Source: an uncultured Eubacteriales bacterium (GTDB taxonomy: Bacteria; Bacillota; Clostridia; Oscillospirales; Acutalibacteraceae). Taken from it: DNA of 53,529 nt. A program made the position numbers and the translations under genes. Positions 1 through 53,529 of the stretch are shown one piece after another. Every line of letters begins with the position of its first letter. Position 1 is the stretch's first letter. Below the pieces are notes generated by a model. The model was not told where the DNA came from. It saw only the letters and a list, made by a program, of their open reading frames with translations, and did no database searches. Location: the NCBI GenBank assembly GCA_900317025.1, contig ONFG01000006.1:1-53529 (forward strand), written 5' to 3'.

Positions 1-50
1 TTAAAAGATTCTTAAAGCAAGTTAAAGATAACTTAAAATTACTAATAAAA

Positions 51-78
51 TAAAACCGGACGCTGAAGCCCGGTTTTA
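51..78 (-). terminator. Terminator of the envelope polymer operon
   Basis: A 9-bp stem (51-59 with 70-78, arms TAAAACCGG and CCGGTTTTA) is followed on the minus strand by a T-rich run. It lies just after the stop of the YidC fusion gene and closes the three-gene operon that starts near 4290. Confidence 0.85.
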
Positions 79-103
79 TTCTTCTTTACGGTATCGCTGA
101 TCG

Positions 104-2134
104 TTATATGTCGTGTCTGAGAGAGCGTATCACGTAGCGGCCGCAAAGCTCGCTGCTTCTGCCGATGTTGAATACGTGTTCTCTATAGGCCTGTTCGATC
201 GCCTTTTTGTATGCCTCGCTGTTTTCCAGAAGCTCATTCAATATTTTATCGGCCTCGGCGACAGCCTCGGGCTTGACAGTCTTGCCTATCACGTTCCTAA
301 GTGTGATGTTTATCGGCTTAGTTGCAATCAGATCATACTCCGGATTCATGATCTTCATCGGAGTATCGATAAACAGTACGGGGCGCTTCGTTACAAACGC
401 GAACTCCCACGAGATATCGGACCAGTCGGTTATAAGAAGATCTGATTCCATAACAGGAGAATTCGACGAGAAATCTGTCTGGATCTCTATATTATCGCGA
501 TCTTTGAAGCGTTCCTTCAAAAGCTCGAACCGCTCGGGCTGATGACGCACCTGCTGAGGATGCGGTCTTACTACGATATCGCACTTGAGCCTGCCAAGCG
601 CTTCAAGAAGAGGCTCGATACAGAGGTCGAAGATATTGTCGTCCTGCCAGGAGGGGGCAATAAGTATCTTAGGGACGCTGTTCTTTTCGTGCGTCTGAGA
701 CGCGTATTTCTCGTTCATTTCGTCGATCAAAGGATATCCTGCCTCGACAAGAAGCTTTTTTGGCGTGTGATAAAGCTCCTCCATGTCTCGTATTTCGGAA
801 ACGAAATCTTTACCCGTCGCAAAAAGCGTATCGTACCAATCGAGAGCGCCCTTGCGGAGCAGCATGGAGTTGTTGCCGACACCGTGAGGCACATAGACAT
901 ATTCTACGTCGTTTCTGACTCTGGAGCGCTTGATGTGGTACTTCTCGAGATCGGGCATCGTCATCAGGCACATATCGCACTCGAGCTTCATAAAAAGCGG
1001 GATCAAGTACTTATCCGACGCGACGTAGTAGGCGTGGATATTCTTTCGGCCGTCGTTGAAAATATTGTCATTAGGGTCGCTTGTGACGTAATGTATGTCG
1101 ATATCGGAGTGATCACAGATGTAGTCGATCATTCCGGAGTAATACTTATAAAAGCCGTTTGACTCGGAATAGATCATCAGCTTCATGTTTTCGACTGAGA
1201 AAAAGCGCTTGTAATCCGCTTTTTCACGAGCGGAATAAGCCTTATGCTCGCGCTCCTTCTCGGCGCGTGCTTCGTTCATTTTCTTGAGCGACTCGTAATC
1301 TATATACTTTTTTGGCGGTATAACGAGATTAAGCATGTACATGGAGGGTATCGAAAAGAGGTTTCCAAAGATCCAGTAAAGACCTACGCCCGCGGGAACG
1401 AGAAACGAGAAATACGTCGAGAAGGCGATGAGAAAAACGGTTGTGAACGTTTTGTTGAGCTTGCCCTGAAATACCTGGAGAACGTTTATCCTGTTCTGAA
1501 TGAAGCACATAAGCCATGCGCTCAGCCCTGAAAGAAGAGGTACCGCAAGAAGGATCGGATCGCCTGTAAACGTCGGAGTGAGACTAAGATCCAAGCCGAG
1601 GAAGCTTACATTGAGGCTTCTTATCTGCTCGGCGGGGACTGACAAAAAGTCCGGAACAACGGCTGTCCCATGTTTTATCATGCTGATGATCTCGAGCTGG
1701 TATGTGTTCTCGTCTACCGATATCCCTGGGTGCAATGAGGTGAGCCAGTCCTTGAGACTGCCGATCACGTCGGAGGTGAATCCGAGCGTGAAGTTCAGCG
1801 GGTGATAAACAATATAGACAAGCCCCAGCACAAGCGGGATCTGTATAAGCAGCGGGATCAGGCTTACAAAGGGATTGTAGCCGTAGCGCTTATAGAGCGC
1901 AAGACGCTCGTCGGCGAGCTTGTCCTTGTCGTCTACATACTTTATACGGAGCGCGTTCTCCTCAGGCATAAGCCTTATCATTTTAATAGAATTGAACTGC
2001 GTCAGTATTCCCGTCGGGAAAAGCAGGATCTTCGTTATGAGCGTAAAGATGATTATGCTGACGCCGTAGCTGCCCGTCAGATCGAAGCAGAGCTTCATTA
2101 TCCATCCGAGAGCAAAACCTATAGTTTTTAGCAA
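104..2134 (-). CDS. YidC/Oxa1 insertase fused to CDP-glycerol-type glycerophosphotransferase
   Basis: This 676-residue protein joins two families. Residues 1-275 are a YidC/Oxa1-type insertase: several membrane segments, a cytoplasmic loop at 50-85 and a YWIFGN motif near 253. The groove arginine of Gram-positive YidC is a lysine here (Lys35 in TLITKILLFP), which keeps the positive charge. A charged linker at 275-312 leads to a cytoplasmic domain (313-676) resembling the TagB/TagF glycerophosphotransferases, with VPHG near 415, a GYP motif near 466, VVRPHPQ near 521 and SDLLITDWSD near 564. That family transfers glycerol phosphate from CDP-glycerol to wall polymers. I infer an enzyme tethered to a membrane or insertase-like channel. 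The start is TTG, with GAGGGA about 8 nt upstream. It is last in an operon with a 605-residue-class membrane phosphatase-fold enzyme and a small membrane protein. Both domain calls are firm; the joint function is inferred. Confidence 0.88.
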   Translation of the reverse strand: MLKTIGFALGWIMKLCFDLTGSYGVSIIIFTLITKILLFPTGILTQFNSIKMIRLMPEENALRIKYVDDKDKLADERLALYKRYGYNPFVSLIPLLIQIPLVLGLVYIVYHPLNFTLGFTSDVIGSLKDWLTSLHPGISVDENTYQLEIISMIKHGTAVVPDFLSVPAEQIRSLNVSFLGLDLSLTPTFTGDPILLAVPLLSGLSAWLMCFIQNRINVLQVFQGKLNKTFTTVFLIAFSTYFSFLVPAGVGLYWIFGNLFSIPSMYMLNLVIPPKKYIDYESLKKMNEARAEKEREHKAYSAREKADYKRFFSVENMKLMIYSESNGFYKYYSGMIDYICDHSDIDIHYVTSDPNDNIFNDGRKNIHAYYVASDKYLIPLFMKLECDMCLMTMPDLEKYHIKRSRVRNDVEYVYVPHGVGNNSMLLRKGALDWYDTLFATGKDFVSEIRDMEELYHTPKKLLVEAGYPLIDEMNEKYASQTHEKNSVPKILIAPSWQDDNIFDLCIEPLLEALGRLKCDIVVRPHPQQVRHQPERFELLKERFKDRDNIEIQTDFSSNSPVMESDLLITDWSDISWEFAFVTKRPVLFIDTPMKIMNPEYDLIATKPINITLRNVIGKTVKPEAVAEADKILNELLENSEAYKKAIEQAYREHVFNIGRSSELCGRYVIRSLRHDI

Positions 2135-2152
2135 GGTAAATTCCCTCTTCCG

Positions 2153-2410
2153 TTATATATCGTCCGAGAGAAGGTCTTCTGCCGTGATATTCTCCTTCTC
2201 CTTCGTCACAGTGCGTTCTGCGGCGGGAAGAGTTTCCTCCTTCTCTTTGCCGAACTTGCTCTTGAAAAAGCGCTTGATCTTGTTTCTGTAAACTCCAATG
2301 ACCGTTCCTATAGCGATCACTACGCCTGCGGCGATCTGGATAATATAGCTCGTTGAAGCAGGGTCAATGTAGCCCGATACTGGCTTCACGGTAAAAAGCA
2401 TTGAAAGCAT
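2153..2410 (-). CDS. Small single-pass membrane protein, 85 residues
   Basis: I do not recognise a named family. The start is ATG at 2408-2410, because AGGAGG lies at 2419-2424 with good spacing; the reading frame is open further upstream but that part overlaps the preceding gene. Residues 23-42 form one hydrophobic segment, followed by a basic stretch (YRNKIKRFFK) and a charged, probably cytoplasmic tail ending in SDDI. The gene sits between the membrane phosphatase-fold enzyme and the YidC fusion, 16 nt and 18 nt from each, so it is almost certainly co-transcribed. It could be an accessory subunit of the polymer machinery or a substrate of the insertase domain; neither is shown by sequence. 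Confidence 0.75.
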   Translation of the reverse strand: MLSMLFTVKPVSGYIDPASTSYIIQIAAGVVIAIGTVIGVYRNKIKRFFKSKFGKEKEETLPAAERTVTKEKENITAEDLLSDDI

Positions 2411-2426
2411 GATGTGTATCCTCCTG

Positions 2427-4229
2427 TTATTCGATGTATTCCCAGCAGCCGAAATCGTGAGCGTCGCCGGTAACTCTATAACGGCAGACCGGCTTGGGGC
2501 TGACGTTAGAACCTTGGTTGTTGTAGATATTGATGATCCTCTCGGGTGAAGCGCCGCGAACGATAACGTCCTCATAGGAAACGCCGTACTCGCTGTGGTC
2601 GAGCCCACAGTATTCCATTATGCTTGCGGGGAAAAGAGCGTTTGAAAGCTGCGTTTCGCTGTCAGTCTTCATAGGCGAACTCTCCGCGCCCGCACGTTTT
2701 ATGAGAAGACCGGTGGTGATCTCTTCGGAGAGCCTGTCGGCGCCTCCCTGAGTTTCATAGGGCGGGTGTCCGTGGTCGCCGAGAATGATTATCGTAGATG
2801 AATCGTAGATACCCAGCTCCTTCATCTGAGAAAAATACTCGTTCAGTATCTCGAACTCGCCTCTTGTAGTCATTACGATGGAATCTACGCCCGTTTTTTC
2901 CCCGTAACCCGGATATATCTCGCACACCTCGCGCGAATAGTCGTGAGAACCGTTTAAATGGATAAAACTAAAGGTCTTGTTTTCGGAATCGAGATTCAAG
3001 CCGTCACGGCAAAGCGCGTTATAGAATTCTACGTCTGATTTATCGGTAACGATTCCCTTCATCGCATCGGGGTCGTCTCTTTCTACAATAAAGAAATCAC
3101 TTGGCGCCCAACCTGCCATATAGTTTGAAAAAGCGGACTTGAGAAAATATGGCGATAGTTTCAGAAGCGACATATTGAGCATCGTTTCGACGATGCCATT
3201 ACGGTCTGTATAATTGATCGTTGAACTTATATTGAACACTTTGTATGTATCAAAAATATCTTTAACATAAGTGATTGAGAGCAGAGTTGACGCGACATCT
3301 GCGATACCGTTTATACGAAAGCCCTCATCCTTTAGCTTTTTAAGCATCGGGTCTTCTGTCCATGCTTTGCTGAGGTACTCGCCGCGCTTGCTGTCGTCGA
3401 ATTCGCGAGCGGTCAGCATTTCGGGTACAGACGGGAAAGTATTGGTATATTTTGCAACATTGTTTCTGTAATAAGTAAAACCGTCCAGGATATCGTAAAG
3501 CTCGGGAAACTCCTCGAGTGTATCGTCCATATACGTGCCGTCGAGTCTGTCGGTAAGAAAAACTACTACGTTCTCATCGGGAGAAAGACATAATGATGAA
3601 CTATAGGACAGCATTGCCACGCCGAGTTCATCGTCGCGTTTTTCAATGCCGCAGGAGAACACCGTACCGATGATCCCCACGATCTGAACAGCAATAAGAA
3701 GGCCTGCAGCAAATGCCGCCGTTTTCTGGCTGAATTTCTTCAAAAGCTTATTATCGGGATATTCTTTGACTGCGAGCCATATAATAAGCGGAACAAAAAT
3801 CAAAACTATGTATATGATAAGATTGAAATAGTTCCTAAAGTTTATATCCAGATAATCGTTTACGTCACCTGTCACAAGAGTCATTCCGCCGTTAAAAAAC
3901 ATCATTTGCAGATACATTGTTATCAGCAGACCAAGCATAAGGTAACATACTGTTTTAAAAAGCTTTTCTCTTATCGTCAGGCAAAGAAGCAGGAGTGCAA
4001 ATATAAACACAAAGACGCCCAAGGCTACCAGAAGCATGGTTGGCGCTATAATTGAAAACCCGACAAAGAACTCCGCCTGACTCGACAAAAAGATATCGAT
4101 CGGAGAAAAAAAGCAAACAGTAAAGCTCAGCGCAAGGCATACGAGCAGGCCGGTAACTACATTTATCTTTGAAAAACGTTCTATAATGGTAGTCTTTACC
4201 GGCTCTTTTATTTCTTTTTGTTTCTTCAA
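2427..4229 (-). CDS. Membrane alkaline-phosphatase-superfamily enzyme (sulfatase/LTA synthase-like)
   Basis: About 600 residues. The N-terminal third holds about five membrane segments; the rest is an extracellular domain of the alkaline-phosphatase fold, as in lipoteichoic acid synthases and phosphoethanolamine transferases. Visible motifs are FLTDRLDG, a NTFPSVPEML segment that should hold the threonine nucleophile, FIHLNGSHDY, and ILGDHGHPP, whose Asp and His bind metal in the family. I therefore expect transfer of a phosphoglycerol or similar group on the cell surface. An ATG at 4244 has no ribosome binding site. The GGGGGAG just inside it is placed ideally for a TTG at 4229, so I chose TTG. 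It is the first gene after the promoter at 4290-4317. The substrate cannot be told from sequence. Confidence 0.82.
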   Translation of the reverse strand: MKKQKEIKEPVKTTIIERFSKINVVTGLLVCLALSFTVCFFSPIDIFLSSQAEFFVGFSIIAPTMLLVALGVFVFIFALLLLCLTIREKLFKTVCYLMLGLLITMYLQMMFFNGGMTLVTGDVNDYLDINFRNYFNLIIYIVLIFVPLIIWLAVKEYPDNKLLKKFSQKTAAFAAGLLIAVQIVGIIGTVFSCGIEKRDDELGVAMLSYSSSLCLSPDENVVVFLTDRLDGTYMDDTLEEFPELYDILDGFTYYRNNVAKYTNTFPSVPEMLTAREFDDSKRGEYLSKAWTEDPMLKKLKDEGFRINGIADVASTLLSITYVKDIFDTYKVFNISSTINYTDRNGIVETMLNMSLLKLSPYFLKSAFSNYMAGWAPSDFFIVERDDPDAMKGIVTDKSDVEFYNALCRDGLNLDSENKTFSFIHLNGSHDYSREVCEIYPGYGEKTGVDSIVMTTRGEFEILNEYFSQMKELGIYDSSTIIILGDHGHPPYETQGGADRLSEEITTGLLIKRAGAESSPMKTDSETQLSNALFPASIMEYCGLDHSEYGVSYEDVIVRGASPERIINIYNNQGSNVSPKPVCRYRVTGDAHDFGCWEYIE

Positions 4230-4289
4230 AAATATCTCCCCCATTTTTATTTATACAATAAAAAAGCTGTTCATCTCGACAATATAACT

Positions 4290-4317
4290 ATTATACCATA
4301 TTTAAACGTAAAGTCAA
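4290..4317 (-). promoter_or_regulatory. Sigma-A promoter of the envelope polymer operon
   Basis: On the minus strand, TTGACT (4312-4317) and TATAAT (4290-4295) are 16 bp apart. The gene start lies about 55-60 bp downstream. Confidence 0.8.
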
Positions 4318-4325
4318 ACCACAAA

Positions 4326-4348
4326 CGGAAGTCGGCAGGCAATTCCGA
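4326..4348 (-). terminator. Weak terminator-like hairpin after the MATE gene
   Basis: CGGAA at 4326-4330 can pair with TTCCG at 4344-4348, followed on the minus strand by a TTTG-rich run. The stem is only 5 bp, so read-through is possible. Confidence 0.35.
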
Positions 4349-4384
4349 TTTTGCTTTTTTGCAAATCATAGCTGATCTGCACCG

Positions 4385-5743
4385 TCAGCCGGCACTGTCC
4401 GCTCGGCGGATCGTTCTGTACAGAAGCGTTACGGATACTGCCATCATTATGACCTCGGTGATCGGCTGTGCCCAGATCATCCCGTTGAATCCCAGCAGAC
4501 GATCCAGAAAAAGAAGCAGGGGGACATAAAGGATGAGTTGGCGCACAAGCGTTATCGCAAAACCGTACTGAGGCTTCCCCATCGCCTGGAAGGACATTCT
4601 GCTCATTGAAACAGCTCCGACGAACGGCAGTATAAACATGAGTGTGCGAAGGACACGGCTGCCTATTTCTATAACGTCGGGCGTATCGGTAAAAATTCCG
4701 ATGAGGAAAGGCGCGAAGAGGGCATAGACTGCCATCACAAAAAGCTCGGTGGAGCTTACAACGAGCAGCCCCGCTTTCAGCACGTCTATCATTCGCTTGT
4801 AGTTTTTTGCGCCGTAGTTGTAGCCCATTATCGGCTGCGTTCCCGAGGCAAAGCCTTGGTAGATGTAATTGCCGAGGGAAAGTATCTTCTGAGCGACGCC
4901 CATCGCCGCTACGGTAAGCTCTCCGTAGGAAACGGCAAGGTTGTTGTTGACGATGTAAGCCGCCGACGTCAGCAGCGTTTCAAGCGTCGCCGGAACGCCG
5001 ACCCAGAATATTTCCTTTAATATCTCGGCGGTCGGGCGTATGTATTTGAAGCTTGGACGCAGGAGCGTCTTTCCTGCCGCGTAAAAGGCGACCGACACCG
5101 CCATGCTTACGGCGTTGCCGAGGACCGTAGCGACGGCGGCTCCCGTTATACCCATGTTGAGCGAGAAGATAAATATCGGGTCAAGGACGATGTTTGCGAT
5201 AGTACCTGCTACCATGCCGGCAACGGAGTGCTTTACAGAGCCTTCGCTTCGCAGTAATTGACCGAAGGTGTAGCTGCCCATTGTAAAAACGCTGCCGACC
5301 AGCAGCACTAACACATACTGCTTCGTATACTCAAAGGTGTTTTCTTTCGCTCCCAGCCCTGTTATTATCTGCGGAAGAAATATCAATCCCGCTGCCGCGA
5401 CGATAGCACTGTTGAGAACAGTCAGCGAAATACCTGCCGTAAGCGTATGGCAAGCCTTATTGTCGTCGCCGGAGCCCAGGCTTCTTGCGATAAGCGACGA
5501 AGCGCCTGTTCCTATCATATTAGACACGGCGATCATTATCATCATGACGGGATAAGCGAGATTGACCGCGGCAAGGCGGTAGTCGTCCTTCATTAGCCCG
5601 ATGAAATATGTATCGACAAGATTGTAGAGCACCATTATGAACATTCCGGCGATCAGAGGAACACCGAGGCGCACCACAGCTTTTGCCGGCTTCTCCTCGC
5701 TCAATATGAATATTCGTTTGTCTTCCTTCTTTGAGCTTTCCAA
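4385..5743 (-). CDS. MATE-family multidrug/Na+ antiporter
   Basis: A 452-residue membrane protein with twelve hydrophobic segments in the two-fold repeat of MATE transporters (NorM/DinF type), which export organic cations in exchange for Na+ or H+. Supporting segments are GVPLIAGMFIMVLYNLVDTYFIG at the start of the first half and a matching VGVPATLETLLTSAAYIVNN at the start of the second, with the GFASGTQPIMGYNYGA motif typical of the family. The start is TTG at 5743 with GGTGAT six bases upstream; no good ATG is available. It lies downstream of the DUF4097 gene, separated by a terminator, so it may have its own weak promoter or rely on read-through. The substrate is unknown. Confidence 0.92.
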   Translation of the reverse strand: MESSKKEDKRIFILSEEKPAKAVVRLGVPLIAGMFIMVLYNLVDTYFIGLMKDDYRLAAVNLAYPVMMIMIAVSNMIGTGASSLIARSLGSGDDNKACHTLTAGISLTVLNSAIVAAAGLIFLPQIITGLGAKENTFEYTKQYVLVLLVGSVFTMGSYTFGQLLRSEGSVKHSVAGMVAGTIANIVLDPIFIFSLNMGITGAAVATVLGNAVSMAVSVAFYAAGKTLLRPSFKYIRPTAEILKEIFWVGVPATLETLLTSAAYIVNNNLAVSYGELTVAAMGVAQKILSLGNYIYQGFASGTQPIMGYNYGAKNYKRMIDVLKAGLLVVSSTELFVMAVYALFAPFLIGIFTDTPDVIEIGSRVLRTLMFILPFVGAVSMSRMSFQAMGKPQYGFAITLVRQLILYVPLLLFLDRLLGFNGMIWAQPITEVIMMAVSVTLLYRTIRRADSAG

Positions 5744-5767
5744 TTATATATCACCACTTCAAAAAAG

Positions 5768-5789
5768 GGTGCAGAGCTGCCCCTGCACC
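5768..5789 (-). terminator. Terminator of the pduL-DUF4097 operon
   Basis: A 7-bp stem (5768-5774 with 5783-5789, arms GGTGCAG and CTGCACC) is flanked by six A and six T, a standard intrinsic terminator on the minus strand. Confidence 0.88.
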
Positions 5790-5793
5790 TTTT

Positions 5794-6540
5794 TTACTCT
5801 TCCTCGTAAAGGGAGACGTCAAGATCGCCCTTTTTTGTTTTTACCTTAAATGCATATTTTCCGTCGCCGCTGACATAGGAATCCATTCCGTTGTCAACGT
5901 AGGAATCGAGCCTGCCTTCTTTCGACGAAAAATCTACGGAGTAGCCGATGGTATTGTCAACAAAAAGATGCACTCCTCCGTCGTTAGTAGTGATAACGGA
6001 AGAGGGAGAATACGTGTTTTTGAACACTACACCCTGATCTCTGCCGTTGATCTTGATGCTTTCCGCCGTGATATTTTTCAGCACGACCTCGCCGTCGGTG
6101 TTGATATTGAGCGACTTCAAAGCCTGAGCTGTCTTGCGGGGGATCCTTATCTCTACCTTCTTGTAGGCGTCTGTGATCTCGTCCGCACCGGCTGCCGTAT
6201 GATATACCGAAAATTGCGTGCCGTCGAGCGAGTAGTCGAGGCGCTCGTTTTCCATGAGGTAGCGCGTTGCCGCCTCTTCGACAAAATAGTCGTCGCCGTT
6301 ATAGGCGGTTATCTCAACTCTGCCGCCCTTCCAGTCGATGTTGAGCGAATCGACTTCGTTCGGCGGGTAATACTCGCCCATCGCATAGTAAAGCGACATA
6401 TCGGTCGGGTCAACGCCCTGCAGCTCCTCGCTTATCTCCGGTTCGCCCGCCGATATCACGCCGGTAAGACCAAACACAAGTATGATCAGCGCAACGAGAA
6501 CTACCGAGAAAACTGACAGACAAATAACTCTCAGCTTCAT
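5794..6540 (-). CDS. DUF4097-type beta-strand repeat protein with an N-terminal membrane anchor
   Basis: A 248-residue protein with one hydrophobic segment at residues 6-30, which is an anchor or uncleaved signal, then an extracellular region of short alternating beta strands ending in DLDVSLYEEE. The pattern (SLNINTDGEVVLKNI, then SIKINGRD, then FKVKTKKGDLDVSL) is that of DUF4097 adhesin-like beta-helix domains, often found with membrane-stress genes. No catalytic motif is visible. It starts 1 nt after the pduL stop, so the two are co-transcribed, although nothing in the sequence ties the functions together. The role is unknown. Confidence 0.72.
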   Translation of the reverse strand: MKLRVICLSVFSVVLVALIILVFGLTGVISAGEPEISEELQGVDPTDMSLYYAMGEYYPPNEVDSLNIDWKGGRVEITAYNGDDYFVEEAATRYLMENERLDYSLDGTQFSVYHTAAGADEITDAYKKVEIRIPRKTAQALKSLNINTDGEVVLKNITAESIKINGRDQGVVFKNTYSPSSVITTNDGGVHLFVDNTIGYSVDFSSKEGRLDSYVDNGMDSYVSGDGKYAFKVKTKKGDLDVSLYEEE

Positions 6541-6541
6541 A

Positions 6542-7111
6542 TCAGACTATAATCTCGCCTTCTACAACGCCGCTGATTGCAGCCGCGTTTGATTCGTCGG
6601 TATCGATGTGCATTGCTGTTGCAAAGTCTGCTCTTACCCTACATACAACGTCGCCGAAAACGAGCTTTCTGCCTGCGCCGGCGTCGATCTCAACGCTTAC
6701 GATCTGCTTGTCCTTTAGACCAGCCTTCTCCGCGTCTTCGGGAGTAAGGTGTATGTGGCGCTGTGCAGCGATAACGCCGCAGTCGATCTCAAGCTCGCCC
6801 TTGGGACCTACGAGCTTGCAGCCTGGAGTACCGGCAAGGTCGCCGCTCTCTCTGATGGGCGGTGTGATACCGATCTTTCTTGCGTCTGTGAGCGATACCT
6901 CGACCTGATCGGCATTTCTGTAGGGACCGAGGATAGACATAGCAAGCTCGCCTCTGGGGCCTACTACCGTGATTTTCTCAGCACAGACAAACTGACCCGG
7001 CTGGGAAAGATCCTTCTTCTTTGTAAGCTCTGCTTCTTCACCGAAAAGCTTTACAAATGTCTCTCTCGTAACGTGGATATGACGAGCAGAGGTTTCAACG
7101 ATAACTTTCAT
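6542..7111 (-). CDS. pduL: Phosphate propanoyltransferase / phosphotransacylase
   Basis: A 189-residue PduL (PTAC family) enzyme, which interconverts acyl-CoA and acyl-phosphate, feeding ATP formation by acetate or propionate kinase. The two half-domains each carry the zinc-binding histidine motif, ARHIHVTRE near residue 9 and QRHIHLTPEDA near 120. KKDLSQPGQF, GPRGEL, SGDLAGTPG and AMHIDTDESNAA are also present. The ATG at 7111 was chosen because GGTG lies 6 bases upstream; an earlier in-frame ATG at 7123 has no such site. No microcompartment shell genes or encapsulation-type extension is seen here, so it probably replaces Pta in general fermentation. Confidence 0.95.
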   Translation of the reverse strand: MKVIVETSARHIHVTRETFVKLFGEEAELTKKKDLSQPGQFVCAEKITVVGPRGELAMSILGPYRNADQVEVSLTDARKIGITPPIRESGDLAGTPGCKLVGPKGELEIDCGVIAAQRHIHLTPEDAEKAGLKDKQIVSVEIDAGAGRKLVFGDVVCRVRADFATAMHIDTDESNAAAISGVVEGEIIV

Positions 7112-7174
7112 TTTGATCACCATTCCGTAATGTAATAATTTGCCGCCGCTGCTTTGCGGAAGCCTTCAAATAAT

Positions 7175-7203
7175 ATTGTACACCTATTTTTAAAATAATG
7201 CAA
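7175..7203 (-). promoter_or_regulatory. Sigma-A promoter of pduL
   Basis: Minus-strand TTGCAT (7198-7203) and TACAAT (7175-7180) are 17 bp apart, with a TG-rich extended -10 region. It lies about 65 bp upstream of the pduL start. Confidence 0.75.
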
Positions 7204-7269
7204 CACTATCTTGGTACATTCGAGCATTTTTTATTAATTATGAGTGAAGCGTTCCGCTGACCGGCAAAC

Positions 7270-7296
7270 GACCCGGAAGCGTTGATCTTCCGGGTC
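7270..7296 (-). terminator. Stem-loop after the DUF3794 gene
   Basis: A perfect 10-bp stem (7270-7279 with 7287-7296, arms GACCCGGAAG and CTTCCGGGTC) has a 7-nt loop. The T-run that follows on the minus strand is short (GTTTG), so it may be a terminator or an mRNA-stabilising hairpin. Confidence 0.6.
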
Positions 7297-7305
7297 GGTG
7301 AATCG

Positions 7306-8847
7306 TTACATTGGCAGCATTATCATCATATCCTGATCGAGGATATCGTCGGAAAGGTCGTTTTCAAGGCGTACGCGCTCCGCGCCTGTCGAGTATTCAC
7401 GGGCGATCGACCAGATGTCTTCGCCCTTCTTTGCGTAGTACAGGATGAGCGACGCTCCGCCGTCACGAGTTATCGGTGCAGCCTCATCGGCTGAGGCGGA
7501 TGTTACGGCGTTGACTCTCGTCGTTTCGTAAAGCTCACCGTTCACAAGAAGCTCCGCCCTGACCTCGATACGCTTTTCGCTGCTGAAACGGAAGCTTGTC
7601 GAGATGCACTCTGCGCTGACGCGGCATTCAAGCCCGCAGCGCCCGGTATCGATCTGTTTTAACTCGCGGCTGTATTCCATCGTACGCTCGGTATAGACGA
7701 CCTCGCCGGCGGCATCGAGAGCCAGCACACAGATGTTGTATTTTCCTCTGAGCACCGCCATGCCCTTTACCGCTTCGCAGACCGCGCCGCCCTTTTCGCA
7801 CCATACGTCGATCACCTTGGAGATTGAGCCGTCCGTAAGATCTACGTTTGACTTTTCAACGACGCTTTCATTTACGACCGAAGTAAGCAGAGGCAGCGTA
7901 CACTGTGAGCGCTCCGTCTGCGTTTTGTAGGAGGTGGAGTAGCAGTCGGTCACGAGCATGGCGTCCTGTGTCTTGTAGGAAAGGACTGTGACGCAGAGCC
8001 TGGCCGAAAGCACCGGAAGCGGGTCGTCAAAGCCGATCTCAGTTCTAAGCGCAACGGCGCTGTTCATTACCTCGACCGATAGGGCAAGCTCACTGCCGTC
8101 CTCTACGCCTTCAATGCCTATCACCTGGCTGAAAGGGATATTGTACTCGAGCGTTTCGAGCTTACCCGAATCCAAGTCAGAAAGGTAGAGCAGCTTTACG
8201 AGAAGCTCGCCCTTGTACATCAGCTTGCCGGAGACGAAGCTGTGCTCGCGGCTCACCGCTCTTATGTCGGAGCGCACCACTGCCTGAACCGCCGGTGTGT
8301 TCTGACTTCGTTCGAGAGCCTCAGTAACGGCAAACTGCTGCTGCGATATGCCTTTAAGGCACGAATAGCCGACGGTAAGCTTCTTTTGCTGGATATCCTC
8401 GCCCTTGATGTGGTTGCAGATGCGCTGCTCTCCTTTGTCGGTCACTCTTGCGTCTACTATGAACGCCCCGTGGATATTCAGCCGTCTCGGCGAGAGCGCG
8501 CGACAATTCAGGTAGCTTACGCGTATGTCGGTGGTGATAACCGCCGACTGCGGCGTGTCCGGGAGGTTGGCTGTGATCTCAAAAGGGTAGGTCTGCTCGG
8601 CGCAGCGAACGGAGTCCTTTATCGCGTCGACGTAGATGACGCGCACAAGGCTCGATCCGGTGATCTCAAGTCTGTCGCCGACGATGTTTTTGCTGTCGAT
8701 CTGTGGCTCGATGCAGCATTTGAGGATCTTGCGGATATCGGGGCAGTAGTCCGGGAGAGCAAAGTCGGCGTCAACGGTCTGCTCCGAGCTGTCACGGTAG
8801 ATAACTGTCGCCGTGCAGATACAGTCGGTCTTGATAGCGTAGTTCAT
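7306..8847 (-). CDS. DUF3794 (SPOCS) and LysM protein, SipL-like
   Basis: A 513-residue protein. Residues 1-130, about 160-320 and about 330-450 contain DUF3794/SPOCS-type repeats, with ALPDYCPDIRKIL near residue 29 as the hallmark. The C terminus is a LysM domain (YYAKKGEDIWSIAREY, then LENDLSDDILDQDMMIMLPM). In Clostridioides difficile, SipL has SPOCS and LysM domains and anchors the spore coat by binding SpoIVA; some relatives are used in non-sporulating Clostridia with unknown roles. No signal peptide is present, consistent with a cytosolic mother-cell protein. ATG with AGGAG seven bases upstream. It is monocistronic. No sigma-E/K promoter was identified with confidence. Confidence 0.85.
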   Translation of the reverse strand: MNYAIKTDCICTATVIYRDSSEQTVDADFALPDYCPDIRKILKCCIEPQIDSKNIVGDRLEITGSSLVRVIYVDAIKDSVRCAEQTYPFEITANLPDTPQSAVITTDIRVSYLNCRALSPRRLNIHGAFIVDARVTDKGEQRICNHIKGEDIQQKKLTVGYSCLKGISQQQFAVTEALERSQNTPAVQAVVRSDIRAVSREHSFVSGKLMYKGELLVKLLYLSDLDSGKLETLEYNIPFSQVIGIEGVEDGSELALSVEVMNSAVALRTEIGFDDPLPVLSARLCVTVLSYKTQDAMLVTDCYSTSYKTQTERSQCTLPLLTSVVNESVVEKSNVDLTDGSISKVIDVWCEKGGAVCEAVKGMAVLRGKYNICVLALDAAGEVVYTERTMEYSRELKQIDTGRCGLECRVSAECISTSFRFSSEKRIEVRAELLVNGELYETTRVNAVTSASADEAAPITRDGGASLILYYAKKGEDIWSIAREYSTGAERVRLENDLSDDILDQDMMIMLPM

Positions 8848-8967
8848 GGAAAGGCTCCTTTGCTTTTAAAATTTCAGCTACCAAAGCATATGACGAGGAT
8901 GAGAATAATATTACAAAAATGAAGCTTTTAAAGCCATGAAATGAAGCTGTCACACTTCGGAAAAAGA

Positions 8968-8989
8968 ACCTCAGCAGAGGTCTTTTTTT
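8968..8989 (+). terminator. Orphan terminator-like hairpin
   Basis: ACCTC (8968-8972) pairs with GAGGT (8977-8981), followed by CTTTTTTT. The minus strand also gives a T-rich tail. No gene on the plus strand ends here, so it may end a small RNA or act in the leader of the DUF3794 gene. Confidence 0.45.
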
Positions 8990-9180
8990 GATGGGATACA
9001 TTTTATAATATTGAAATCGTGCGTCCGGTCGATTTTCACCACATCTAGTTATTTTGATATATAAATATCGTAAAGGAAGAAAAAACGCTCAAAAAACCTA
9101 AAAACGGCTTGCTTATGCCGTGCGTAAGAGTTTTTAAAAAGATTTTCTGATAATTCTTATTTGCAATTATAGATAAACAA

Positions 9181-9229
9181 TCACAATATATTGGGGCGTG
9201 ATTTGCAAAATCGGTACAATATCTAGTTT
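9181..9229 (+). promoter_or_regulatory. Distal pair of NrdR-like boxes upstream of nrdD
   Basis: Two 16-bp sites resemble the NrdR consensus acaCwATATATwGtgt: TCACAATATATTGGGG at 9181-9196 and GTACAATATCTAGTTT at 9214-9229. Their centres are 33 bp apart, about three helical turns, the spacing known for NrdR pairs. NrdR is the ATP/dATP-sensing repressor of ribonucleotide reductase genes. The pair lies about 70-110 bp upstream of the promoter. Confidence 0.65.
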
Positions 9230-9295
9230 TTTAAACAGATTATGTACAAAATTCACCAAAATTCGGAAATCTACGAAAAATCATGCTCTTCACCC

Positions 9296-9324
9296 TTGAC
9301 ATTGAAGCTCATATATTATATACT
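9296..9324 (+). promoter_or_regulatory. Sigma-A promoter of nrdD
   Basis: TTGACA (9296-9301), a 17-bp spacer and TATACT (9319-9324). Transcription should start near 9331, giving a leader of about 130 nt. Confidence 0.8.
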
Positions 9325-9364
9325 TAGTCTTGCTCACCCGATTACGGAGCACTATATATTGTAG
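9315..9364 (+). promoter_or_regulatory. Proximal NrdR-like box pair overlapping the nrdD promoter
   Basis: GCACTATATATTGTAG at 9349-9364 is a strong match to the NrdR box. A weaker one (about 11 of 16 positions) at 9315-9330 covers the -10 element. The centres are 34 bp apart. Binding here would block transcription start directly. Confidence 0.6.
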
Positions 9365-9463
9365 GTGTTTAAAAAAGTAACACAAAATGTAATGATTTCT
9401 ATTTATTATTGTTTGGGGTAAGCAAAGACTCATTCACATAATCTGCACAGGGGGTTTTTTCAA

Positions 9464-11809
9464 ATGATCACAACGATCGTAAAACGTGACGGCCGAACGG
9501 TCGCCTTTAATAAGGGAAAGATCGTTCAGGCTATTTTCAAGGCCGCTTCGGCGATCGGCGGAAAGGATATAGATGTTGCGGAAGAGCTTGCAGATCAAGT
9601 CGTAGAGTATCTTGAGAAGGAGCTTGGAAAGGACTGCGTCCCCGGCGTTGAGCACGTTCAGGACGTGGTTGAGAAGATCCTTATTGAGAATGGTCACGCG
9701 CGCACCGCGAAGGAGTATATCCTTTACAGAGCGGAACGCACAAGAATGCGCACGATGAACACGAAGCTCATGAAGATATATGAGAGCCTTACGTTCAAGT
9801 CGGCAAAGGACAGCGACATCAAGCGTGAGAACGCTAATATCGACGGCGACACCGCGATGGGTACGATGCTCAAATACGGCTCGGAGGGCGCAAAGCAGTT
9901 CTACGAGATGTATATTCTGAAGCCCGAGCACGCGAAGGCACACTCCGAGGGCGATATACATATCCACGACCTCGACTTCCTCACGCTCACGACAACGTGC
10001 TGCCAGATCGACATCGAGCGCCTTTTCAACGGCGGCTTCTGTACAGGCCACGGCTTTTTGAGAGAGCCGAACGACATCATCAGCTACAGCGCGCTTGCCT
10101 GCATCGCCATCCAGTCTAATCAGAACGACCAGCACGGCGGTCAGAGCATACCGAATTTCGACTACGGCATGGCAAAGGGCGTCGCTAAGACGTACCGCCG
10201 CATCTACCGCCAGAATCTCGCAAGAGGCGTAGAGCTTCTCTGCGACGAGGAAGACCCGAAGACAAAGGCGGAAGCTATCGCCGACAAGGCGGAGGAGATT
10301 ACAGGCAGGATCCCGCGCCTCGACGATGGTGAGGAATACCAGAAGGCTGAGCTTGAGCTTCTGACGGAAAGCTACGGTGAAAAGCTTGCCGGTAAACTCC
10401 AGCGCTTCGCTTACAAGCACGCTCAGAGCGAGACCGACAGGACCTGCTACCAAGCAATGGAGGCGCTCGTTCATAATCTCAACACGATGCACTCGAGAGC
10501 CGGCGCACAGATCCCGTTCAGCTCGATCAACTACGGCACCGACACCTCCCCCGAGGGCAGAATGGTAATAAAGAACGTCCTTCTTGCAACGGAGTCGGGG
10601 CTTGGCAACGGCGAAACGCCTATCTTCCCGATCCATATCTTCAAGGTAAAGGAAGGCACGAACTACAACCCCGACGACCCGAACTACGATCTCTTCAAGC
10701 TCGCTATGAAGGTCTCGGCAAAGAGGCTTTTCCCCAACTTCAGCTTTATAGATGCACCGTTTAACCTTTCCTACTATAAGGAAGGTCATCCCGAGACGGA
10801 ATGCGCATACATGGGCTGCCGCACAAGAGTTATCGCAAATATTCACGATCCGTCGAGAGAGATCGTTTACGGCAGAGGCAACCTTAGCTTCACGTCTGTA
10901 AATCTCCCCCGCCTCGCGATACTCAGCAACGGCAATATCGATTTCTTCTACGAGCAGCTCGACAGAATGATCGACCTCGTTATCGACCAGCTCCTCGCCC
11001 GCTTTGAGATCCAGGCAGGCAAGACGGTCCGCAACTTCCCGTTCCTCATGGGGCAGGGCGTGTGGATCGACTCGGAGAAGCTCGGTCCCGACGACAGCAT
11101 AAGAGAGGTGCTCAAGCACGGCACTCTCACGCTCGGCTTCATCGGCCTTGCGGAATGTCTTAAGGCGCTCATCGGCAAGCACCACGGCGAGAGCAAGGAA
11201 GCTCAGAATCTCGGTCTCGAGATCGTGGGCTACATGAGAAAGAGAATGGACGAGGCTTCAAAGAAGTATCAGCTCAACTTCTCGCTCATCGCAACTCCGG
11301 CTGAGGGTCTCAGCGGCAGATTCGTAAAAATGGACGCCAAGCGCTTCGGCGTTATCCCGGGCGTTACCGACAGAGACTACTACACCAACTCTTTCCACGT
11401 TCCCGTTTACTTCCCGATCAACGCATTCGAGAAGATCAGGATAGAGGCACCTTACCATGCGCTTACAAACGGCGGTCACATTTCGTATATCGAGCTTGAC
11501 GGCGATCCGCTGCAGAACCTCGACGCATTCGAGGCAGTCATCAGAACGATGAAGGAAAGCGGCATCGGCTACGGCTCGATCAATCACCCCGTTGACAGAG
11601 ACCCATGCTGCGGATACACCGGCATTATCGGCGATAGCTGCCCGCAGTGCGGCAGACACGAAGACGAGGAAGGCACGGGCTTTGAGAGGATTAGAAGGAT
11701 CACGGGATACCTCGTAGGCACCGTGGACCGCTTCAACAACGCAAAGAGAGCCGAAGAGCACGACAGAGTCAAGCACGACACCTCGATCGAAGGCGCAGAA
11801 CAGATCTGA
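9464..11809 (+). CDS. nrdD: Anaerobic (class III) ribonucleoside-triphosphate reductase
   Basis: A 781-residue glycyl-radical enzyme that reduces ribonucleoside triphosphates to deoxyribonucleotides without oxygen. Residues 1-95 are an ATP-cone (VVKRDGR-like start, then FNKGKIVQAI) for allosteric control. The catalytic barrel follows, with EGDIHIHDLD and DQHGGQSIPNFDYGMA. Near the C terminus are four zinc-binding cysteines (CCGYTG, then CPQCG) and the glycyl-radical loop RRITGYLVGTVDRFNNAK. ATG with AGGGGG upstream. The activating radical-SAM enzyme NrdG is not adjacent and must be encoded elsewhere. NrdR-like boxes upstream suggest repression when dATP is high. The terminator at 11823 follows. 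Confidence 0.97.
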   Translation: MITTIVKRDGRTVAFNKGKIVQAIFKAASAIGGKDIDVAEELADQVVEYLEKELGKDCVPGVEHVQDVVEKILIENGHARTAKEYILYRAERTRMRTMNTKLMKIYESLTFKSAKDSDIKRENANIDGDTAMGTMLKYGSEGAKQFYEMYILKPEHAKAHSEGDIHIHDLDFLTLTTTCCQIDIERLFNGGFCTGHGFLREPNDIISYSALACIAIQSNQNDQHGGQSIPNFDYGMAKGVAKTYRRIYRQNLARGVELLCDEEDPKTKAEAIADKAEEITGRIPRLDDGEEYQKAELELLTESYGEKLAGKLQRFAYKHAQSETDRTCYQAMEALVHNLNTMHSRAGAQIPFSSINYGTDTSPEGRMVIKNVLLATESGLGNGETPIFPIHIFKVKEGTNYNPDDPNYDLFKLAMKVSAKRLFPNFSFIDAPFNLSYYKEGHPETECAYMGCRTRVIANIHDPSREIVYGRGNLSFTSVNLPRLAILSNGNIDFFYEQLDRMIDLVIDQLLARFEIQAGKTVRNFPFLMGQGVWIDSEKLGPDDSIREVLKHGTLTLGFIGLAECLKALIGKHHGESKEAQNLGLEIVGYMRKRMDEASKKYQLNFSLIATPAEGLSGRFVKMDAKRFGVIPGVTDRDYYTNSFHVPVYFPINAFEKIRIEAPYHALTNGGHISYIELDGDPLQNLDAFEAVIRTMKESGIGYGSINHPVDRDPCCGYTGIIGDSCPQCGRHEDEEGTGFERIRRITGYLVGTVDRFNNAKRAEEHDRVKHDTSIEGAEQI

Positions 11810-11822
11810 ATACAATAAACAA

Positions 11823-11857
11823 CAGGGCAGCCCGAAAAGCTGCCCTGAATTCTTTTA
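11823..11857 (+). terminator. Terminator of nrdD
   Basis: A 9-bp stem (11823-11831 with 11839-11847, arms CAGGGCAGC and GCTGCCCTG) is followed by a T-rich tail. It may also serve the converging kinase gene. Confidence 0.85.
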
Positions 11858-11977
11858 TCGAAATACTATTTTACATTGTCTTATTTTTATTATAGACTGA
11901 TTGGATGGTACCCCATTGGCACACACCAACGGGCGCCTCCCGGTCTATGAGCATTAATTTGTGTCGTCTGCTATAAG

Positions 11978-12038
11978 AATGAATACTGTCGGACGTCTCC
12001 GTCGGAGACTCCACAATTATTCGTCTTTGATATTCATT
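11978..12038. repeat. 61-bp imperfect palindromic element
   Basis: Outer arms AATGAATA (11978-11985) and TATTCATT (12031-12038) enclose a second perfect hairpin, GTCTCC-gtc-GGAGAC (11995-12009). It lies between the converging nrdD and kinase genes and is not a typical terminator. It could be a small mobile palindromic repeat, but no second copy was found in this window. Confidence 0.4.
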
Positions 12039-12063
12039 ATTATCCAAAGTTATATTAATACGA

Positions 12064-14364
12064 TCAATTTAATTTTTTTACCGCTCCCGTGTCTACCCAG
12101 AGGACCGGGCGAACGCCGTTTACCGCCGTGGCGTCGCTGCCGTAGAAATCGATGTCTCCGCCGTAGTCGACGTTTGCAGCGTAATGCTTAGTGCAGCCGG
12201 GTGAACGCAGCCACCACCATGCGCAGCCGTTATTGAAAACGAACAGCCCCTTCTCTCTCGCCGTCGGAGCTACCTGCGCGGTACGAGACGGATCGTCGGG
12301 GAAATAGCGCTTCGCTTCGTCAAGGCTAAGCAGGAACACCTTATCCTTCGCGTCCAAGCCGCCGCTGACGGAATAAATCTCATTTTTTGGCGTTGTGCAG
12401 TCGACCTCATATACTCTTGAAAGGCTGCTTCCGAACGCCGCCTGAGCAAATTCGGTGTTCAGCCATTTTCTAAGCTCACTCTGGCGCCACGTTACAGCCA
12501 TGCTCCTCGAGTCGAAGCTTCTGGCGTCAATGCATCTCTTCGTAATGACCAGCGCCTTGCCGTCTTGTACGTCAAGCACCTGCCAAAGAAGCGGGTCTTT
12601 GCGGAACTTCGAATCCACAAAATACTCGCCAAAGCGGACTGTGTCGCCGACCTCTATATTCTCTGTATGGTCGTCACGCAGCGAAGACGAAGTTACACGG
12701 CGCGAAAGCGCGCTCAGGTCTTCGCCTTCAAGGAAAGATAGCGAAACGCGCACTACAGGGCGCAGACCTTCCACGGAGACTACTCTGTCGGCGCCGTAGC
12801 TGTCGACGTCGCCGCCGTAGTCAACGTCTGCGGCGTAGTTCTCGGTGCAGCCGCTTGAACGCAGCCACCACCACGCCATGCCGTCGGCGCTTGTAAAGAT
12901 CCCTTTTGAACGGGCAAGCGCCGTGGGCGCCGCGGTACGTTCTCTGTCGCTGCCAAAGAAGCGCTCCGCCTCTTCTATGCTCAGCAGGAATACCTTGTCG
13001 CTCGTCTTGCCGCCGTTGTTCGTGCGGAAGGTCACATTTTTATAGTTTACCAGCTCGGTATCAAGCACCATCTGCTTCTCGTCGTCGTCAAAAGCGGCGT
13101 TAAAGAAATCGTTATTGAGAAATCTGCGCGCCGCGGAGTCTTCCCACGAGATACAATCGGTCGAATCGGCAAACGCCATAGCGTCGACTGCCTTCTCGGT
13201 TATGAGAATGGCATTTTTGCCGTCGATAGAAAGCACCCGCCAACGGATCGGCGCGAGAGCTCCGCCCGGAGTTTCAGGATAAGCGCCGAACTCTATGGCA
13301 CATCCGCGTGTATCTACCCTTGCGCGGTGTGCTCTTAGCTGCTCGGATGCGGTATATGTGACGGGCTCCTCGGCAAGGATCGTCATGTCGGGATCGGTCA
13401 CTCTCGCCGCTGCAGCCAATGTCTTTCGCGCAGCGGTAAACTCAGATTCGCCTAGCTTAGAAAGATCCATAAGGAGCTCCAGCATATCATCGTAGCGGTC
13501 TTCCGCGGAGAACTCGCAGGCTTTCAGTATGATACTTGCTAAAGCGGGATCTGCGTTTTTCGGAGGACGAAGCTTCTCGCCCTTGTAGCGGCGGCTGTGA
13601 GCCGTTTCGGTGTCGTCGGTATCCTCGAAAGGATATAGCATATCGTTCGTCAGCCTGTAAAGACAAATGCCGAAGGAATAGATATCGGCCTGGTATGTAT
13701 AAACGGCGTCGATATCTGATTTGGCGCTATATACCTCGGGAGCGATATAGCCGGGAGTCCCCGCCATCGTGCGGGCAGAGTCGGACATCTTGGCTACATT
13801 AAAATCTCCGATCTTATAGGTGCCGTAGGCGTCGACAAAGAAGTTGTCTGGCTTGATGTCGCGGTGGATAACGCCACAGGCATGAGCCCCATTGAGCCCC
13901 TTGCCGATATCTGTCGCAAGCTTAATGATATTCTTGCGCGTAAAGTCAAACTGCTTTTTGTGGATAAGATCGACAACAGACGTTAAAAGCTCCATTCGCA
14001 GAAGCGAATAGTAGCCCTCGAATTTGCCATCGATGATAAGCTCTCTGATATCCTCGTCCTCGTAAAAGACGATATTCGGAAAGCGGCGAAGATCAAGCAT
14101 GATCTCCGCCTCGCTGTCGGCACGTGCCTTGCGCCGTTCTATATAGGCTCGCTTATCGTCTTCATTGATAAACTCTCTACCGTTTGCCGTAATGGGCTGG
14201 ATCTTGAGGGCTGCGGAATTGACGCGCCTCGACGAGCGCTTCGCTTCCACCTTGAAGACGCAGCTGTAAGCGCCGCTGCCAATCTTCTCTTTTATATACC
14301 AATGCTCCCAGAGCGGCTGCTGTATCTGTTCGAGTATCTTCTCGATAGTGTCGTTCATTTTCAT
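12064..14364 (-). CDS. Ser/Thr protein kinase with two C-terminal DUF6273 domains
   Basis: A 766-residue protein. Residues about 20-295 form a eukaryotic-type kinase: glycine loop IGSGAYSCVF, lysine in AALKI, catalytic HRDIKPDNFF, GDFN in place of DFG, and GTPGYIAPE in the activation loop. After a linker come two DUF6273-like domains (about 355-550 and 575-760), each ending in WWWLRS, a DYGGD segment and G(V/L)RPV. That layout recalls C-type-lectin/FGE-like folds. There is no membrane segment, so unlike PrkC the kinase and both domains should be cytosolic. ATG with GAGG eight bases upstream. It is last in an operon with a PP2C phosphatase, an ABC permease and a double-FHA ABC ATPase, which makes the FHA protein a likely substrate. 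GDFN is a deviation; the Asp that binds Mg is kept. Confidence 0.9.
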   Translation of the reverse strand: MKMNDTIEKILEQIQQPLWEHWYIKEKIGSGAYSCVFKVEAKRSSRRVNSAALKIQPITANGREFINEDDKRAYIERRKARADSEAEIMLDLRRFPNIVFYEDEDIRELIIDGKFEGYYSLLRMELLTSVVDLIHKKQFDFTRKNIIKLATDIGKGLNGAHACGVIHRDIKPDNFFVDAYGTYKIGDFNVAKMSDSARTMAGTPGYIAPEVYSAKSDIDAVYTYQADIYSFGICLYRLTNDMLYPFEDTDDTETAHSRRYKGEKLRPPKNADPALASIILKACEFSAEDRYDDMLELLMDLSKLGESEFTAARKTLAAAARVTDPDMTILAEEPVTYTASEQLRAHRARVDTRGCAIEFGAYPETPGGALAPIRWRVLSIDGKNAILITEKAVDAMAFADSTDCISWEDSAARRFLNNDFFNAAFDDDEKQMVLDTELVNYKNVTFRTNNGGKTSDKVFLLSIEEAERFFGSDRERTAAPTALARSKGIFTSADGMAWWWLRSSGCTENYAADVDYGGDVDSYGADRVVSVEGLRPVVRVSLSFLEGEDLSALSRRVTSSSLRDDHTENIEVGDTVRFGEYFVDSKFRKDPLLWQVLDVQDGKALVITKRCIDARSFDSRSMAVTWRQSELRKWLNTEFAQAAFGSSLSRVYEVDCTTPKNEIYSVSGGLDAKDKVFLLSLDEAKRYFPDDPSRTAQVAPTAREKGLFVFNNGCAWWWLRSPGCTKHYAANVDYGGDIDFYGSDATAVNGVRPVLWVDTGAVKKLN

Positions 14365-14378
14365 ATGAGCGCCTCGCC

Positions 14379-15236
14379 TTAAAAGCTGATAACTACACAG
14401 GTAACGTTGTCTACACCGCCGTTTTCGAGCGCCTGGTCAACGAGCGCATCGGCGGGGTTCTCAATCTTCTCGGAGAGTATGTCCGCGATCTCTTCGTCGC
14501 AACACATATCTGTCAGACCGTCGCTGCAAATGAGGATCGTCATCGTATCGGTCGGATACGTTCCCGTATGGACTGCCTGCGGACCCAAGCCGCGCTCGTC
14601 GATACCGAGGAAATTCGTGATACGGTGGCAGTCGGGGCTGTTCTTCGCCTGCTCCTCGGTGTAAATGTTCTCTTTGAACTTCTTCATCGCGAGCGTCTGA
14701 TCCTCAGTTATCTGCTTGAGCTTTTTATCCTTGTAGAAATAAATGCGACTGTCGCCGATATTGAAGATATTCACCTTTTCGTCGTCAATGATCGCCATTG
14801 CTAATGTACTTCCGCTCTGGAAGCCCTGCTGACGGCGCACCATCTCCCATATCTCGTTGTTCGCCTTGATGGCGTATTCGTTTACAACGCCGTGAAGCTC
14901 CTCCTGCTTCGCTTCACGAAGCTGAGCTTTGTAGAACTCTATAACGCCGGCGCTGATCTCAGACGCGTCGTCACCGAAGTCTTCTCCGCCCATGCCGTCA
15001 CATACGGCGAAAATACGGCGGCAGCACATATCAAGCTCTCCCGTGAATGCGTCTTCCTCTTCAAGTCGCATTCCAAACTCGTCGGCGTAGAAGTTGTCCT
15101 CGTTGCGCTCTCTGACGCAGCCTACACTCGTCGAAACGGAAACTCTGAGCCTGCGAGGCTGAGCTGCTTCCGCCTTTTCTTCCGGCTTTTCGTTCGAGTC
15201 GGTTTCTTTCTTTAAGTACTCTGTCAAATTATCCAT
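14379..15236 (-). CDS. PP2C-family Ser/Thr phosphatase
   Basis: A 285-residue metal-dependent phosphatase. A charged, proline-poor N-terminal tail of about 30 residues precedes the PP2C core: SVSTSVGCVRERNEDNF, AVCDGMGGEDFGDDAS, NIGDSRIYFYKDKKL, LICSDGLTDM and GGVDNVTCVVI, which supply the usual aspartates for two Mn/Mg ions. It has no membrane segment. It lies 14 nt upstream of the kinase and 13 nt downstream of the permease, so it is the natural partner that removes phosphates placed by that kinase, probably on the FHA-ABC protein. It differs from the shorter PrpC paralogue at 21785. Confidence 0.93.
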   Translation of the reverse strand: MDNLTEYLKKETDSNEKPEEKAEAAQPRRLRVSVSTSVGCVRERNEDNFYADEFGMRLEEEDAFTGELDMCCRRIFAVCDGMGGEDFGDDASEISAGVIEFYKAQLREAKQEELHGVVNEYAIKANNEIWEMVRRQQGFQSGSTLAMAIIDDEKVNIFNIGDSRIYFYKDKKLKQITEDQTLAMKKFKENIYTEEQAKNSPDCHRITNFLGIDERGLGPQAVHTGTYPTDTMTILICSDGLTDMCCDEEIADILSEKIENPADALVDQALENGGVDNVTCVVISF

Positions 15237-15249
15237 TTTCTACCCCCTC

Positions 15250-16083
15250 TTACGAATCACGGTTGCGGATCTTCAGACTCAGCGCGGAAATGATCGTACA
15301 CGTCGCTGCAATTATCATTATGCACCCCCACGATTTGATGAGGTTGTCGGAGGTCGCCTCATAAGCCGCCTCTGTTTCGAGACGCACAACGTTAGGGAAA
15401 ACAAGGCTGAGTTTCAGCGGCAACTCCTCGCTGTTAAGTTCGCCTATGCTTCCAAGCGCCGCCATGCCCCACTTGCTGTAGGTCACGTAGGCTATCTTTT
15501 CCGACCAGCCGCTCAGCTCAAACAGGACTCCGCTCATAACAAGCTGGAGGATCAGCACAAACGGCATCGCAGTCATCGCTGTGTTCGGATTAGGAGATAC
15601 GGACGATATCATGATGCCCATGATATCAGAGCCCCATATAACGAGAAACAGCGTTATGAAATATTCAAATACGGAATGTTCCAGAATTATGCCCTCTTCG
15701 GGGAAATCTATAAATACACAGCAGATACCGATGAGTATCACCGCCTGTATGAGGCAGACGGCAAAGTCAAACAGCACGTGTGACATAACATACGAGGTGA
15801 TGTGCAGACCGGAGCGATACTCGCTCGTTATCGTATCATGTTCCTTGCAGATGCCCTGAATGGAATTGAAGACGCCTATCCAGATGGCAGCCGAGATGAT
15901 CGCAAAAAAGCCCGACTTTGTCGACTCATACGTATCGAACATCTTGTCGCCGACTACCATACATACCAAAAGCGAGATCACCGCGGCAATTATAATGAAT
16001 TTCCAATCCTTCTGGTTCATGAAAAGACGGAAGTTCTTTTTTACATATACGATCGTTTGCTTTATACGCGAGGTCTTGTGCAA
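15250..16083 (-). CDS. ABC-2-type transporter permease
   Basis: A 277-residue membrane protein with about six hydrophobic segments, resembling the membrane half of ABCG/ABC-2 exporters (SAAIWIGVFNSIQGICKEHDTITSEYRSG is the typical NxxxxI-CEH-type stretch after the second membrane helix). The start is TTG at 16083 with GGAGGGG just upstream. It begins 2 nt after the stop of the double-FHA ATPase gene, so the two form one exporter. In eukaryotic-style ABCG proteins the ATPase and permease are fused; here they are separate. The cargo is unknown. No signal-peptide protein or lipoprotein is encoded in the operon to hint at it. Confidence 0.85.
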   Translation of the reverse strand: MHKTSRIKQTIVYVKKNFRLFMNQKDWKFIIIAAVISLLVCMVVGDKMFDTYESTKSGFFAIISAAIWIGVFNSIQGICKEHDTITSEYRSGLHITSYVMSHVLFDFAVCLIQAVILIGICCVFIDFPEEGIILEHSVFEYFITLFLVIWGSDIMGIMISSVSPNPNTAMTAMPFVLILQLVMSGVLFELSGWSEKIAYVTYSKWGMAALGSIGELNSEELPLKLSLVFPNVVRLETEAAYEATSDNLIKSWGCIMIIAATCTIISALSLKIRNRDS

Positions 16084-16085
16084 GA

Positions 16086-17642
16086 TCAGCCCCTCCTTGT
16101 GGTCTCGAACTTATCTATGAATTCATCTGCTCTGCCGTGGCCGCCCTCGTAATTGATCTCCATGACGATATCACTGAGCTTGCTCACGCCGAAAAACTTG
16201 TAAGCATTTTCTACATCGCCGTAGTATGCAAGCCTGCCGACTTCGTCGCGCTGGCTTTTTGCAAGGACGATCACTTTTGTGAACAGATGAGCCGCGTCAT
16301 CCGGCGAATGAGAGATCACCATGACTACTCCGCCGGAGTCTGTGCAGGAATGAAGGTTCGTCATGAGATCAACTCGGGTCGCGTAGTCCATGCCGGAATC
16401 CGGCTCGTCGAGCACGAAGACCTCTTGATCGCCGATCGCCTGAATAGCTACCTCTACTCTCTTTTTCTGACCGCCGCTGAGATTCTTTACAAGGTTTCCC
16501 GTAAGGCTTGTAAGCATGAGTCTCTGAATAACGCTGTCAACGCGCTGCTTTATCTCGGCGCTCGAATACTCGCCCGCAAGCTTGACGTTTGCGGCGTCCA
16601 TGATAGTATTGTAAACGGTATCGTTGTCTCTCGTTGTTGAGAACTGCGGAACAAGACCGATCTTATGCTTGAGCATACGGAAGTTTTTGTAGAGGTCGAG
16701 GTTGTCGAAAAGCACCTGACCCTCGACCTTGCCGGTACGCTTGATACTGCCCATGAGCGACTTTATGAAGGTCGTTTTGCCGGCGCCCGCTCCACCAAGT
16801 ATAAGGACGAAATCGCCCTGCTCGACGTCAAGGTTGATGTTTGACAGAAGCGTCTTCTTCGTAAACGAGTTGAACTTGCGAACCTTTACCTCGTCGATGT
16901 TGACCGACATTACGACGCTGCGGTTTTGACGCTCCGCCGGAAGGCTCTCTGCTTTGACCTCGTTGAAAATTATCTCCTGTCCAAGGAAGATAAGAGTCGT
17001 GTTGGCAATGTTTATCACGTCGAACGTGTTTAGCTGCGCCGACCCCTCCAGAAGCTGCCTGTTTACAGCCAGACCGTTGACGCTTCCGCAATCAGTGATG
17101 GTCCAGCCCTCCTCGGTATGGTTGAGAACGGCGTGTTCTCTCGATGCCATAAAGTCGGTGAGCGAGATGCCGCTTTGGACGCCTCTGCCAATCTTAACGG
17201 AGCTTTGACCCTCCAGCGAGAATCGGTCCCACGCTTCGTCGGCAGAAAACCTTGTACTGAAAATAATAATAACGGCGTCTGAACGGGGGTTTGTCAGATT
17301 ATCGCAGTCAATGCGCAGAACATCCCCATCCGATAAGCGGACAGCTCTAGATCCTCGCTCGTTGAGCTGCTCCAGCTTCGCGCCGTTATAAAAGGTGCCG
17401 TTTAAGCTGTTGTTGTCGCGGTAATAGTATACCCCTTCTACGTCTTCAAAGATGAATTCTCCGTGGTTTCTCGAAGCTATGCCGGAGTCGAGCCTGATGT
17501 CGGCGGTGCCGGTCTTGGACTCTCTGCCAAGGGTCATACTTCCGAGAAGTGAAACGAGCTTTATAGGACAGCCTCTTTCGATTATGAGAATGGTCGCCGG
17601 CTTCGGCGGCAAAGGCTTGTAATAGATCGTTTTGTTGTCCAT
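16086..17642 (-). CDS. Double FHA-domain ABC transporter ATP-binding protein (ABCG type)
   Basis: About 518 residues. Two forkhead-associated domains come first: one near 30-115 (LGRESKTGTADIRL, then ASRNHGEF, then NGTFYNG) and one near 150-225 (IGRGVQSGISL, then ASREHAVL, then SVNGLAVN). Both keep the Gly-Arg, Ser-x-x-His and Asn residues that bind phosphothreonine. An ABC ATPase follows, with Walker A GGAGAGKTTF, signature LSGGQKKRVE and Walker B VFVLDEPDSGMD. The design suggests an exporter controlled by Thr phosphorylation. ATG at 17642 was chosen, with GGGAG 11 nt upstream; TTG at 17660 and GTG at 17654 are also in frame but overlap that site. It is the first gene of the operon, behind a consensus promoter. 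Confidence 0.92.
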   Translation of the reverse strand: MDNKTIYYKPLPPKPATILIIERGCPIKLVSLLGSMTLGRESKTGTADIRLDSGIASRNHGEFIFEDVEGVYYYRDNNSLNGTFYNGAKLEQLNERGSRAVRLSDGDVLRIDCDNLTNPRSDAVIIIFSTRFSADEAWDRFSLEGQSSVKIGRGVQSGISLTDFMASREHAVLNHTEEGWTITDCGSVNGLAVNRQLLEGSAQLNTFDVINIANTTLIFLGQEIIFNEVKAESLPAERQNRSVVMSVNIDEVKVRKFNSFTKKTLLSNINLDVEQGDFVLILGGAGAGKTTFIKSLMGSIKRTGKVEGQVLFDNLDLYKNFRMLKHKIGLVPQFSTTRDNDTVYNTIMDAANVKLAGEYSSAEIKQRVDSVIQRLMLTSLTGNLVKNLSGGQKKRVEVAIQAIGDQEVFVLDEPDSGMDYATRVDLMTNLHSCTDSGGVVMVISHSPDDAAHLFTKVIVLAKSQRDEVGRLAYYGDVENAYKFFGVSKLSDIVMEINYEGGHGRADEFIDKFETTRRG

Positions 17643-17744
17643 GGTCTTGTTCACTCCCAACGAGACGGAGCTGACCTAATGCCAGCTGGAATTGTATAAA
17701 ACATATAAAATATTACGCATAATTCGATAAAATAAGCTACTATA

Positions 17745-17773
17745 ATTATAAATCAATTGGTGCGATATGTCAA
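17745..17773 (-). promoter_or_regulatory. Consensus sigma-A promoter of the FHA-ABC/kinase operon
   Basis: Minus-strand TTGACA (17768-17773), a 17-bp spacer and TATAAT (17745-17750), both perfect consensus hexamers. The leader would be about 95 nt. Confidence 0.88.
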
Positions 17774-17817
17774 TAGCGGAATATTCTTTTAGGGAATTTG
17801 CACAATAGCAGATATTA

Positions 17818-17934
17818 TCAAATGTCAATATTGCAGAGAGTACAGCGAACGATCCCGTTGCGAGCGATTTTGCTAACACGATAGGTCTGATCCGCTTTAA
17901 ACTCAGGGAGCTTTTCGGTTATTCGATTTTCCAC
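17818..17934 (-). pseudogene. Possible small gene or gene remnant (38 codons)
   Basis: A GTG-started frame would encode VENRITEKLPEF, followed by a stretch ending RCTLCNIDI. Its codon choice looks more like the coding genes than like the A/T-rich spacer around it, and it has a C-x-x-C pair. No good ribosome binding site is seen, and the frame continues open upstream into the thiN terminator. I do not recognise a family; it may be a decayed 3' end. Confidence 0.25.
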
Positions 17935-18008
17935 ACTAATTGGATCGCGTGTGTACTTTTTTTGACGTAGGAATAAATGGAAGCATGAACAAAGCACTTT
18001 GTGCGTAC

Positions 18009-18037
18009 TAAAAAAGCCGCAGCAAAAGCGCTGCGGC
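18009..18037 (-). terminator. Terminator of the thiN end of the housekeeping operon
   Basis: An 8-bp stem (18016-18023 with 18030-18037, arms GCCGCAGC and GCTGCGGC) is followed on the minus strand by TTTTTTAG. Confidence 0.9.
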
Positions 18038-18045
18038 ATATAAGA

Positions 18046-18684
18046 TCAATGTATAAAAAAGACAAGCGCCGAGCCGTGGTGAAGTGTAATTGTCACGGTA
18101 TCGCTAACAGCAAAATTACTTATCGTATAAGGGTATTCGGCAAAGACCTCGCCGTTCTCAAGAGGGTAAGACATTCCCGTATAGGAAAGCTTCGCTCCGC
18201 TGCTGCCGAAAGGGATAACGGATACAGTCGTTCCTGGGGATATCTTGAAAACGTTCTCACCGGTATGAAGGAGCGAGATCTCGTTGTAGCTGTCGGAGAT
18301 CACGCCGTGAGCGCCCCTGGCTTCGAGCCATAGAAGGACGGAAAGATTAGCAAGCGCATGATCCATTCGTCCGCCCGTTGCGCCCAGAAAGAGGAATTCG
18401 CGAAATCCTCGCTCAAGGGCAAGCTGTGCGCAGTGCATCGTGTCGGTGTCGATCTTGCGGACTTCCAGACGCACTGTTTCTACGCCCTCATAAGCGTTCG
18501 GGTCGTTAGCCGAGTCGAAGTCACCGACAATTAGATCCGGCGTGAGACTAGTCTTTTTGAGCACGTCGACTCCGCCATCGGCACAGATCAGGTAATCGTC
18601 TTCATTTACGCATTTTTCTATGTAATGTGGGTCACAGTCGGGAGAAGCGGAAACGATCACACAGCGTCTTTCGGTTGCTGCCAT
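18046..18684 (-). CDS. thiN: Thiamine pyrophosphokinase
   Basis: A 212-residue enzyme that makes thiamine diphosphate from thiamine and ATP. The N-terminal half shows the family motifs LICADGGVDVL, PDLIVGDFDSA and KIDTDTMHCAQLAL, then FLGATGGRMDHALANL; the C-terminal half is the thiamine-binding beta region. It is slightly over the usual 210 residues and complete. Its start lies 28 nt inside rsgA, so it is translationally coupled to it. It is the last gene of the prpC-prkC-rsgA-thiN run. In Bacillus, rpe normally sits between rsgA and thiN; here it is absent. Confidence 0.95.
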   Translation of the reverse strand: MAATERRCVIVSASPDCDPHYIEKCVNEDDYLICADGGVDVLKKTSLTPDLIVGDFDSANDPNAYEGVETVRLEVRKIDTDTMHCAQLALERGFREFLFLGATGGRMDHALANLSVLLWLEARGAHGVISDSYNEISLLHTGENVFKISPGTTVSVIPFGSSGAKLSYTGMSYPLENGEVFAEYPYTISNFAVSDTVTITLHHGSALVFFIH

Positions 18685-19562
18685 TTTTTCAAATCCTTTA
18701 CTTCGTTGTACATCGCTTTGTAGCTTTCAAAGCGTGAGGCGCTTATCTTGCCCGCCTCTACGGCCTCAATGACGGCACAGCCCTTCTCACAGGTGTGGCT
18801 GCACGAGGTAAAGCGGCACAGTCCGGTGAATTCTTCAAATTCGGAGAACGCCTCGGGAAGCTTTTCCTTTTCGATAAGCTCGTAGCGCTCGATGTCGAGC
18901 GTTGAGAATCCGGGTGTGTCGGCGACGTAGCCTCCGTGAACCTTGTAAAGCTCGACGGAGCGGGTCGTGTGACGGCCGCGCCCGAGCTTTTTGCTGATGT
19001 CACCGGTATCGAGGTTCAAATCGGGGAAAAGCGTGTTCAGAAGCGACGACTTACCTACACCGGAGTTGCCTGTCAGAGCCGTCACCTTTCCGGGGAGCAG
19101 CGAGAGTATCTCCTCGCCTCCTCTGCCGTCGACAGCGGAGAATTCGATTGCTTTTATGCCGGCAAGCCGGTAGATCGCCAGCAGTTCCTCGGGGGAGCTT
19201 AGGTCGGACTTTGAGAGCACAACAACAGGCTCTATGCCCTTGACGACCGCCGCCGCCGTCATTTTGTCGATGATGAGCGTATTGGGCTGAGGGCTGCAAG
19301 TCGACACAACGATGATGAGCGTGTCGATATTTGCAAGCGGAGGTCTGACGATGCTGTTGCGGCGCTCGAGTACCTCGTCTATCGCGCAGTAGCCGCTTTG
19401 CTGCTCGCTTATAAGTACCTTGTCGCCGACGACAGGCTTTATACCCTTTTTGCGGAAGCTTCCTCTTGCTTTGCACTCATATACTGCATCGGCAGCTTCT
19501 ACATAGTAGAAGCCGCCGATCGACTTTATAATTATTCCGTTTAATTGCTTTTCGTTTACCAT
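18657..19562 (-). CDS. rsgA: Ribosome small-subunit-dependent GTPase A
   Basis: A 301-residue circularly permuted GTPase that checks late 30S subunit assembly. An N-terminal OB-fold (1-70) is followed by the G domain in permuted order: VVLSKSDL (G4), then ALTGNSGVGKSSLLN (G1), GRGRHTTRSVELY and DTPGFSTL (G3). The C-terminal zinc module has FTSCSHTCEKGCAVIEAVEAGKIS with the expected Cys-His set. ATG at 19562 overlaps the prkC stop, indicating coupling. Confidence 0.97.
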   Translation of the reverse strand: MVNEKQLNGIIIKSIGGFYYVEAADAVYECKARGSFRKKGIKPVVGDKVLISEQQSGYCAIDEVLERRNSIVRPPLANIDTLIIVVSTCSPQPNTLIIDKMTAAAVVKGIEPVVVLSKSDLSSPEELLAIYRLAGIKAIEFSAVDGRGGEEILSLLPGKVTALTGNSGVGKSSLLNTLFPDLNLDTGDISKKLGRGRHTTRSVELYKVHGGYVADTPGFSTLDIERYELIEKEKLPEAFSEFEEFTGLCRFTSCSHTCEKGCAVIEAVEAGKISASRFESYKAMYNEVKDLKKWQQPKDAV

Positions 19563-21763
19563 TCACCGTCACCATCGTTGGATTCTTCCTCGGAGGGAGC
19601 AGTATCCTCATACTCGCTCGAAGAAGACTCCTCATTTTGGCTCTCGTTTTCGTAGTCGTAATCGGAGGTCATATCCGAATCATAATCGGAATCCTCGTGA
19701 TAATCACGGTACTCGCTGTCGGTATCTTCTCTTTCGTCTTCGGTGTCGGTATCGGTCTCCGTTTCGGTATCGGTATCGGTCTCGAGGATGAAGTTATAGG
19801 ATTCCTCCGGAGTTACGGTATTGTTCTTAAAGTCGAACTTATATACGCGGTAAGTCTGCTCGTTGAGAGCGACTACTACGGGCAGCGAGCCGACTGTACT
19901 CATTCTGGAGATCGTGATCGTGTACTGCCTTGCGTACTTCGGTACGATCGGCTTGGTATAGGACTTATCGACCTCACCGTCAATGATGACCTCAAATTTT
20001 ACGGAGGACGCGATGTCTGCCGGGAGGTCTACTGTCTGGGAAAGCGAAACGTTTCTCGGCGGGCCCTCGGAAAGGATAACAGACACATTCGTACCCGGCT
20101 CCACCTTTGCGCCTCGAAGCGGATTCTGAGCAACGATCTTATCCTTTGCAACGGTGCTTTCCATATAGGTATAGCCGTTGTAGGTAAGACCTGTTTCAAC
20201 GAGCTTGCTTTGCGCCTCGGAAAGCGTAAGACCTACGAGGTTCGGTACCTCGACCTTCGACTTGCCCGCCTTCTTGCTGACATAGATCTTAACGGTCGAG
20301 CCGATCGTGATCTTGCTGCCGGAAGCGGGATATGTCTGCTTAACATAGCCCTCTGCCGTTTCGTTGTCAAGAACCATGAGTACCTCGGGGATAAGGTTTG
20401 CAGATTTCATTCTCTGAACGGCGTCGTCCTTCGTTCTGCCGTCGACATTTGGAAGGTTGATCGTTGTTTCCTCACTGTTTACGACGATCTGGATCGTGGA
20501 GCCCTCCTTGATCTTTTTCTCGCTCGGCTCGGGATCCTGGCTGATGATAACGTCGAGCGGCTTGTCTGCGTCGTAAACATTCGTAACGTCCCAACGGAAG
20601 TTGTACGTTACCTTATCTTTATTGACATCGCTGAAATTAAGCCCGATGAGATTCGGCACAAGGACATCGGTAGTTGAGTTACTGCTTAAGCCCTTGAAGA
20701 CGGCAAGCACGAGGAACACGAGGCAAACGGCGATAAATGCCGTTACCGCTCCGATAACGACCTGAACCACCGTATTTGTGCGAGGTTCGTCATCATCGTC
20801 GCCGTCGTCCCACTCGTCGCCCTCTTTATAAGGGGACTCCGACTCGATCTTGCGAACGGTCGTGACCTTCGGCTGCGAGCTTCTCTCGGGAACGTCGTCG
20901 AAGTTGAAGTTGAAGTGAATGCCGGGGTTTTTCTTTATTTTAAGGATATCGCTGTACATCTCGGCTGCGGAATGGTAACGCTTCTGCGGGTCCTTCTGCA
21001 TTGCCTTGATAACTATCTCCTCTAAGCCTTCGGGGATATCGGGATTGATCTGACGCGGCGGTATGGGATCCGACTGGAGTTGCATGAGCGCAACGGATAC
21101 GGCGTTGTCGTCGTCAAAGGGAAGCTTGCCCGTAAGCATTTCGTAAAGCATGACGCCGAGTGAGTATAGGTCGCTCTTGGCGTCTGTCGGCTCTCCCCTC
21201 GCCTGCTCGGGCGAAACGTAGTGAACGGAGCCGATAGCCTTGTTCGTCATCGTCATTGAGTTTGTTGTACTCTTTGAGAAACGGGCGATGCCGAAGTCGG
21301 TAACCTTGATCGTGCCGTCCTCCAAAAGCATGATGTTCTGGGGCTTTACGTCGCGGTGGATGATGCCCTTCTCATGAGCGTGCTGGAGCGCTTTAAGCGT
21401 CTGGAGAACAAAATGGATCGTCTCCTTCCAGTTGACGGGACCGTTCTTCTCGATGTAATCTTTAAGAGTGATGCCGTCTATATACTCCATTACGATATAC
21501 TGAATCCTGTCGCCGAAGCTTACATCGTAGACCTTTACGATGTTCGGGTGAGACAGAACAGCTATCGCCTTGGATTCGTCTTTAAATCTTCTAATAAATT
21601 CATTGTTGCCGAGATATTCGTCTCTCAGGATCTTAATAGCAACGGGAATGTCGTCCTGAATGTCACGGGCGCTGTAAACGACTGCCATGCCGCCTTCGCC
21701 GATGACCTCTCCGATCTCATAGCGGCCGTCAAGCCTTTTGCCGACATACTTATCCTCCGCCAT
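19556..21763 (-). CDS. prkC: PASTA-domain Ser/Thr protein kinase
   Basis: A 735-residue membrane kinase that senses muropeptides or lipid II and controls growth and wall synthesis. The cytosolic kinase (1-270) has GEGGMAVVY, VAIKIL, HRDVKPQNIML, DFG and GSVHYVSPEQA. A juxtamembrane linker, one membrane helix near 335-360 and three extracellular PASTA repeats (about 365-430, 431-495, 500-565) follow. After these come a beta-rich module of about 100 residues and an unusual acidic tail of about 70 residues made almost only of Thr, Asp, Glu, Ser and Tyr. Its partner phosphatase gene lies 21 nt upstream. The name stk1 is also used for this family. Confidence 0.96.
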   Translation of the reverse strand: MAEDKYVGKRLDGRYEIGEVIGEGGMAVVYSARDIQDDIPVAIKILRDEYLGNNEFIRRFKDESKAIAVLSHPNIVKVYDVSFGDRIQYIVMEYIDGITLKDYIEKNGPVNWKETIHFVLQTLKALQHAHEKGIIHRDVKPQNIMLLEDGTIKVTDFGIARFSKSTTNSMTMTNKAIGSVHYVSPEQARGEPTDAKSDLYSLGVMLYEMLTGKLPFDDDNAVSVALMQLQSDPIPPRQINPDIPEGLEEIVIKAMQKDPQKRYHSAAEMYSDILKIKKNPGIHFNFNFDDVPERSSQPKVTTVRKIESESPYKEGDEWDDGDDDDEPRTNTVVQVVIGAVTAFIAVCLVFLVLAVFKGLSSNSTTDVLVPNLIGLNFSDVNKDKVTYNFRWDVTNVYDADKPLDVIISQDPEPSEKKIKEGSTIQIVVNSEETTINLPNVDGRTKDDAVQRMKSANLIPEVLMVLDNETAEGYVKQTYPASGSKITIGSTVKIYVSKKAGKSKVEVPNLVGLTLSEAQSKLVETGLTYNGYTYMESTVAKDKIVAQNPLRGAKVEPGTNVSVILSEGPPRNVSLSQTVDLPADIASSVKFEVIIDGEVDKSYTKPIVPKYARQYTITISRMSTVGSLPVVVALNEQTYRVYKFDFKNNTVTPEESYNFILETDTDTETETDTDTEDEREDTDSEYRDYHEDSDYDSDMTSDYDYENESQNEESSSSEYEDTAPSEEESNDGDGEW

Positions 21764-21784
21764 CTTTTACTCTCCTTTACACAT

Positions 21785-22519
21785 TTACTCGTTGATGAGG
21801 ATCGCAACGGTGATATTATCGCTGCCGCCGCATTCCTTCGCAATGTTCACAAGACCTTGCGCCAGTTCTTCCTTTTCTTTTATTGCCTTAACAGCCTCAA
21901 GCAGTTCCTCGTTGCTGAAATAATTGCTCAGACCGTCGGTACACATCAGGATGATGTCGCCGCTCTCAAAGGGCGCAGTAAGGAAATCAACTTCAAGCTC
22001 AGGCTCAACGCCGAGCGCCCTCGTGATGTAATTCTTGCTCGGGTGGAATCTCGCTTCCTCCTGAGTTATCTGCCCCAGCTCAACGAGCTGCTGCACGAGA
22101 GAATGGTCTGTCGTGATCTGTTCGATGTATTCCGACGTTATCCTATAAACGCGGCTGTCGCCTGCATGGATGACATAAAGCTTGCTTCCGCTGATGACCG
22201 CAAGCTCGACGGTCGTACCCATTCCGCTGAGGTTATCGTCAAGGCAGGACATATCATAAACCTTTGTGTTTGCAGACAAAACGGCTTTTTCCATAAGCTC
22301 TTCGAGATCTTGCTCGCTCATATCGGGCTTCAGATCTTCCGACAGTATGCGGCTGATCTCCTTGCACGCTTCAGAGCTTGCGACATTGCCGCCATTGGCT
22401 CCGCCCATGCCGTCGCAGACAGCAGCCCATGCGAGAGTTTCCGAAAGCTTCTCGCAAAGGCAGTAATCCTGATTATTTCTGCGCATCAAGCCTACATCAG
22501 TCTTATAATATATCTGCAA
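21785..22519 (-). CDS. prpC: PP2C-family phosphatase paired with PrkC
   Basis: A 244-residue Stp1/PrpC-type phosphatase. Family motifs are TDVGLMRRNNQDYC, AAVCDGMGGANGGNVAS, VIHAGDSRVYRI, LMCTDGLSNYF and CGGSDNITVAIL. It reverses phosphorylation by the kinase encoded just downstream. The start is TTG at 22519 with GGGGG six bases before; no ATG fits. The 417-bp spacer to rlmN upstream, with several TATAAT-like sequences close to the start, suggests prpC has its own promoter. Confidence 0.95.
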   Translation of the reverse strand: MQIYYKTDVGLMRRNNQDYCLCEKLSETLAWAAVCDGMGGANGGNVASSEACKEISRILSEDLKPDMSEQDLEELMEKAVLSANTKVYDMSCLDDNLSGMGTTVELAVISGSKLYVIHAGDSRVYRITSEYIEQITTDHSLVQQLVELGQITQEEARFHPSKNYITRALGVEPELEVDFLTAPFESGDIILMCTDGLSNYFSNEELLEAVKAIKEKEELAQGLVNIAKECGGSDNITVAILINE

Positions 22520-22936
22520 ATCAATTCCCCCTTTGCTTTGATATTATGTGTTTATATCAATTATATATTTTACAAATTATATACACAGCCATACACCACA
22601 CAGCATAAAGCAGCGTGTACCTCAAAACAAAACAATAATCAACTAAACAGCCTCAAAACAAAACAAAAAACAAGAGCGGACGAACGGAGAAAGCGCCGAA
22701 CCGTTTCACACATTTGCCCAAACGACGGGCTCTTTTCTTAAAACTTAAAGTCCCAAAACAAAAATAATAACCCAAAACTGCCGCACAAACGCGGCTTCGA
22801 AAGCCGAAGCCCGACAATACTGCCGCACTATTTAATAATACTTCATTTTGCGGATAAATGCAAGGCTTAAAAGCACCCTGCGGTAATTTTTTTCATATTT
22901 TAGTTATTCTTCCAAAACGTGCACTTAAAATACGTA
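22520..22936. other. Intergenic region between rlmN and prpC
   Basis: A low-complexity, A-rich stretch without a convincing gene. It has a 16-bp direct repeat (listed separately), a hairpin CGGCTT-CGA-AAGCCG near 22793-22808 and A/T-rich promoter-like sequence close to prpC at 22555-22585. Confidence 0.6.
22620..22666. repeat. 16-bp direct repeat, period 31
   Basis: CCTCAAAACAAAACAA occurs at 22620-22635 and again at 22651-22666. A degenerate CCCAAAACAAAAA follows near 22751. Function unknown. Confidence 0.55.
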
Positions 22937-23977
22937 TCATTCAAGCGACTTTTTTTCGGTTGCACGACGCCTTAGCTGGCCGCATGAAGCGTTGATGTCG
23001 GAGCCGAGAGTACGGCGAACTGTCGCAGTTATGCCGTGTCTGCCGAGTATCTTTATGAATGCCTGCTGACGCTCGATGGCGCTTTTTCTGTAGCCCGTTC
23101 CCTTTACCGGGTTTACGGGGATTAGATTTACGTGACAAAGCATCCCCTTAAGGCGATCAGCCAATTCGCGCGCACATTCGTCCGAGTCGTTTACACCGCT
23201 TATCATGGCGTATTCAAACGAAATGCGGCGGCCAGTGGCGTTCGCGTAATGACGGCACGCCTTTAAAAGCTCGTCGATCGGAAAGCGCTTGTTCACCGGC
23301 ATCGTGCGGCTGCGGATCTCGTCATTCGGCGCATGGAGCGAAACGGAAAGCGTAAGCTGGAGCTTTTCCTTCTCAAGGTCGTAGATCCTGTTCACAAGTC
23401 CGCACGTTGAAAGCGAGATGTGACGCATTCCTATATTGAGGTTGTCCTCCGATGAAACGAGGCGCAGAAACTTCAGCACATTGTCGTAATTGTCGAGCGG
23501 CTCACCCATGCCCATGAGGACAATGTTTGAGATGCGGATACCGAGATCCTTCTGAGCGGAGTGTATCTGGGCGAGCATCTCGCTCGGGGCGAGGTTTCTC
23601 GAAAAACCGCTCTGCCCCGTCGCACAGAAAGTGCAGCCCATTTTACAGCCGACCTGCGTCGAAATGCAGATCGTGTAGCCGTGGCGGTAGTTCATAACTA
23701 CCGACTCGACCATCTCTCCGTCGTTAAACGAAAACAAATACTTAACTGTTTTATCATAAACCGAAACGAGCTTTTTTTCAATGGTTGCAACAGAGATGTA
23801 ATAAGTATTACTGAGATTGTTACGTAATTCCTTCGATATATTCGTCATCTCGCCGAACGAGGAAACGCCTTCGGAAAGCCATTTGTAGACCTGCTTGGCG
23901 CGAAATGACTGCAGGTCAAGCTCGTTTTTGAATTCGTCAGTCAGCTCTGCAAGCGTATAGGAGCGTATATCTTTCAT
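22937..23977 (-). CDS. rlmN: Dual-specificity 23S rRNA/tRNA adenine-C2 methyltransferase
   Basis: A 346-residue radical-SAM enzyme that methylates C2 of A2503 in 23S rRNA and of A37 in some tRNAs. The iron-sulfur cluster motif is CKMGCTFCATGQSGFSRNL; MGMGEPLDNYDNV and SLHAPNDEIRSRTMP are typical, and the two reactive cysteines lie in the late part (STCGLV and SCGQLR). It is full length. It lies 70 nt downstream of rsmB in the same direction. Confidence 0.97.
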   Translation of the reverse strand: MKDIRSYTLAELTDEFKNELDLQSFRAKQVYKWLSEGVSSFGEMTNISKELRNNLSNTYYISVATIEKKLVSVYDKTVKYLFSFNDGEMVESVVMNYRHGYTICISTQVGCKMGCTFCATGQSGFSRNLAPSEMLAQIHSAQKDLGIRISNIVLMGMGEPLDNYDNVLKFLRLVSSEDNLNIGMRHISLSTCGLVNRIYDLEKEKLQLTLSVSLHAPNDEIRSRTMPVNKRFPIDELLKACRHYANATGRRISFEYAMISGVNDSDECARELADRLKGMLCHVNLIPVNPVKGTGYRKSAIERQQAFIKILGRHGITATVRRTLGSDINASCGQLRRRATEKKSLE

Positions 23978-24047
23978 TGTTTCACCTCTGTTGGCGGTCA
24001 GCTGTGTGGTTGCTTGCTCTTTAAAGGCAGCTCATAAAACGAAACCG

Positions 24048-25373
24048 TTACGCCTTTTTGCGAAAAACCGCTACAAAAAAGCCGTCTGTGCCGTTTGTCT
24101 GTGGGAAGAGCGTAAGGCAGTTTTCCGCTTCATTGATCGTTCTCATTACTCCGTCGGGAAGAGCAAGCTCAAGCGGCTCAAAATCCTTGTTTCTTTCAAG
24201 GAATAAGGCGGCGTTGATGTTATTTTCCTTACGGTTGAGCGTACACGTCGAGTAAATGAGCGTGCCGCCCGGTCTTAAGAATTTTGCGGAGTTTTCGAGT
24301 ATTTTTAGCTGAAGCTCGGGGAGCGTTTCGGCGCCGGTGTCGCTTTTATAGCGTATTTCCGGCTTGCGGCGCAGAACTCCAAGTCCGGAGCACGGAACGT
24401 CACAAATTATCTTGTCAGACGTTTCAAGCGGAGTATCGCCCGCTGCGTCTCTTATACGTGCCGACACATTTGTTATCCCAAGGCGCCGTAAAGAAGCTTC
24501 GATAAGCTTTATCTTGTGGTCGTAGATATCGTATGAATACACACGACCTAATGGGGTGCACTGGGCGGCGGTGAATGTTTTTCCGCCGGGCGCTGCACAG
24601 ACGTCGCTGACAGTATCTCCATCACAGACTCCGAGAAGCTCACAGCAGACCTGCGAGGAAAGATCCTGAACATGAAAAAGCCCCTGAGCATAGCTTTCAA
24701 GCGAAGTCACCGAGCCGGTGAGTTTTATTTCAAGAGCGTTTTTGAGCTTTGTCTTTTCGGCGCAGATGCCTTCAAGCTTAAGCTTTTCGATAAGCTTTTC
24801 TTCCGTCGTTCTGATGGTGTTCACTCTGACGAAGATCGGGGGTCTGCCAGCAAGCGCCGAGAGAGTCCCCTCGGTAACGTCCCTTCCGTAGTCTTCAAGC
24901 CACAGCGAGACGATGTCTTCCGGGCAGGAATACTTGACGGAGAGGTACTTGACTGCGTCGCTTTCATCTGGCAGCGGAAAGCGGTTCTCGGCTCTCGTTA
25001 TGCTTCGGAGAACGCCGTTCACAAAGCCGGACGAACGGTAAAGCTTCTCCTTTTTGCAAAGGGTGACTGCCTCGTTTACGGCAGCGCTGTCGGGCACCTT
25101 ATCCATAAAAACAAGCTGGTAGACTGACAGGCGAAGTATCTCCAGAACGGTCGGCTCAATCTTTTTAAGGCGCACGCTCGAAAAACTTCTGATTATGTAG
25201 TCGAGCGTTATCCTGCGCTCGAGAACACCGTAGAATATATTAGAAATAAAAGCCTTGTCTCTGCCGTCAAGCTCGGGGTCGGAAAGCGCCTCGTCGAGGA
25301 CGAGGTTAGAATATGCGCCGTTCTGATCGACTCTGAGAAGAGCCTTCAGCACGATCCTGCGTGTGTTTTTCAT
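24048..25373 (-). CDS. rsmB: 16S rRNA m5C967 methyltransferase
   Basis: A 441-residue SAM-dependent enzyme. The N-terminal NusB-like RNA-binding domain (1-140) is followed by a methyltransferase fold with VCAAPGGKTF for SAM binding, CDVPCSGLGVLRRKPEIRY and YSTCTLNRKEN, the two cysteines of the RNA m5C mechanism. It lies 16 nt downstream of fmt, as in many Firmicutes (fmt-rsmB). Confidence 0.96.
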   Translation of the reverse strand: MKNTRRIVLKALLRVDQNGAYSNLVLDEALSDPELDGRDKAFISNIFYGVLERRITLDYIIRSFSSVRLKKIEPTVLEILRLSVYQLVFMDKVPDSAAVNEAVTLCKKEKLYRSSGFVNGVLRSITRAENRFPLPDESDAVKYLSVKYSCPEDIVSLWLEDYGRDVTEGTLSALAGRPPIFVRVNTIRTTEEKLIEKLKLEGICAEKTKLKNALEIKLTGSVTSLESYAQGLFHVQDLSSQVCCELLGVCDGDTVSDVCAAPGGKTFTAAQCTPLGRVYSYDIYDHKIKLIEASLRRLGITNVSARIRDAAGDTPLETSDKIICDVPCSGLGVLRRKPEIRYKSDTGAETLPELQLKILENSAKFLRPGGTLIYSTCTLNRKENNINAALFLERNKDFEPLELALPDGVMRTINEAENCLTLFPQTNGTDGFFVAVFRKKA

Positions 25374-25389
25374 TAAATCACCTTTAGGG

Positions 25390-26307
25390 TCAAATCATCT
25401 CGCCGACGCTTGCCCTCTGGCCACGGAAGAAGTCGGCGGCCGGCATCTGCTTTTTGCCCTCAAGCTGAACGCTGAGAAGCTCAAGCGAGCCTTCGCCGCA
25501 GGCGATAACGGGCGGGTCTAGCGACACGATCTCTCCAGGTTTGCCGGAACGCTGAGAGAGCTTTGCAGCGTATATCTTCAGCTTTTTCCCGCCGTACTGC
25601 GTGAATGCGACAGGCCAAGGGTTCATGCCTCTGACCTTGTTGTGTATCTGCTGCGCGCTCAGCGACCAGTCGATCACGGCTTCTTCCTTCGAGAGCGGCT
25701 TTGCGTAGGTCGATTTTTCGTCGTCCTGCTTTGTAAATTCGGCGGTGCCGTTTTCAAGTGAGACAAGCGTATCTATAAGCAGGTCAGGCGCGGCACAAGC
25801 AAGCCTGTCAAAAAGCTCTCCAGCCGTTTCGTCGGGGAGTATCTTGGTTTCCAGAGTAGCGATCATGTCGCCGGTATCGAGGCCGGCGTCCATTTTCATA
25901 GCTGTCACGCCCGTTATTTTTTCGCCCTCGATAACGGCACGCTGTATCGGCGCAGCGCCTCGAAGCTTTGGGAGGAGCGAACCGTGGATATTTATGCAGC
26001 CGTACTTTGGGATATCGAGAACTTCCTTCGGCAAGATCTTGCCGTAGGCGATAACGACGATAATATCGGGGCAAAAGCCGGCTATCTCGGCGGCAATGTC
26101 TGCCGAGCGCAGCGTTTCTGGCTGGCGAACCTGCAAACCGAGCTTTTCGGCGCAGACCTTCACATCGGGCGGCGTCATGATGCGCTTTCTGCCGACCGGC
26201 TTGTCTGGCTGCGTGTAAACGGCGGATATCGTGAACCGACCGTCGGCGGCAAGCGCCTCTAAAGAGGGAACTGAGAAGTCGGGCGTTCCCATAAATACAA
26301 CGTTCAT
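25390..26307 (-). CDS. fmt: Methionyl-tRNA formyltransferase
   Basis: A 305-residue enzyme that formylates initiator Met-tRNA. It begins MNVVFMGTPDFSVPSLEAL, has the catalytic region NIHGSLLPKLRGAAPIQRAV with MDAGLDTGDM, and a C-terminal OB-like domain with KVRGMNPWP. An open frame extends 30 codons upstream, but ATG at 26307 has GGAGG ideally placed and matches the family start. It lies directly after def. Confidence 0.97.
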   Translation of the reverse strand: MNVVFMGTPDFSVPSLEALAADGRFTISAVYTQPDKPVGRKRIMTPPDVKVCAEKLGLQVRQPETLRSADIAAEIAGFCPDIIVVIAYGKILPKEVLDIPKYGCINIHGSLLPKLRGAAPIQRAVIEGEKITGVTAMKMDAGLDTGDMIATLETKILPDETAGELFDRLACAAPDLLIDTLVSLENGTAEFTKQDDEKSTYAKPLSKEEAVIDWSLSAQQIHNKVRGMNPWPVAFTQYGGKKLKIYAAKLSQRSGKPGEIVSLDPPVIACGEGSLELLSVQLEGKKQMPAADFFRGQRASVGEMI

Positions 26308-26320
26308 GCGGCACCTCCGC

Positions 26321-26797
26321 TCATTTCGTTTCGATCTCATCGGGACGAAGCATTCTCTCTGCACGATCCTTGAAAACAACGCCGTTGAGGTGGTCAATCT
26401 CGTGGCAGAAGGCTCTAGCTTTGAGCCCTTCGCCCTTGACGGTGAATTCTTCTCCGTTTCTGTTCTGCGCCTTTACGGTAACGAACATCGGACGCTCTAC
26501 AACGCCGTACTGATTCGGAAACGACAGGCATCCCTCGGCGCCGCTCTGCTTGCCGCTCTGGACTGTTATCTCGGGATTGATAAGCTCGAGCACGCCCTCG
26601 CCGTCGCCTACATCTACGATGCAGACTCTGCGAAGAATGCCAACCTGAGGAGCCGCAAGTCCTACGCCGTCGGCAACCTTGAGCGTTTCAGCCATATCGT
26701 CGAGAAGCGCTGCAAGCTTGGAATCGAATTTTTCAACAGGGCGGCAGACCTTTGTAAGGATCTTATCGCCGTCCTGAACGATATCTCTCAATGCCAT
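26321..26797 (-). CDS. def: Peptide deformylase
   Basis: A 158-residue metalloprotease that removes the N-formyl group from new proteins. All three motifs are present: GVGLAAPQVG, EGCLSFPN and HEIDHLNG, giving the Cys and two His metal ligands and the catalytic Glu. Its product step follows that of Fmt, encoded next. Confidence 0.97.
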   Translation of the reverse strand: MALRDIVQDGDKILTKVCRPVEKFDSKLAALLDDMAETLKVADGVGLAAPQVGILRRVCIVDVGDGEGVLELINPEITVQSGKQSGAEGCLSFPNQYGVVERPMFVTVKAQNRNGEEFTVKGEGLKARAFCHEIDHLNGVVFKDRAERMLRPDEIETK

Positions 26798-26811
26798 ACA
26801 TGATTTCTCCT

Positions 26812-29250
26812 TTACATTATATTATCGGGGTCGACGTCGGCGAAAACGGTCGTCTCGCTAAAGCGCCTGTCCGACGAAAAGCTCACGAGCACTTCGGAAA
26901 GCATCTGCCGGAAGCGGCGTGAGTTTTTGAATTTCAGAATTATTTTATAACGGTAGCGCCCGCTGATACGGTAGACGGAAGCAGGAGACGGTCCCAATAT
27001 GCGAACGGGCTGCTCGGAGTAATCCTCTCTGAGTGCCGTACAAAGGCGGCGTGAAAGCTCTTGAGCCGCTTCCCGGCACTTGTCTTCCCTTTCGCTCGTT
27101 ATGCCGAGCATACATATATCGGCAAACGGCGGGTAGAGCATGACGCGGCGAAGCTCGATCTCGGAGGCGTAAAAGCTCTCGTAATCCTGCGAAGCCGCAA
27201 GCGAGATCAGCGGGTTTTCCGGGGTGTACGTTTGTATCACGGCGATACCCGGGCGAGAACCTCTTCCCGACCTGCCCACGACCTGCGTCATAAGCGAGAA
27301 CGCACGCTCATAGCTGCGATAGTCGTCTCCGTACATCGTCTGATCGGCGGAAAGAACTCCGACAAGCGTTACGTTCGGAAAGTCAAGCCCCTTTGCGACC
27401 ATCTGCGTGCCGAGAAGAATGTCGTATTTCCCACTGCGAAAGTCGTTGAGCTTGATCTCGTGAGACTGCTTTGCAAGCGTGGAATCGGCGTCGAGGCGCA
27501 GAATCTTCGCCTTCGGGAACAGCTCACGGAGAGCTTCTTCAGCGCGCTGAGTACCGCTGCCGACGTATTTCAGCTCACGGCAGCCGCATTTCGGACACTC
27601 GTCCGTAAGCTTCATTGAAAATCCGCAGTAGTGGCACATAAGTCGGCCGTTGTCTGCGTGATATGTAAGCGAGATGCTGCAGCTCGGACAGGTGACCGCT
27701 TCGCTGCAGTTTTTGCAGGTAACGGCGGTGTTGTAGCCACGGCGGTTGATGAGTATTATCGATTGCTCGCCGTTTGAAAGGGTGTCTTCGAGCGAGCACA
27801 GCAGCGTTTCGCTGAAGCCTGAAGTGTTGCCGAGAAGCTTTTCTTCGTTCATGTCACTAACGATGACCTCGGGAAGCTTCGCTTCACCGTAGCGGTGCTT
27901 TAGTGTGCAGAGCGTATACACGCCGGTCTTTGCGAGGTAGTAGCTCTCTATAGAAGGCGTGGCGCTTGCGAGAACAAGTAGCGCGTTGTGAGCGGCGCAT
28001 CGGAGTTTTGCGGCGTCGCGCGCGTGGAATCGGGGCGTCTGCTCCGACTTGTAGGTATACTCCTGTTCCTCGTCCATGATTATCAGGCCGATATCCTCGA
28101 ACGGGGCAAATACGGCGCTTCGTGTGCCGACGGCGATCTTTGCCTTGCCGAAGCGCACACGCTTCCACTCGTCGAGCCTCTCGCCCATGGATAAGCCGCT
28201 GTGGAAAACGGCGACCTGCTGACCGAACCTCGCCTTGAATTCTGCGACGAGCTGAGGCGTAAGCGCGATCTCGGGAACCATTACGATGATACCCCTGCCG
28301 CTTTTGGCTGCCTGCTCCATAAGCTTCATGAAGACGGCGGTCTTGCCGGCGCCCGTCACGCCGTAGAGAAGCGACGCTTCGGCTTTTTCGCTGTTGTAAA
28401 GCGACAAAAGCGTATTGTACGCCGTTTCCTGCTCCGGGGTCAGGACTATCTCGGACGAGTCGTTTCCATAGACCGCTTCGGGCGTGCGGTAAACCTCACG
28501 CTTGAAGATCTCGCAGAAGCCTTTTTTTACAAGCCCGTCGATAACGCCCTTGCTCGCCCCCGTAAAGTAGCGAAGCTCCCTTTCGGAAACCTCGCCGATC
28601 TGCTTTAAAAGTTCGTACACCTCGCTCTGGCGGGGCGTGAGCTTTTCGTTTTGTTCACCGTGAAGAACTCGCAGCATCGTTTCCGAAGCGTCTCTGACGC
28701 GGCGCATCGCCTTCTCGGTCTTTTTGACAATGCCGTGCGACATAAGTTCGCAAAGCTCTTTCGTTTCGCAGTCAGTATCCAAAGCTTTAAACAGATTCTC
28801 CTGTGATATCTCCTTGCCGGTAGGCGGAAGAAGCGACAAAAGTTCCTCCTGTTTTGACGTCAGCGTTATGCCGGGGGCGGCCTTTGCAAGCGAATAGACC
28901 GAGGATATTCTATAGTTTATCCCGATCGGGAGCATCGCCCTCACTGCGTCGAAGCGCGTACAGTAGCAGCGCTTCGCGAGATGATCGGAAAGCACCGTCA
29001 TTTCTTTTGTTAGAAGAGGGTAATCGTCGGGCGCGGCGGCGAGGGATTTGAGCCTTGCGTCGGGTTTTTCCTCTTCAAAAAGCTCGGTTACAATGGCCTG
29101 ACGCTTTCTGTTGCCCTTACCGAAGGGAACAAGCACTCTCGAGCCAATCGTGACCCTGCTTTGGAGATATTCCGGAACAAGATAATCAAACGGCTTATCG
29201 AAGCTGTAAAGCGTTTTATCGACAGCCGTTCTTGCGATCAGCTCGCTCAT
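26812..29250 (-). CDS. priA: Primosomal replication-restart helicase
   Basis: An 812-residue superfamily-2 helicase that reloads the replisome at collapsed forks. It shows an N-terminal 3'-DNA-binding domain, Walker A GVTGAGKTAVF, ARFGQQVAVFHSGLS, GTRSAVFAPF, and cysteine pairs for two zinc ions (CKNCSEAVTCPSC, then CHYC and CPKCGC), with VGRSGRG late in the helicase. The DEAD-box-like motif II reads DEEQEYTYK where DEEH is usual. Its start overlaps the rpoZ stop by one base. The coaBC gene usually found just upstream is missing. Confidence 0.97.
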   Translation of the reverse strand: MSELIARTAVDKTLYSFDKPFDYLVPEYLQSRVTIGSRVLVPFGKGNRKRQAIVTELFEEEKPDARLKSLAAAPDDYPLLTKEMTVLSDHLAKRCYCTRFDAVRAMLPIGINYRISSVYSLAKAAPGITLTSKQEELLSLLPPTGKEISQENLFKALDTDCETKELCELMSHGIVKKTEKAMRRVRDASETMLRVLHGEQNEKLTPRQSEVYELLKQIGEVSERELRYFTGASKGVIDGLVKKGFCEIFKREVYRTPEAVYGNDSSEIVLTPEQETAYNTLLSLYNSEKAEASLLYGVTGAGKTAVFMKLMEQAAKSGRGIIVMVPEIALTPQLVAEFKARFGQQVAVFHSGLSMGERLDEWKRVRFGKAKIAVGTRSAVFAPFEDIGLIIMDEEQEYTYKSEQTPRFHARDAAKLRCAAHNALLVLASATPSIESYYLAKTGVYTLCTLKHRYGEAKLPEVIVSDMNEEKLLGNTSGFSETLLCSLEDTLSNGEQSIILINRRGYNTAVTCKNCSEAVTCPSCSISLTYHADNGRLMCHYCGFSMKLTDECPKCGCRELKYVGSGTQRAEEALRELFPKAKILRLDADSTLAKQSHEIKLNDFRSGKYDILLGTQMVAKGLDFPNVTLVGVLSADQTMYGDDYRSYERAFSLMTQVVGRSGRGSRPGIAVIQTYTPENPLISLAASQDYESFYASEIELRRVMLYPPFADICMLGITSEREDKCREAAQELSRRLCTALREDYSEQPVRILGPSPASVYRISGRYRYKIILKFKNSRRFRQMLSEVLVSFSSDRRFSETTVFADVDPDNIM

Positions 29251-29456
29251 CAGTTATGGATGCTCTCTTCTTCGATGATATCGAACTTATGCGCCTTAAA
29301 CTCGTCGATAGCGAGAAGCACGGGCTTTTCGTCGCAAACCTCTCCGCGCTCGTTGTAGTCATCCGTGATCTCTCTTGCACGCTTTGCAACGGCAATCACG
29401 AGTGAATAGCGGCTTTGTCTGCCCTCGAGCATATCGTCGATTGATGGTTTGTACAT
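29250..29456 (-). CDS. rpoZ: RNA polymerase omega subunit
   Basis: A 68-residue omega subunit, which helps assemble RNA polymerase. It begins MYKPSIDDMLEGRQSRYSLV and contains AVAKRAREI, the conserved core. The GGAGG before ATG is well placed. It lies between gmk and priA, as in many Firmicutes. Confidence 0.93.
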   Translation of the reverse strand: MYKPSIDDMLEGRQSRYSLVIAVAKRAREITDDYNERGEVCDEKPVLLAIDEFKAHKFDIIEEESIHN

Positions 29457-29506
29457 GATGAATTCCTCCTAAATATTAATTGCTGTTTTGTTTTAACGAG
29501 AGGGGA

Positions 29507-30082
29507 TCACTCCTCGTCGTCCTCGATGCCGCGTCGCGACTCGATAATCTCGAGGATCCTGTTCGCCGCACCCTCGACCGTATCGTTTACTACGTAATAG
29601 TCGAACATATTGATGCAGCCAAGCTCGTTGGCTGCCGTTTCGAGCCGGCGCATTACCGATTCATCGGTCTCGGTGCCTCTTCCTTTGAGACGCTTTTCAA
29701 GCTCCTCAAAGCTCGGCGGCAGGATGAATATGCCCTTTGCACCGGGCATATTCTCAAGCACCTGCATAGCGCCTTGGACCTCGATCTCGAGAATAACGTC
29801 AAAGCCCTCTTCCGCCTTATCGATTACAGGCTGCTTCGGCGTACCGTAAAAGTTGCCGACATACTCGGCGTGCTCCAGAAAGCCGCCGTTTTCGATGATC
29901 TCCTGAAACCGGTCGTATGTAATGAAGTAGTAGTTCACTCCGTCGACCTCACCCTCGCGGGGTTGCCTTGTTGTTGCGGAAATGCTGAGTGAAAGGTTTT
30001 TGTCAAGCTCAAAAAGGCGCTTGATCACCGTACCCTTGCCAACGCCGGACGGACCGGCTACAACGTATATTTTACCGCTCAT
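29507..30082 (-). CDS. gmk: Guanylate kinase
   Basis: A 191-residue enzyme converting GMP to GDP with ATP. It has the P-loop GPSGVGKGTV, the GMP-binding stretch SATTRQPREGEVDGVNYYF, EHAEYVGNFYGTP and ILEIEVQGA. Its start overlaps the remA stop by 11 nt. Confidence 0.97.
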   Translation of the reverse strand: MSGKIYVVAGPSGVGKGTVIKRLFELDKNLSLSISATTRQPREGEVDGVNYYFITYDRFQEIIENGGFLEHAEYVGNFYGTPKQPVIDKAEEGFDVILEIEVQGAMQVLENMPGAKGIFILPPSFEELEKRLKGRGTETDESVMRRLETAANELGCINMFDYYVVNDTVEGAANRILEIIESRRGIEDDEE

Positions 30083-30323
30083 TTTCTTCCTCCTCTGAAA
30101 TTCGTGAATTTATCGTTTCGGCGCCGATAGCGCAGATTATGATCTGCCCACAGTCGGTAAAGATGACCGAGCGGCTCTTTCTGCCGTAGCAGGCATCGAT
30201 GAGCCTGCCCTTGTCGCGCGCGTCCTGCACCATACGCTTGATAGGCGCGGAGTCGGGACTTACAACGGCGACTATCCTGTCACACGCCGCGAGATTTCCG
30301 AAACCAATGTTGATAAGCTTCAT
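30072..30323 (-). CDS. remA: RemA-family (DUF370) regulator
   Basis: An 83-residue protein of the RemA family. It begins MKLINIGFGNLAACDRIVAV and contains DARDKGRLIDACYGRKSRSV, diagnostic for DUF370. In Bacillus subtilis RemA is a ring-forming DNA-binding activator of biofilm matrix and osmoprotection genes; the targets here are unknown. Conserved neighbours yicC and gmk support the call. Confidence 0.94.
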   Translation of the reverse strand: MKLINIGFGNLAACDRIVAVVSPDSAPIKRMVQDARDKGRLIDACYGRKSRSVIFTDCGQIIICAIGAETINSRISEEEENER

Positions 30324-30332
30324 ACGTTCTCC

Positions 30333-31229
30333 TCATTCAATGTTCTGGATCTGCTCTCTGATCTTTTCAAGCTCGGCTTTGATGTCGACCACCTTGTGAG
30401 CGAGCGTGGCGTCGGTTATCTTCGAGCCGATCGTGTTAGCCTCACGATTCATCTCCTGGACGATAAAATCAAGTTTTCTTCCAACTGCGCCGCCATTGGA
30501 CAGCACGTCGTTCATTTGCGTGAAGTGACTTCTCAGGCGGACAGTCTCTTCGTCCACGGCGATCTTATCGGCGAAGATCGCAGCCTCTGTGGCGATGCGC
30601 TGCTCGTCAACAGATGCCGATTCAAGCAACTCCTTCATACGCTCTGTGAGTCTGCTTTTGTACTCGAGAACAATCTGAGGAGCGCGCTGTTCGATCTCAC
30701 CAACGATCGAAAGGATCGTTTCGGCGCGGCTTAAGACGTCGGCCTTCATTCGTTCGCCCTCGGCCTCGCGCATCGCGATGAAGTCGCCGAGCGCCGATTC
30801 GACAGCCGGCATGACCTCAGCAAGGATCGTCTCTTCATCCTCGGGCTTTTTTCTGACGGTTATAACGTCGGGGTACCTCGCAAGCAAAGACGCCGTGACG
30901 TCGTTTGTAACGCCCGGACATTCCGCCGAAAGCCTTGCAAGCGCGTCGGCATAGGCTTTCGCCAGAGGCACGTTTACGCCGACCTCGGACTCCGCATTTT
31001 CGGAGCTGCCGACGGAAATGAACACGTCGACCTTTCCTCTGCCCAGCCTTGACGAGATAAACTTTCTTACGGGATCCTCGATGAAGCTGAAGTCTCGCGT
31101 CACCCTCATTCCGACCTCGAGAAAACGGTGATTAACCGATTTTATTTCGACCACGATGTTTCGTGTATCTCCCGTCTGCGATTCTGCCGTCATTTCGCAG
31201 CGGCCGTAGCCGGTCATACTTCTGACCAT
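30333..31229 (-). CDS. yicC: YicC-family endoribonuclease
   Basis: A 298-residue YicC/YloC protein. The N terminus MVRSMTGYGRCE and the C terminus, with EETVRLRSHFTQMND, GRKLDFIVQEMNREANTIGSK and the final IKAELEKIREQIQNIE, are family hallmarks. YicC in Escherichia coli is an endoribonuclease acting on a small RNA. It is the first gene of the housekeeping run, after the promoter at 31341-31369. Confidence 0.95.
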   Translation of the reverse strand: MVRSMTGYGRCEMTAESQTGDTRNIVVEIKSVNHRFLEVGMRVTRDFSFIEDPVRKFISSRLGRGKVDVFISVGSSENAESEVGVNVPLAKAYADALARLSAECPGVTNDVTASLLARYPDVITVRKKPEDEETILAEVMPAVESALGDFIAMREAEGERMKADVLSRAETILSIVGEIEQRAPQIVLEYKSRLTERMKELLESASVDEQRIATEAAIFADKIAVDEETVRLRSHFTQMNDVLSNGGAVGRKLDFIVQEMNREANTIGSKITDATLAHKVVDIKAELEKIREQIQNIE

Positions 31230-31340
31230 TTTTGATCTCTCCCTTCCGGATAATACGTATATTCAGAGCTTATTTATCGCCTGATATTTACTGCAAAACG
31301 TTTTTTACCGTATTTTGACATACTATAACTCTATCATTAT

Positions 31341-31369
31341 ATTATATCAGAGTAATGAGAAAATTGCAA
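31341..31369 (-). promoter_or_regulatory. Sigma-A promoter of the yicC-remA-gmk operon
   Basis: Minus-strand TTGCAA (31364-31369), 17 bp, TATAAT (31341-31346) with a TG extension. Confidence 0.85.
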
Positions 31370-31450
31370 GTAATTCGTAAGGTTTAACTATTTTGTAACA
31401 CCGAACGGGTGTTTTGCCGAATAAAGTTCATTTTGCCGGGAACAAAGGCA

Positions 31451-31484
31451 AAAAAACCGGAACGCCGAGGGTCGACGTTCCGGT
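31451..31484 (-). terminator. Terminator of the starch-binding protein gene
   Basis: A 9-bp stem (31456-31464 with 31476-31484, arms ACCGGAACG and CGTTCCGGT) is followed on the minus strand by TTTTTT. Confidence 0.9.
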
Positions 31485-31501
31485 CTTGTTATTATATTGG
31501 C

Positions 31502-34500
31502 TCATTCGCCGTCTTTTGGAGCAATTGACGGAAGGCAGACGTCATTGATGAATTCGGCGTGATTATCGCTGAGTATCCATTCAAGATTGGGGTCTGCGTT
31601 TTCGGCAGCCGTATCATAAAGGATAGCCGCGTAAGCGATGATCGCCGAATTCGATCCGGGGATCACTACTGTCTCGTTATCCACCTCTGCAGTTATGCCG
31701 TTGTAGTATTCTGCTCTCATCGGGAGCGTGAACTGGATCCTGTTCTTGTTGGTGAGATTGATCTGATCGTCGCTCGGCGTTCCTTCAACAACTTCGTAGG
31801 TGTACGTTATTATCGTTTTGCCAAACTCGGTCTCTTCCTCGGCGCCGTTTACCTTCACCTTGATAGTGACGGCAGTCTTGCCCTTGGGCGTGTCTGTCTT
31901 GGTAAACTCATCCGAATGGATATAATCGTTCACCATATCCTTGACGGTCTTGCCGTTTTCTACGGACGAGAAGGTATCCAAGCCGAGAGAAGCAAGCATC
32001 TCCGGCGTCCACTTGATCGCGGTGCCCTCTTCCGTTCTTGTGGGAAGCTGAACGTAGATCGATGACACCTTTGTGATCTTATCGTCGCTGTCTATCTGCT
32101 TGCCCTCGCCGTCGATGTTATTGAAGATATTGACATTGGTAACAAGGCGTACCCAGTCGTCACCGTTGCCGTCGACGTATGTGCCGACGTCGTTGGATGT
32201 AACAGAGACACCGACGCTGCCGGGATCGGCGCTTTCTGTGCGGTAGCCGGCGATGAGACGCAGATCAGAGGTCACACGGTAGCCGTATGTCCTGTCGGAG
32301 GTGATCTTCGAGCCGTCGTCTGCGTTGTACCAACCATCAAAAACCTTGCCGTCTACCTTCTCGGGCGCCGTTACGGCATCATTCAGACCGACGTAGGATT
32401 TTATGCCGTACGCAGTGAGGAAATCGGAATTTGTATTCGCGCTCGAATTCTCTACAGAAGTATCTTTTCCGCCGAGGCGCTGGTTATAGAAGGTCTCGAC
32501 GACCTTGATTTCCGCCGAGCTACTTTGAGCAAAGGATATGCCGTCTCCGTTGGTCTCCCACGAATAATCGCCTTCAAGCTCCGTTTTAGGCTTTGAAAGC
32601 TCTACGCTGTACTTCTTGGGCGCGTTGTAGCCCCAAACAGTAACGTACGCTACTTCCGTAAGGTCGACATTTTGTTCGGCTGGGTTGTAGGTCTTGGTCT
32701 GACCGTTCACCGTCGTGTAGGATACCCACGCTTCGGTATTTTCTGTCATTGGTTTACCGTAGCAGTCAAGGTGATTTTCAAGCTTGCTAAGTTCGTTTTT
32801 ATAAGATTCGCCGTAAGTCTTGAACTTGCTCATATCGTACGGCGTTTCTTCTGCGGTCGTTTCTTCCGTGCCGGATCCTTCCGGCTGTTCGATACCGGAG
32901 CTTCCCTCGGTCGTATCATCGTAGTCATGATAGTTTTTAAGATTCTTGATGCCGTTGACCGCGTCGCTCTGCGTTGCCCAGAAGTAATAGTCGTCAATGT
33001 CGTTTCCAATAGTCGAGATAACGGGATTATCGCTTATATTTGAAGGAGTACCGAGCGCATTTACGATCGCATTGTAAATCGACGCGGTATTGTCGACCTT
33101 TGCGCTCGCCATGATCGGAACTACCGTCTCGCTTTGGCTGATCGTTTCGGGAGCCGACGTCGACGAGACTTCTCTGTCGTAATACTTGAAATTCACCTTC
33201 AGCATCGAGGTGGAGAGGTCGGAATAGAACGGGAGCCTGACGATGCTGGGCTCGGTATTATTGCCAAAAATATCGCTTACCTTGTACGTAAACGAGATCT
33301 TGTTGCCACTGTTCCGGTCAACCTCTGCAAATCCGGTATTTCCATCGGAATCGGCAGCGGTTCTGTAAACCTTGTTAAAGCTGGTGTCGTCGTTTGCGGG
33401 GGTGGTGCTGAGATTTATAACGACCTCGTCGGTAATTTCGTTAAGGTACTGCGGCTCGATCATCACAGAACCGTTCATTTTCTGAAAGTCACTGTAGCGG
33501 ACGACGGAACCGTCGGCGGATCTGACGATAACGGAGTCGATATACGGCGTACCTGTTCCATTTCCGGGAACGGTTGTAAGCCCCGTACTGTTTTCATACA
33601 GATCGGAGTAAAGCTCATGAGTAACGATAAGCGTTCTCGTCGGCTGCGGCTGTACCTCTTCATAAACCGCAACGAGATTTGCAAAGGCGTCCATCTGGCG
33701 CTGGCCGTTGATATCTTCGGTGATGATATTGATCAGGTCGCTGCCCGTTTCGAGATACCAACCCACAAAGCGGTAGGTCACATCAGACGCGCCGGTAAGG
33801 CTTGTGCCGATAGACGTACCGTCGGCTTTGAACCTGAAGCTGTCTGATTCGTCCTCGTAAACGGTCGTTTTGGTCTTGCCAAAGTAGCTCATGCCGTAGG
33901 CGTCAAGCGTCGTATTTGTAAAGCAAGCCCTGGCCTTGGTGAGGGTACCGACATTTGTCTTCTCGTTAGTTGAAGCGTCGGTCGTATACTCGTCCAATTT
34001 GTAATCGTAACCGTCGGCGCTCTCCGGGTTTTCCGTGCGTATCATGATCTTCGTTTCGCCGGTTATTACGTTGTTGGGCTTGGAATAGTACCATCGGCCG
34101 TCGCAGCGGTAGCCGGGGTTATTGTCGGTGATCGTTTCGTTTCCGTTTTTCGCTCCTGCGGAGAAGATATTTGATTCATATGTTATTACAACGGGCATTC
34201 CCGCGCAGGCTTGGTAGATTTTCTCATAGTCTTCCCATGTTGAAAGGGAGTTGCCCTCGCCGGTTATTGCAGCATCGCCGTAATTGAGGAAGTTGTCTCT
34301 TGTATACGCGGATTCATCCGTTTCATACGTCTTTGCGAGCGTGTCTGGGTTTTTAAGTCCCGTTAAGAAAGCGGACGGAGGAAGCGCGCCTATCACATTG
34401 TAAGAATTCCCACTCTTTTTATAGACGTACCATCTTGTGGCAAACTGACCGACGTACTCATTGCTGGTCTTCCCGTCTTCTTTCAAGCGGCTGCTTCTGT

Positions 34501-36628
34501 TATAATAGGCGACGTAGCCGTCGGAAACAACATAGACCTTATCCTCGGAAGAAAGATTCTTTACATATGTATCGGTTATATACTGTGATTGACCATCTAC
34601 GATACGTCTTCCGAAAAGGTCGACAGGTATATCGTAATAGTCAACGAGAACGTCCCAGCCGTTGCCCGAGCTTTCAACATTCGCGATGTCAAAGCCGCTC
34701 GAAAGGTTGCCCATCGTGGGGTCGTCCGTCTTGTCGGAATGTGTATTTGCAGTTCTGAATTTGAAGCTGAAGATGATCCTTTCGGCGCCGCGCGTATCTC
34801 TTATCGCGACGAAGTCGTCATAGTCGTAAGTCTGGCAGTTCGCCTGCTGAACCTCGCCAAGAGTCAGTTCGTCGTTTGTAGATTTTCCCAGAACTTTTCT
34901 CGCGTGGATATCCTCCCAGACGTAGTTGTTTAAGGTGATTCCCTGAATAACGCCGCTGCCTACCTTCTTCGGGATCTGCATATAGTAGCTGCCGTTGATG
35001 TAGACCATAGGCTGACCCGGGTAGCCGCCAAGCGCATTTTTGGATGAGCCGTCGGGATCGGGATCTGAGGTCGTCTCTTCATCGCGCCCGCCGACGTAGT
35101 AAGCGTAGCAGGAAAGCGTATTGCTCCAAAGCTTTCTTACATCCCCTGCGAAATCTTCCGCAGAGAAGGTGATGTATTTATCCTCGTCACCGGGGTAGAC
35201 GTAATTGTAATAGATCGGTGTGATCTCGATAGGGCCTGTCATCTTGTTGGTAATAATAAACTCGCAGGAATAGAGACCCTCATTAAGGTCTGCCTCGCTC
35301 TGGTCGATAACATTGTAGGTTTCGCCGTTTATATTGAAGGCTTTGATATAGTATTTTCTTCTGTAATCCGGCTTTATCTGAACAGTGTACCGCATGAGCT
35401 TGTTGCGTTCTACATATTTGATATCGGCCAAACGATAGCCGGACGCGGACGCCCCGTTGAGAGTAGTATCATAATTCCATAGCTTATTACCCTCCGTAAG
35501 GTCATTCTCGGGATCTTCGTCATAAACAAGGCTTACGATATCTGAAAGCTTGGAATACTTGTCGTAAGTGCCGCTGTTTAGATTGCTCGTGCTACCGGTA
35601 AAGGTCCGTATCGTTCCCGTTTTTGCCCAGATCTCTACAGAACCCAAAGGATATGTTGTGCTGTGTGAGTTTTTCGCAGCGTCATACTCATAGAAGTGTC
35701 CGTTATCCTCTGGGCCTAAACGCAGATCTGCAGTTTTGTCAGATGTACCGTCGTTTAATGTGTATTTAAAAATAACGTTTTGTACGTTTGTGCTTACCTT
35801 GCTGTAATACAATCTGTAGATAGAGTCGTAAGCCATCGGGGTTGCATTATCCCAATTGCCGTTATACTCTACCACTGAATCACCGCTGACCGACCATGTA
35901 TACATATTTGCCGAGGTCGCATTATACGGTGCTTTAAAGTAAATAGTGTAATAAGATGACGCATGCTCGCTGCTGTATACTTGAGCAGTTTTTCCGGTGT
36001 TGCACTTATCTACAGCCGTATTAAATACATATACATTTCCGTCCACAATATTACCACTGGTAATATCCCCTGTCTGATTACCATCTCCGCTATTTCCGTT
36101 ATTAAAAATAATGCCGGTCGGCATTGAAGAAAGCGTATAATAATACAAGCCTAAGGACGAATCATAGTTCATGTCGTTTCCGGGCCATTGACTTGATTCA
36201 TTACCCCAATAATGAATCTTTACCTTTTCCCAGTTTACCGTATTATCAAAATATACGGTAAGCGATGAATCGCCCTCGCCTGACACCGCCGGAAGGGACT
36301 TCTTTGCCTGCGTTGCCGCAGATGACTTTGCCTCGGTTTTTACAGCTGCTTCCGGATGCGGCTCGTAAGACTGCTCAGAGAGTGTCTCAGACGCTTCGGC
36401 TGCCTCGGGGTGATCGGAGCGCTGCTCCGGCTCGGAAACAGGCTCGGTCTGACGTACTTCGGAAGGCTCCGCAGCCGCTGTCTGCACGGTGTTTTCCCGA
36501 ACGGCGGACTGCGCGGCGATATTACCGGCAGAGGCGCTGCCGCCGAGGAACATCGATGACGCGATCAAAACAAGAGAGAGAGTCAGCGCGAGCGCCGCCT
36601 TTCCCGTATATGACATTTTTCTTTTCAT
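31502..36628 (-). CDS. Very large secreted protein with CBM26-like starch-binding modules
   Basis: About 1708 residues. ATG at 36628 has GGAGG eight bases upstream and gives a clean signal peptide (MKRKMSYTGKAALALTLSL, cleavage after SASA); an upstream in-frame ATG overlaps that site. Next comes an Ala/Glu/Ser/Pro-rich linker (about 40-120), then modules like CBM26 (VYFDNTVNWEKVKIHYWG near 128; a second near 225 with YTIYFKAPYNATSANMYTW). The rest is beta-rich, with an InlB-B-like stretch (GKVFDGWYNADDGSKI) late in the protein. No glycosidase catalytic motif, dockerin, LPXTG or C-terminal membrane helix is visible; it ends in APKDGE. It could bind starch or be a structural surface protein. 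A 49-residue gene lies just upstream. Confidence 0.8.
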   Translation of the reverse strand: MKRKMSYTGKAALALTLSLVLIASSMFLGGSASAGNIAAQSAVRENTVQTAAAEPSEVRQTEPVSEPEQRSDHPEAAEASETLSEQSYEPHPEAAVKTEAKSSAATQAKKSLPAVSGEGDSSLTVYFDNTVNWEKVKIHYWGNESSQWPGNDMNYDSSLGLYYYTLSSMPTGIIFNNGNSGDGNQTGDITSGNIVDGNVYVFNTAVDKCNTGKTAQVYSSEHASSYYTIYFKAPYNATSANMYTWSVSGDSVVEYNGNWDNATPMAYDSIYRLYYSKVSTNVQNVIFKYTLNDGTSDKTADLRLGPEDNGHFYEYDAAKNSHSTTYPLGSVEIWAKTGTIRTFTGSTSNLNSGTYDKYSKLSDIVSLVYDEDPENDLTEGNKLWNYDTTLNGASASGYRLADIKYVERNKLMRYTVQIKPDYRRKYYIKAFNINGETYNVIDQSEADLNEGLYSCEFIITNKMTGPIEITPIYYNYVYPGDEDKYITFSAEDFAGDVRKLWSNTLSCYAYYVGGRDEETTSDPDPDGSSKNALGGYPGQPMVYINGSYYMQIPKKVGSGVIQGITLNNYVWEDIHARKVLGKSTNDELTLGEVQQANCQTYDYDDFVAIRDTRGAERIIFSFKFRTANTHSDKTDDPTMGNLSSGFDIANVESSGNGWDVLVDYYDIPVDLFGRRIVDGQSQYITDTYVKNLSSEDKVYVVSDGYVAYYNRSSRLKEDGKTSNEYVGQFATRWYVYKKSGNSYNVIGALPPSAFLTGLKNPDTLAKTYETDESAYTRDNFLNYGDAAITGEGNSLSTWEDYEKIYQACAGMPVVITYESNIFSAGAKNGNETITDNNPGYRCDGRWYYSKPNNVITGETKIMIRTENPESADGYDYKLDEYTTDASTNEKTNVGTLTKARACFTNTTLDAYGMSYFGKTKTTVYEDESDSFRFKADGTSIGTSLTGASDVTYRFVGWYLETGSDLINIITEDINGQRQMDAFANLVAVYEEVQPQPTRTLIVTHELYSDLYENSTGLTTVPGNGTGTPYIDSVIVRSADGSVVRYSDFQKMNGSVMIEPQYLNEITDEVVINLSTTPANDDTSFNKVYRTAADSDGNTGFAEVDRNSGNKISFTYKVSDIFGNNTEPSIVRLPFYSDLSTSMLKVNFKYYDREVSSTSAPETISQSETVVPIMASAKVDNTASIYNAIVNALGTPSNISDNPVISTIGNDIDDYYFWATQSDAVNGIKNLKNYHDYDDTTEGSSGIEQPEGSGTEETTAEETPYDMSKFKTYGESYKNELSKLENHLDCYGKPMTENTEAWVSYTTVNGQTKTYNPAEQNVDLTEVAYVTVWGYNAPKKYSVELSKPKTELEGDYSWETNGDGISFAQSSSAEIKVVETFYNQRLGGKDTSVENSSANTNSDFLTAYGIKSYVGLNDAVTAPEKVDGKVFDGWYNADDGSKITSDRTYGYRVTSDLRLIAGYRTESADPGSVGVSVTSNDVGTYVDGNGDDWVRLVTNVNIFNNIDGEGKQIDSDDKITKVSSIYVQLPTRTEEGTAIKWTPEMLASLGLDTFSSVENGKTVKDMVNDYIHSDEFTKTDTPKGKTAVTIKVKVNGAEEETEFGKTIITYTYEVVEGTPSDDQINLTNKNRIQFTLPMRAEYYNGITAEVDNETVVIPGSNSAIIAYAAILYDTAAENADPNLEWILSDNHAEFINDVCLPSIAPKDGE

Positions 36629-36677
36629 AATAAAAACCTCCATTAATTAAGAGTCTCGTTTCGTTTCAGTTCCGCTT

Positions 36678-36827
36678 TTAAGCAAAGGGATCAGGGTGTG
36701 TATCTACGACCTTGTCCCCGATCGGGTCCTCGGGATCATTCACCATACCGTTCGTTGAATCGGTAATGATATTGGTTAGAACAAGCTCTACGATATCAAT
36801 TTGAGGTGTTTCATATAGTATTTTCAT
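36678..36827 (-). CDS. Small protein of an unrecognised family (49 residues), copy 1
   Basis: ATG at 36825-36827, with GAGAGG about 9 bases upstream, opens a frame of 49 codons ended by TAA. It begins MKILYETPQIDIVELVL, continues with NIITDSTNG and ends in an acidic, proline-rich tail (DPEDPIGD, then HPDPFA). It has no signal peptide, no membrane segment and no cysteine. The protein at 53109-53273 is clearly related: both have Y.TP, IV.L.L and IITDST in the same order. Both precede a secreted-protein gene; here the gap is 49 nt and one promoter appears to serve both genes. Function unknown. It could be a regulatory leader, a chaperone or a precursor peptide; the sequence does not decide. Confidence 0.75.
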   Translation of the reverse strand: MKILYETPQIDIVELVLTNIITDSTNGMVNDPEDPIGDKVVDTHPDPFA

Positions 36828-36915
36828 CGTTAAATGCCTCTCTTTCCTTAACAATCACTTTTTTTCAGTATCATACGTATAAAAAGCAAGACTAAAAAAT
36901 GATTTATTTGGTGAT

Positions 36916-36944
36916 ATTTTATCATGATTTGAGCAAAAAGTAAA
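36916..36944 (-). promoter_or_regulatory. Promoter of the small gene and starch-binding protein
   Basis: Minus-strand TTTACT (36939-36944), 17 bp, TAAAAT (36916-36921) with a TGA extension. The leader is about 80 nt. Confidence 0.75.
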
Positions 36945-37102
36945 TAGAGAAATTGTAAAAAACAGTTTTAGAATTCTACCAGATACTATTTTCTATAATG
37001 TATAAACGGTATTTCAGTTTGTTTGACACACAATAAAATCGAGATGTGTAAGCATAATCCATTTACCGTCATAAGTGTAAAATATCAGCAGGCAGAAAAG
37101 TA

Positions 37103-37210
37103 AGGCGTATTGGATACGCCGATCCGCGCGGAAAACAGGTAAAAAATATGACAGACTAATACTAATTTCAAATTAAATGCTTCAATTTGAAATTCGCGTG
37201 CTGCGCACGC
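37103..37210. repeat. Cluster of three perfect hairpins
   Basis: GGCGTAT-tgg-ATACGCC lies near 37103-37120, AATTTCAAATT pairs with AATTTGAAATT (37164-37174 with 37184-37194), and GCGTGC-tgc-GCACGC (37196-37210) follows one base later. None has a long T-run in either direction. It may be a mobile palindromic repeat or the fold of a small RNA. Confidence 0.5.
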
Positions 37211-37224
37211 TTGGGCGCCTGGGG

Positions 37225-37253
37225 TGTACAAATCAAAAAAGAAGTGATATAAT
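37225..37253 (+). promoter_or_regulatory. Promoter of the sortase pair
   Basis: TGTACA (37225-37230), 17 bp, TATAAT (37248-37253) with TGA just before it (extended -10). Confidence 0.7.
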
Positions 37254-37325
37254 TAAAGGAGCATAAGAATTTGAGAATAACAAAGAAGAATAACCGGAAA
37301 GGAATAGAAAAGGAACTGAAACGAG

Positions 37326-38315
37326 ATGAAACGAAAGATAATTGGAATCACAATCATTGTGATCGGCTGCTGCTTTGTGCTGTACCCTATCGTCGGCAAC
37401 ATTATAAATGTGATACGGCAGAACTCCGTACAGGCGGAGTACAATACGATGGTGCAGCAGCTTAACGACGAGACGAAGGAAACGTTGAAATCAGGCGCGG
37501 ACGATTACAACAAAAGACTTGCCTTGGGAGAGATCGCCGCTGTCTCGACAGACGAAGACAGCCTTGAAGAGAATTACGACGACGGCACAGGCTACAGCAA
37601 AGCACTCGACATAGGTACCGGCGAGATCGCGTTCATAAGTATTCCGAAGATCGACATAAGACTGCCGATCTACAGAGGTACGAATCCCGAAACTCTAGAA
37701 CGAGGGATCGGGCATCTGAGGAACACCTCGCTGCCCGTCGGCGGCGAAAGCACCCACTGTGTCCTGACAGGTCATACAGGGCTGCCGTCTTCTGCGCTTT
37801 TTACCGATATCTCGAAGCTTGAAAAAGGTGATATCTTCTATATCCAGTATCTCGACGAGATACACGCATACAGCGTAGACCAGGTAAAGGTCGTCGATCC
37901 GACAGACAGCTCCGATCTGAAGATCGTTCCGGGAAAGGACTACGTGACGCTGCTGACGTGCTACCCATACGGCGTGAATTCACACAGGCTGCTCGTGCGC
38001 GGCGAGCGTACACCCTATAACGGCATGATAAGCTACGACGAAAAAGGCAAGATCAGCTCCATCACAGGGAAACCGTCGGCTTCAGCTCTTGAAAGCGTAG
38101 ATACGCCCCTTACCGACAGCGACAACGGTTCGAGTATTTTTGACGACTTCAAAAACAACACGGCGAAGGTGTCGGTCTACGGCTTCAATGTATCGCTCGT
38201 TCCGATAATACTGATCGTTCTGGCGGTGCTTGCGGCAGTCGCGGCAGCGGTTGCGTTTACTGTCGTCGGTATAGTTAAAAGCAAAAAGAAAACGAACGAT
38301 ACGGAAGAGGGCTAA
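37326..38315 (+). CDS. Class C-type sortase 1
   Basis: A 329-residue transpeptidase. It has an N-terminal membrane helix (5-27), a linker, the sortase barrel (about 95-240) and a C-terminal membrane helix (about 290-318) ending in basic residues. Catalytic residues are His in VLTGHTGLP, Cys in LLTCYPYGVNSHR and Arg in LLVRGERTP. The LPVGGESTH motif and the two-helix layout place it in class C, the pilus-assembling sortases. The Asp-Pro-aromatic lid expected before the barrel is not obvious. The second sortase gene starts 5 nt downstream. No pilin or LPXTG protein is encoded nearby. Confidence 0.92.
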   Translation: MKRKIIGITIIVIGCCFVLYPIVGNIINVIRQNSVQAEYNTMVQQLNDETKETLKSGADDYNKRLALGEIAAVSTDEDSLEENYDDGTGYSKALDIGTGEIAFISIPKIDIRLPIYRGTNPETLERGIGHLRNTSLPVGGESTHCVLTGHTGLPSSALFTDISKLEKGDIFYIQYLDEIHAYSVDQVKVVDPTDSSDLKIVPGKDYVTLLTCYPYGVNSHRLLVRGERTPYNGMISYDEKGKISSITGKPSASALESVDTPLTDSDNGSSIFDDFKNNTAKVSVYGFNVSLVPIILIVLAVLAAVAAAVAFTVVGIVKSKKKTNDTEEG

Positions 38316-38320
38316 AAGCA

Positions 38321-39169
38321 ATGAAAAAATACAGGATCCTGCTTACGGCAGGGATAAGCTTAGTAGTGATCGGCGTGGGAATCATTATTTTCCCGCACAT
38401 TCTGAATTATATGAACGAAAGCCGCATGAAGGCAGCCGTTGAAAGCTTTGACGAGCGGATCGATCAGATGTACGGCGACACCGACACGGGCGACATCGAC
38501 CGCGAGATCGCCGCTATAAACGCTTCTGCCGATACCGACTACACAATTGAGGACTACGTTAAGGATAAAAACATAAAGGCTGACGAAAACAGCCAAAAGT
38601 ACGATTGGGCGCTGATCTCGCTTCTGAGAGATCAGATGGAGCGCTACAACAAAGAGCTGCTAGAGCAAGGGCAGTATGAGCTAAACGACCCCTTCTCGGT
38701 TGAGCAGCCGTCGTTCCTGCTGAGCACATACAGCATTTCGGACAATGTTTTCGGGCATATAAGCGCGCCCGCGATAAACATGGATCTGCCGATCTATCTG
38801 GGAGCGAATCAGTATAACATGAACTTTGGTGCGGTACATCTCTCCTACTCGTCTATGCCGATCGGCGGCGAAAGCACGAATTCCGTTTTCGCGGCGCACA
38901 GAGGCTATATTGGCAAGATATTCTTTGATAATATCGTATTTCTAAATGAAGGCGACGATGTTTACGTCACAAACCCGTGGGAAACTCTCCACTACAGGGT
39001 GATCGAAACAGAGGTAATATCGCCCTACGATATACAGCGCTGCTACATTCGCGAAGGGCAAAGCCTCATCACACTGTTGACGTGTCACCCATACGGCTCG
39101 AATGAATACCGCTACATGGTAGTGTGCGAGCAGGTGAAGGACCAAAACGAAAGCGATAACGACACATAA
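38321..39169 (+). CDS. Class C-type sortase 2
   Basis: A 282-residue sortase with one N-terminal membrane helix (5-27) and a longer helical region before the barrel. Residues NDPF near 125 look like the lid motif of class C enzymes. The catalytic residues are His in FAAHRGY, Cys in LLTCHPYGSNEYR and the Arg of that same stretch. Unlike its upstream neighbour it lacks a C-terminal membrane helix and ends in a short acidic tail. The pair may divide polymerisation and anchoring of one substrate, but that substrate is not in the window. Confidence 0.9.
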   Translation: MKKYRILLTAGISLVVIGVGIIIFPHILNYMNESRMKAAVESFDERIDQMYGDTDTGDIDREIAAINASADTDYTIEDYVKDKNIKADENSQKYDWALISLLRDQMERYNKELLEQGQYELNDPFSVEQPSFLLSTYSISDNVFGHISAPAINMDLPIYLGANQYNMNFGAVHLSYSSMPIGGESTNSVFAAHRGYIGKIFFDNIVFLNEGDDVYVTNPWETLHYRVIETEVISPYDIQRCYIREGQSLITLLTCHPYGSNEYRYMVVCEQVKDQNESDNDT

Positions 39170-39175
39170 AAAAAG

Positions 39176-39199
39176 GACCTGCGGCAAAAACCGCAGGTC
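39176..39199. terminator. Bidirectional terminator between the sortases and prfC
   Basis: A 9-bp stem (39176-39184 with 39191-39199, arms GACCTGCGG and CCGCAGGTC). The minus strand has a seven-T tail; the plus strand is T-rich after it. Confidence 0.85.
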
Positions 39200-39216
39200 T
39201 GATTCTTTTGAAGATG

Positions 39217-40806
39217 TTATTTAGAGCCAAACTCCTCGAGCATAAGACCTTTGTTGTGTTCGAGAGCCCAGTTGATGCTCCACTGGCTCGTGAAGAGCAG
39301 AAGATAATTGCCCTTCAAGTCCTGTATACGCTTCGTGTCGGAAGCAAGGTCGAGCGTTTTGGGGTCGATGACCGCGTTCGTGATCCAGCGGATAAACTGG
39401 TACGGAAGCGTTTCCATTACAATCTCGACGTTGTACTCGTTGTTAAGTCGGTATTTGAGGACGTCGAACTGGAGCGTTCCGACAACACCGACGATCACCT
39501 CTTCCATACCGCCGCCAAGCTCCTGGAACATCTGTATAGCGCCCTCCTGGGCGATCTGGGTCGTCCCCTTGACGAACTGCTTGCGCTTCATCGTGTCCTT
39601 CTGGCGAATGCGGGCGAAGTGCTCGGGGGCAAACGTCGGGATCCCCTTGAACTGGATATTCATACCGGGCGCGCACACCGTATCTCCGATGGAGAATATA
39701 CCGGGATCGAAAACACCGATGATATCGCCGGCATAAGCCTCCTCAACGACCTCTCTGTCCTGAGCCATTATCTGCTGAGGCTGCGAGAGGCGAAGCTTCT
39801 TGTTGCTCTGAACGTGGAAGACCTCCATGCTCTTGTCGAATTTGCCGGAGCAGATCCTCATGAAGGCTACTCTGTCGCGGTGAGCCTTGTTCATGTTCGC
39901 CTGTATCTTGAAAACAAAGGCGGAGAATTTGTCGTTTACAGGGTCGACGGTCGAGACATTTGTCTCCCTCGGGAGAGGCGGCGTCGTGATCGAAAGAAAC
40001 TCTTCCAAAAACGGCTCCACGCCGAAGTTTGTAAGCGCCGAACCGAAGAACACGGGAGTCAGTCTGCCGGCTCTTACCTCATCGAGGTCAAAGTTATCGC
40101 CCGCACCGTCGAGAAGCTCGATCTCGTCGAGAAGATCCTGTTTGCGGTAGGATCCAACAAGCTCGTCAAACTCAGGCGAATCTAGGGCGATCTCAGTTTT
40201 CTCGACCTCCTTCTGACCGTTCATAGCGGCAGTGAAGGCGAGCACCTTTTCGCTCTTTCTGTCGTAAACGCCCTTGAACTCCTTGCCGCTGCCGATAGGC
40301 CAGTTCATCGGGCAGGTGTTGATGCCGAGAACGGTCTCGATATCTTCGAGCAGGTCAAAGGGGCTTTGAGCGTCTCTGTCCATTTTATTAATAAACGTGA
40401 TGATCGGGATATGGCGCATAACGCAGACCTTGAAAAGCTTCTTCGTCTGGTTCTCAACGCCCTTGGAGCCGTCGATCACCATGACAGCCGAATCGGCTGC
40501 CATGAGCGTGCGGTAAGTGTCCTCCGAGAAGTCCTGGTGACCCGGGGTGTCGAGGATATTGATGCAGTAACCGTTGTAACGGAACTGGAGAACGGACGAG
40601 GTAACGGAAATACCGCGCTGCTTCTCGATCTCCATCCAGTCGGAAACGGCGTGCTTCGAGGAATGCTTTCCCTTTACCGCACCTGCGGAGTTGATAGCTC
40701 CGCCATAAAGAAGAAGCTTCTCGGTGAGCGTTGTTTTGCCTGCGTCCGGGTGCGATATGATCGCAAAGGTGCGCCTTTTATTGATCTCGTTTTTTAAATC
40801 TGCCAA
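39217..40806 (-). CDS. prfC: Peptide chain release factor 3
   Basis: A 529-residue translational GTPase that recycles release factors 1 and 2. It has the G1 motif SHPDAGKTTLTEKLL, DTPGHQDFSEDTYR (G3), NKMDRD (G4), and the C-terminal RF3 domain with FVKGTTQIAQEGAIQMF and GVVGTLQFDVLKYRL. Its length equals that of the Escherichia coli protein. It is monocistronic or the last gene after the CmpB-family gene upstream. Confidence 0.97.
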   Translation of the reverse strand: MADLKNEINKRRTFAIISHPDAGKTTLTEKLLLYGGAINSAGAVKGKHSSKHAVSDWMEIEKQRGISVTSSVLQFRYNGYCINILDTPGHQDFSEDTYRTLMAADSAVMVIDGSKGVENQTKKLFKVCVMRHIPIITFINKMDRDAQSPFDLLEDIETVLGINTCPMNWPIGSGKEFKGVYDRKSEKVLAFTAAMNGQKEVEKTEIALDSPEFDELVGSYRKQDLLDEIELLDGAGDNFDLDEVRAGRLTPVFFGSALTNFGVEPFLEEFLSITTPPLPRETNVSTVDPVNDKFSAFVFKIQANMNKAHRDRVAFMRICSGKFDKSMEVFHVQSNKKLRLSQPQQIMAQDREVVEEAYAGDIIGVFDPGIFSIGDTVCAPGMNIQFKGIPTFAPEHFARIRQKDTMKRKQFVKGTTQIAQEGAIQMFQELGGGMEEVIVGVVGTLQFDVLKYRLNNEYNVEIVMETLPYQFIRWITNAVIDPKTLDLASDTKRIQDLKGNYLLLFTSQWSINWALEHNKGLMLEEFGSK

Positions 40807-40860
40807 ATAGATTACCTCCGTCCGTTATACGGGATTAATTGATATACTCGTCAGATGACG

Positions 40861-41787
40861 TTATTTACCGGCTTTGCGTTTCGCGTCCTTTGTGAGTGTG
40901 ACCGCGAAAATGTGCTTGTATCTGCCGTTTTTAATGTGCGGGAACGCGCGGCTTATGCGTGCGCTGCGTCTGGCGATGTTATCCTTCGATCTTTGCAGCC
41001 TGTCCATAAGGTCTTCGTACTGTGCACGGCGGCGCTCGTCAATCGCTTTCTTTTTGGTGAGGTGCTTTTCGCGCGCGTCGCCAAGGTCTTCTTCAAACTC
41101 GAGCTGAGCCGCCTCAATTGCCTCTTTGACATTTTCCTGCTTTTCGTCGAGCGTATCCTTGATTTGCTTTGTTTTGCCGACAAGCTCGATCGTTTTGCTG
41201 CTTATGTTCGTACCGATAGAGACAGAGAGCTTTTCAAGTGACGCCTCGATCTCTGCCACAGCGCGCAGGCTGCTTCTGATGTGCATGACATTGACAATCG
41301 TCAGCGTCAGATCCGTGAGGAAAATGCCATACAACACGCCCAACAGGATATAACCGTACTTTTCAGGTATCACGCCGACAAGTCCCACGATCGTGGGGTG
41401 AACGACGTAAACGACGATCACGCAGGCAAAGCCCCACATGAGCGAAAACCTCGGGCAAATGTAGCCCTTTATGTTATAAGGTTCATTCGTATAATCCCAC
41501 CACTTTTCGTGGAAGAAACGCTCAAGCAGAAAGCCTGCCATGAACTCGATGAACGTAGTAAACAGAACAGACGCCAGAAAAAATGCGGCCCAATGCGCTT
41601 TAAGAGGCTCTAAGAAAAGGATCACAGAGAGCGCTCCAAAGCCGTAGATCGGGCAGACGGGACCAATATCGAAGCCGCGGTTGACGAACTCGCCGTGAAC
41701 GATCGCGGCATATGCGACCTCGCAGCACCACCCGAGAAAGGAATAGATAAGGAAAAGACACAATAACTCATATGGTGAATAGTTCAA
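40861..41787 (-). CDS. CmpB-family membrane protein (putative ABC permease), copy 1
   Basis: A 308-residue protein of the pfam06541 (ABC_trans_CmpB) family. Five to six membrane segments fill residues 5-165, with IYSFLGWCCEVAYAA, VNRGFDIGPVCPIYGFGA and ERFFHEKWWDYTNEPYNIKGYICPRFSLMWG as family signatures. A coiled-coil-like cytoplasmic tail of about 130 residues follows. The start is TTG with GGAG nine bases upstream. Transport by this family is unproven. A paralogue lies at 48124. Confidence 0.85.
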   Translation of the reverse strand: MNYSPYELLCLFLIYSFLGWCCEVAYAAIVHGEFVNRGFDIGPVCPIYGFGALSVILFLEPLKAHWAAFFLASVLFTTFIEFMAGFLLERFFHEKWWDYTNEPYNIKGYICPRFSLMWGFACVIVVYVVHPTIVGLVGVIPEKYGYILLGVLYGIFLTDLTLTIVNVMHIRSSLRAVAEIEASLEKLSVSIGTNISSKTIELVGKTKQIKDTLDEKQENVKEAIEAAQLEFEEDLGDAREKHLTKKKAIDERRRAQYEDLMDRLQRSKDNIARRSARISRAFPHIKNGRYKHIFAVTLTKDAKRKAGK

Positions 41788-41813
41788 TAAAGATCACTCC
41801 ATCTGCATTGAAT

Positions 41814-41835
41814 AAGCCCTCGGCTGTGAGGGCTT
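41814..41835 (-). terminator. Hairpin after the DtxR-family gene
   Basis: AAGCCCTC (41814-41821) pairs with GAGGGCTT (41828-41835). The T-run on the minus strand is weak (TTATTC), so termination may be partial. Confidence 0.55.
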
Positions 41836-41839
41836 TCGC

Positions 41840-42217
41840 TTACTTTTCACCTTTTACGCGCTTGACGTGCTTTTTGATAGCAGCAAACGTTTCGGGGCTG
41901 ATTATGTGCTCCATGCGGCAGGCATCTTCGACCGCCGTTTTGGGATCGACGCCAAGCTCGATAAACCACCCTGAAAGGAAGGTGTGGCGCTCGTAGATCC
42001 TTTCGGCGATCTCCTTTCCGGGAGTTTCGAGAGATATGTAGCCCTTCGGGTCAACGCTGATATAGCCGTTTTCTCTGAGGTTTTTCATCGCGATGCTAAC
42101 GCTCGGCTTGGAGTAGCCGAGCTCGGTCGCAATATCGATCGAACGCACCTCTCCGTTTCGGTTTTTGAGAATGAGTATAGTTTCGAGATAATCCTCTGCC
42201 GATTCTCTGATCTTCAT
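41840..42217 (-). CDS. DtxR/MntR-family metal-dependent regulator
   Basis: A 125-residue repressor with an N-terminal winged helix (1-65) and a short dimerisation/metal domain, without the SH3-like domain of full DtxR. The metal residues EDYLE (Asp9, Glu12) match MntR, whereas CRMEH has the Cys-x-x-Glu-His of DtxR. I therefore cannot call Mn or Fe selectivity. It has its own promoter with an inverted repeat downstream. No manganese or iron transporter gene is adjacent. Confidence 0.92.
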   Translation of the reverse strand: MKIRESAEDYLETILILKNRNGEVRSIDIATELGYSKPSVSIAMKNLRENGYISVDPKGYISLETPGKEIAERIYERHTFLSGWFIELGVDPKTAVEDACRMEHIISPETFAAIKKHVKRVKGEK

Positions 42218-42271
42218 TCGGCACCCTCCTTTGGCAATATGGAATTGTTTATCGATTTATCTTGTTAAATA

Positions 42272-42310
42272 CGATCGGAAACGCTTTACGTTTTCGCCAT
42301 TTTCCGATCG
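42272..42310. promoter_or_regulatory. Inverted repeat in the leader of the DtxR-family gene
   Basis: CGATCGGAAA (42272-42281) and TTTCCGATCG (42301-42310) are perfect 10-bp arms, with a nested AAACG/CGTTT pair. It lies between the predicted transcription start and the gene. It may be an operator, an attenuator or the terminator of the upstream lipoprotein gene. Confidence 0.6.
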
Positions 42311-42329
42311 GGTTATATTCAATGATCTA

Positions 42330-42359
42330 ATTATAACACACCGAGGCAATACTTTACAA
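42330..42359 (-). promoter_or_regulatory. Promoter of the DtxR-family gene
   Basis: Minus-strand TTGTAA (42354-42359), 18 bp, TATAAT (42330-42335) with TGT before it (extended -10). Confidence 0.75.
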
Positions 42360-42374
42360 GTGTTTTGACCGCAG

Positions 42375-43433
42375 TTATTTTTCATAAGATGTCGTGACCT
42401 CGGCTGCGGAAGCCTTGTATTCGTCGGGGATCGTCATGTTGAGGTCCTTGAGGCGATCCTTGTTGACGTAAAGCTTACATTCGTTCTCCATGATAACTGG
42501 CGTATCGGCTGCACTCTCACCGTGAAGGATCTCGGCCGCCTGCCGGCCTGCCTTTTCGCCGAGGGCTTCAAAGTCGTAGCAGTAGCCCGCAAGAGCGCCT
42601 TCCTTTACCTGCGTGAGGTTCACGCCGTAAAGCGGCATCTCGCCGGCTATGGTCCGGCTCGTTATGTTCCACGAGTTTTTTGACGTCATATTATCGGGAA
42701 GGATGACAACCGCCTCGACCTTTCCCATAAGCTCCTGCGCCTTTTCAGACATTTCCGCAGGGCTGTCTACAGGCTCGGCAAAGACCGTGATCCCGAGCTT
42801 TTCGGAGGCCTTGCGCAGCCCCTTGAGCTGCACCTGCGCGTTCTGCTCGGACGATGTATAGATAACTCCGAGCCTCGTTATCGAGGGCTGAAAGGTATTT
42901 ATCATGTTAAGCTGCTCGTTGATGTTGAAAGCGGTCGCAACACCGGTGCAGTTTACGCCCGGCTCGGCTGCGCTCTGCACAAGCCCCGCGCCCACCGGGT
43001 CGGTAACGGCGCAGAATACGACCGGAACTCCGGCTGCGGACGAGATTATCGGGAAAACACTCTCAGCGCACGGCGTACCTATCGCGATAACAAGGTCGCA
43101 GGAACCGTTCGTGACGATGTCTCTCGCCTTCTGCCCGCACTCCTCGGCGGCGTCAGGCTCCTGCCCCACCGTTACCTCGTAACCGATGCCGGCTGCGTCG
43201 AGAGCCTTTTTGACGCCCTCGCAGCACTCGTTCAAGGACGAGTAGTCGATATACTGAATAATGGAGACGGTCGTTCCGCTCATAAGACAGCTTTCGTCCG
43301 GCTGAGATACAGCCTCTTCTTCGGCTGTTTCCTCCGGCTCGTCGACAGAAAGCTTCATGCTACACGAGCAAAGCGCGGAAAGCATTACCGCGGCGGCAAG
43401 AAGCACCGCCTTGATGCGCAGTTTCGAGTTCAT
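42375..43433 (-). CDS. ABC transporter substrate-binding lipoprotein (pfam04392)
   Basis: A 352-residue exported protein with a lipobox (LCSC near residue 22) after a signal peptide, so it should be lipid-anchored. The fold is the two-lobed periplasmic-binding type of the ABC_sub_bind family: SIIQYIDYSSLNECCEGVKKAL, LVIAIGTPCAESV, PVVFCAVTDPVGAGLV, RLGVIYTSSEQNA and VVILPDNMT. In some relatives the ligand is an aromatic amino acid or a sugar. The permease and ATPase genes that usually follow are missing here, so the partner must be elsewhere or the protein acts alone. It lies 4 nt after the serine acetyltransferase gene. Confidence 0.88.
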   Translation of the reverse strand: MNSKLRIKAVLLAAAVMLSALCSCSMKLSVDEPEETAEEEAVSQPDESCLMSGTTVSIIQYIDYSSLNECCEGVKKALDAAGIGYEVTVGQEPDAAEECGQKARDIVTNGSCDLVIAIGTPCAESVFPIISSAAGVPVVFCAVTDPVGAGLVQSAAEPGVNCTGVATAFNINEQLNMINTFQPSITRLGVIYTSSEQNAQVQLKGLRKASEKLGITVFAEPVDSPAEMSEKAQELMGKVEAVVILPDNMTSKNSWNITSRTIAGEMPLYGVNLTQVKEGALAGYCYDFEALGEKAGRQAAEILHGESAADTPVIMENECKLYVNKDRLKDLNMTIPDEYKASAAEVTTSYEK

Positions 43434-43437
43434 GAGG

Positions 43438-44376
43438 TCATCCTTCCGTTTCTTCGGTATTTGCGGGTCTTATAAACTCCAGCTCGGGATTCTTTACGCT
43501 GACCTTCGTACCCTTTGAAACGGAGCTTACGATGAAGGCGTTGCCGCCGATCGTTACGCCGTCGCCGATAACAGTCTCACCGCCGAGCACCGATGTTCCG
43601 GAGTAGATGGTAACGTTGTCGCCGAGCGTCGGGTGGCGCTTCGTGCCACGAAGCTGCTGGCCCTTTCTCGTAGAAAGAGCGCCGAGCGTAACGCCCTGGT
43701 ATATCTTTACGTTCTTGCCGATAACGGTCGTTTCGCCGATAACGACGCCCGTGCCGTGGTCGATAAAGAAATATTTGCCAATGTCGGCGCCGGGATGGAT
43801 ATCAATGCCGGTCACGCTGTGGGCGTACTCCGAGATTATCCTGGGGATAAGCGGCACGCCGAGAAGATAAAGCTCGTGCGAGATCCTGTAAACGGAGATG
43901 GCAAGCATTCCGGGATAGCAGAAGATGATCTCGTCGGTGCTGAACGCAGCAGGGTCGCCGTTGAACGCAGCCTGAACATCGGTCGCCAGGTATTCTCTGA
44001 TCTTCGGGAGCGTGCGCAGGAATTTATAGGTAATGTCGTCGGCGCGCTCTATTATGTCTTCTCTCGTATCGACCTCGCTTTTTGCCGTATCGAGCGCCTT
44101 GGCGATCTGCTTTTTCAGATGATACTGAACGTACTCAAGCTTTTCGCCGACAAGGTAGCGGGAGTATTCGCTGCGCACCTTGTTGTTGTCGAAAAATCCG
44201 GGAAATACTATCTTTCTCAGCTCCTCGACGATCTCGACGAGAATGCCTCTGTTGACCATGTTGCTCTTGTCGATACGGCAGGTTAGTTCATGGTTGCAGT
44301 AGCTGTCGAGGATCTCTTCAACGAGCAGGGATACGTCGTGATTGTCCAACTCCTCGCATCTGCGTTCTGTTTTCAT
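43438..44376 (-). CDS. epsC: Serine O-acetyltransferase
   Basis: A 312-residue hexapeptide-repeat enzyme that makes O-acetylserine, the precursor of cysteine. It is the larger EpsC type, with a long helical N-terminal domain (1-190) and the left-handed beta-helix (HPGADIGKYFFIDHGTGVVIG, then GKNVKIYQGVTLGAL, then HPTLGDNVTIYSG). The catalytic His-Asp set is present. ATG at 44376 with a weak GGGTG upstream. I did not find a T-box in the 100-bp leader. It overlaps functionally with no neighbour; the O-acetylserine lyase is not in the window. Confidence 0.94.
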   Translation of the reverse strand: MKTERRCEELDNHDVSLLVEEILDSYCNHELTCRIDKSNMVNRGILVEIVEELRKIVFPGFFDNNKVRSEYSRYLVGEKLEYVQYHLKKQIAKALDTAKSEVDTREDIIERADDITYKFLRTLPKIREYLATDVQAAFNGDPAAFSTDEIIFCYPGMLAISVYRISHELYLLGVPLIPRIISEYAHSVTGIDIHPGADIGKYFFIDHGTGVVIGETTVIGKNVKIYQGVTLGALSTRKGQQLRGTKRHPTLGDNVTIYSGTSVLGGETVIGDGVTIGGNAFIVSSVSKGTKVSVKNPELEFIRPANTEETEG

Positions 44377-44476
44377 ATATAGTTCACACCCTTAGTTATT
44401 GAAATGTCGTCGTTCGGACGCGATCCCGTGATCCCGCCGTTGTACCATTATATTCGGCGGCGCGTTCATCTGACAG

Positions 44477-45343
44477 TTATTCTGAGATCTTTTTAAATAT
44501 CTCGCCATCTATCACAAGGTCGTTTCCGTCAAACTCGTAAGCGGACGTATAGCTCTCCTCCGTGTCGGCAACATATTTCATGAGAAGGAAGCCGCCGTCC
44601 ATGACGGTATATGCCTGCCTTACCGTAAGACCGTAGATCGACGTTCTTGTCACGAAGCCGTCCTTGGTAAATTCATAAGTAGTGCCGGAATCCTCTCCGT
44701 TCCACGTACCGACAAGCTTATCGTCAAGCTGAGGCTCATCGTAGGGGGTGAGCGGGTCTTCGACGCCGCCCTCTTCAAGCACCATTACCTCGGCGCTGCT
44801 GTCATAGGCGTCAATGATCTCAATCCTGCGGCCGGTGAAGGCATTGCCCCTTACCTTATAAGAAAATGTTCCGTAGAATATCGGAGAATTGTCAAAAAGC
44901 ACCTGAGCCGACATAACGTTGCCAAGCTCACTTGTCGAAGCAAGCTGGTAAGAACCGTTTACCGTCATCGAGCCGAGCGTAACGATACAGTCACCGTCCT
45001 CGGTAAATTCGTAGCCGAGGCGCTGGGAATAATCGACCTGCGCCGTATCTTCGCTTTCGGCGTTGTCGGCAGTCGACTCATACGAGCCTTCAACGTCCAA
45101 GTGCCACTGACCGATTATCGTCTGGTCGAAAAAGCTCTTCCATACGAAAAGAAAAAGGAGCGCTGCCGCAACTATCGCGATAGCAACGGGAAGCTGCACG
45201 TTCCTCGTGATCGCTCTTTTGCGGGGCAGGATCGGCTTCTCAATGGGATCCTGAGCCTCCACGGACGCCGAAAAGCTTTCGGCGGACTGAGCCTGCTGCT
45301 CCTTTTCGCTGTTTGTATTGTTATCCGAAGACTTCTTTGCCAT
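44477..45343 (-). CDS. Membrane-anchored protein of unknown function with two lipocalin-like repeats
   Basis: A 288-residue protein. A charged, Ser/Glu-rich cytoplasmic tail (1-45) precedes one membrane segment (50-68). The outside part has two similar beta units, each beginning with a G.W motif (IGQWHLDVEG near 77, LVGTWNGEDSG near 211) and carrying YEFTEDGDCIVTLGSMTVNGSY or YEFTKDGFVTRTSIYGL. That pattern is common in DUF5640/lipocalin-like lipoproteins of Clostridia. No catalytic motif is seen. It has its own promoter. Confidence 0.8.
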   Translation of the reverse strand: MAKKSSDNNTNSEKEQQAQSAESFSASVEAQDPIEKPILPRKRAITRNVQLPVAIAIVAAALLFLFVWKSFFDQTIIGQWHLDVEGSYESTADNAESEDTAQVDYSQRLGYEFTEDGDCIVTLGSMTVNGSYQLASTSELGNVMSAQVLFDNSPIFYGTFSYKVRGNAFTGRRIEIIDAYDSSAEVMVLEEGGVEDPLTPYDEPQLDDKLVGTWNGEDSGTTYEFTKDGFVTRTSIYGLTVRQAYTVMDGGFLLMKYVADTEESYTSAYEFDGNDLVIDGEIFKKISE

Positions 45344-45379
45344 TTCGTCTTCCTCCCAGATTATAGTAGTTTCTTATCT

Positions 45380-45408
45380 ATTTTACACCACTTTTCGTTA
45401 TTATACAA
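45380..45408 (-). promoter_or_regulatory. Promoter of the lipocalin-like membrane protein gene
   Basis: Minus-strand TTGTAT (45403-45408), 17 bp, TAAAAT (45380-45385). Confidence 0.7.
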
Positions 45409-45433
45409 GTAAAATTACGGATTTGACAAAAAA

Positions 45434-45488
45434 TTCACAGACATTTCATTCATTTTGTTCACACTTGGTTCAGTTTCTTGTCTGTGAA
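45434..45488. repeat. Inverted repeat with 10-bp arms
   Basis: TTCACAGACA (45434-45443) and TGTCTGTGAA (45479-45488), with 35 bp between. It lies about 25 bp upstream of the -35 of the minus-strand promoter. It could be a binding site for a regulator. Confidence 0.5.
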
Positions 45489-45651
45489 AGAATCCGCGTT
45501 TTGCACAATCGAGTCCACAAAAAATATTAATATTGACGAAAGGATAAATTTTAAGTGCAATCTATGTGTCACCTTCCGGATTATCGACAATAAAATGAAT
45601 AGTATGACCGCAAAAAATTTAAAATTAATTAAAATAATTCTCACAAATCAA

Positions 45652-45680
45652 TTGTAAAATTTCGGATTATGTGGTATAGT
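45652..45680 (+). promoter_or_regulatory. Promoter of the phosphohexomutase gene
   Basis: TTGTAA (45652-45657), 17 bp, TATAGT (45675-45680) with a TG-rich extension. Confidence 0.75.
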
Positions 45681-45784
45681 ATAAGTAAGCGGCGTTTGCG
45701 CTTTTTGCGTATTTTGCTGCTAACTACACCCGCACCATCGCTTTTGCGGGCGTTTCTGAATATCAGAACAGGGAGATGTGTTTT

Positions 45785-47518
45785 ATGGAAACCGCAATAA
45801 AGTCACTTTATGAGGAATGGATCGCAAGCGCCGTTGACGACGGCAGCCTTATCGACGAGCTGAAAAGCATCGAGGGCGACGAGGAACAGATCTACGACCG
45901 CTTCTACAGGGCGCTTGAATTCGGCACGGCAGGCCTCAGAGGCGTTTTGGGTGCCGGCACAAACAGGATGAATATATACACGGTAAGAGTTGCTACGCAG
46001 GGTCTTGCCAATTATCTTAAAAATCACTACAGCGAGTCGTCTGTTTCGATCTCTTACGATTCGAGGATCAACTCCACGCTGTTTTCCGAGGAGGCAGCAA
46101 GAGTTCTTGCTGCTAACGGCATCAAAGTCTACCTTTCAAAGGAGCTTCAGCCGACTCCGGTAGTTTCCTACGCGGTAAGATACTTCAAGAGCCAGGCGGG
46201 CATCATGGTAACGGCAAGCCACAACCCCTCGAAGTACAACGGCTACAAGTGCTACGGCTCGGACGGATGTCAAATGACAGACGTTGCCGCAGGCGAGGTA
46301 TACAGCGAGATTCAGAAGCTCGACTGCTTCAAGGACGTAAAGCTCGTCGACTTTAAAGAAGCTCTCGCAAACGGCTCGATCGAATATATCGGAGAGGAGT
46401 TCTACGAGTCTTACCTCGAGAAGGTACAAGAGCAGTCGATCCGCAAGGGCATCTGCGAAGGCTCGGACCTCAAGGTAGTTTATACCCCTCTCAACGGCGC
46501 CGGCAATAAGCTCGTTCGCAAGATCCTCGACAGGACCGGCGTTAAGGATGTACATATCGTTAAGTCGCAGGAACTGCCCGACGGCAACTTCCCGACCTGC
46601 CCCTACCCGAACCCGGAGATCAGAGAGGCTCTCGAAGAGGGCTTGAAGCTTTGCGCAGAGGTAAAGCCCGACCTTCTTCTCGCTACCGACCCCGACAGCG
46701 ACAGAGTCGGCATCGCGGTTCCCGACGGCGACAGCTACCGCCTTATGACGGGAAACGAGACAGGCATCATGCTTACAGATTACATTCTCAAGAGTCGCAT
46801 CGAGCTTGGCACACTGCCGAAGGATCCAGTCATGGTCAAGACGGTCGTTACGAGCGTTCTCGTTGACAGGCTCGCCGCAAAATACGGCGTTGAAGTCAAG
46901 AATGTGCTCACGGGCTTCAAGTACATCGGCGAACAGATCCTCCACCTTGAAGAGAAGAACGAGGAATACCGCTATGTATTCGGCTTTGAAGAGAGCTACG
47001 GCTACCTTGCAGGCTCTTACGTAAGAGACAAGGACGCAGTTGTCGCTTCCATGCTCATCGCGGAAATGACGGCTTACTACAAGAAGCAGGGCAAGTCGCT
47101 CGTAGACGTTATAAACGAGCTTTACGCAGAGTTTGGCTACTACAAGAACGTAACGCTCAGCTTTGAGTTTGACGGCGCTTCCGGTATGGAAACAATGAAG
47201 AACATCATGGACGGTCTGAGGAACTTCAAGGGCGGCGAGATGGCCGGCTACAAGATCACAAGGCACGCAGACTACCTGCTCCAATTCGATAAGGACTTTG
47301 TAACGGGTGAGGAAAAGAAGATCGACCTCCCGAAGTCGAACGTTCTCTCATTCTTCCTTGAAAACGGCAATGCGATCATCGTTCGTCCCTCCGGAACAGA
47401 GCCGAAGATCAAGATCTACTTCACAGGCGTCGGCAAGGACGAGGCAGACGCAGTAAAGACAGCCGAGGGTCTTATCAACTACGTAAAGAATTCCGACGTA
47501 TTCTTCCCGAAGGCATAA
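45785..47518 (+). CDS. pgcA: Phosphoglucomutase/phosphomannomutase
   Basis: A 577-residue alpha-D-phosphohexomutase that interconverts glucose 1- and 6-phosphate, linking glycogen and wall-sugar synthesis to glycolysis. The active serine lies in GIMVTASHNPSKYNGYK, the Mg site in ATDPDSDRVG, the sugar site in GFEESYGYLAG and the phosphate site in RPSGTEPKIKIYF. ATG at 45785 was chosen because GGGAG lies nine bases upstream; an ATG at 45776 abuts that site. A terminator follows. Confidence 0.96.
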   Translation: METAIKSLYEEWIASAVDDGSLIDELKSIEGDEEQIYDRFYRALEFGTAGLRGVLGAGTNRMNIYTVRVATQGLANYLKNHYSESSVSISYDSRINSTLFSEEAARVLAANGIKVYLSKELQPTPVVSYAVRYFKSQAGIMVTASHNPSKYNGYKCYGSDGCQMTDVAAGEVYSEIQKLDCFKDVKLVDFKEALANGSIEYIGEEFYESYLEKVQEQSIRKGICEGSDLKVVYTPLNGAGNKLVRKILDRTGVKDVHIVKSQELPDGNFPTCPYPNPEIREALEEGLKLCAEVKPDLLLATDPDSDRVGIAVPDGDSYRLMTGNETGIMLTDYILKSRIELGTLPKDPVMVKTVVTSVLVDRLAAKYGVEVKNVLTGFKYIGEQILHLEEKNEEYRYVFGFEESYGYLAGSYVRDKDAVVASMLIAEMTAYYKKQGKSLVDVINELYAEFGYYKNVTLSFEFDGASGMETMKNIMDGLRNFKGGEMAGYKITRHADYLLQFDKDFVTGEEKKIDLPKSNVLSFFLENGNAIIVRPSGTEPKIKIYFTGVGKDEADAVKTAEGLINYVKNSDVFFPKA

Positions 47519-47531
47519 ATAAAGCTTCAAC

Positions 47532-47566
47532 GGCACCTGCGGCAGTAAACTGCGGGTGCTGTTTTT
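47532..47566 (+). terminator. Terminator of pgcA
   Basis: GCACC/GGTGC (47533-47537 with 47555-47559) and GCAG/CTGC form an interrupted stem, followed by GTTTTTAT. Confidence 0.8.
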
Positions 47567-47645
47567 ATATGAAGGGATTCATCGTGCGATATTAAACATT
47601 ATAAAGAGACGAATGAATCGACCTGATTCTTTGTAGGTTTTTATA

Positions 47646-47674
47646 TTGACTTTTTCGCAAAAATGTGGTTTAAT
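47646..47674 (+). promoter_or_regulatory. Promoter of the 97-residue protein gene
   Basis: TTGACT (47646-47651), 17 bp, TTTAAT (47669-47674), with TGTGG before the -10 as in the pgcA promoter. Confidence 0.7.
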
Positions 47675-47763
47675 TATACTGATTAAAAGTGTGTTTACCG
47701 CACATACGCTCTTTGCGGAGTGCGGCGACCGGTTTTCCTAAAGTTTGAAAGGAGATATGTAAA

Positions 47764-48057
47764 ATGGATCTTGGTTCACTTGCCCAGATGGGTCAGAGTA
47801 TGTTAAAAAACGGAAGCGGCGCTGCCGCTTCAAACGATAAGGCTGCTGACGCAGTAACAGCTATGATACCGAAGGAGCTGCTCGACAAGCTCCCCCCCTC
47901 TGTTCGCCCGATGATAACAGCGCAGGCGGTCGAGGCAGCGGCAAAGCAGGCTCCCGAGCTTATCGAGGTTTTGCGCAAGGGCGGCAAGCTCACGGGCGCA
48001 GACGCCGAAAAGCTCAAGTCTATCGTTGCCGGTATCGCACAGAACGCTGGTAAATAA
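47764..48057 (+). CDS. Conserved-looking small protein of unknown function (97 residues)
   Basis: I do not recognise the family. ATG with AAGGAG at optimal spacing. The protein is soluble, rich in Ala, Lys and Gly, and mostly helical (AADAVTAMIPKELLDKLPPSV, then AVEAAAKQAPELIEVLRKGGK, then DAEKLKSIVAGIA). It has no cysteine, no signal peptide and no membrane segment. It is followed 66 nt later by a CmpB-family membrane gene in the same direction, with no terminator between, so the two are probably co-transcribed. Confidence 0.75.
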   Translation: MDLGSLAQMGQSMLKNGSGAAASNDKAADAVTAMIPKELLDKLPPSVRPMITAQAVEAAAKQAPELIEVLRKGGKLTGADAEKLKSIVAGIAQNAGK

Positions 48058-48123
48058 GCCTTTGCCCCTCTCCGCGCGAAACGCTTTCACGAAGCGGCGG
48101 ATAATAAAAGATCGTGGTGATTT

Positions 48124-48942
48124 ATGAGCATTTCACAGATAATTGTGTTTTTCATGGTTTACAGCTTTATCGGCTGGGTTTGGGAAATGATCTACATACC
48201 GTTTGAGGACAAGTGCTTTCAGAACAGAGGCTTTCTGTTCGGGCCTATCTGCCCTATCTACGGCTTCTGCATCATGTTCCTCTACTTCCTAATGCATCAT
48301 GTTCAGTTCTTTGTAAGCGAAAGCATGACGATGCCTAAGCTGTTTTTCGTGTGTATGGTTGGCAGCGCGATAGTCGAGTTCACCACCTCGTGGGGGCTTG
48401 AACGCCTTTTCCACGCCAGATGGTGGGATTACAGCAAGTTCCCGCTCAATATCAACGGAAGAATATGCTTGCCCGCAAGCGTATTCTTCGGGCTGGCAGG
48501 CGTAACACTCGTACGCTTCGTCTTCCCCACTATGGACATCGTAGCGGACGTCGTCCCCGAGGCAGCCTTTGAGACGGCGGCGATAATCCTCGCCTTTATC
48601 TTCGGTGCGGACTACGCCCTCACAAACGCAAGCCTTACGTCTCTGCTTGAGAAGATCGAGAACGCCAACAAAGAGTTCATCGAAAAAGGCGAGTCGGTAT
48701 ATCAGGTGATAGCATCGACCCCGGAGCAGCTCAAAAAACGTCTCGTCGATTACGAGTCGGAAACGAGAGAGCGCGCCCGCAGCATTGCTGAAAGCCTGAG
48801 CGGACCGCAGAAGTATCTCGTCAGCAGGATAACAAGATTCAGCAGCGGCTTCGGCTTCGCCGAAGAAGAGCGTGAAAAGCCGAATATGGGAAACCGCATC
48901 AAGGAATACCTTGTCAATCTCAGAAACAATACAAAAAGATAA
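48124..48942 (+). CDS. CmpB-family membrane protein (putative ABC permease), copy 2
   Basis: A 272-residue paralogue of the protein at 40861. It shares YSFIGWVWEMIYIPFEDK, QNRGFLFGPICPIYGFCIM, ERLFHARWWDYSKFPLNINGR and the coiled-coil-like cytoplasmic tail. About six membrane segments fill residues 5-165. Transport has not been shown for the family. It is downstream of the 97-residue protein gene and ends at a shared terminator. Confidence 0.85.
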   Translation: MSISQIIVFFMVYSFIGWVWEMIYIPFEDKCFQNRGFLFGPICPIYGFCIMFLYFLMHHVQFFVSESMTMPKLFFVCMVGSAIVEFTTSWGLERLFHARWWDYSKFPLNINGRICLPASVFFGLAGVTLVRFVFPTMDIVADVVPEAAFETAAIILAFIFGADYALTNASLTSLLEKIENANKEFIEKGESVYQVIASTPEQLKKRLVDYESETRERARSIAESLSGPQKYLVSRITRFSSGFGFAEEEREKPNMGNRIKEYLVNLRNNTKR

Positions 48943-48947
48943 AAAGC

Positions 48948-48975
48948 AAGATCCCCGGTAATGACCGGGGATCTT
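48948..48975. terminator. Bidirectional terminator
   Basis: An 11-bp perfect stem (48948-48958 with 48965-48975, arms AAGATCCCCGG and CCGGGGATCTT) with T-runs in both directions. Confidence 0.92.
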
Positions 48976-48980
48976 CGTTT

Positions 48981-49916
48981 TTATTCATCGTCCTGAAGCA
49001 TTTTTTCGACCTCGGAGCGCTTTATCATGCGTCCATTGTAGAAAATATATTCGTCCTTGCTGTCGTGTGCGAGGCGGTCGATGTCCTGCGCCTCTTCCCT
49101 TTCAAGCATCGGCTGCTCGGGCTTGGGCGCTTCGTCTTCGTCGTCTTTTACGGCTCTACGCGATTCATCAAGAATACCGATCATATCGTCATAGACGTAA
49201 AACGTGATGATGTACTGCACCGTTGACGGAATAAGAAAAAGCTGCAGTACTCCGAGTATAACGAGCACCGTTATCGGCTCGTTTACGATGTACGCAACAG
49301 TGAATATGACGGCTGCGAGTATCGCAAGCGCCACCGTTGCGAGAATGTTGTTTTTCAGCTCGCCGAAGGAGAAAAGCGCGCAGTTGCGGTAAGTATCCTT
49401 TAGCGAGATGTCCATGGTGACGGTCATCACGTTCATATAATACGACGCAAAAAGGACGAACAGCGCGATCAGTCCCGTTATAACGAGGGGCACCCAGAAA
49501 ATGCCGTTAGTCTTCGTGCCGTTGTAGTACAGTGATATCGAAAGAAAGCTGACAGCGAAGACGGCGTAGAACATCACGCCGTGAATTGTAAAGCGAAGCG
49601 CGTTCTCTTTAATCCCCTTCTTGAATGCCGTAAACGCGGAAAACTCTTTGCCGCTGCATATATAACGGCAGATAAGCGCAACACCCGACATACCGACATT
49701 CAGCACTATAAGCCCCACGGCCGCCGCAGGAATGTTGAGCGCGCCAAAAAGCTTGTAAACAAGCGCCGCAATCCCTGCCGCCGCAAGGTTAAACGGCAGC
49801 AGGAAAAGATTTGCCAAAATCAAGTATTTGAATTTGGAGAAATAAAGCTCAAAAAAACGCTGCGAACGCATCGGCTTATCCGATACGGCTTCGGGATCTA
49901 TTCTATATTCCGCCAC
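48981..49916 (-). CDS. Multi-pass membrane protein, DUF624/YesL-like, with a cytoplasmic tail
   Basis: A 311-residue protein with about six hydrophobic segments between residues 28 and 240, in an order resembling DUF624 (YesL), where RFFELYFSKFKYLILANLF at the start is the best match. A charged C-terminal tail of about 70 residues (DDEDEAPKPEQPM, then EYIFYNGRMIKRSEVEKML) is predicted to be cytosolic. No enzyme motif is seen. It lies 19 nt downstream of the SpoIIM-like gene. The family call is tentative. Confidence 0.7.
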   Translation of the reverse strand: MAEYRIDPEAVSDKPMRSQRFFELYFSKFKYLILANLFLLPFNLAAAGIAALVYKLFGALNIPAAAVGLIVLNVGMSGVALICRYICSGKEFSAFTAFKKGIKENALRFTIHGVMFYAVFAVSFLSISLYYNGTKTNGIFWVPLVITGLIALFVLFASYYMNVMTVTMDISLKDTYRNCALFSFGELKNNILATVALAILAAVIFTVAYIVNEPITVLVILGVLQLFLIPSTVQYIITFYVYDDMIGILDESRRAVKDDEDEAPKPEQPMLEREEAQDIDRLAHDSKDEYIFYNGRMIKRSEVEKMLQDDE

Positions 49917-49935
49917 ATAATACCCCCGTTCAAAA

Positions 49936-50604
49936 TCAGAATGAAAATGCGAAAAGTCTGCCTATCAAAAAATACAGCAGCGTATCGGTAAGCGACGAAA
50001 AAACGACGATCATTATCGAATACGCGCCGTTGATAAGCAGCTCACGAAAGCGCTCCCTAAGCGGCAAGCCCGCTGCACGCCCCAAGACAGCCAGCAGCAT
50101 GGACGCCGAGCAGCCAAGGCAGTACTGCGAGATGTACACCAGCGCGAGCGACGACAAAAAAGCCCCCGCCAGCACGACCGATATAAAGTACGCAAGCCCC
50201 GAAAAACCGTAAGCCCCGCACAGCACGCCTGAAAACAAGCCGAACTCAAAGCCGCGGAAAAACATGAGCGCCGGTATCGCCGGAAGCCCCGCCGGGGTCA
50301 GCGCAAGAAAACACAGCGCCGCCGCGAACACGAACGTCACCGAAAACGAATCCGCAAAGACCATGACGGGCGTTTTGTCGCCCGAAGACGGCAGCGTTAT
50401 GAGAAACTTGTCCACACCGGTCAATTGTGCAGCGCCCGAGGACGAACGAACGGCGCCGCAGACAAACCCCGAAAGCAGCACGGCAACAAGAAACAGCATG
50501 ATACCGTACTGCCGCACAAAGCACACAAGGCGCTCCGCTGCGGGGCGTTTTTCATGTTCGAGAGCAGAGTTTGTCTGAGGGAGCGCTATAACTATACTTT
50601 TCAT
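49936..50604 (-). CDS. SpoIIM-like membrane protein
   Basis: About 222 residues, five or so membrane segments. ALMFFRGFEFGLFSGVLCG followed by LAYFISVVLAGAFLSSLALVYIS resembles the core of stage II sporulation protein M (DUF95). In Bacillus, SpoIIM works with SpoIID and SpoIIP in engulfment, but neither is here. ATG at 50604 has GAGAGG ten bases upstream; a TTG seven codons earlier is less likely. It may be a relative with a different job. Confidence 0.65.
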   Translation of the reverse strand: MKSIVIALPQTNSALEHEKRPAAERLVCFVRQYGIMLFLVAVLLSGFVCGAVRSSSGAAQLTGVDKFLITLPSSGDKTPVMVFADSFSVTFVFAAALCFLALTPAGLPAIPALMFFRGFEFGLFSGVLCGAYGFSGLAYFISVVLAGAFLSSLALVYISQYCLGCSASMLLAVLGRAAGLPLRERFRELLINGAYSIMIVVFSSLTDTLLYFLIGRLFAFSF

Positions 50605-50678
50605 CGGCGATGATCCTCTCTTCAATGATTCTACTCAAAGAATATGAAGAGCGGCGCGCCGATATTACCTGTGAAATG

Positions 50679-51488
50679 TTATTTTGAAAGCTCGTCGGCT
50701 CTCTTTGTGCAGGCGTCCATCGCCTCGATCACGGAATTGTAAAAATCCTTCTCGTCGAGCTTTTCAAGCGCTTTAAGCGTAGTGCCGCCCGGAGAGGACA
50801 CTTTTTTGATAAGCGTTTCGGGGGTGTCTCCCGACTTTTCGAGCATCTCTGCGCTGCCCCTGAGCGTTGCGCATACTAGCTTCATAGCCGCCGCCTCGTC
50901 GATCCCCTCTTTAACGGCATAGTCGACCATCGCTTTAGCAAACAGATAAACGTAAGCGGGGCTGCTGCCGTTGACCGCGATGACACTGTTCATCTTTGAT
51001 TCGTCGAGGATAGCTACCTCGCCGCCGTTTGCAAACATATCGTATACGCAGGCAAAATCATCGTCGGAGATATTCCTGCGGCTGATAGCCGTCGCACCGC
51101 AGCCGAGAAGCAGCGGAGTGTTCGGCATAACGCGCACCATTGGGCATTCAATGCCGACCGTCTTTGCTATGTAATCGGTGGAGATGCCAGCCGCGATCGT
51201 TACGATGACCTTCGTCTGCGTAACGGCAGGCTTAATGCTTTCGAGCACCTCTGCATAATTCTGAGGCTTTACCGCAAGCACCGTGATATCGGAGGTTTCT
51301 ACTACAGCTTTAGCATCTGCTGCCTTTTTGACGCCCTTTTCCTTAACCATTGCCTCGAGCTTATCCGCCATAACGTCGAAGACAGTTATGTGCTCACCGT
51401 CGGCAGAGCCGCTGCGGAGAAGTCCTCCGATGATCGCCGTAGCCATATTGCCGGCGCCTATAAAACCAATCTTTTTCAATTTAATCAC
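50679..51488 (-). CDS. proC: Pyrroline-5-carboxylate reductase
   Basis: A 269-residue NADPH-dependent enzyme, last step of proline synthesis. It begins KKIGFIGAGNMATAIIGGLL and contains VRVMPNTPLLLGCGA, AVNGSSPAYVYLFAKAM, and the C-terminal signature of the family with SPGGTTLKALEKLDEKDF. The start is GTG at 51488 with AAAGGG upstream; it overlaps the preceding gene by 4 nt. Confidence 0.96.
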   Translation of the reverse strand: MIKLKKIGFIGAGNMATAIIGGLLRSGSADGEHITVFDVMADKLEAMVKEKGVKKAADAKAVVETSDITVLAVKPQNYAEVLESIKPAVTQTKVIVTIAAGISTDYIAKTVGIECPMVRVMPNTPLLLGCGATAISRRNISDDDFACVYDMFANGGEVAILDESKMNSVIAVNGSSPAYVYLFAKAMVDYAVKEGIDEAAAMKLVCATLRGSAEMLEKSGDTPETLIKKVSSPGGTTLKALEKLDEKDFYNSVIEAMDACTKRADELSK

Positions 51489-52027
51489 CGTTTCCCTTTC
51501 AAAATGTGACCTCTGAATTTTATTTTATAAACGGCAGTCATGCCGTTTATAGCCTTATCATATGCAAGCATTATTATATTGCCGAGGATCAGAAACACGC
51601 AAAGCAACAGCGAGCTGCCGAAGCTCTCCCTCGGTACTCCGAGAAGCAGCACAGCCGAGAAGAAATAAGCGGCACATGCTGCATTGATATAGATCAATTT
51701 AACGGTTAATTTCACGGCAGATTTACCGATAATTCGCTTTTTCGCATGATCAAGGGCGTATTTCAGCACCGGATAAGCTCCGGCAAGCAGTACAAATACG
51801 CTTACAGCCTCTTTATCGGCAACAAGCAGGATCGAGAGTATCGACGACGCCAGATAGACACCAAAGGCGCATCTCCCGCCAAATTCCTCTGCCGCGATCG
51901 CAACACAGATCCCCGAGAGTATCGGGCTGCAGTAAAGCATTACCGGTATCACCGGAACGAGAAGCATAAACACTGTAGCGAGCGCCGTAAGTATACCGCA
52001 GAACGCGGCTCTGACGCTTGATCTCAT
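51485..52027 (-). CDS. Small multi-pass membrane protein of unknown function
   Basis: About 180 residues, with five or six hydrophobic segments and short loops, recalling the S-components of ECF vitamin transporters, though no named family is clear to me. ATG at 52027 has GAGG eight bases upstream. It overlaps proC by 4 nt and follows the J-domain-like gene by 5 nt, so the three form one operon. Confidence 0.7.
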   Translation of the reverse strand: MRSSVRAAFCGILTALATVFMLLVPVIPVMLYCSPILSGICVAIAAEEFGGRCAFGVYLASSILSILLVADKEAVSVFVLLAGAYPVLKYALDHAKKRIIGKSAVKLTVKLIYINAACAAYFFSAVLLLGVPRESFGSSLLLCVFLILGNIIMLAYDKAINGMTAVYKIKFRGHILKGKR

Positions 52028-52032
52028 CTCGG

Positions 52033-52533
52033 TCACCTCAATCCGGATATCAGATTTCTGATCGCCTTGAACAGCCCCGGGCTGTTATTATCCCGTGATG
52101 CGCGCCCGATTCTGTCGTACAGCTCGTTGAATTCGGAGCTGAGATCATCCTTTTCAAGCGCTCTCTTGATGTAGACGAGCGCCTCGCTCAAAAGCCCGCG
52201 CTTGAAGAGCACGAGTGCCTTCAGGTAATTCCACTCGCCGCCTCGTGCCAAGCTTCTCACACTATCGAGTATCTCTTCGGCGTCGCTCAGACGGCAGCTC
52301 GTTATAAGCCGCCTGACATCCGCAAACTCGGAGACTGTCGCTTTCGGCTCGGGCGCGCCCGTTTTCCTTTGGCGGATCAGCTCATCATAGGCGGCGTCGA
52401 TCGCCTTCATCTTTTCAAGCGACGCGCTGTCGGAGGCGGAGTAGTATTTTGCAGCCAGCTTTTTATATGCGGCTCTCAGCTGGGCCTCGTCTGCTGACGG
52501 CGCTACGCCGAGAATATCATAAGAAGTATTCAT
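52033..52533 (-). CDS. J-domain-like protein lacking the HPD motif
   Basis: A 166-residue protein. Residues 3-60 have the helices of a DnaJ J-domain (SYDILGVAPSADEAQLRAAYKKLAAKYY, then MKAIDAAYDELIRQ), but the HPD tripeptide that stimulates DnaK is replaced by YSAS. The C-terminal half (70-150) has two TPR-like helical pairs, ending GLRX. Either it binds DnaK differently or it is a non-chaperone scaffold. The gene is the first of an operon with a membrane protein and proC. Confidence 0.8.
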   Translation of the reverse strand: MNTSYDILGVAPSADEAQLRAAYKKLAAKYYSASDSASLEKMKAIDAAYDELIRQRKTGAPEPKATVSEFADVRRLITSCRLSDAEEILDSVRSLARGGEWNYLKALVLFKRGLLSEALVYIKRALEKDDLSSEFNELYDRIGRASRDNNSPGLFKAIRNLISGLR

Positions 52534-52798
52534 TATGCTTGCCTCAATGTCTGTTTTTGCAGTTTGTATTCATACCGATCCACAATCAGATAAAAAGCTT
52601 TAAAAGCATCTGACCGGAAGCAGTATTGTACCTTCTCATTCGTTATTTTACTACATAAAACGGCAATTATAATTAACTATATGTAAATTTTCCTCGAAAT
52701 CTCGGTCTTATAACTCCAATACGTCAATTTGACAGTCTTTTCATATGTATTGTAGAAAAAATTCACGTATTAGCGTCCCTACAATTTTGCAATTTTTA

Positions 52799-52827
52799 TT
52801 TACAATTTAACATATGTATGGTAAAAT
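52799..52827 (+). promoter_or_regulatory. Promoter of the second small-gene operon
   Basis: TTTACA (52799-52804), 17 bp, TAAAAT (52822-52827). The same hexamers, bar one base, drive the related small gene at 36827. Confidence 0.78.
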
Positions 52828-52852
52828 ATTATCAGGTGTAATTCCACAAATT

Positions 52853-52957
52853 TTACATCGTGCAGCAGTGATTTTTAGCCCCGTCATGGTCTCGTTGTCC
52901 AGTAACGGGCTTCGGGGTCATGCGGCACAAGATCATGGGCCTTGTGCCCTGGGCAGG
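52853..52957 (+). promoter_or_regulatory. Structured 5' leader of unknown class
   Basis: The leader has a perfect 8-bp stem, GGCACAAG with CTTGTGCC (about 52924-52948), just before a possible ribosome binding site, AGGTGG. Upstream, CCCCG can pair either with CGGGG or, shifted, CCCGT with ACGGG, so two folds exclude each other. Three short repeats of TCATG occur in it. I could not match it to a riboswitch class. Confidence 0.45.
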
Positions 52958-52962
52958 TGGTG

Positions 52963-53094
52963 ATGCATTATATGGCGTTAGTAAAGGCTGCGTATGATCC
53001 GGCGGACTTTTACATAAGAGGTCCCGACAACACACCGCAGAGAAAACGCAGGCAATTCCAAAAATGCGGCGACGCGCTGCAAAAGAATTTTTAG
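52963..53094 (+). CDS. Possible small protein (43 residues)
   Basis: ATG at 52963 (AGG five bases upstream) opens a frame of 43 codons, with a second in-frame ATG at 52972. The product reads MHYMALVKAAYDPADFYI, then a basic stretch (QRKRRQFQKCG) and ends QKNF. Codon choice is like the nearby genes. I do not recognise it. Its stop lies 14 nt before the next small gene, so the two would be co-transcribed. It could be a leader peptide. Confidence 0.4.
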   Translation: MHYMALVKAAYDPADFYIRGPDNTPQRKRRQFQKCGDALQKNF

Positions 53095-53108
53095 AAGAGG
53101 AGATTGCG

Positions 53109-53273
53109 ATGAAGGAATACTTAACTCCCGAGATGAAGATCGTGAAGCTGGAGCTTTCGGATATTATTACCGACAGCACGTATAAAGGCGAAACCAATGT
53201 TCCGGATACGGTCAACAGCGGTTCAGACCTGTTCTGGAATCCCGGCCAAGGCGGCGGATCCGGTAACCTTTAA
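53109..53273 (+). CDS. Small protein of an unrecognised family (54 residues), copy 2
   Basis: ATG at 53109 with GAGGAG seven bases upstream; an earlier ATG at 53064 has no ribosome binding site. The protein begins MKEYLTPEMKIVKLELSD, continues IITDSTYKG and ends in a Gly/Ser/Asn-rich tail (NPGQGGGSGNL). The first 25 residues align with the 49-residue protein at 36678-36827. It has no signal peptide or cysteine. The next gene, 142 nt downstream, encodes a protein with a signal peptide. Function unknown. Confidence 0.78.
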   Translation: MKEYLTPEMKIVKLELSDIITDSTYKGETNVPDTVNSGSDLFWNPGQGGGSGNL

Positions 53274-53355
53274 TTTTAGTTTTACGGGTCTTCGGTTTGC
53301 GGGAAACGCAGAGGGAGAACACAAGCAGGCGCGGCGGCTTGTTGCTGCGGCGTGA

Positions 53356-53383
53356 TATGCAAAGCGCAAAGCTTGCATATCGA
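53356..53383 (+). repeat. Perfect inverted repeat before the secreted-protein gene
   Basis: GATATGCAA (53356-53364) and TTGCATATC (53375-53383) form 9-bp arms around a 10-nt loop, 20 nt before the AGGAGG of the next gene. No T-run follows, so it is more likely an mRNA processing or translation-control element than a terminator. Confidence 0.5.
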
Positions 53384-53415
53384 ACGAACACACTTACTTT
53401 TTAGGAGGTAAAAAG

Positions 53416-53529
53416 ATGAAGAAAAAATTCAAGAGATTCGGCAAAAGCTCGATTTCCCTGCTTTTGTCGCTTTTGATGATCGTTTCATGTATGGCGGTCG
53501 GAAGCCTTGGGTCGATTGAGGCGAAGGCG
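53416..53529 (+). CDS. Secreted protein, start only (cut by the window end)
   Basis: ATG at 53416 with AGGAGG (53403-53408) seven bases upstream. The visible 38 residues are a classic signal peptide: a basic start (MKKKFKRFGKSS), a hydrophobic core (SLLLSLLMIVSCMAVG) and a likely cleavage site after EAKA. By position after a small gene of the same family, it probably parallels the large starch-binding protein at 31502-36628. The rest cannot be seen. Confidence 0.85.
   Translation, partial: MKKKFKRFGKSSISLLLSLLMIVSCMAVGSLGSIEAKA

Follow-up and report, generated by a model that had tools for sequence, protein, structure and literature searches.

Small proteins with a common head and variable tails in Clostridia as probable precursors of an LPP-like RiPP pathway, many of them encoded beside giant proteins

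The LPP pathway and related peptide systems

The closest described system is the pathway of linear polyphosphorylated peptides (LPP), represented by the lpp cluster of Paenibacillus alginolyticus (PMC13381572). Its description of May 2026 sets out the pathway and calls the biological role unknown; the remark in an earlier note on the present DNA, that no described function was known for proteins of this kind, has thereby been overtaken. The system analyzed here resembles the published one in several respects. In both, small precursors join a conserved YxxP head to a variable tail, the RRE is discrete and has an N and D pair, the signal peptidase is of the archaeal type and carries a Ser, a His and an Asp, and there is an HprK-like kinase, to which a PF14907-type transferase and an MsbA-like exporter are added in part of the loci. 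There are also clear differences. The published work dealt mainly with Bacilli (PMC13381572), whereas the systems described here belong to Clostridia (e.g. Ruminococcus). The published motif YxxPxVLxHQxIxFETxxS (PMC13381572) is absent; the consensus of the present family reads YxxPExEIxxLxxxDI[IV]TxS and is followed by a variable acidic tail, so that the head ends in D-I-[IV]-T-x-S instead of F-E-T-x-x-S. Moreover, the precursors, several per genome, are dispersed, the majority being encoded next to giant proteins that are mostly secreted, and the source genome has no detected HprK-like kinase or PF14907 protein.

Two other systems share part of this make-up. Lasso peptides, of the paeninodin as well as the actinobacterial types, have a [Y/W]xxP-type leader and a PqqD-like RRE, and the paeninodin-type clusters contain a kinase and a nucleotidyltransferase (PMC13381572), as do some of the LPP-like loci. 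They differ in their leader protease, a family that is not above cut-off in the home genus, where the peptidase adjoining the RRE is of the signal peptidase type. The PqqA/PqqD pair (PQQ precursor) likewise involves an RRE of the PqqD family (PF05402), but the loci that were read showed no obvious PQQ enzymes. PqqD domains also serve other RiPPs.

Two related peptides and their relatives

The window, i.e. the whole stretch of 53,529 nucleotides that was analyzed, comes from a Ruminococcus-like bacterium and encodes two small proteins. Peptide 1 (minus strand, 36678-36827) has 49 residues, MKILYETPQIDIVELVLTNIITDSTNGMVNDPEDPIGDKVVDTHPDPFA, and peptide 2 (plus strand, 53109-53273) has 54, MKEYLTPEMKIVKLELSDIITDSTYKGETNVPDTVNSGSDLFWNPGQGGGSGNL. 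The conserved head of peptide 1, with the YxxP motif, covers residues 1-24 (MKILYETPQIDIVELVLTNIITDS; 36756..36827) and is followed by a variable tail of 25 residues (36681..36755) and the stop codon (36678-36680); the T-x-S of this head is the probable cleavage region. In peptide 2 the head covers residues 1-23 (MKEYLTPEMKIVKLELSDIITDS; 53109..53177), the tail 31 residues (53178..53270) and the stop codon positions 53271-53273. Neither tail contains Cys. A purine-rich ribosome-binding site precedes both frames, in agreement with the good sites claimed in the earlier note.

The same note had taken the two genes to be real and related, and this is indeed the case. A head HMM, built from 25 heads of other genomes and thus containing neither window copy, matched peptide 2 with 43.1 bits (E 1.8e-12) and peptide 1 with 31.6 bits (E 7.1e-9). 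No other match was obtained at E <=10 among the 1493 stop-to-stop frames with 20 or more residues in the window, and the top match in 20 shuffled copies of this set reached only 10.4 bits. As the HMM picks just these two frames out of 1493, chance is excluded. A lack of codon-level conservation in relatives had been named as a possible refutation; in fact pN was lower than pS in 12 of 12 chosen pairs, for heads and tails alike, which indicates selection at the protein level. Scans of the two peptides against Pfam and NCBIfam gave nothing meaningful, a search of the genome contigs with peptide 1 alone gave no relative, and Rfam had no match above its gathering scores over the window.

A profile search (E <=0.5) located the family at 62 places in 15 of the 22 genomes of the genus, with a maximum of 15 per genome, whereas the source genome has three copies, the third and weaker one at G000:C27:24776-24856. 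The expectation that more copies would exist is thus borne out for the relatives and modestly so for the source genome. Removal of the seven weakest matches (E above 0.005) left 55 genus copies for analysis. The head is common to all copies; the tail varies from copy to copy and lacks a consistent first residue. Cys is absent from the 54 genus tails and present in some tails of the named loci. The Tyr could be placed in 53 genus copies, 37 of which keep the Pro of YxxP, as do both window copies, while 16 have replaced it (by Ala in eight). The last Ser of the head was located with a pattern that itself demanded a Ser, to which 54 of the 55 copies conformed, the other being cut by a contig end. 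This Ser is also kept in copies from genomes with no detected kinase, which mildly favours a role in cleavage over one as phosphate acceptor.

The RRE, the signal peptidase and associated enzymes

The source genome encodes a stand-alone, PqqD-like RRE (L080:8750-9022, on G000:C17), with a PF05402 match at G000:C17:82758-82931 (46.6 bits against a cut-off of 23.4; 4e-12). Its gene overlaps that of an archaeal-type (SipW-like) signal peptidase (L080:8284-8757), which matches TIGR02228 at 8e-5, under the cut-off of that model, and has no Pfam match. Neither protein reaches the curated cut-offs set for the specific NCBIfam models.

A clear association exists between the peptide family and these two proteins. 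Within the genus the RRE is above cut-off in 14 of 22 genomes, and the family is present in all 14 versus one of the eight others (Fisher p 4.7e-5), the latter being genome G015. The same holds for the 317 genomes of the order, where an RRE was found in 65 of 71 family-positive versus 95 of 246 family-negative genomes (p 1.5e-16), leaving six family-positive genomes with none above cut-off. The peptidase co-occurs with the family even more tightly: it was found in 64 of 71 versus 37 of 246 genomes (p 2.4e-32) and is missing from seven of the 71, where it should be kept in mind that shared ancestry inflates all p values at the genome level. With the order genomes collapsed to genera, by labels that were assigned by reading, the RRE is present in 45 of 45 versus 54 of 109. 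The link between peptide and RRE in the genus is made mainly by this co-occurrence, since the fetched sequence contains an RRE within 5 kb for only 4 of the 55 peptides.

The residues that matter in the LPP enzymes have counterparts here. It has been reported that N33 and D70 of LppB grip the Pro and Tyr of the leader (PMC13381572). The RRE columns aligned to these positions are occupied by N and D throughout alignments A6 (48 of 48 sequences) and A5 (14 of 14), where LppB itself aligns weakly (E 0.18) and its numbering was derived from the 37-residue spacing. The top PDB matches of the 48-row RRE profile were the lasso RREs TfuB1 (6e-5) and TbiB1 (7e-5), whereas a PDB sequence search with the RRE of the source genome alone gave no match. 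With the peptide profile a single PDB match was obtained, the TfuB1-bound leader, whose E-value (0.89) is not significant by itself. In the signal peptidase, S27, H66 and D92, which lie 39 and 26 residues apart, are all present in 11 of 11 sequences (A4); the triad of LppS is formed by S29, H68 and D93, with a spacing of 39 and 25 (PMC13381572). Across 80 named peptidase loci the Ser and the His were found in 80 and the Asp in 77, and a peptide was detected in only 25 of these loci. A PDB search with the signal peptidase profile gave no match. Published LppS cleavage occurs behind Thr, with a Phe in position -3 (PMC13381572), and the textbook -3/-1 rule was therefore not relied on.

The further enzymes are distributed less evenly. 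An HprK-like kinase was found in 9 of the 22 genus genomes, namely in 9 of 15 with and in none of seven without the peptide family, and its profile matches in 59 of the 80 named peptidase loci. In the source genome, which is 92% complete, it was not found with a two-sequence profile; the PF14907 transferase, which occurs in 10 of the 22 genus genomes, was not found there either. The exporter (MsbA-like) profile matches in 49 of the 80 named loci. In twelve loci from other genera, selected for neighbouring peptide and RRE matches, the layout is that of LPP: the peptidase and HprK-like kinase profiles match in all twelve, a PF14907-type nucleotidyltransferase is found in six, and an ABC exporter profile matches in six (that of L181 may be an unrelated importer). 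Related clusters are present in Ruminococcus flavefaciens strains and in Kandleria vitulina DSM 20405. In the home genus the RRE and peptidase genes are accompanied by genes for a sortase, an LCP protein, a dockerin protein and an amylase. In most cases in which the kinase was found and read, it is encoded elsewhere.

Giant neighbours and the proposed function

The genomic context of the peptides revealed another clear association. Peptide 1 is followed by the gene of a giant secreted protein (31502..36643, minus strand) with a starch-binding module (CBM26) and a signal peptide by a crude test. The frame comprises 1713 residues, or 1708 from the likelier start, and the gap is 34 or 49 nt, according to which start is used. 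By eye its C-terminal end (NKNRxQF...SDNY type) resembles that of several giants behind other copies. Peptide 2 precedes by 142 nt a gene on the plus strand (53416..53529; signal peptide MKKKFKRFGKSSISLLLSLLMIVSC...) that the contig end cuts after 38 codons. The observation in the earlier note that each peptide is followed by a signal-peptide gene thus stands for both window copies and fails as a general rule: 13 of the 55 genus copies precede a large co-directional gene, 32 directly follow one and 10 have no giant alongside. The pairing is found for 45 of 55 peptides by a wide criterion, and for 33 of 55 by the criterion of the control, compared with 5 of 129 among the control genes (p 1e-16). 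Among the 32 upstream partners nine are truncated by a contig end or by the limit of the fetched sequence; of the 23 whole ones 17 pass and six fail the signal-peptide test, which is a crude hydrophobicity window and not SignalP. One of the 17 is an LCP protein (L091). In the named loci 12 of 28 peptides follow an ORF of at least 400 residues within 70 nt; an ORF of at least 1000 residues lies directly upstream of the peptide in only five of the twelve cluster loci, some of the others being cut by contig ends.

Considering these associations, the two small proteins are probably precursors of an LPP-like RiPP pathway with its enzymes encoded elsewhere in the genome. The earlier suggestions of a precursor peptide or a recognition tag are supported, with the conserved head as the probable RRE-bound leader and the variable tail as the probable core. 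The RRE would bind the head via its Tyr and Pro and hand it to the adjacent peptidase, which would cut in the T-x-S region and so release the tail with its acidic residues. In genomes with a kinase, a Ser is probably phosphorylated. As kinase and nucleotidyltransferase were not detected in the source genome, its product may be cleaved only, or the missing genes may lie in the unassembled part.

Other readings of the same data have to be weighed. That the peptides stay unprocessed and act whole as small partners of the giants (secretion chaperones or assembly tags), with the RRE as a docking protein, appears unlikely. The gene pairing fits such a role, as do the several genomes that lack a detectable kinase and nucleotidyltransferase and the protein-level selection on the tails in the 12 pairs, but it would leave the common heads and differing tails, as well as the close co-occurrence of the peptidase, unaccounted for, and some copies adjoin RRE and kinase genes while 10 of 55 adjoin no giant. 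We consider it improbable that RRE and peptidase belong to a RiPP pathway whose chemistry is not phosphorylation but, for instance, radical SAM modification. A radical SAM gene is present in the L180 cluster (PF04055, 3e-15), a radical-SAM-like gene follows the copy in L143 (motif by eye), and the kinase escapes detection in the source genome; against this, the kinase marks most of the named loci, all twelve selected loci and, within the genus, only family-positive genomes.

The earlier note had also raised the idea of a leader that controls its partner, and both window copies do lie shortly upstream of a secreted-protein gene, with good ribosome-binding sites. Still, a cis-acting leader (attenuator or translational coupling) is very improbable, because more copies follow a large gene than precede one and because the head, conserved as amino acids, occurs together with an RRE and a peptidase whose genes lie in trans. 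It is hardly conceivable that the peptides are lasso precursors. The YxxP leader and PqqD-like RRE occur in lasso peptides as well (PMC13381572), but the tails lack a consistent first residue, and none of the 22 genus genomes has the leader protease B2 (PF13471) above cut-off; weak sub-cut-off matches occur in two, the source genome not among them. Membership of the lasso class was rejected on the protease result.

The processed LPP-like precursor thus remains the preferred reading. What is new is that most precursors lie away from the enzymes and are paired with giant proteins; a literature search found no description of this Clostridial, giant-protein-linked form. Since only 4 of 55 copies have an RRE within 5 kb, mining only around enzyme clusters would miss most precursors. 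The related clusters in R. flavefaciens strains and K. vitulina DSM 20405 make work in named strains feasible. The gene order ties an LPP-related system of Clostridia to giant, mostly secreted proteins, such as the partner with the starch-binding module in the window, and so provides a testable hypothesis on the role of the peptides. Each peptide and its neighbouring giant are probably produced together, and the mature peptide might therefore, speculatively, serve that neighbour or the same surface structure. We tentatively propose, as a possibility that goes beyond the precursor assignment, a dispersed one-to-many cell-surface RiPP system in which a single RRE and a single signal-peptidase-like enzyme act on as many as about a dozen precursors, the majority encoded in tandem with their own giant, mostly secreted protein; the processed, perhaps phosphorylated tails might be ligands, caps or covalent decorations of the giants. 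If so, LPP-type peptides would have a structural job at the cell surface and not an antibiotic one.

Small peptides with a conserved head and a variable tail

Two small frames are present in the window at 36678-36827 (peptide 1, minus strand) and 53109-53273 (peptide 2), each preceded by a ribosome-binding site and followed by a signal-peptide gene, that of peptide 2 being cut by the contig end. The earlier note had considered them related on the basis of their heads, the conserved N-terminal part and probable leader. A profile of 25 heads from other genomes, with the window copies left out, bore this out: among 1493 stop-to-stop frames peptide 2 (E-value 1.8e-12) and peptide 1 (7.1e-9) were the sole matches at E up to 10, and the best score in 20 shuffled copies of the frame set was 10.4 bits. 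Codon-level conservation, by which the proposal could be judged, was found as well, with pN lower than pS for heads and tails alike in all 12 pairs chosen, a pattern as expected for translated, selected proteins.

The anticipated further copies were recovered with a 27-row head profile that takes in both window copies. At E up to 0.5, 15 of the 22 genomes of the genus were positive, with 62 places in all and one to 15 copies per positive genome; the own genome has three. The family statistics rest on the 55 places with E below 0.001. The head consensus reads M-K-K-x-Y-x-x-P-E-x-E-I-x-x-L-x-x-x-D-I-[IV]-T-x-S, in which the motif Pro is kept in 37 of the 53 copies with a placeable Tyr. The final Ser occurs in 54/55 copies, but the pattern demanded it and the remaining copy is truncated where its contig ends; two residues before it stands Thr (32 copies) or Val (16). 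The 54 tails, the probable core, have a median length of 25 residues (range 10-116), are net negatively charged, lack Cys and are rich in D, G, P, E, S, T and N. The longest, of 116 residues (L171, G009:C77), is built from a repeated GGIWDDDSGTAPDTPHS-like unit. In the third own copy (L097 4777-5501, G000:C27) the tail is 90 residues long, and behind it lies a 113-aa gene (LFNEKYGIAHVSYNSGRV...) for which an NCBIfam scan gave no match. A similar pair is kept in three relatives (L135, L145 and L168), and the own genome as well as L135 and L168 have an anti-sigma-like gene upstream of it.

Coupling to giant proteins

The earlier note had placed the peptides just upstream of secreted-protein genes. 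This held for both window copies but not for the genus at large, where only 13/55 peptides lie within 150 nt before a large secreted gene (one such gene cut by a contig end), versus 32/55 whose start lies no more than 70 nt downstream of a co-directional ORF of 250 aa or longer; 10/55 do neither. Among the upstream partners 23 are whole frames (356-2616 aa), 17 of which, including one LCP protein, have a signal peptide according to a crude test. By the control criterion 33/55 peptides were paired with a large gene versus 5/129 control genes (p 1e-16), the latter being drawn from the window and twelve RRE loci and therefore sampling a limited part of the genomes.

By eye, 23 of 31 aligned upstream giants have a common domain in their C-terminal 130 aa (SLLYLSKTTLRHYYKI...YSPLDYIY...ALYYYAKAA; L195, L142, L143, L204, L206 and others). 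A Pfam scan of six upstream partners left this domain unnamed and revealed InlB-type repeats in three. Several giants behind a peptide, the CBM26 protein of the window included, have another common C-terminus, also by eye. One contig (G003:C24; L157, L151, L161) carries five peptides, two of them nearly identical, and several giants, which looks like a recent duplication of the peptide-giant unit.

Co-occurrence with an RRE protein and a peptidase

The [Y/W]-x-x-P motif is that by which the leaders of lasso peptides, linear polyphosphorylated peptides (LPPs) and PQQ meet PqqD-like RRE proteins (PMC13381572). Partner machinery was examined by presence and absence across genomes. The RRE family PF05402 was above cut-off in 14 of the 22 genus genomes, all 14 of which have the peptide, and among the other eight only G015 has it (p 4.7e-5). 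Across the order (317 genomes) an RRE above cut-off was found in 65/71 peptide-positive versus 95/246 peptide-negative genomes (p 1.5e-16) and the peptidase profile in 64/71 versus 37/246 (p 2.4e-32); such genome-level p values are inflated by shared ancestry, and the RRE count collapsed to genera (45/45 positive versus 54/109 negative) is safer. Within the fetched sequence an RRE lies at most 5 kb from the peptide in only 4/55 cases. The RRE gene of the own genome (L080:8750-9022, minus strand) overlaps the start of a signal-peptidase-like gene of 157 residues on the same strand (L080:8284-8757). A sortase and an LCP protein are encoded in this same-strand run too, along with a dockerin protein and an amylase that carries both CBM26 and dockerin. 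Tandem sortase genes (PF04203) also occur in the window at 37326-38315 and 38321-39169, both on the plus strand and divergent from the genes of peptide 1 and of the giant paired with it.

In twelve loci of other genera, picked for neighbouring peptide and RRE matches, home-made profiles matched a peptidase and an HprK-like kinase in 12/12 each, and a transferase and an exporter in 6/12 each, one exporter match (L181) possibly being an unrelated importer. In 5/12 the peptide starts 13-33 nt after the end of an ORF of 1000 aa or more, some others being cut by contig ends. The gene order of L179 is giant protein, peptide, kinase, RRE, peptidase, ABC exporter and PF14907 transferase, the last two backed by Pfam; its kinase is 39% identical to that of L092 over 153 residues. 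When named genomes were scanned for the peptidase profile, at least 563 of at least 597 candidate stretches were confirmed. For the 80 named loci retained, among the matches listed, an RRE was present in 65, a kinase in 59, an exporter in 49, a transferase in 37 and a peptide in 25. Ruminococcus flavefaciens YRD2003 and YL228 have matches to peptide, kinase, RRE, peptidase, exporter and transferase in one run.

Relation to linear polyphosphorylated peptides

The LPP RRE, LppB, grips the proline kink of its leader via N33 and the leader Tyr via D70; binding is nearly lost in N33A and reduced in D70A (PMC13381572). In an alignment with LppB (PDB chain 9x8z) that is weak (E 0.18), an N and a D of LppB that lie 37 residues apart fall on an N and D invariant in 48/48 and 14/14 RREs, and judging from this spacing the LppB pair is probably N33 and D70. 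The LPP peptidase LppS requires S29, H68 and D93 (PMC13381572); the peptidases here have S27, H66 and D92 in 11/11, and among the matches listed for the named loci the triad residues occur in 80/80 (S), 80/80 (H) and 77/80 (D). The best PDB match of the RRE profile was TfuB1 (6jx3_B, 6e-5), and the sole match of the peptide profile was the leader in the TfuB1 crystal (6jx3_A), at an E-value of 0.89 too weak alone.

Most likely, the leader would be removed in trans, guided by the RRE, with the cut placed after the T or the S of the head motif. Profile searches of the own genome detected neither the LPP kinase nor the transferase. In the genus the kinase was found in 9/15 peptide-positive versus 0/7 peptide-negative genomes (p 0.017), and of eight kinase regions examined, seven had no nearby RRE or peptidase match and one had a peptidase, several being cut by contig ends. 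Phosphorylation is therefore putative in this system. Judged by PF13471, the genus is unlikely to use lasso chemistry. Further modification by radical SAM enzymes is possible, because their genes lie in or beside some peptide loci (L180 6187-7542, by Pfam; L143, downstream of the peptide, by eye).

LPPs were defined in PMC13381572, the main text of which lacks the words Clostridia, Ruminococc-, Lachnospir- and orphan, and literature searches found no description of a giant-protein-linked Clostridial form. The family is real, and its members are probable RiPP precursors. It is a variant of the LPP kind, and what is new is its specific coupling to giant, mostly secreted proteins.
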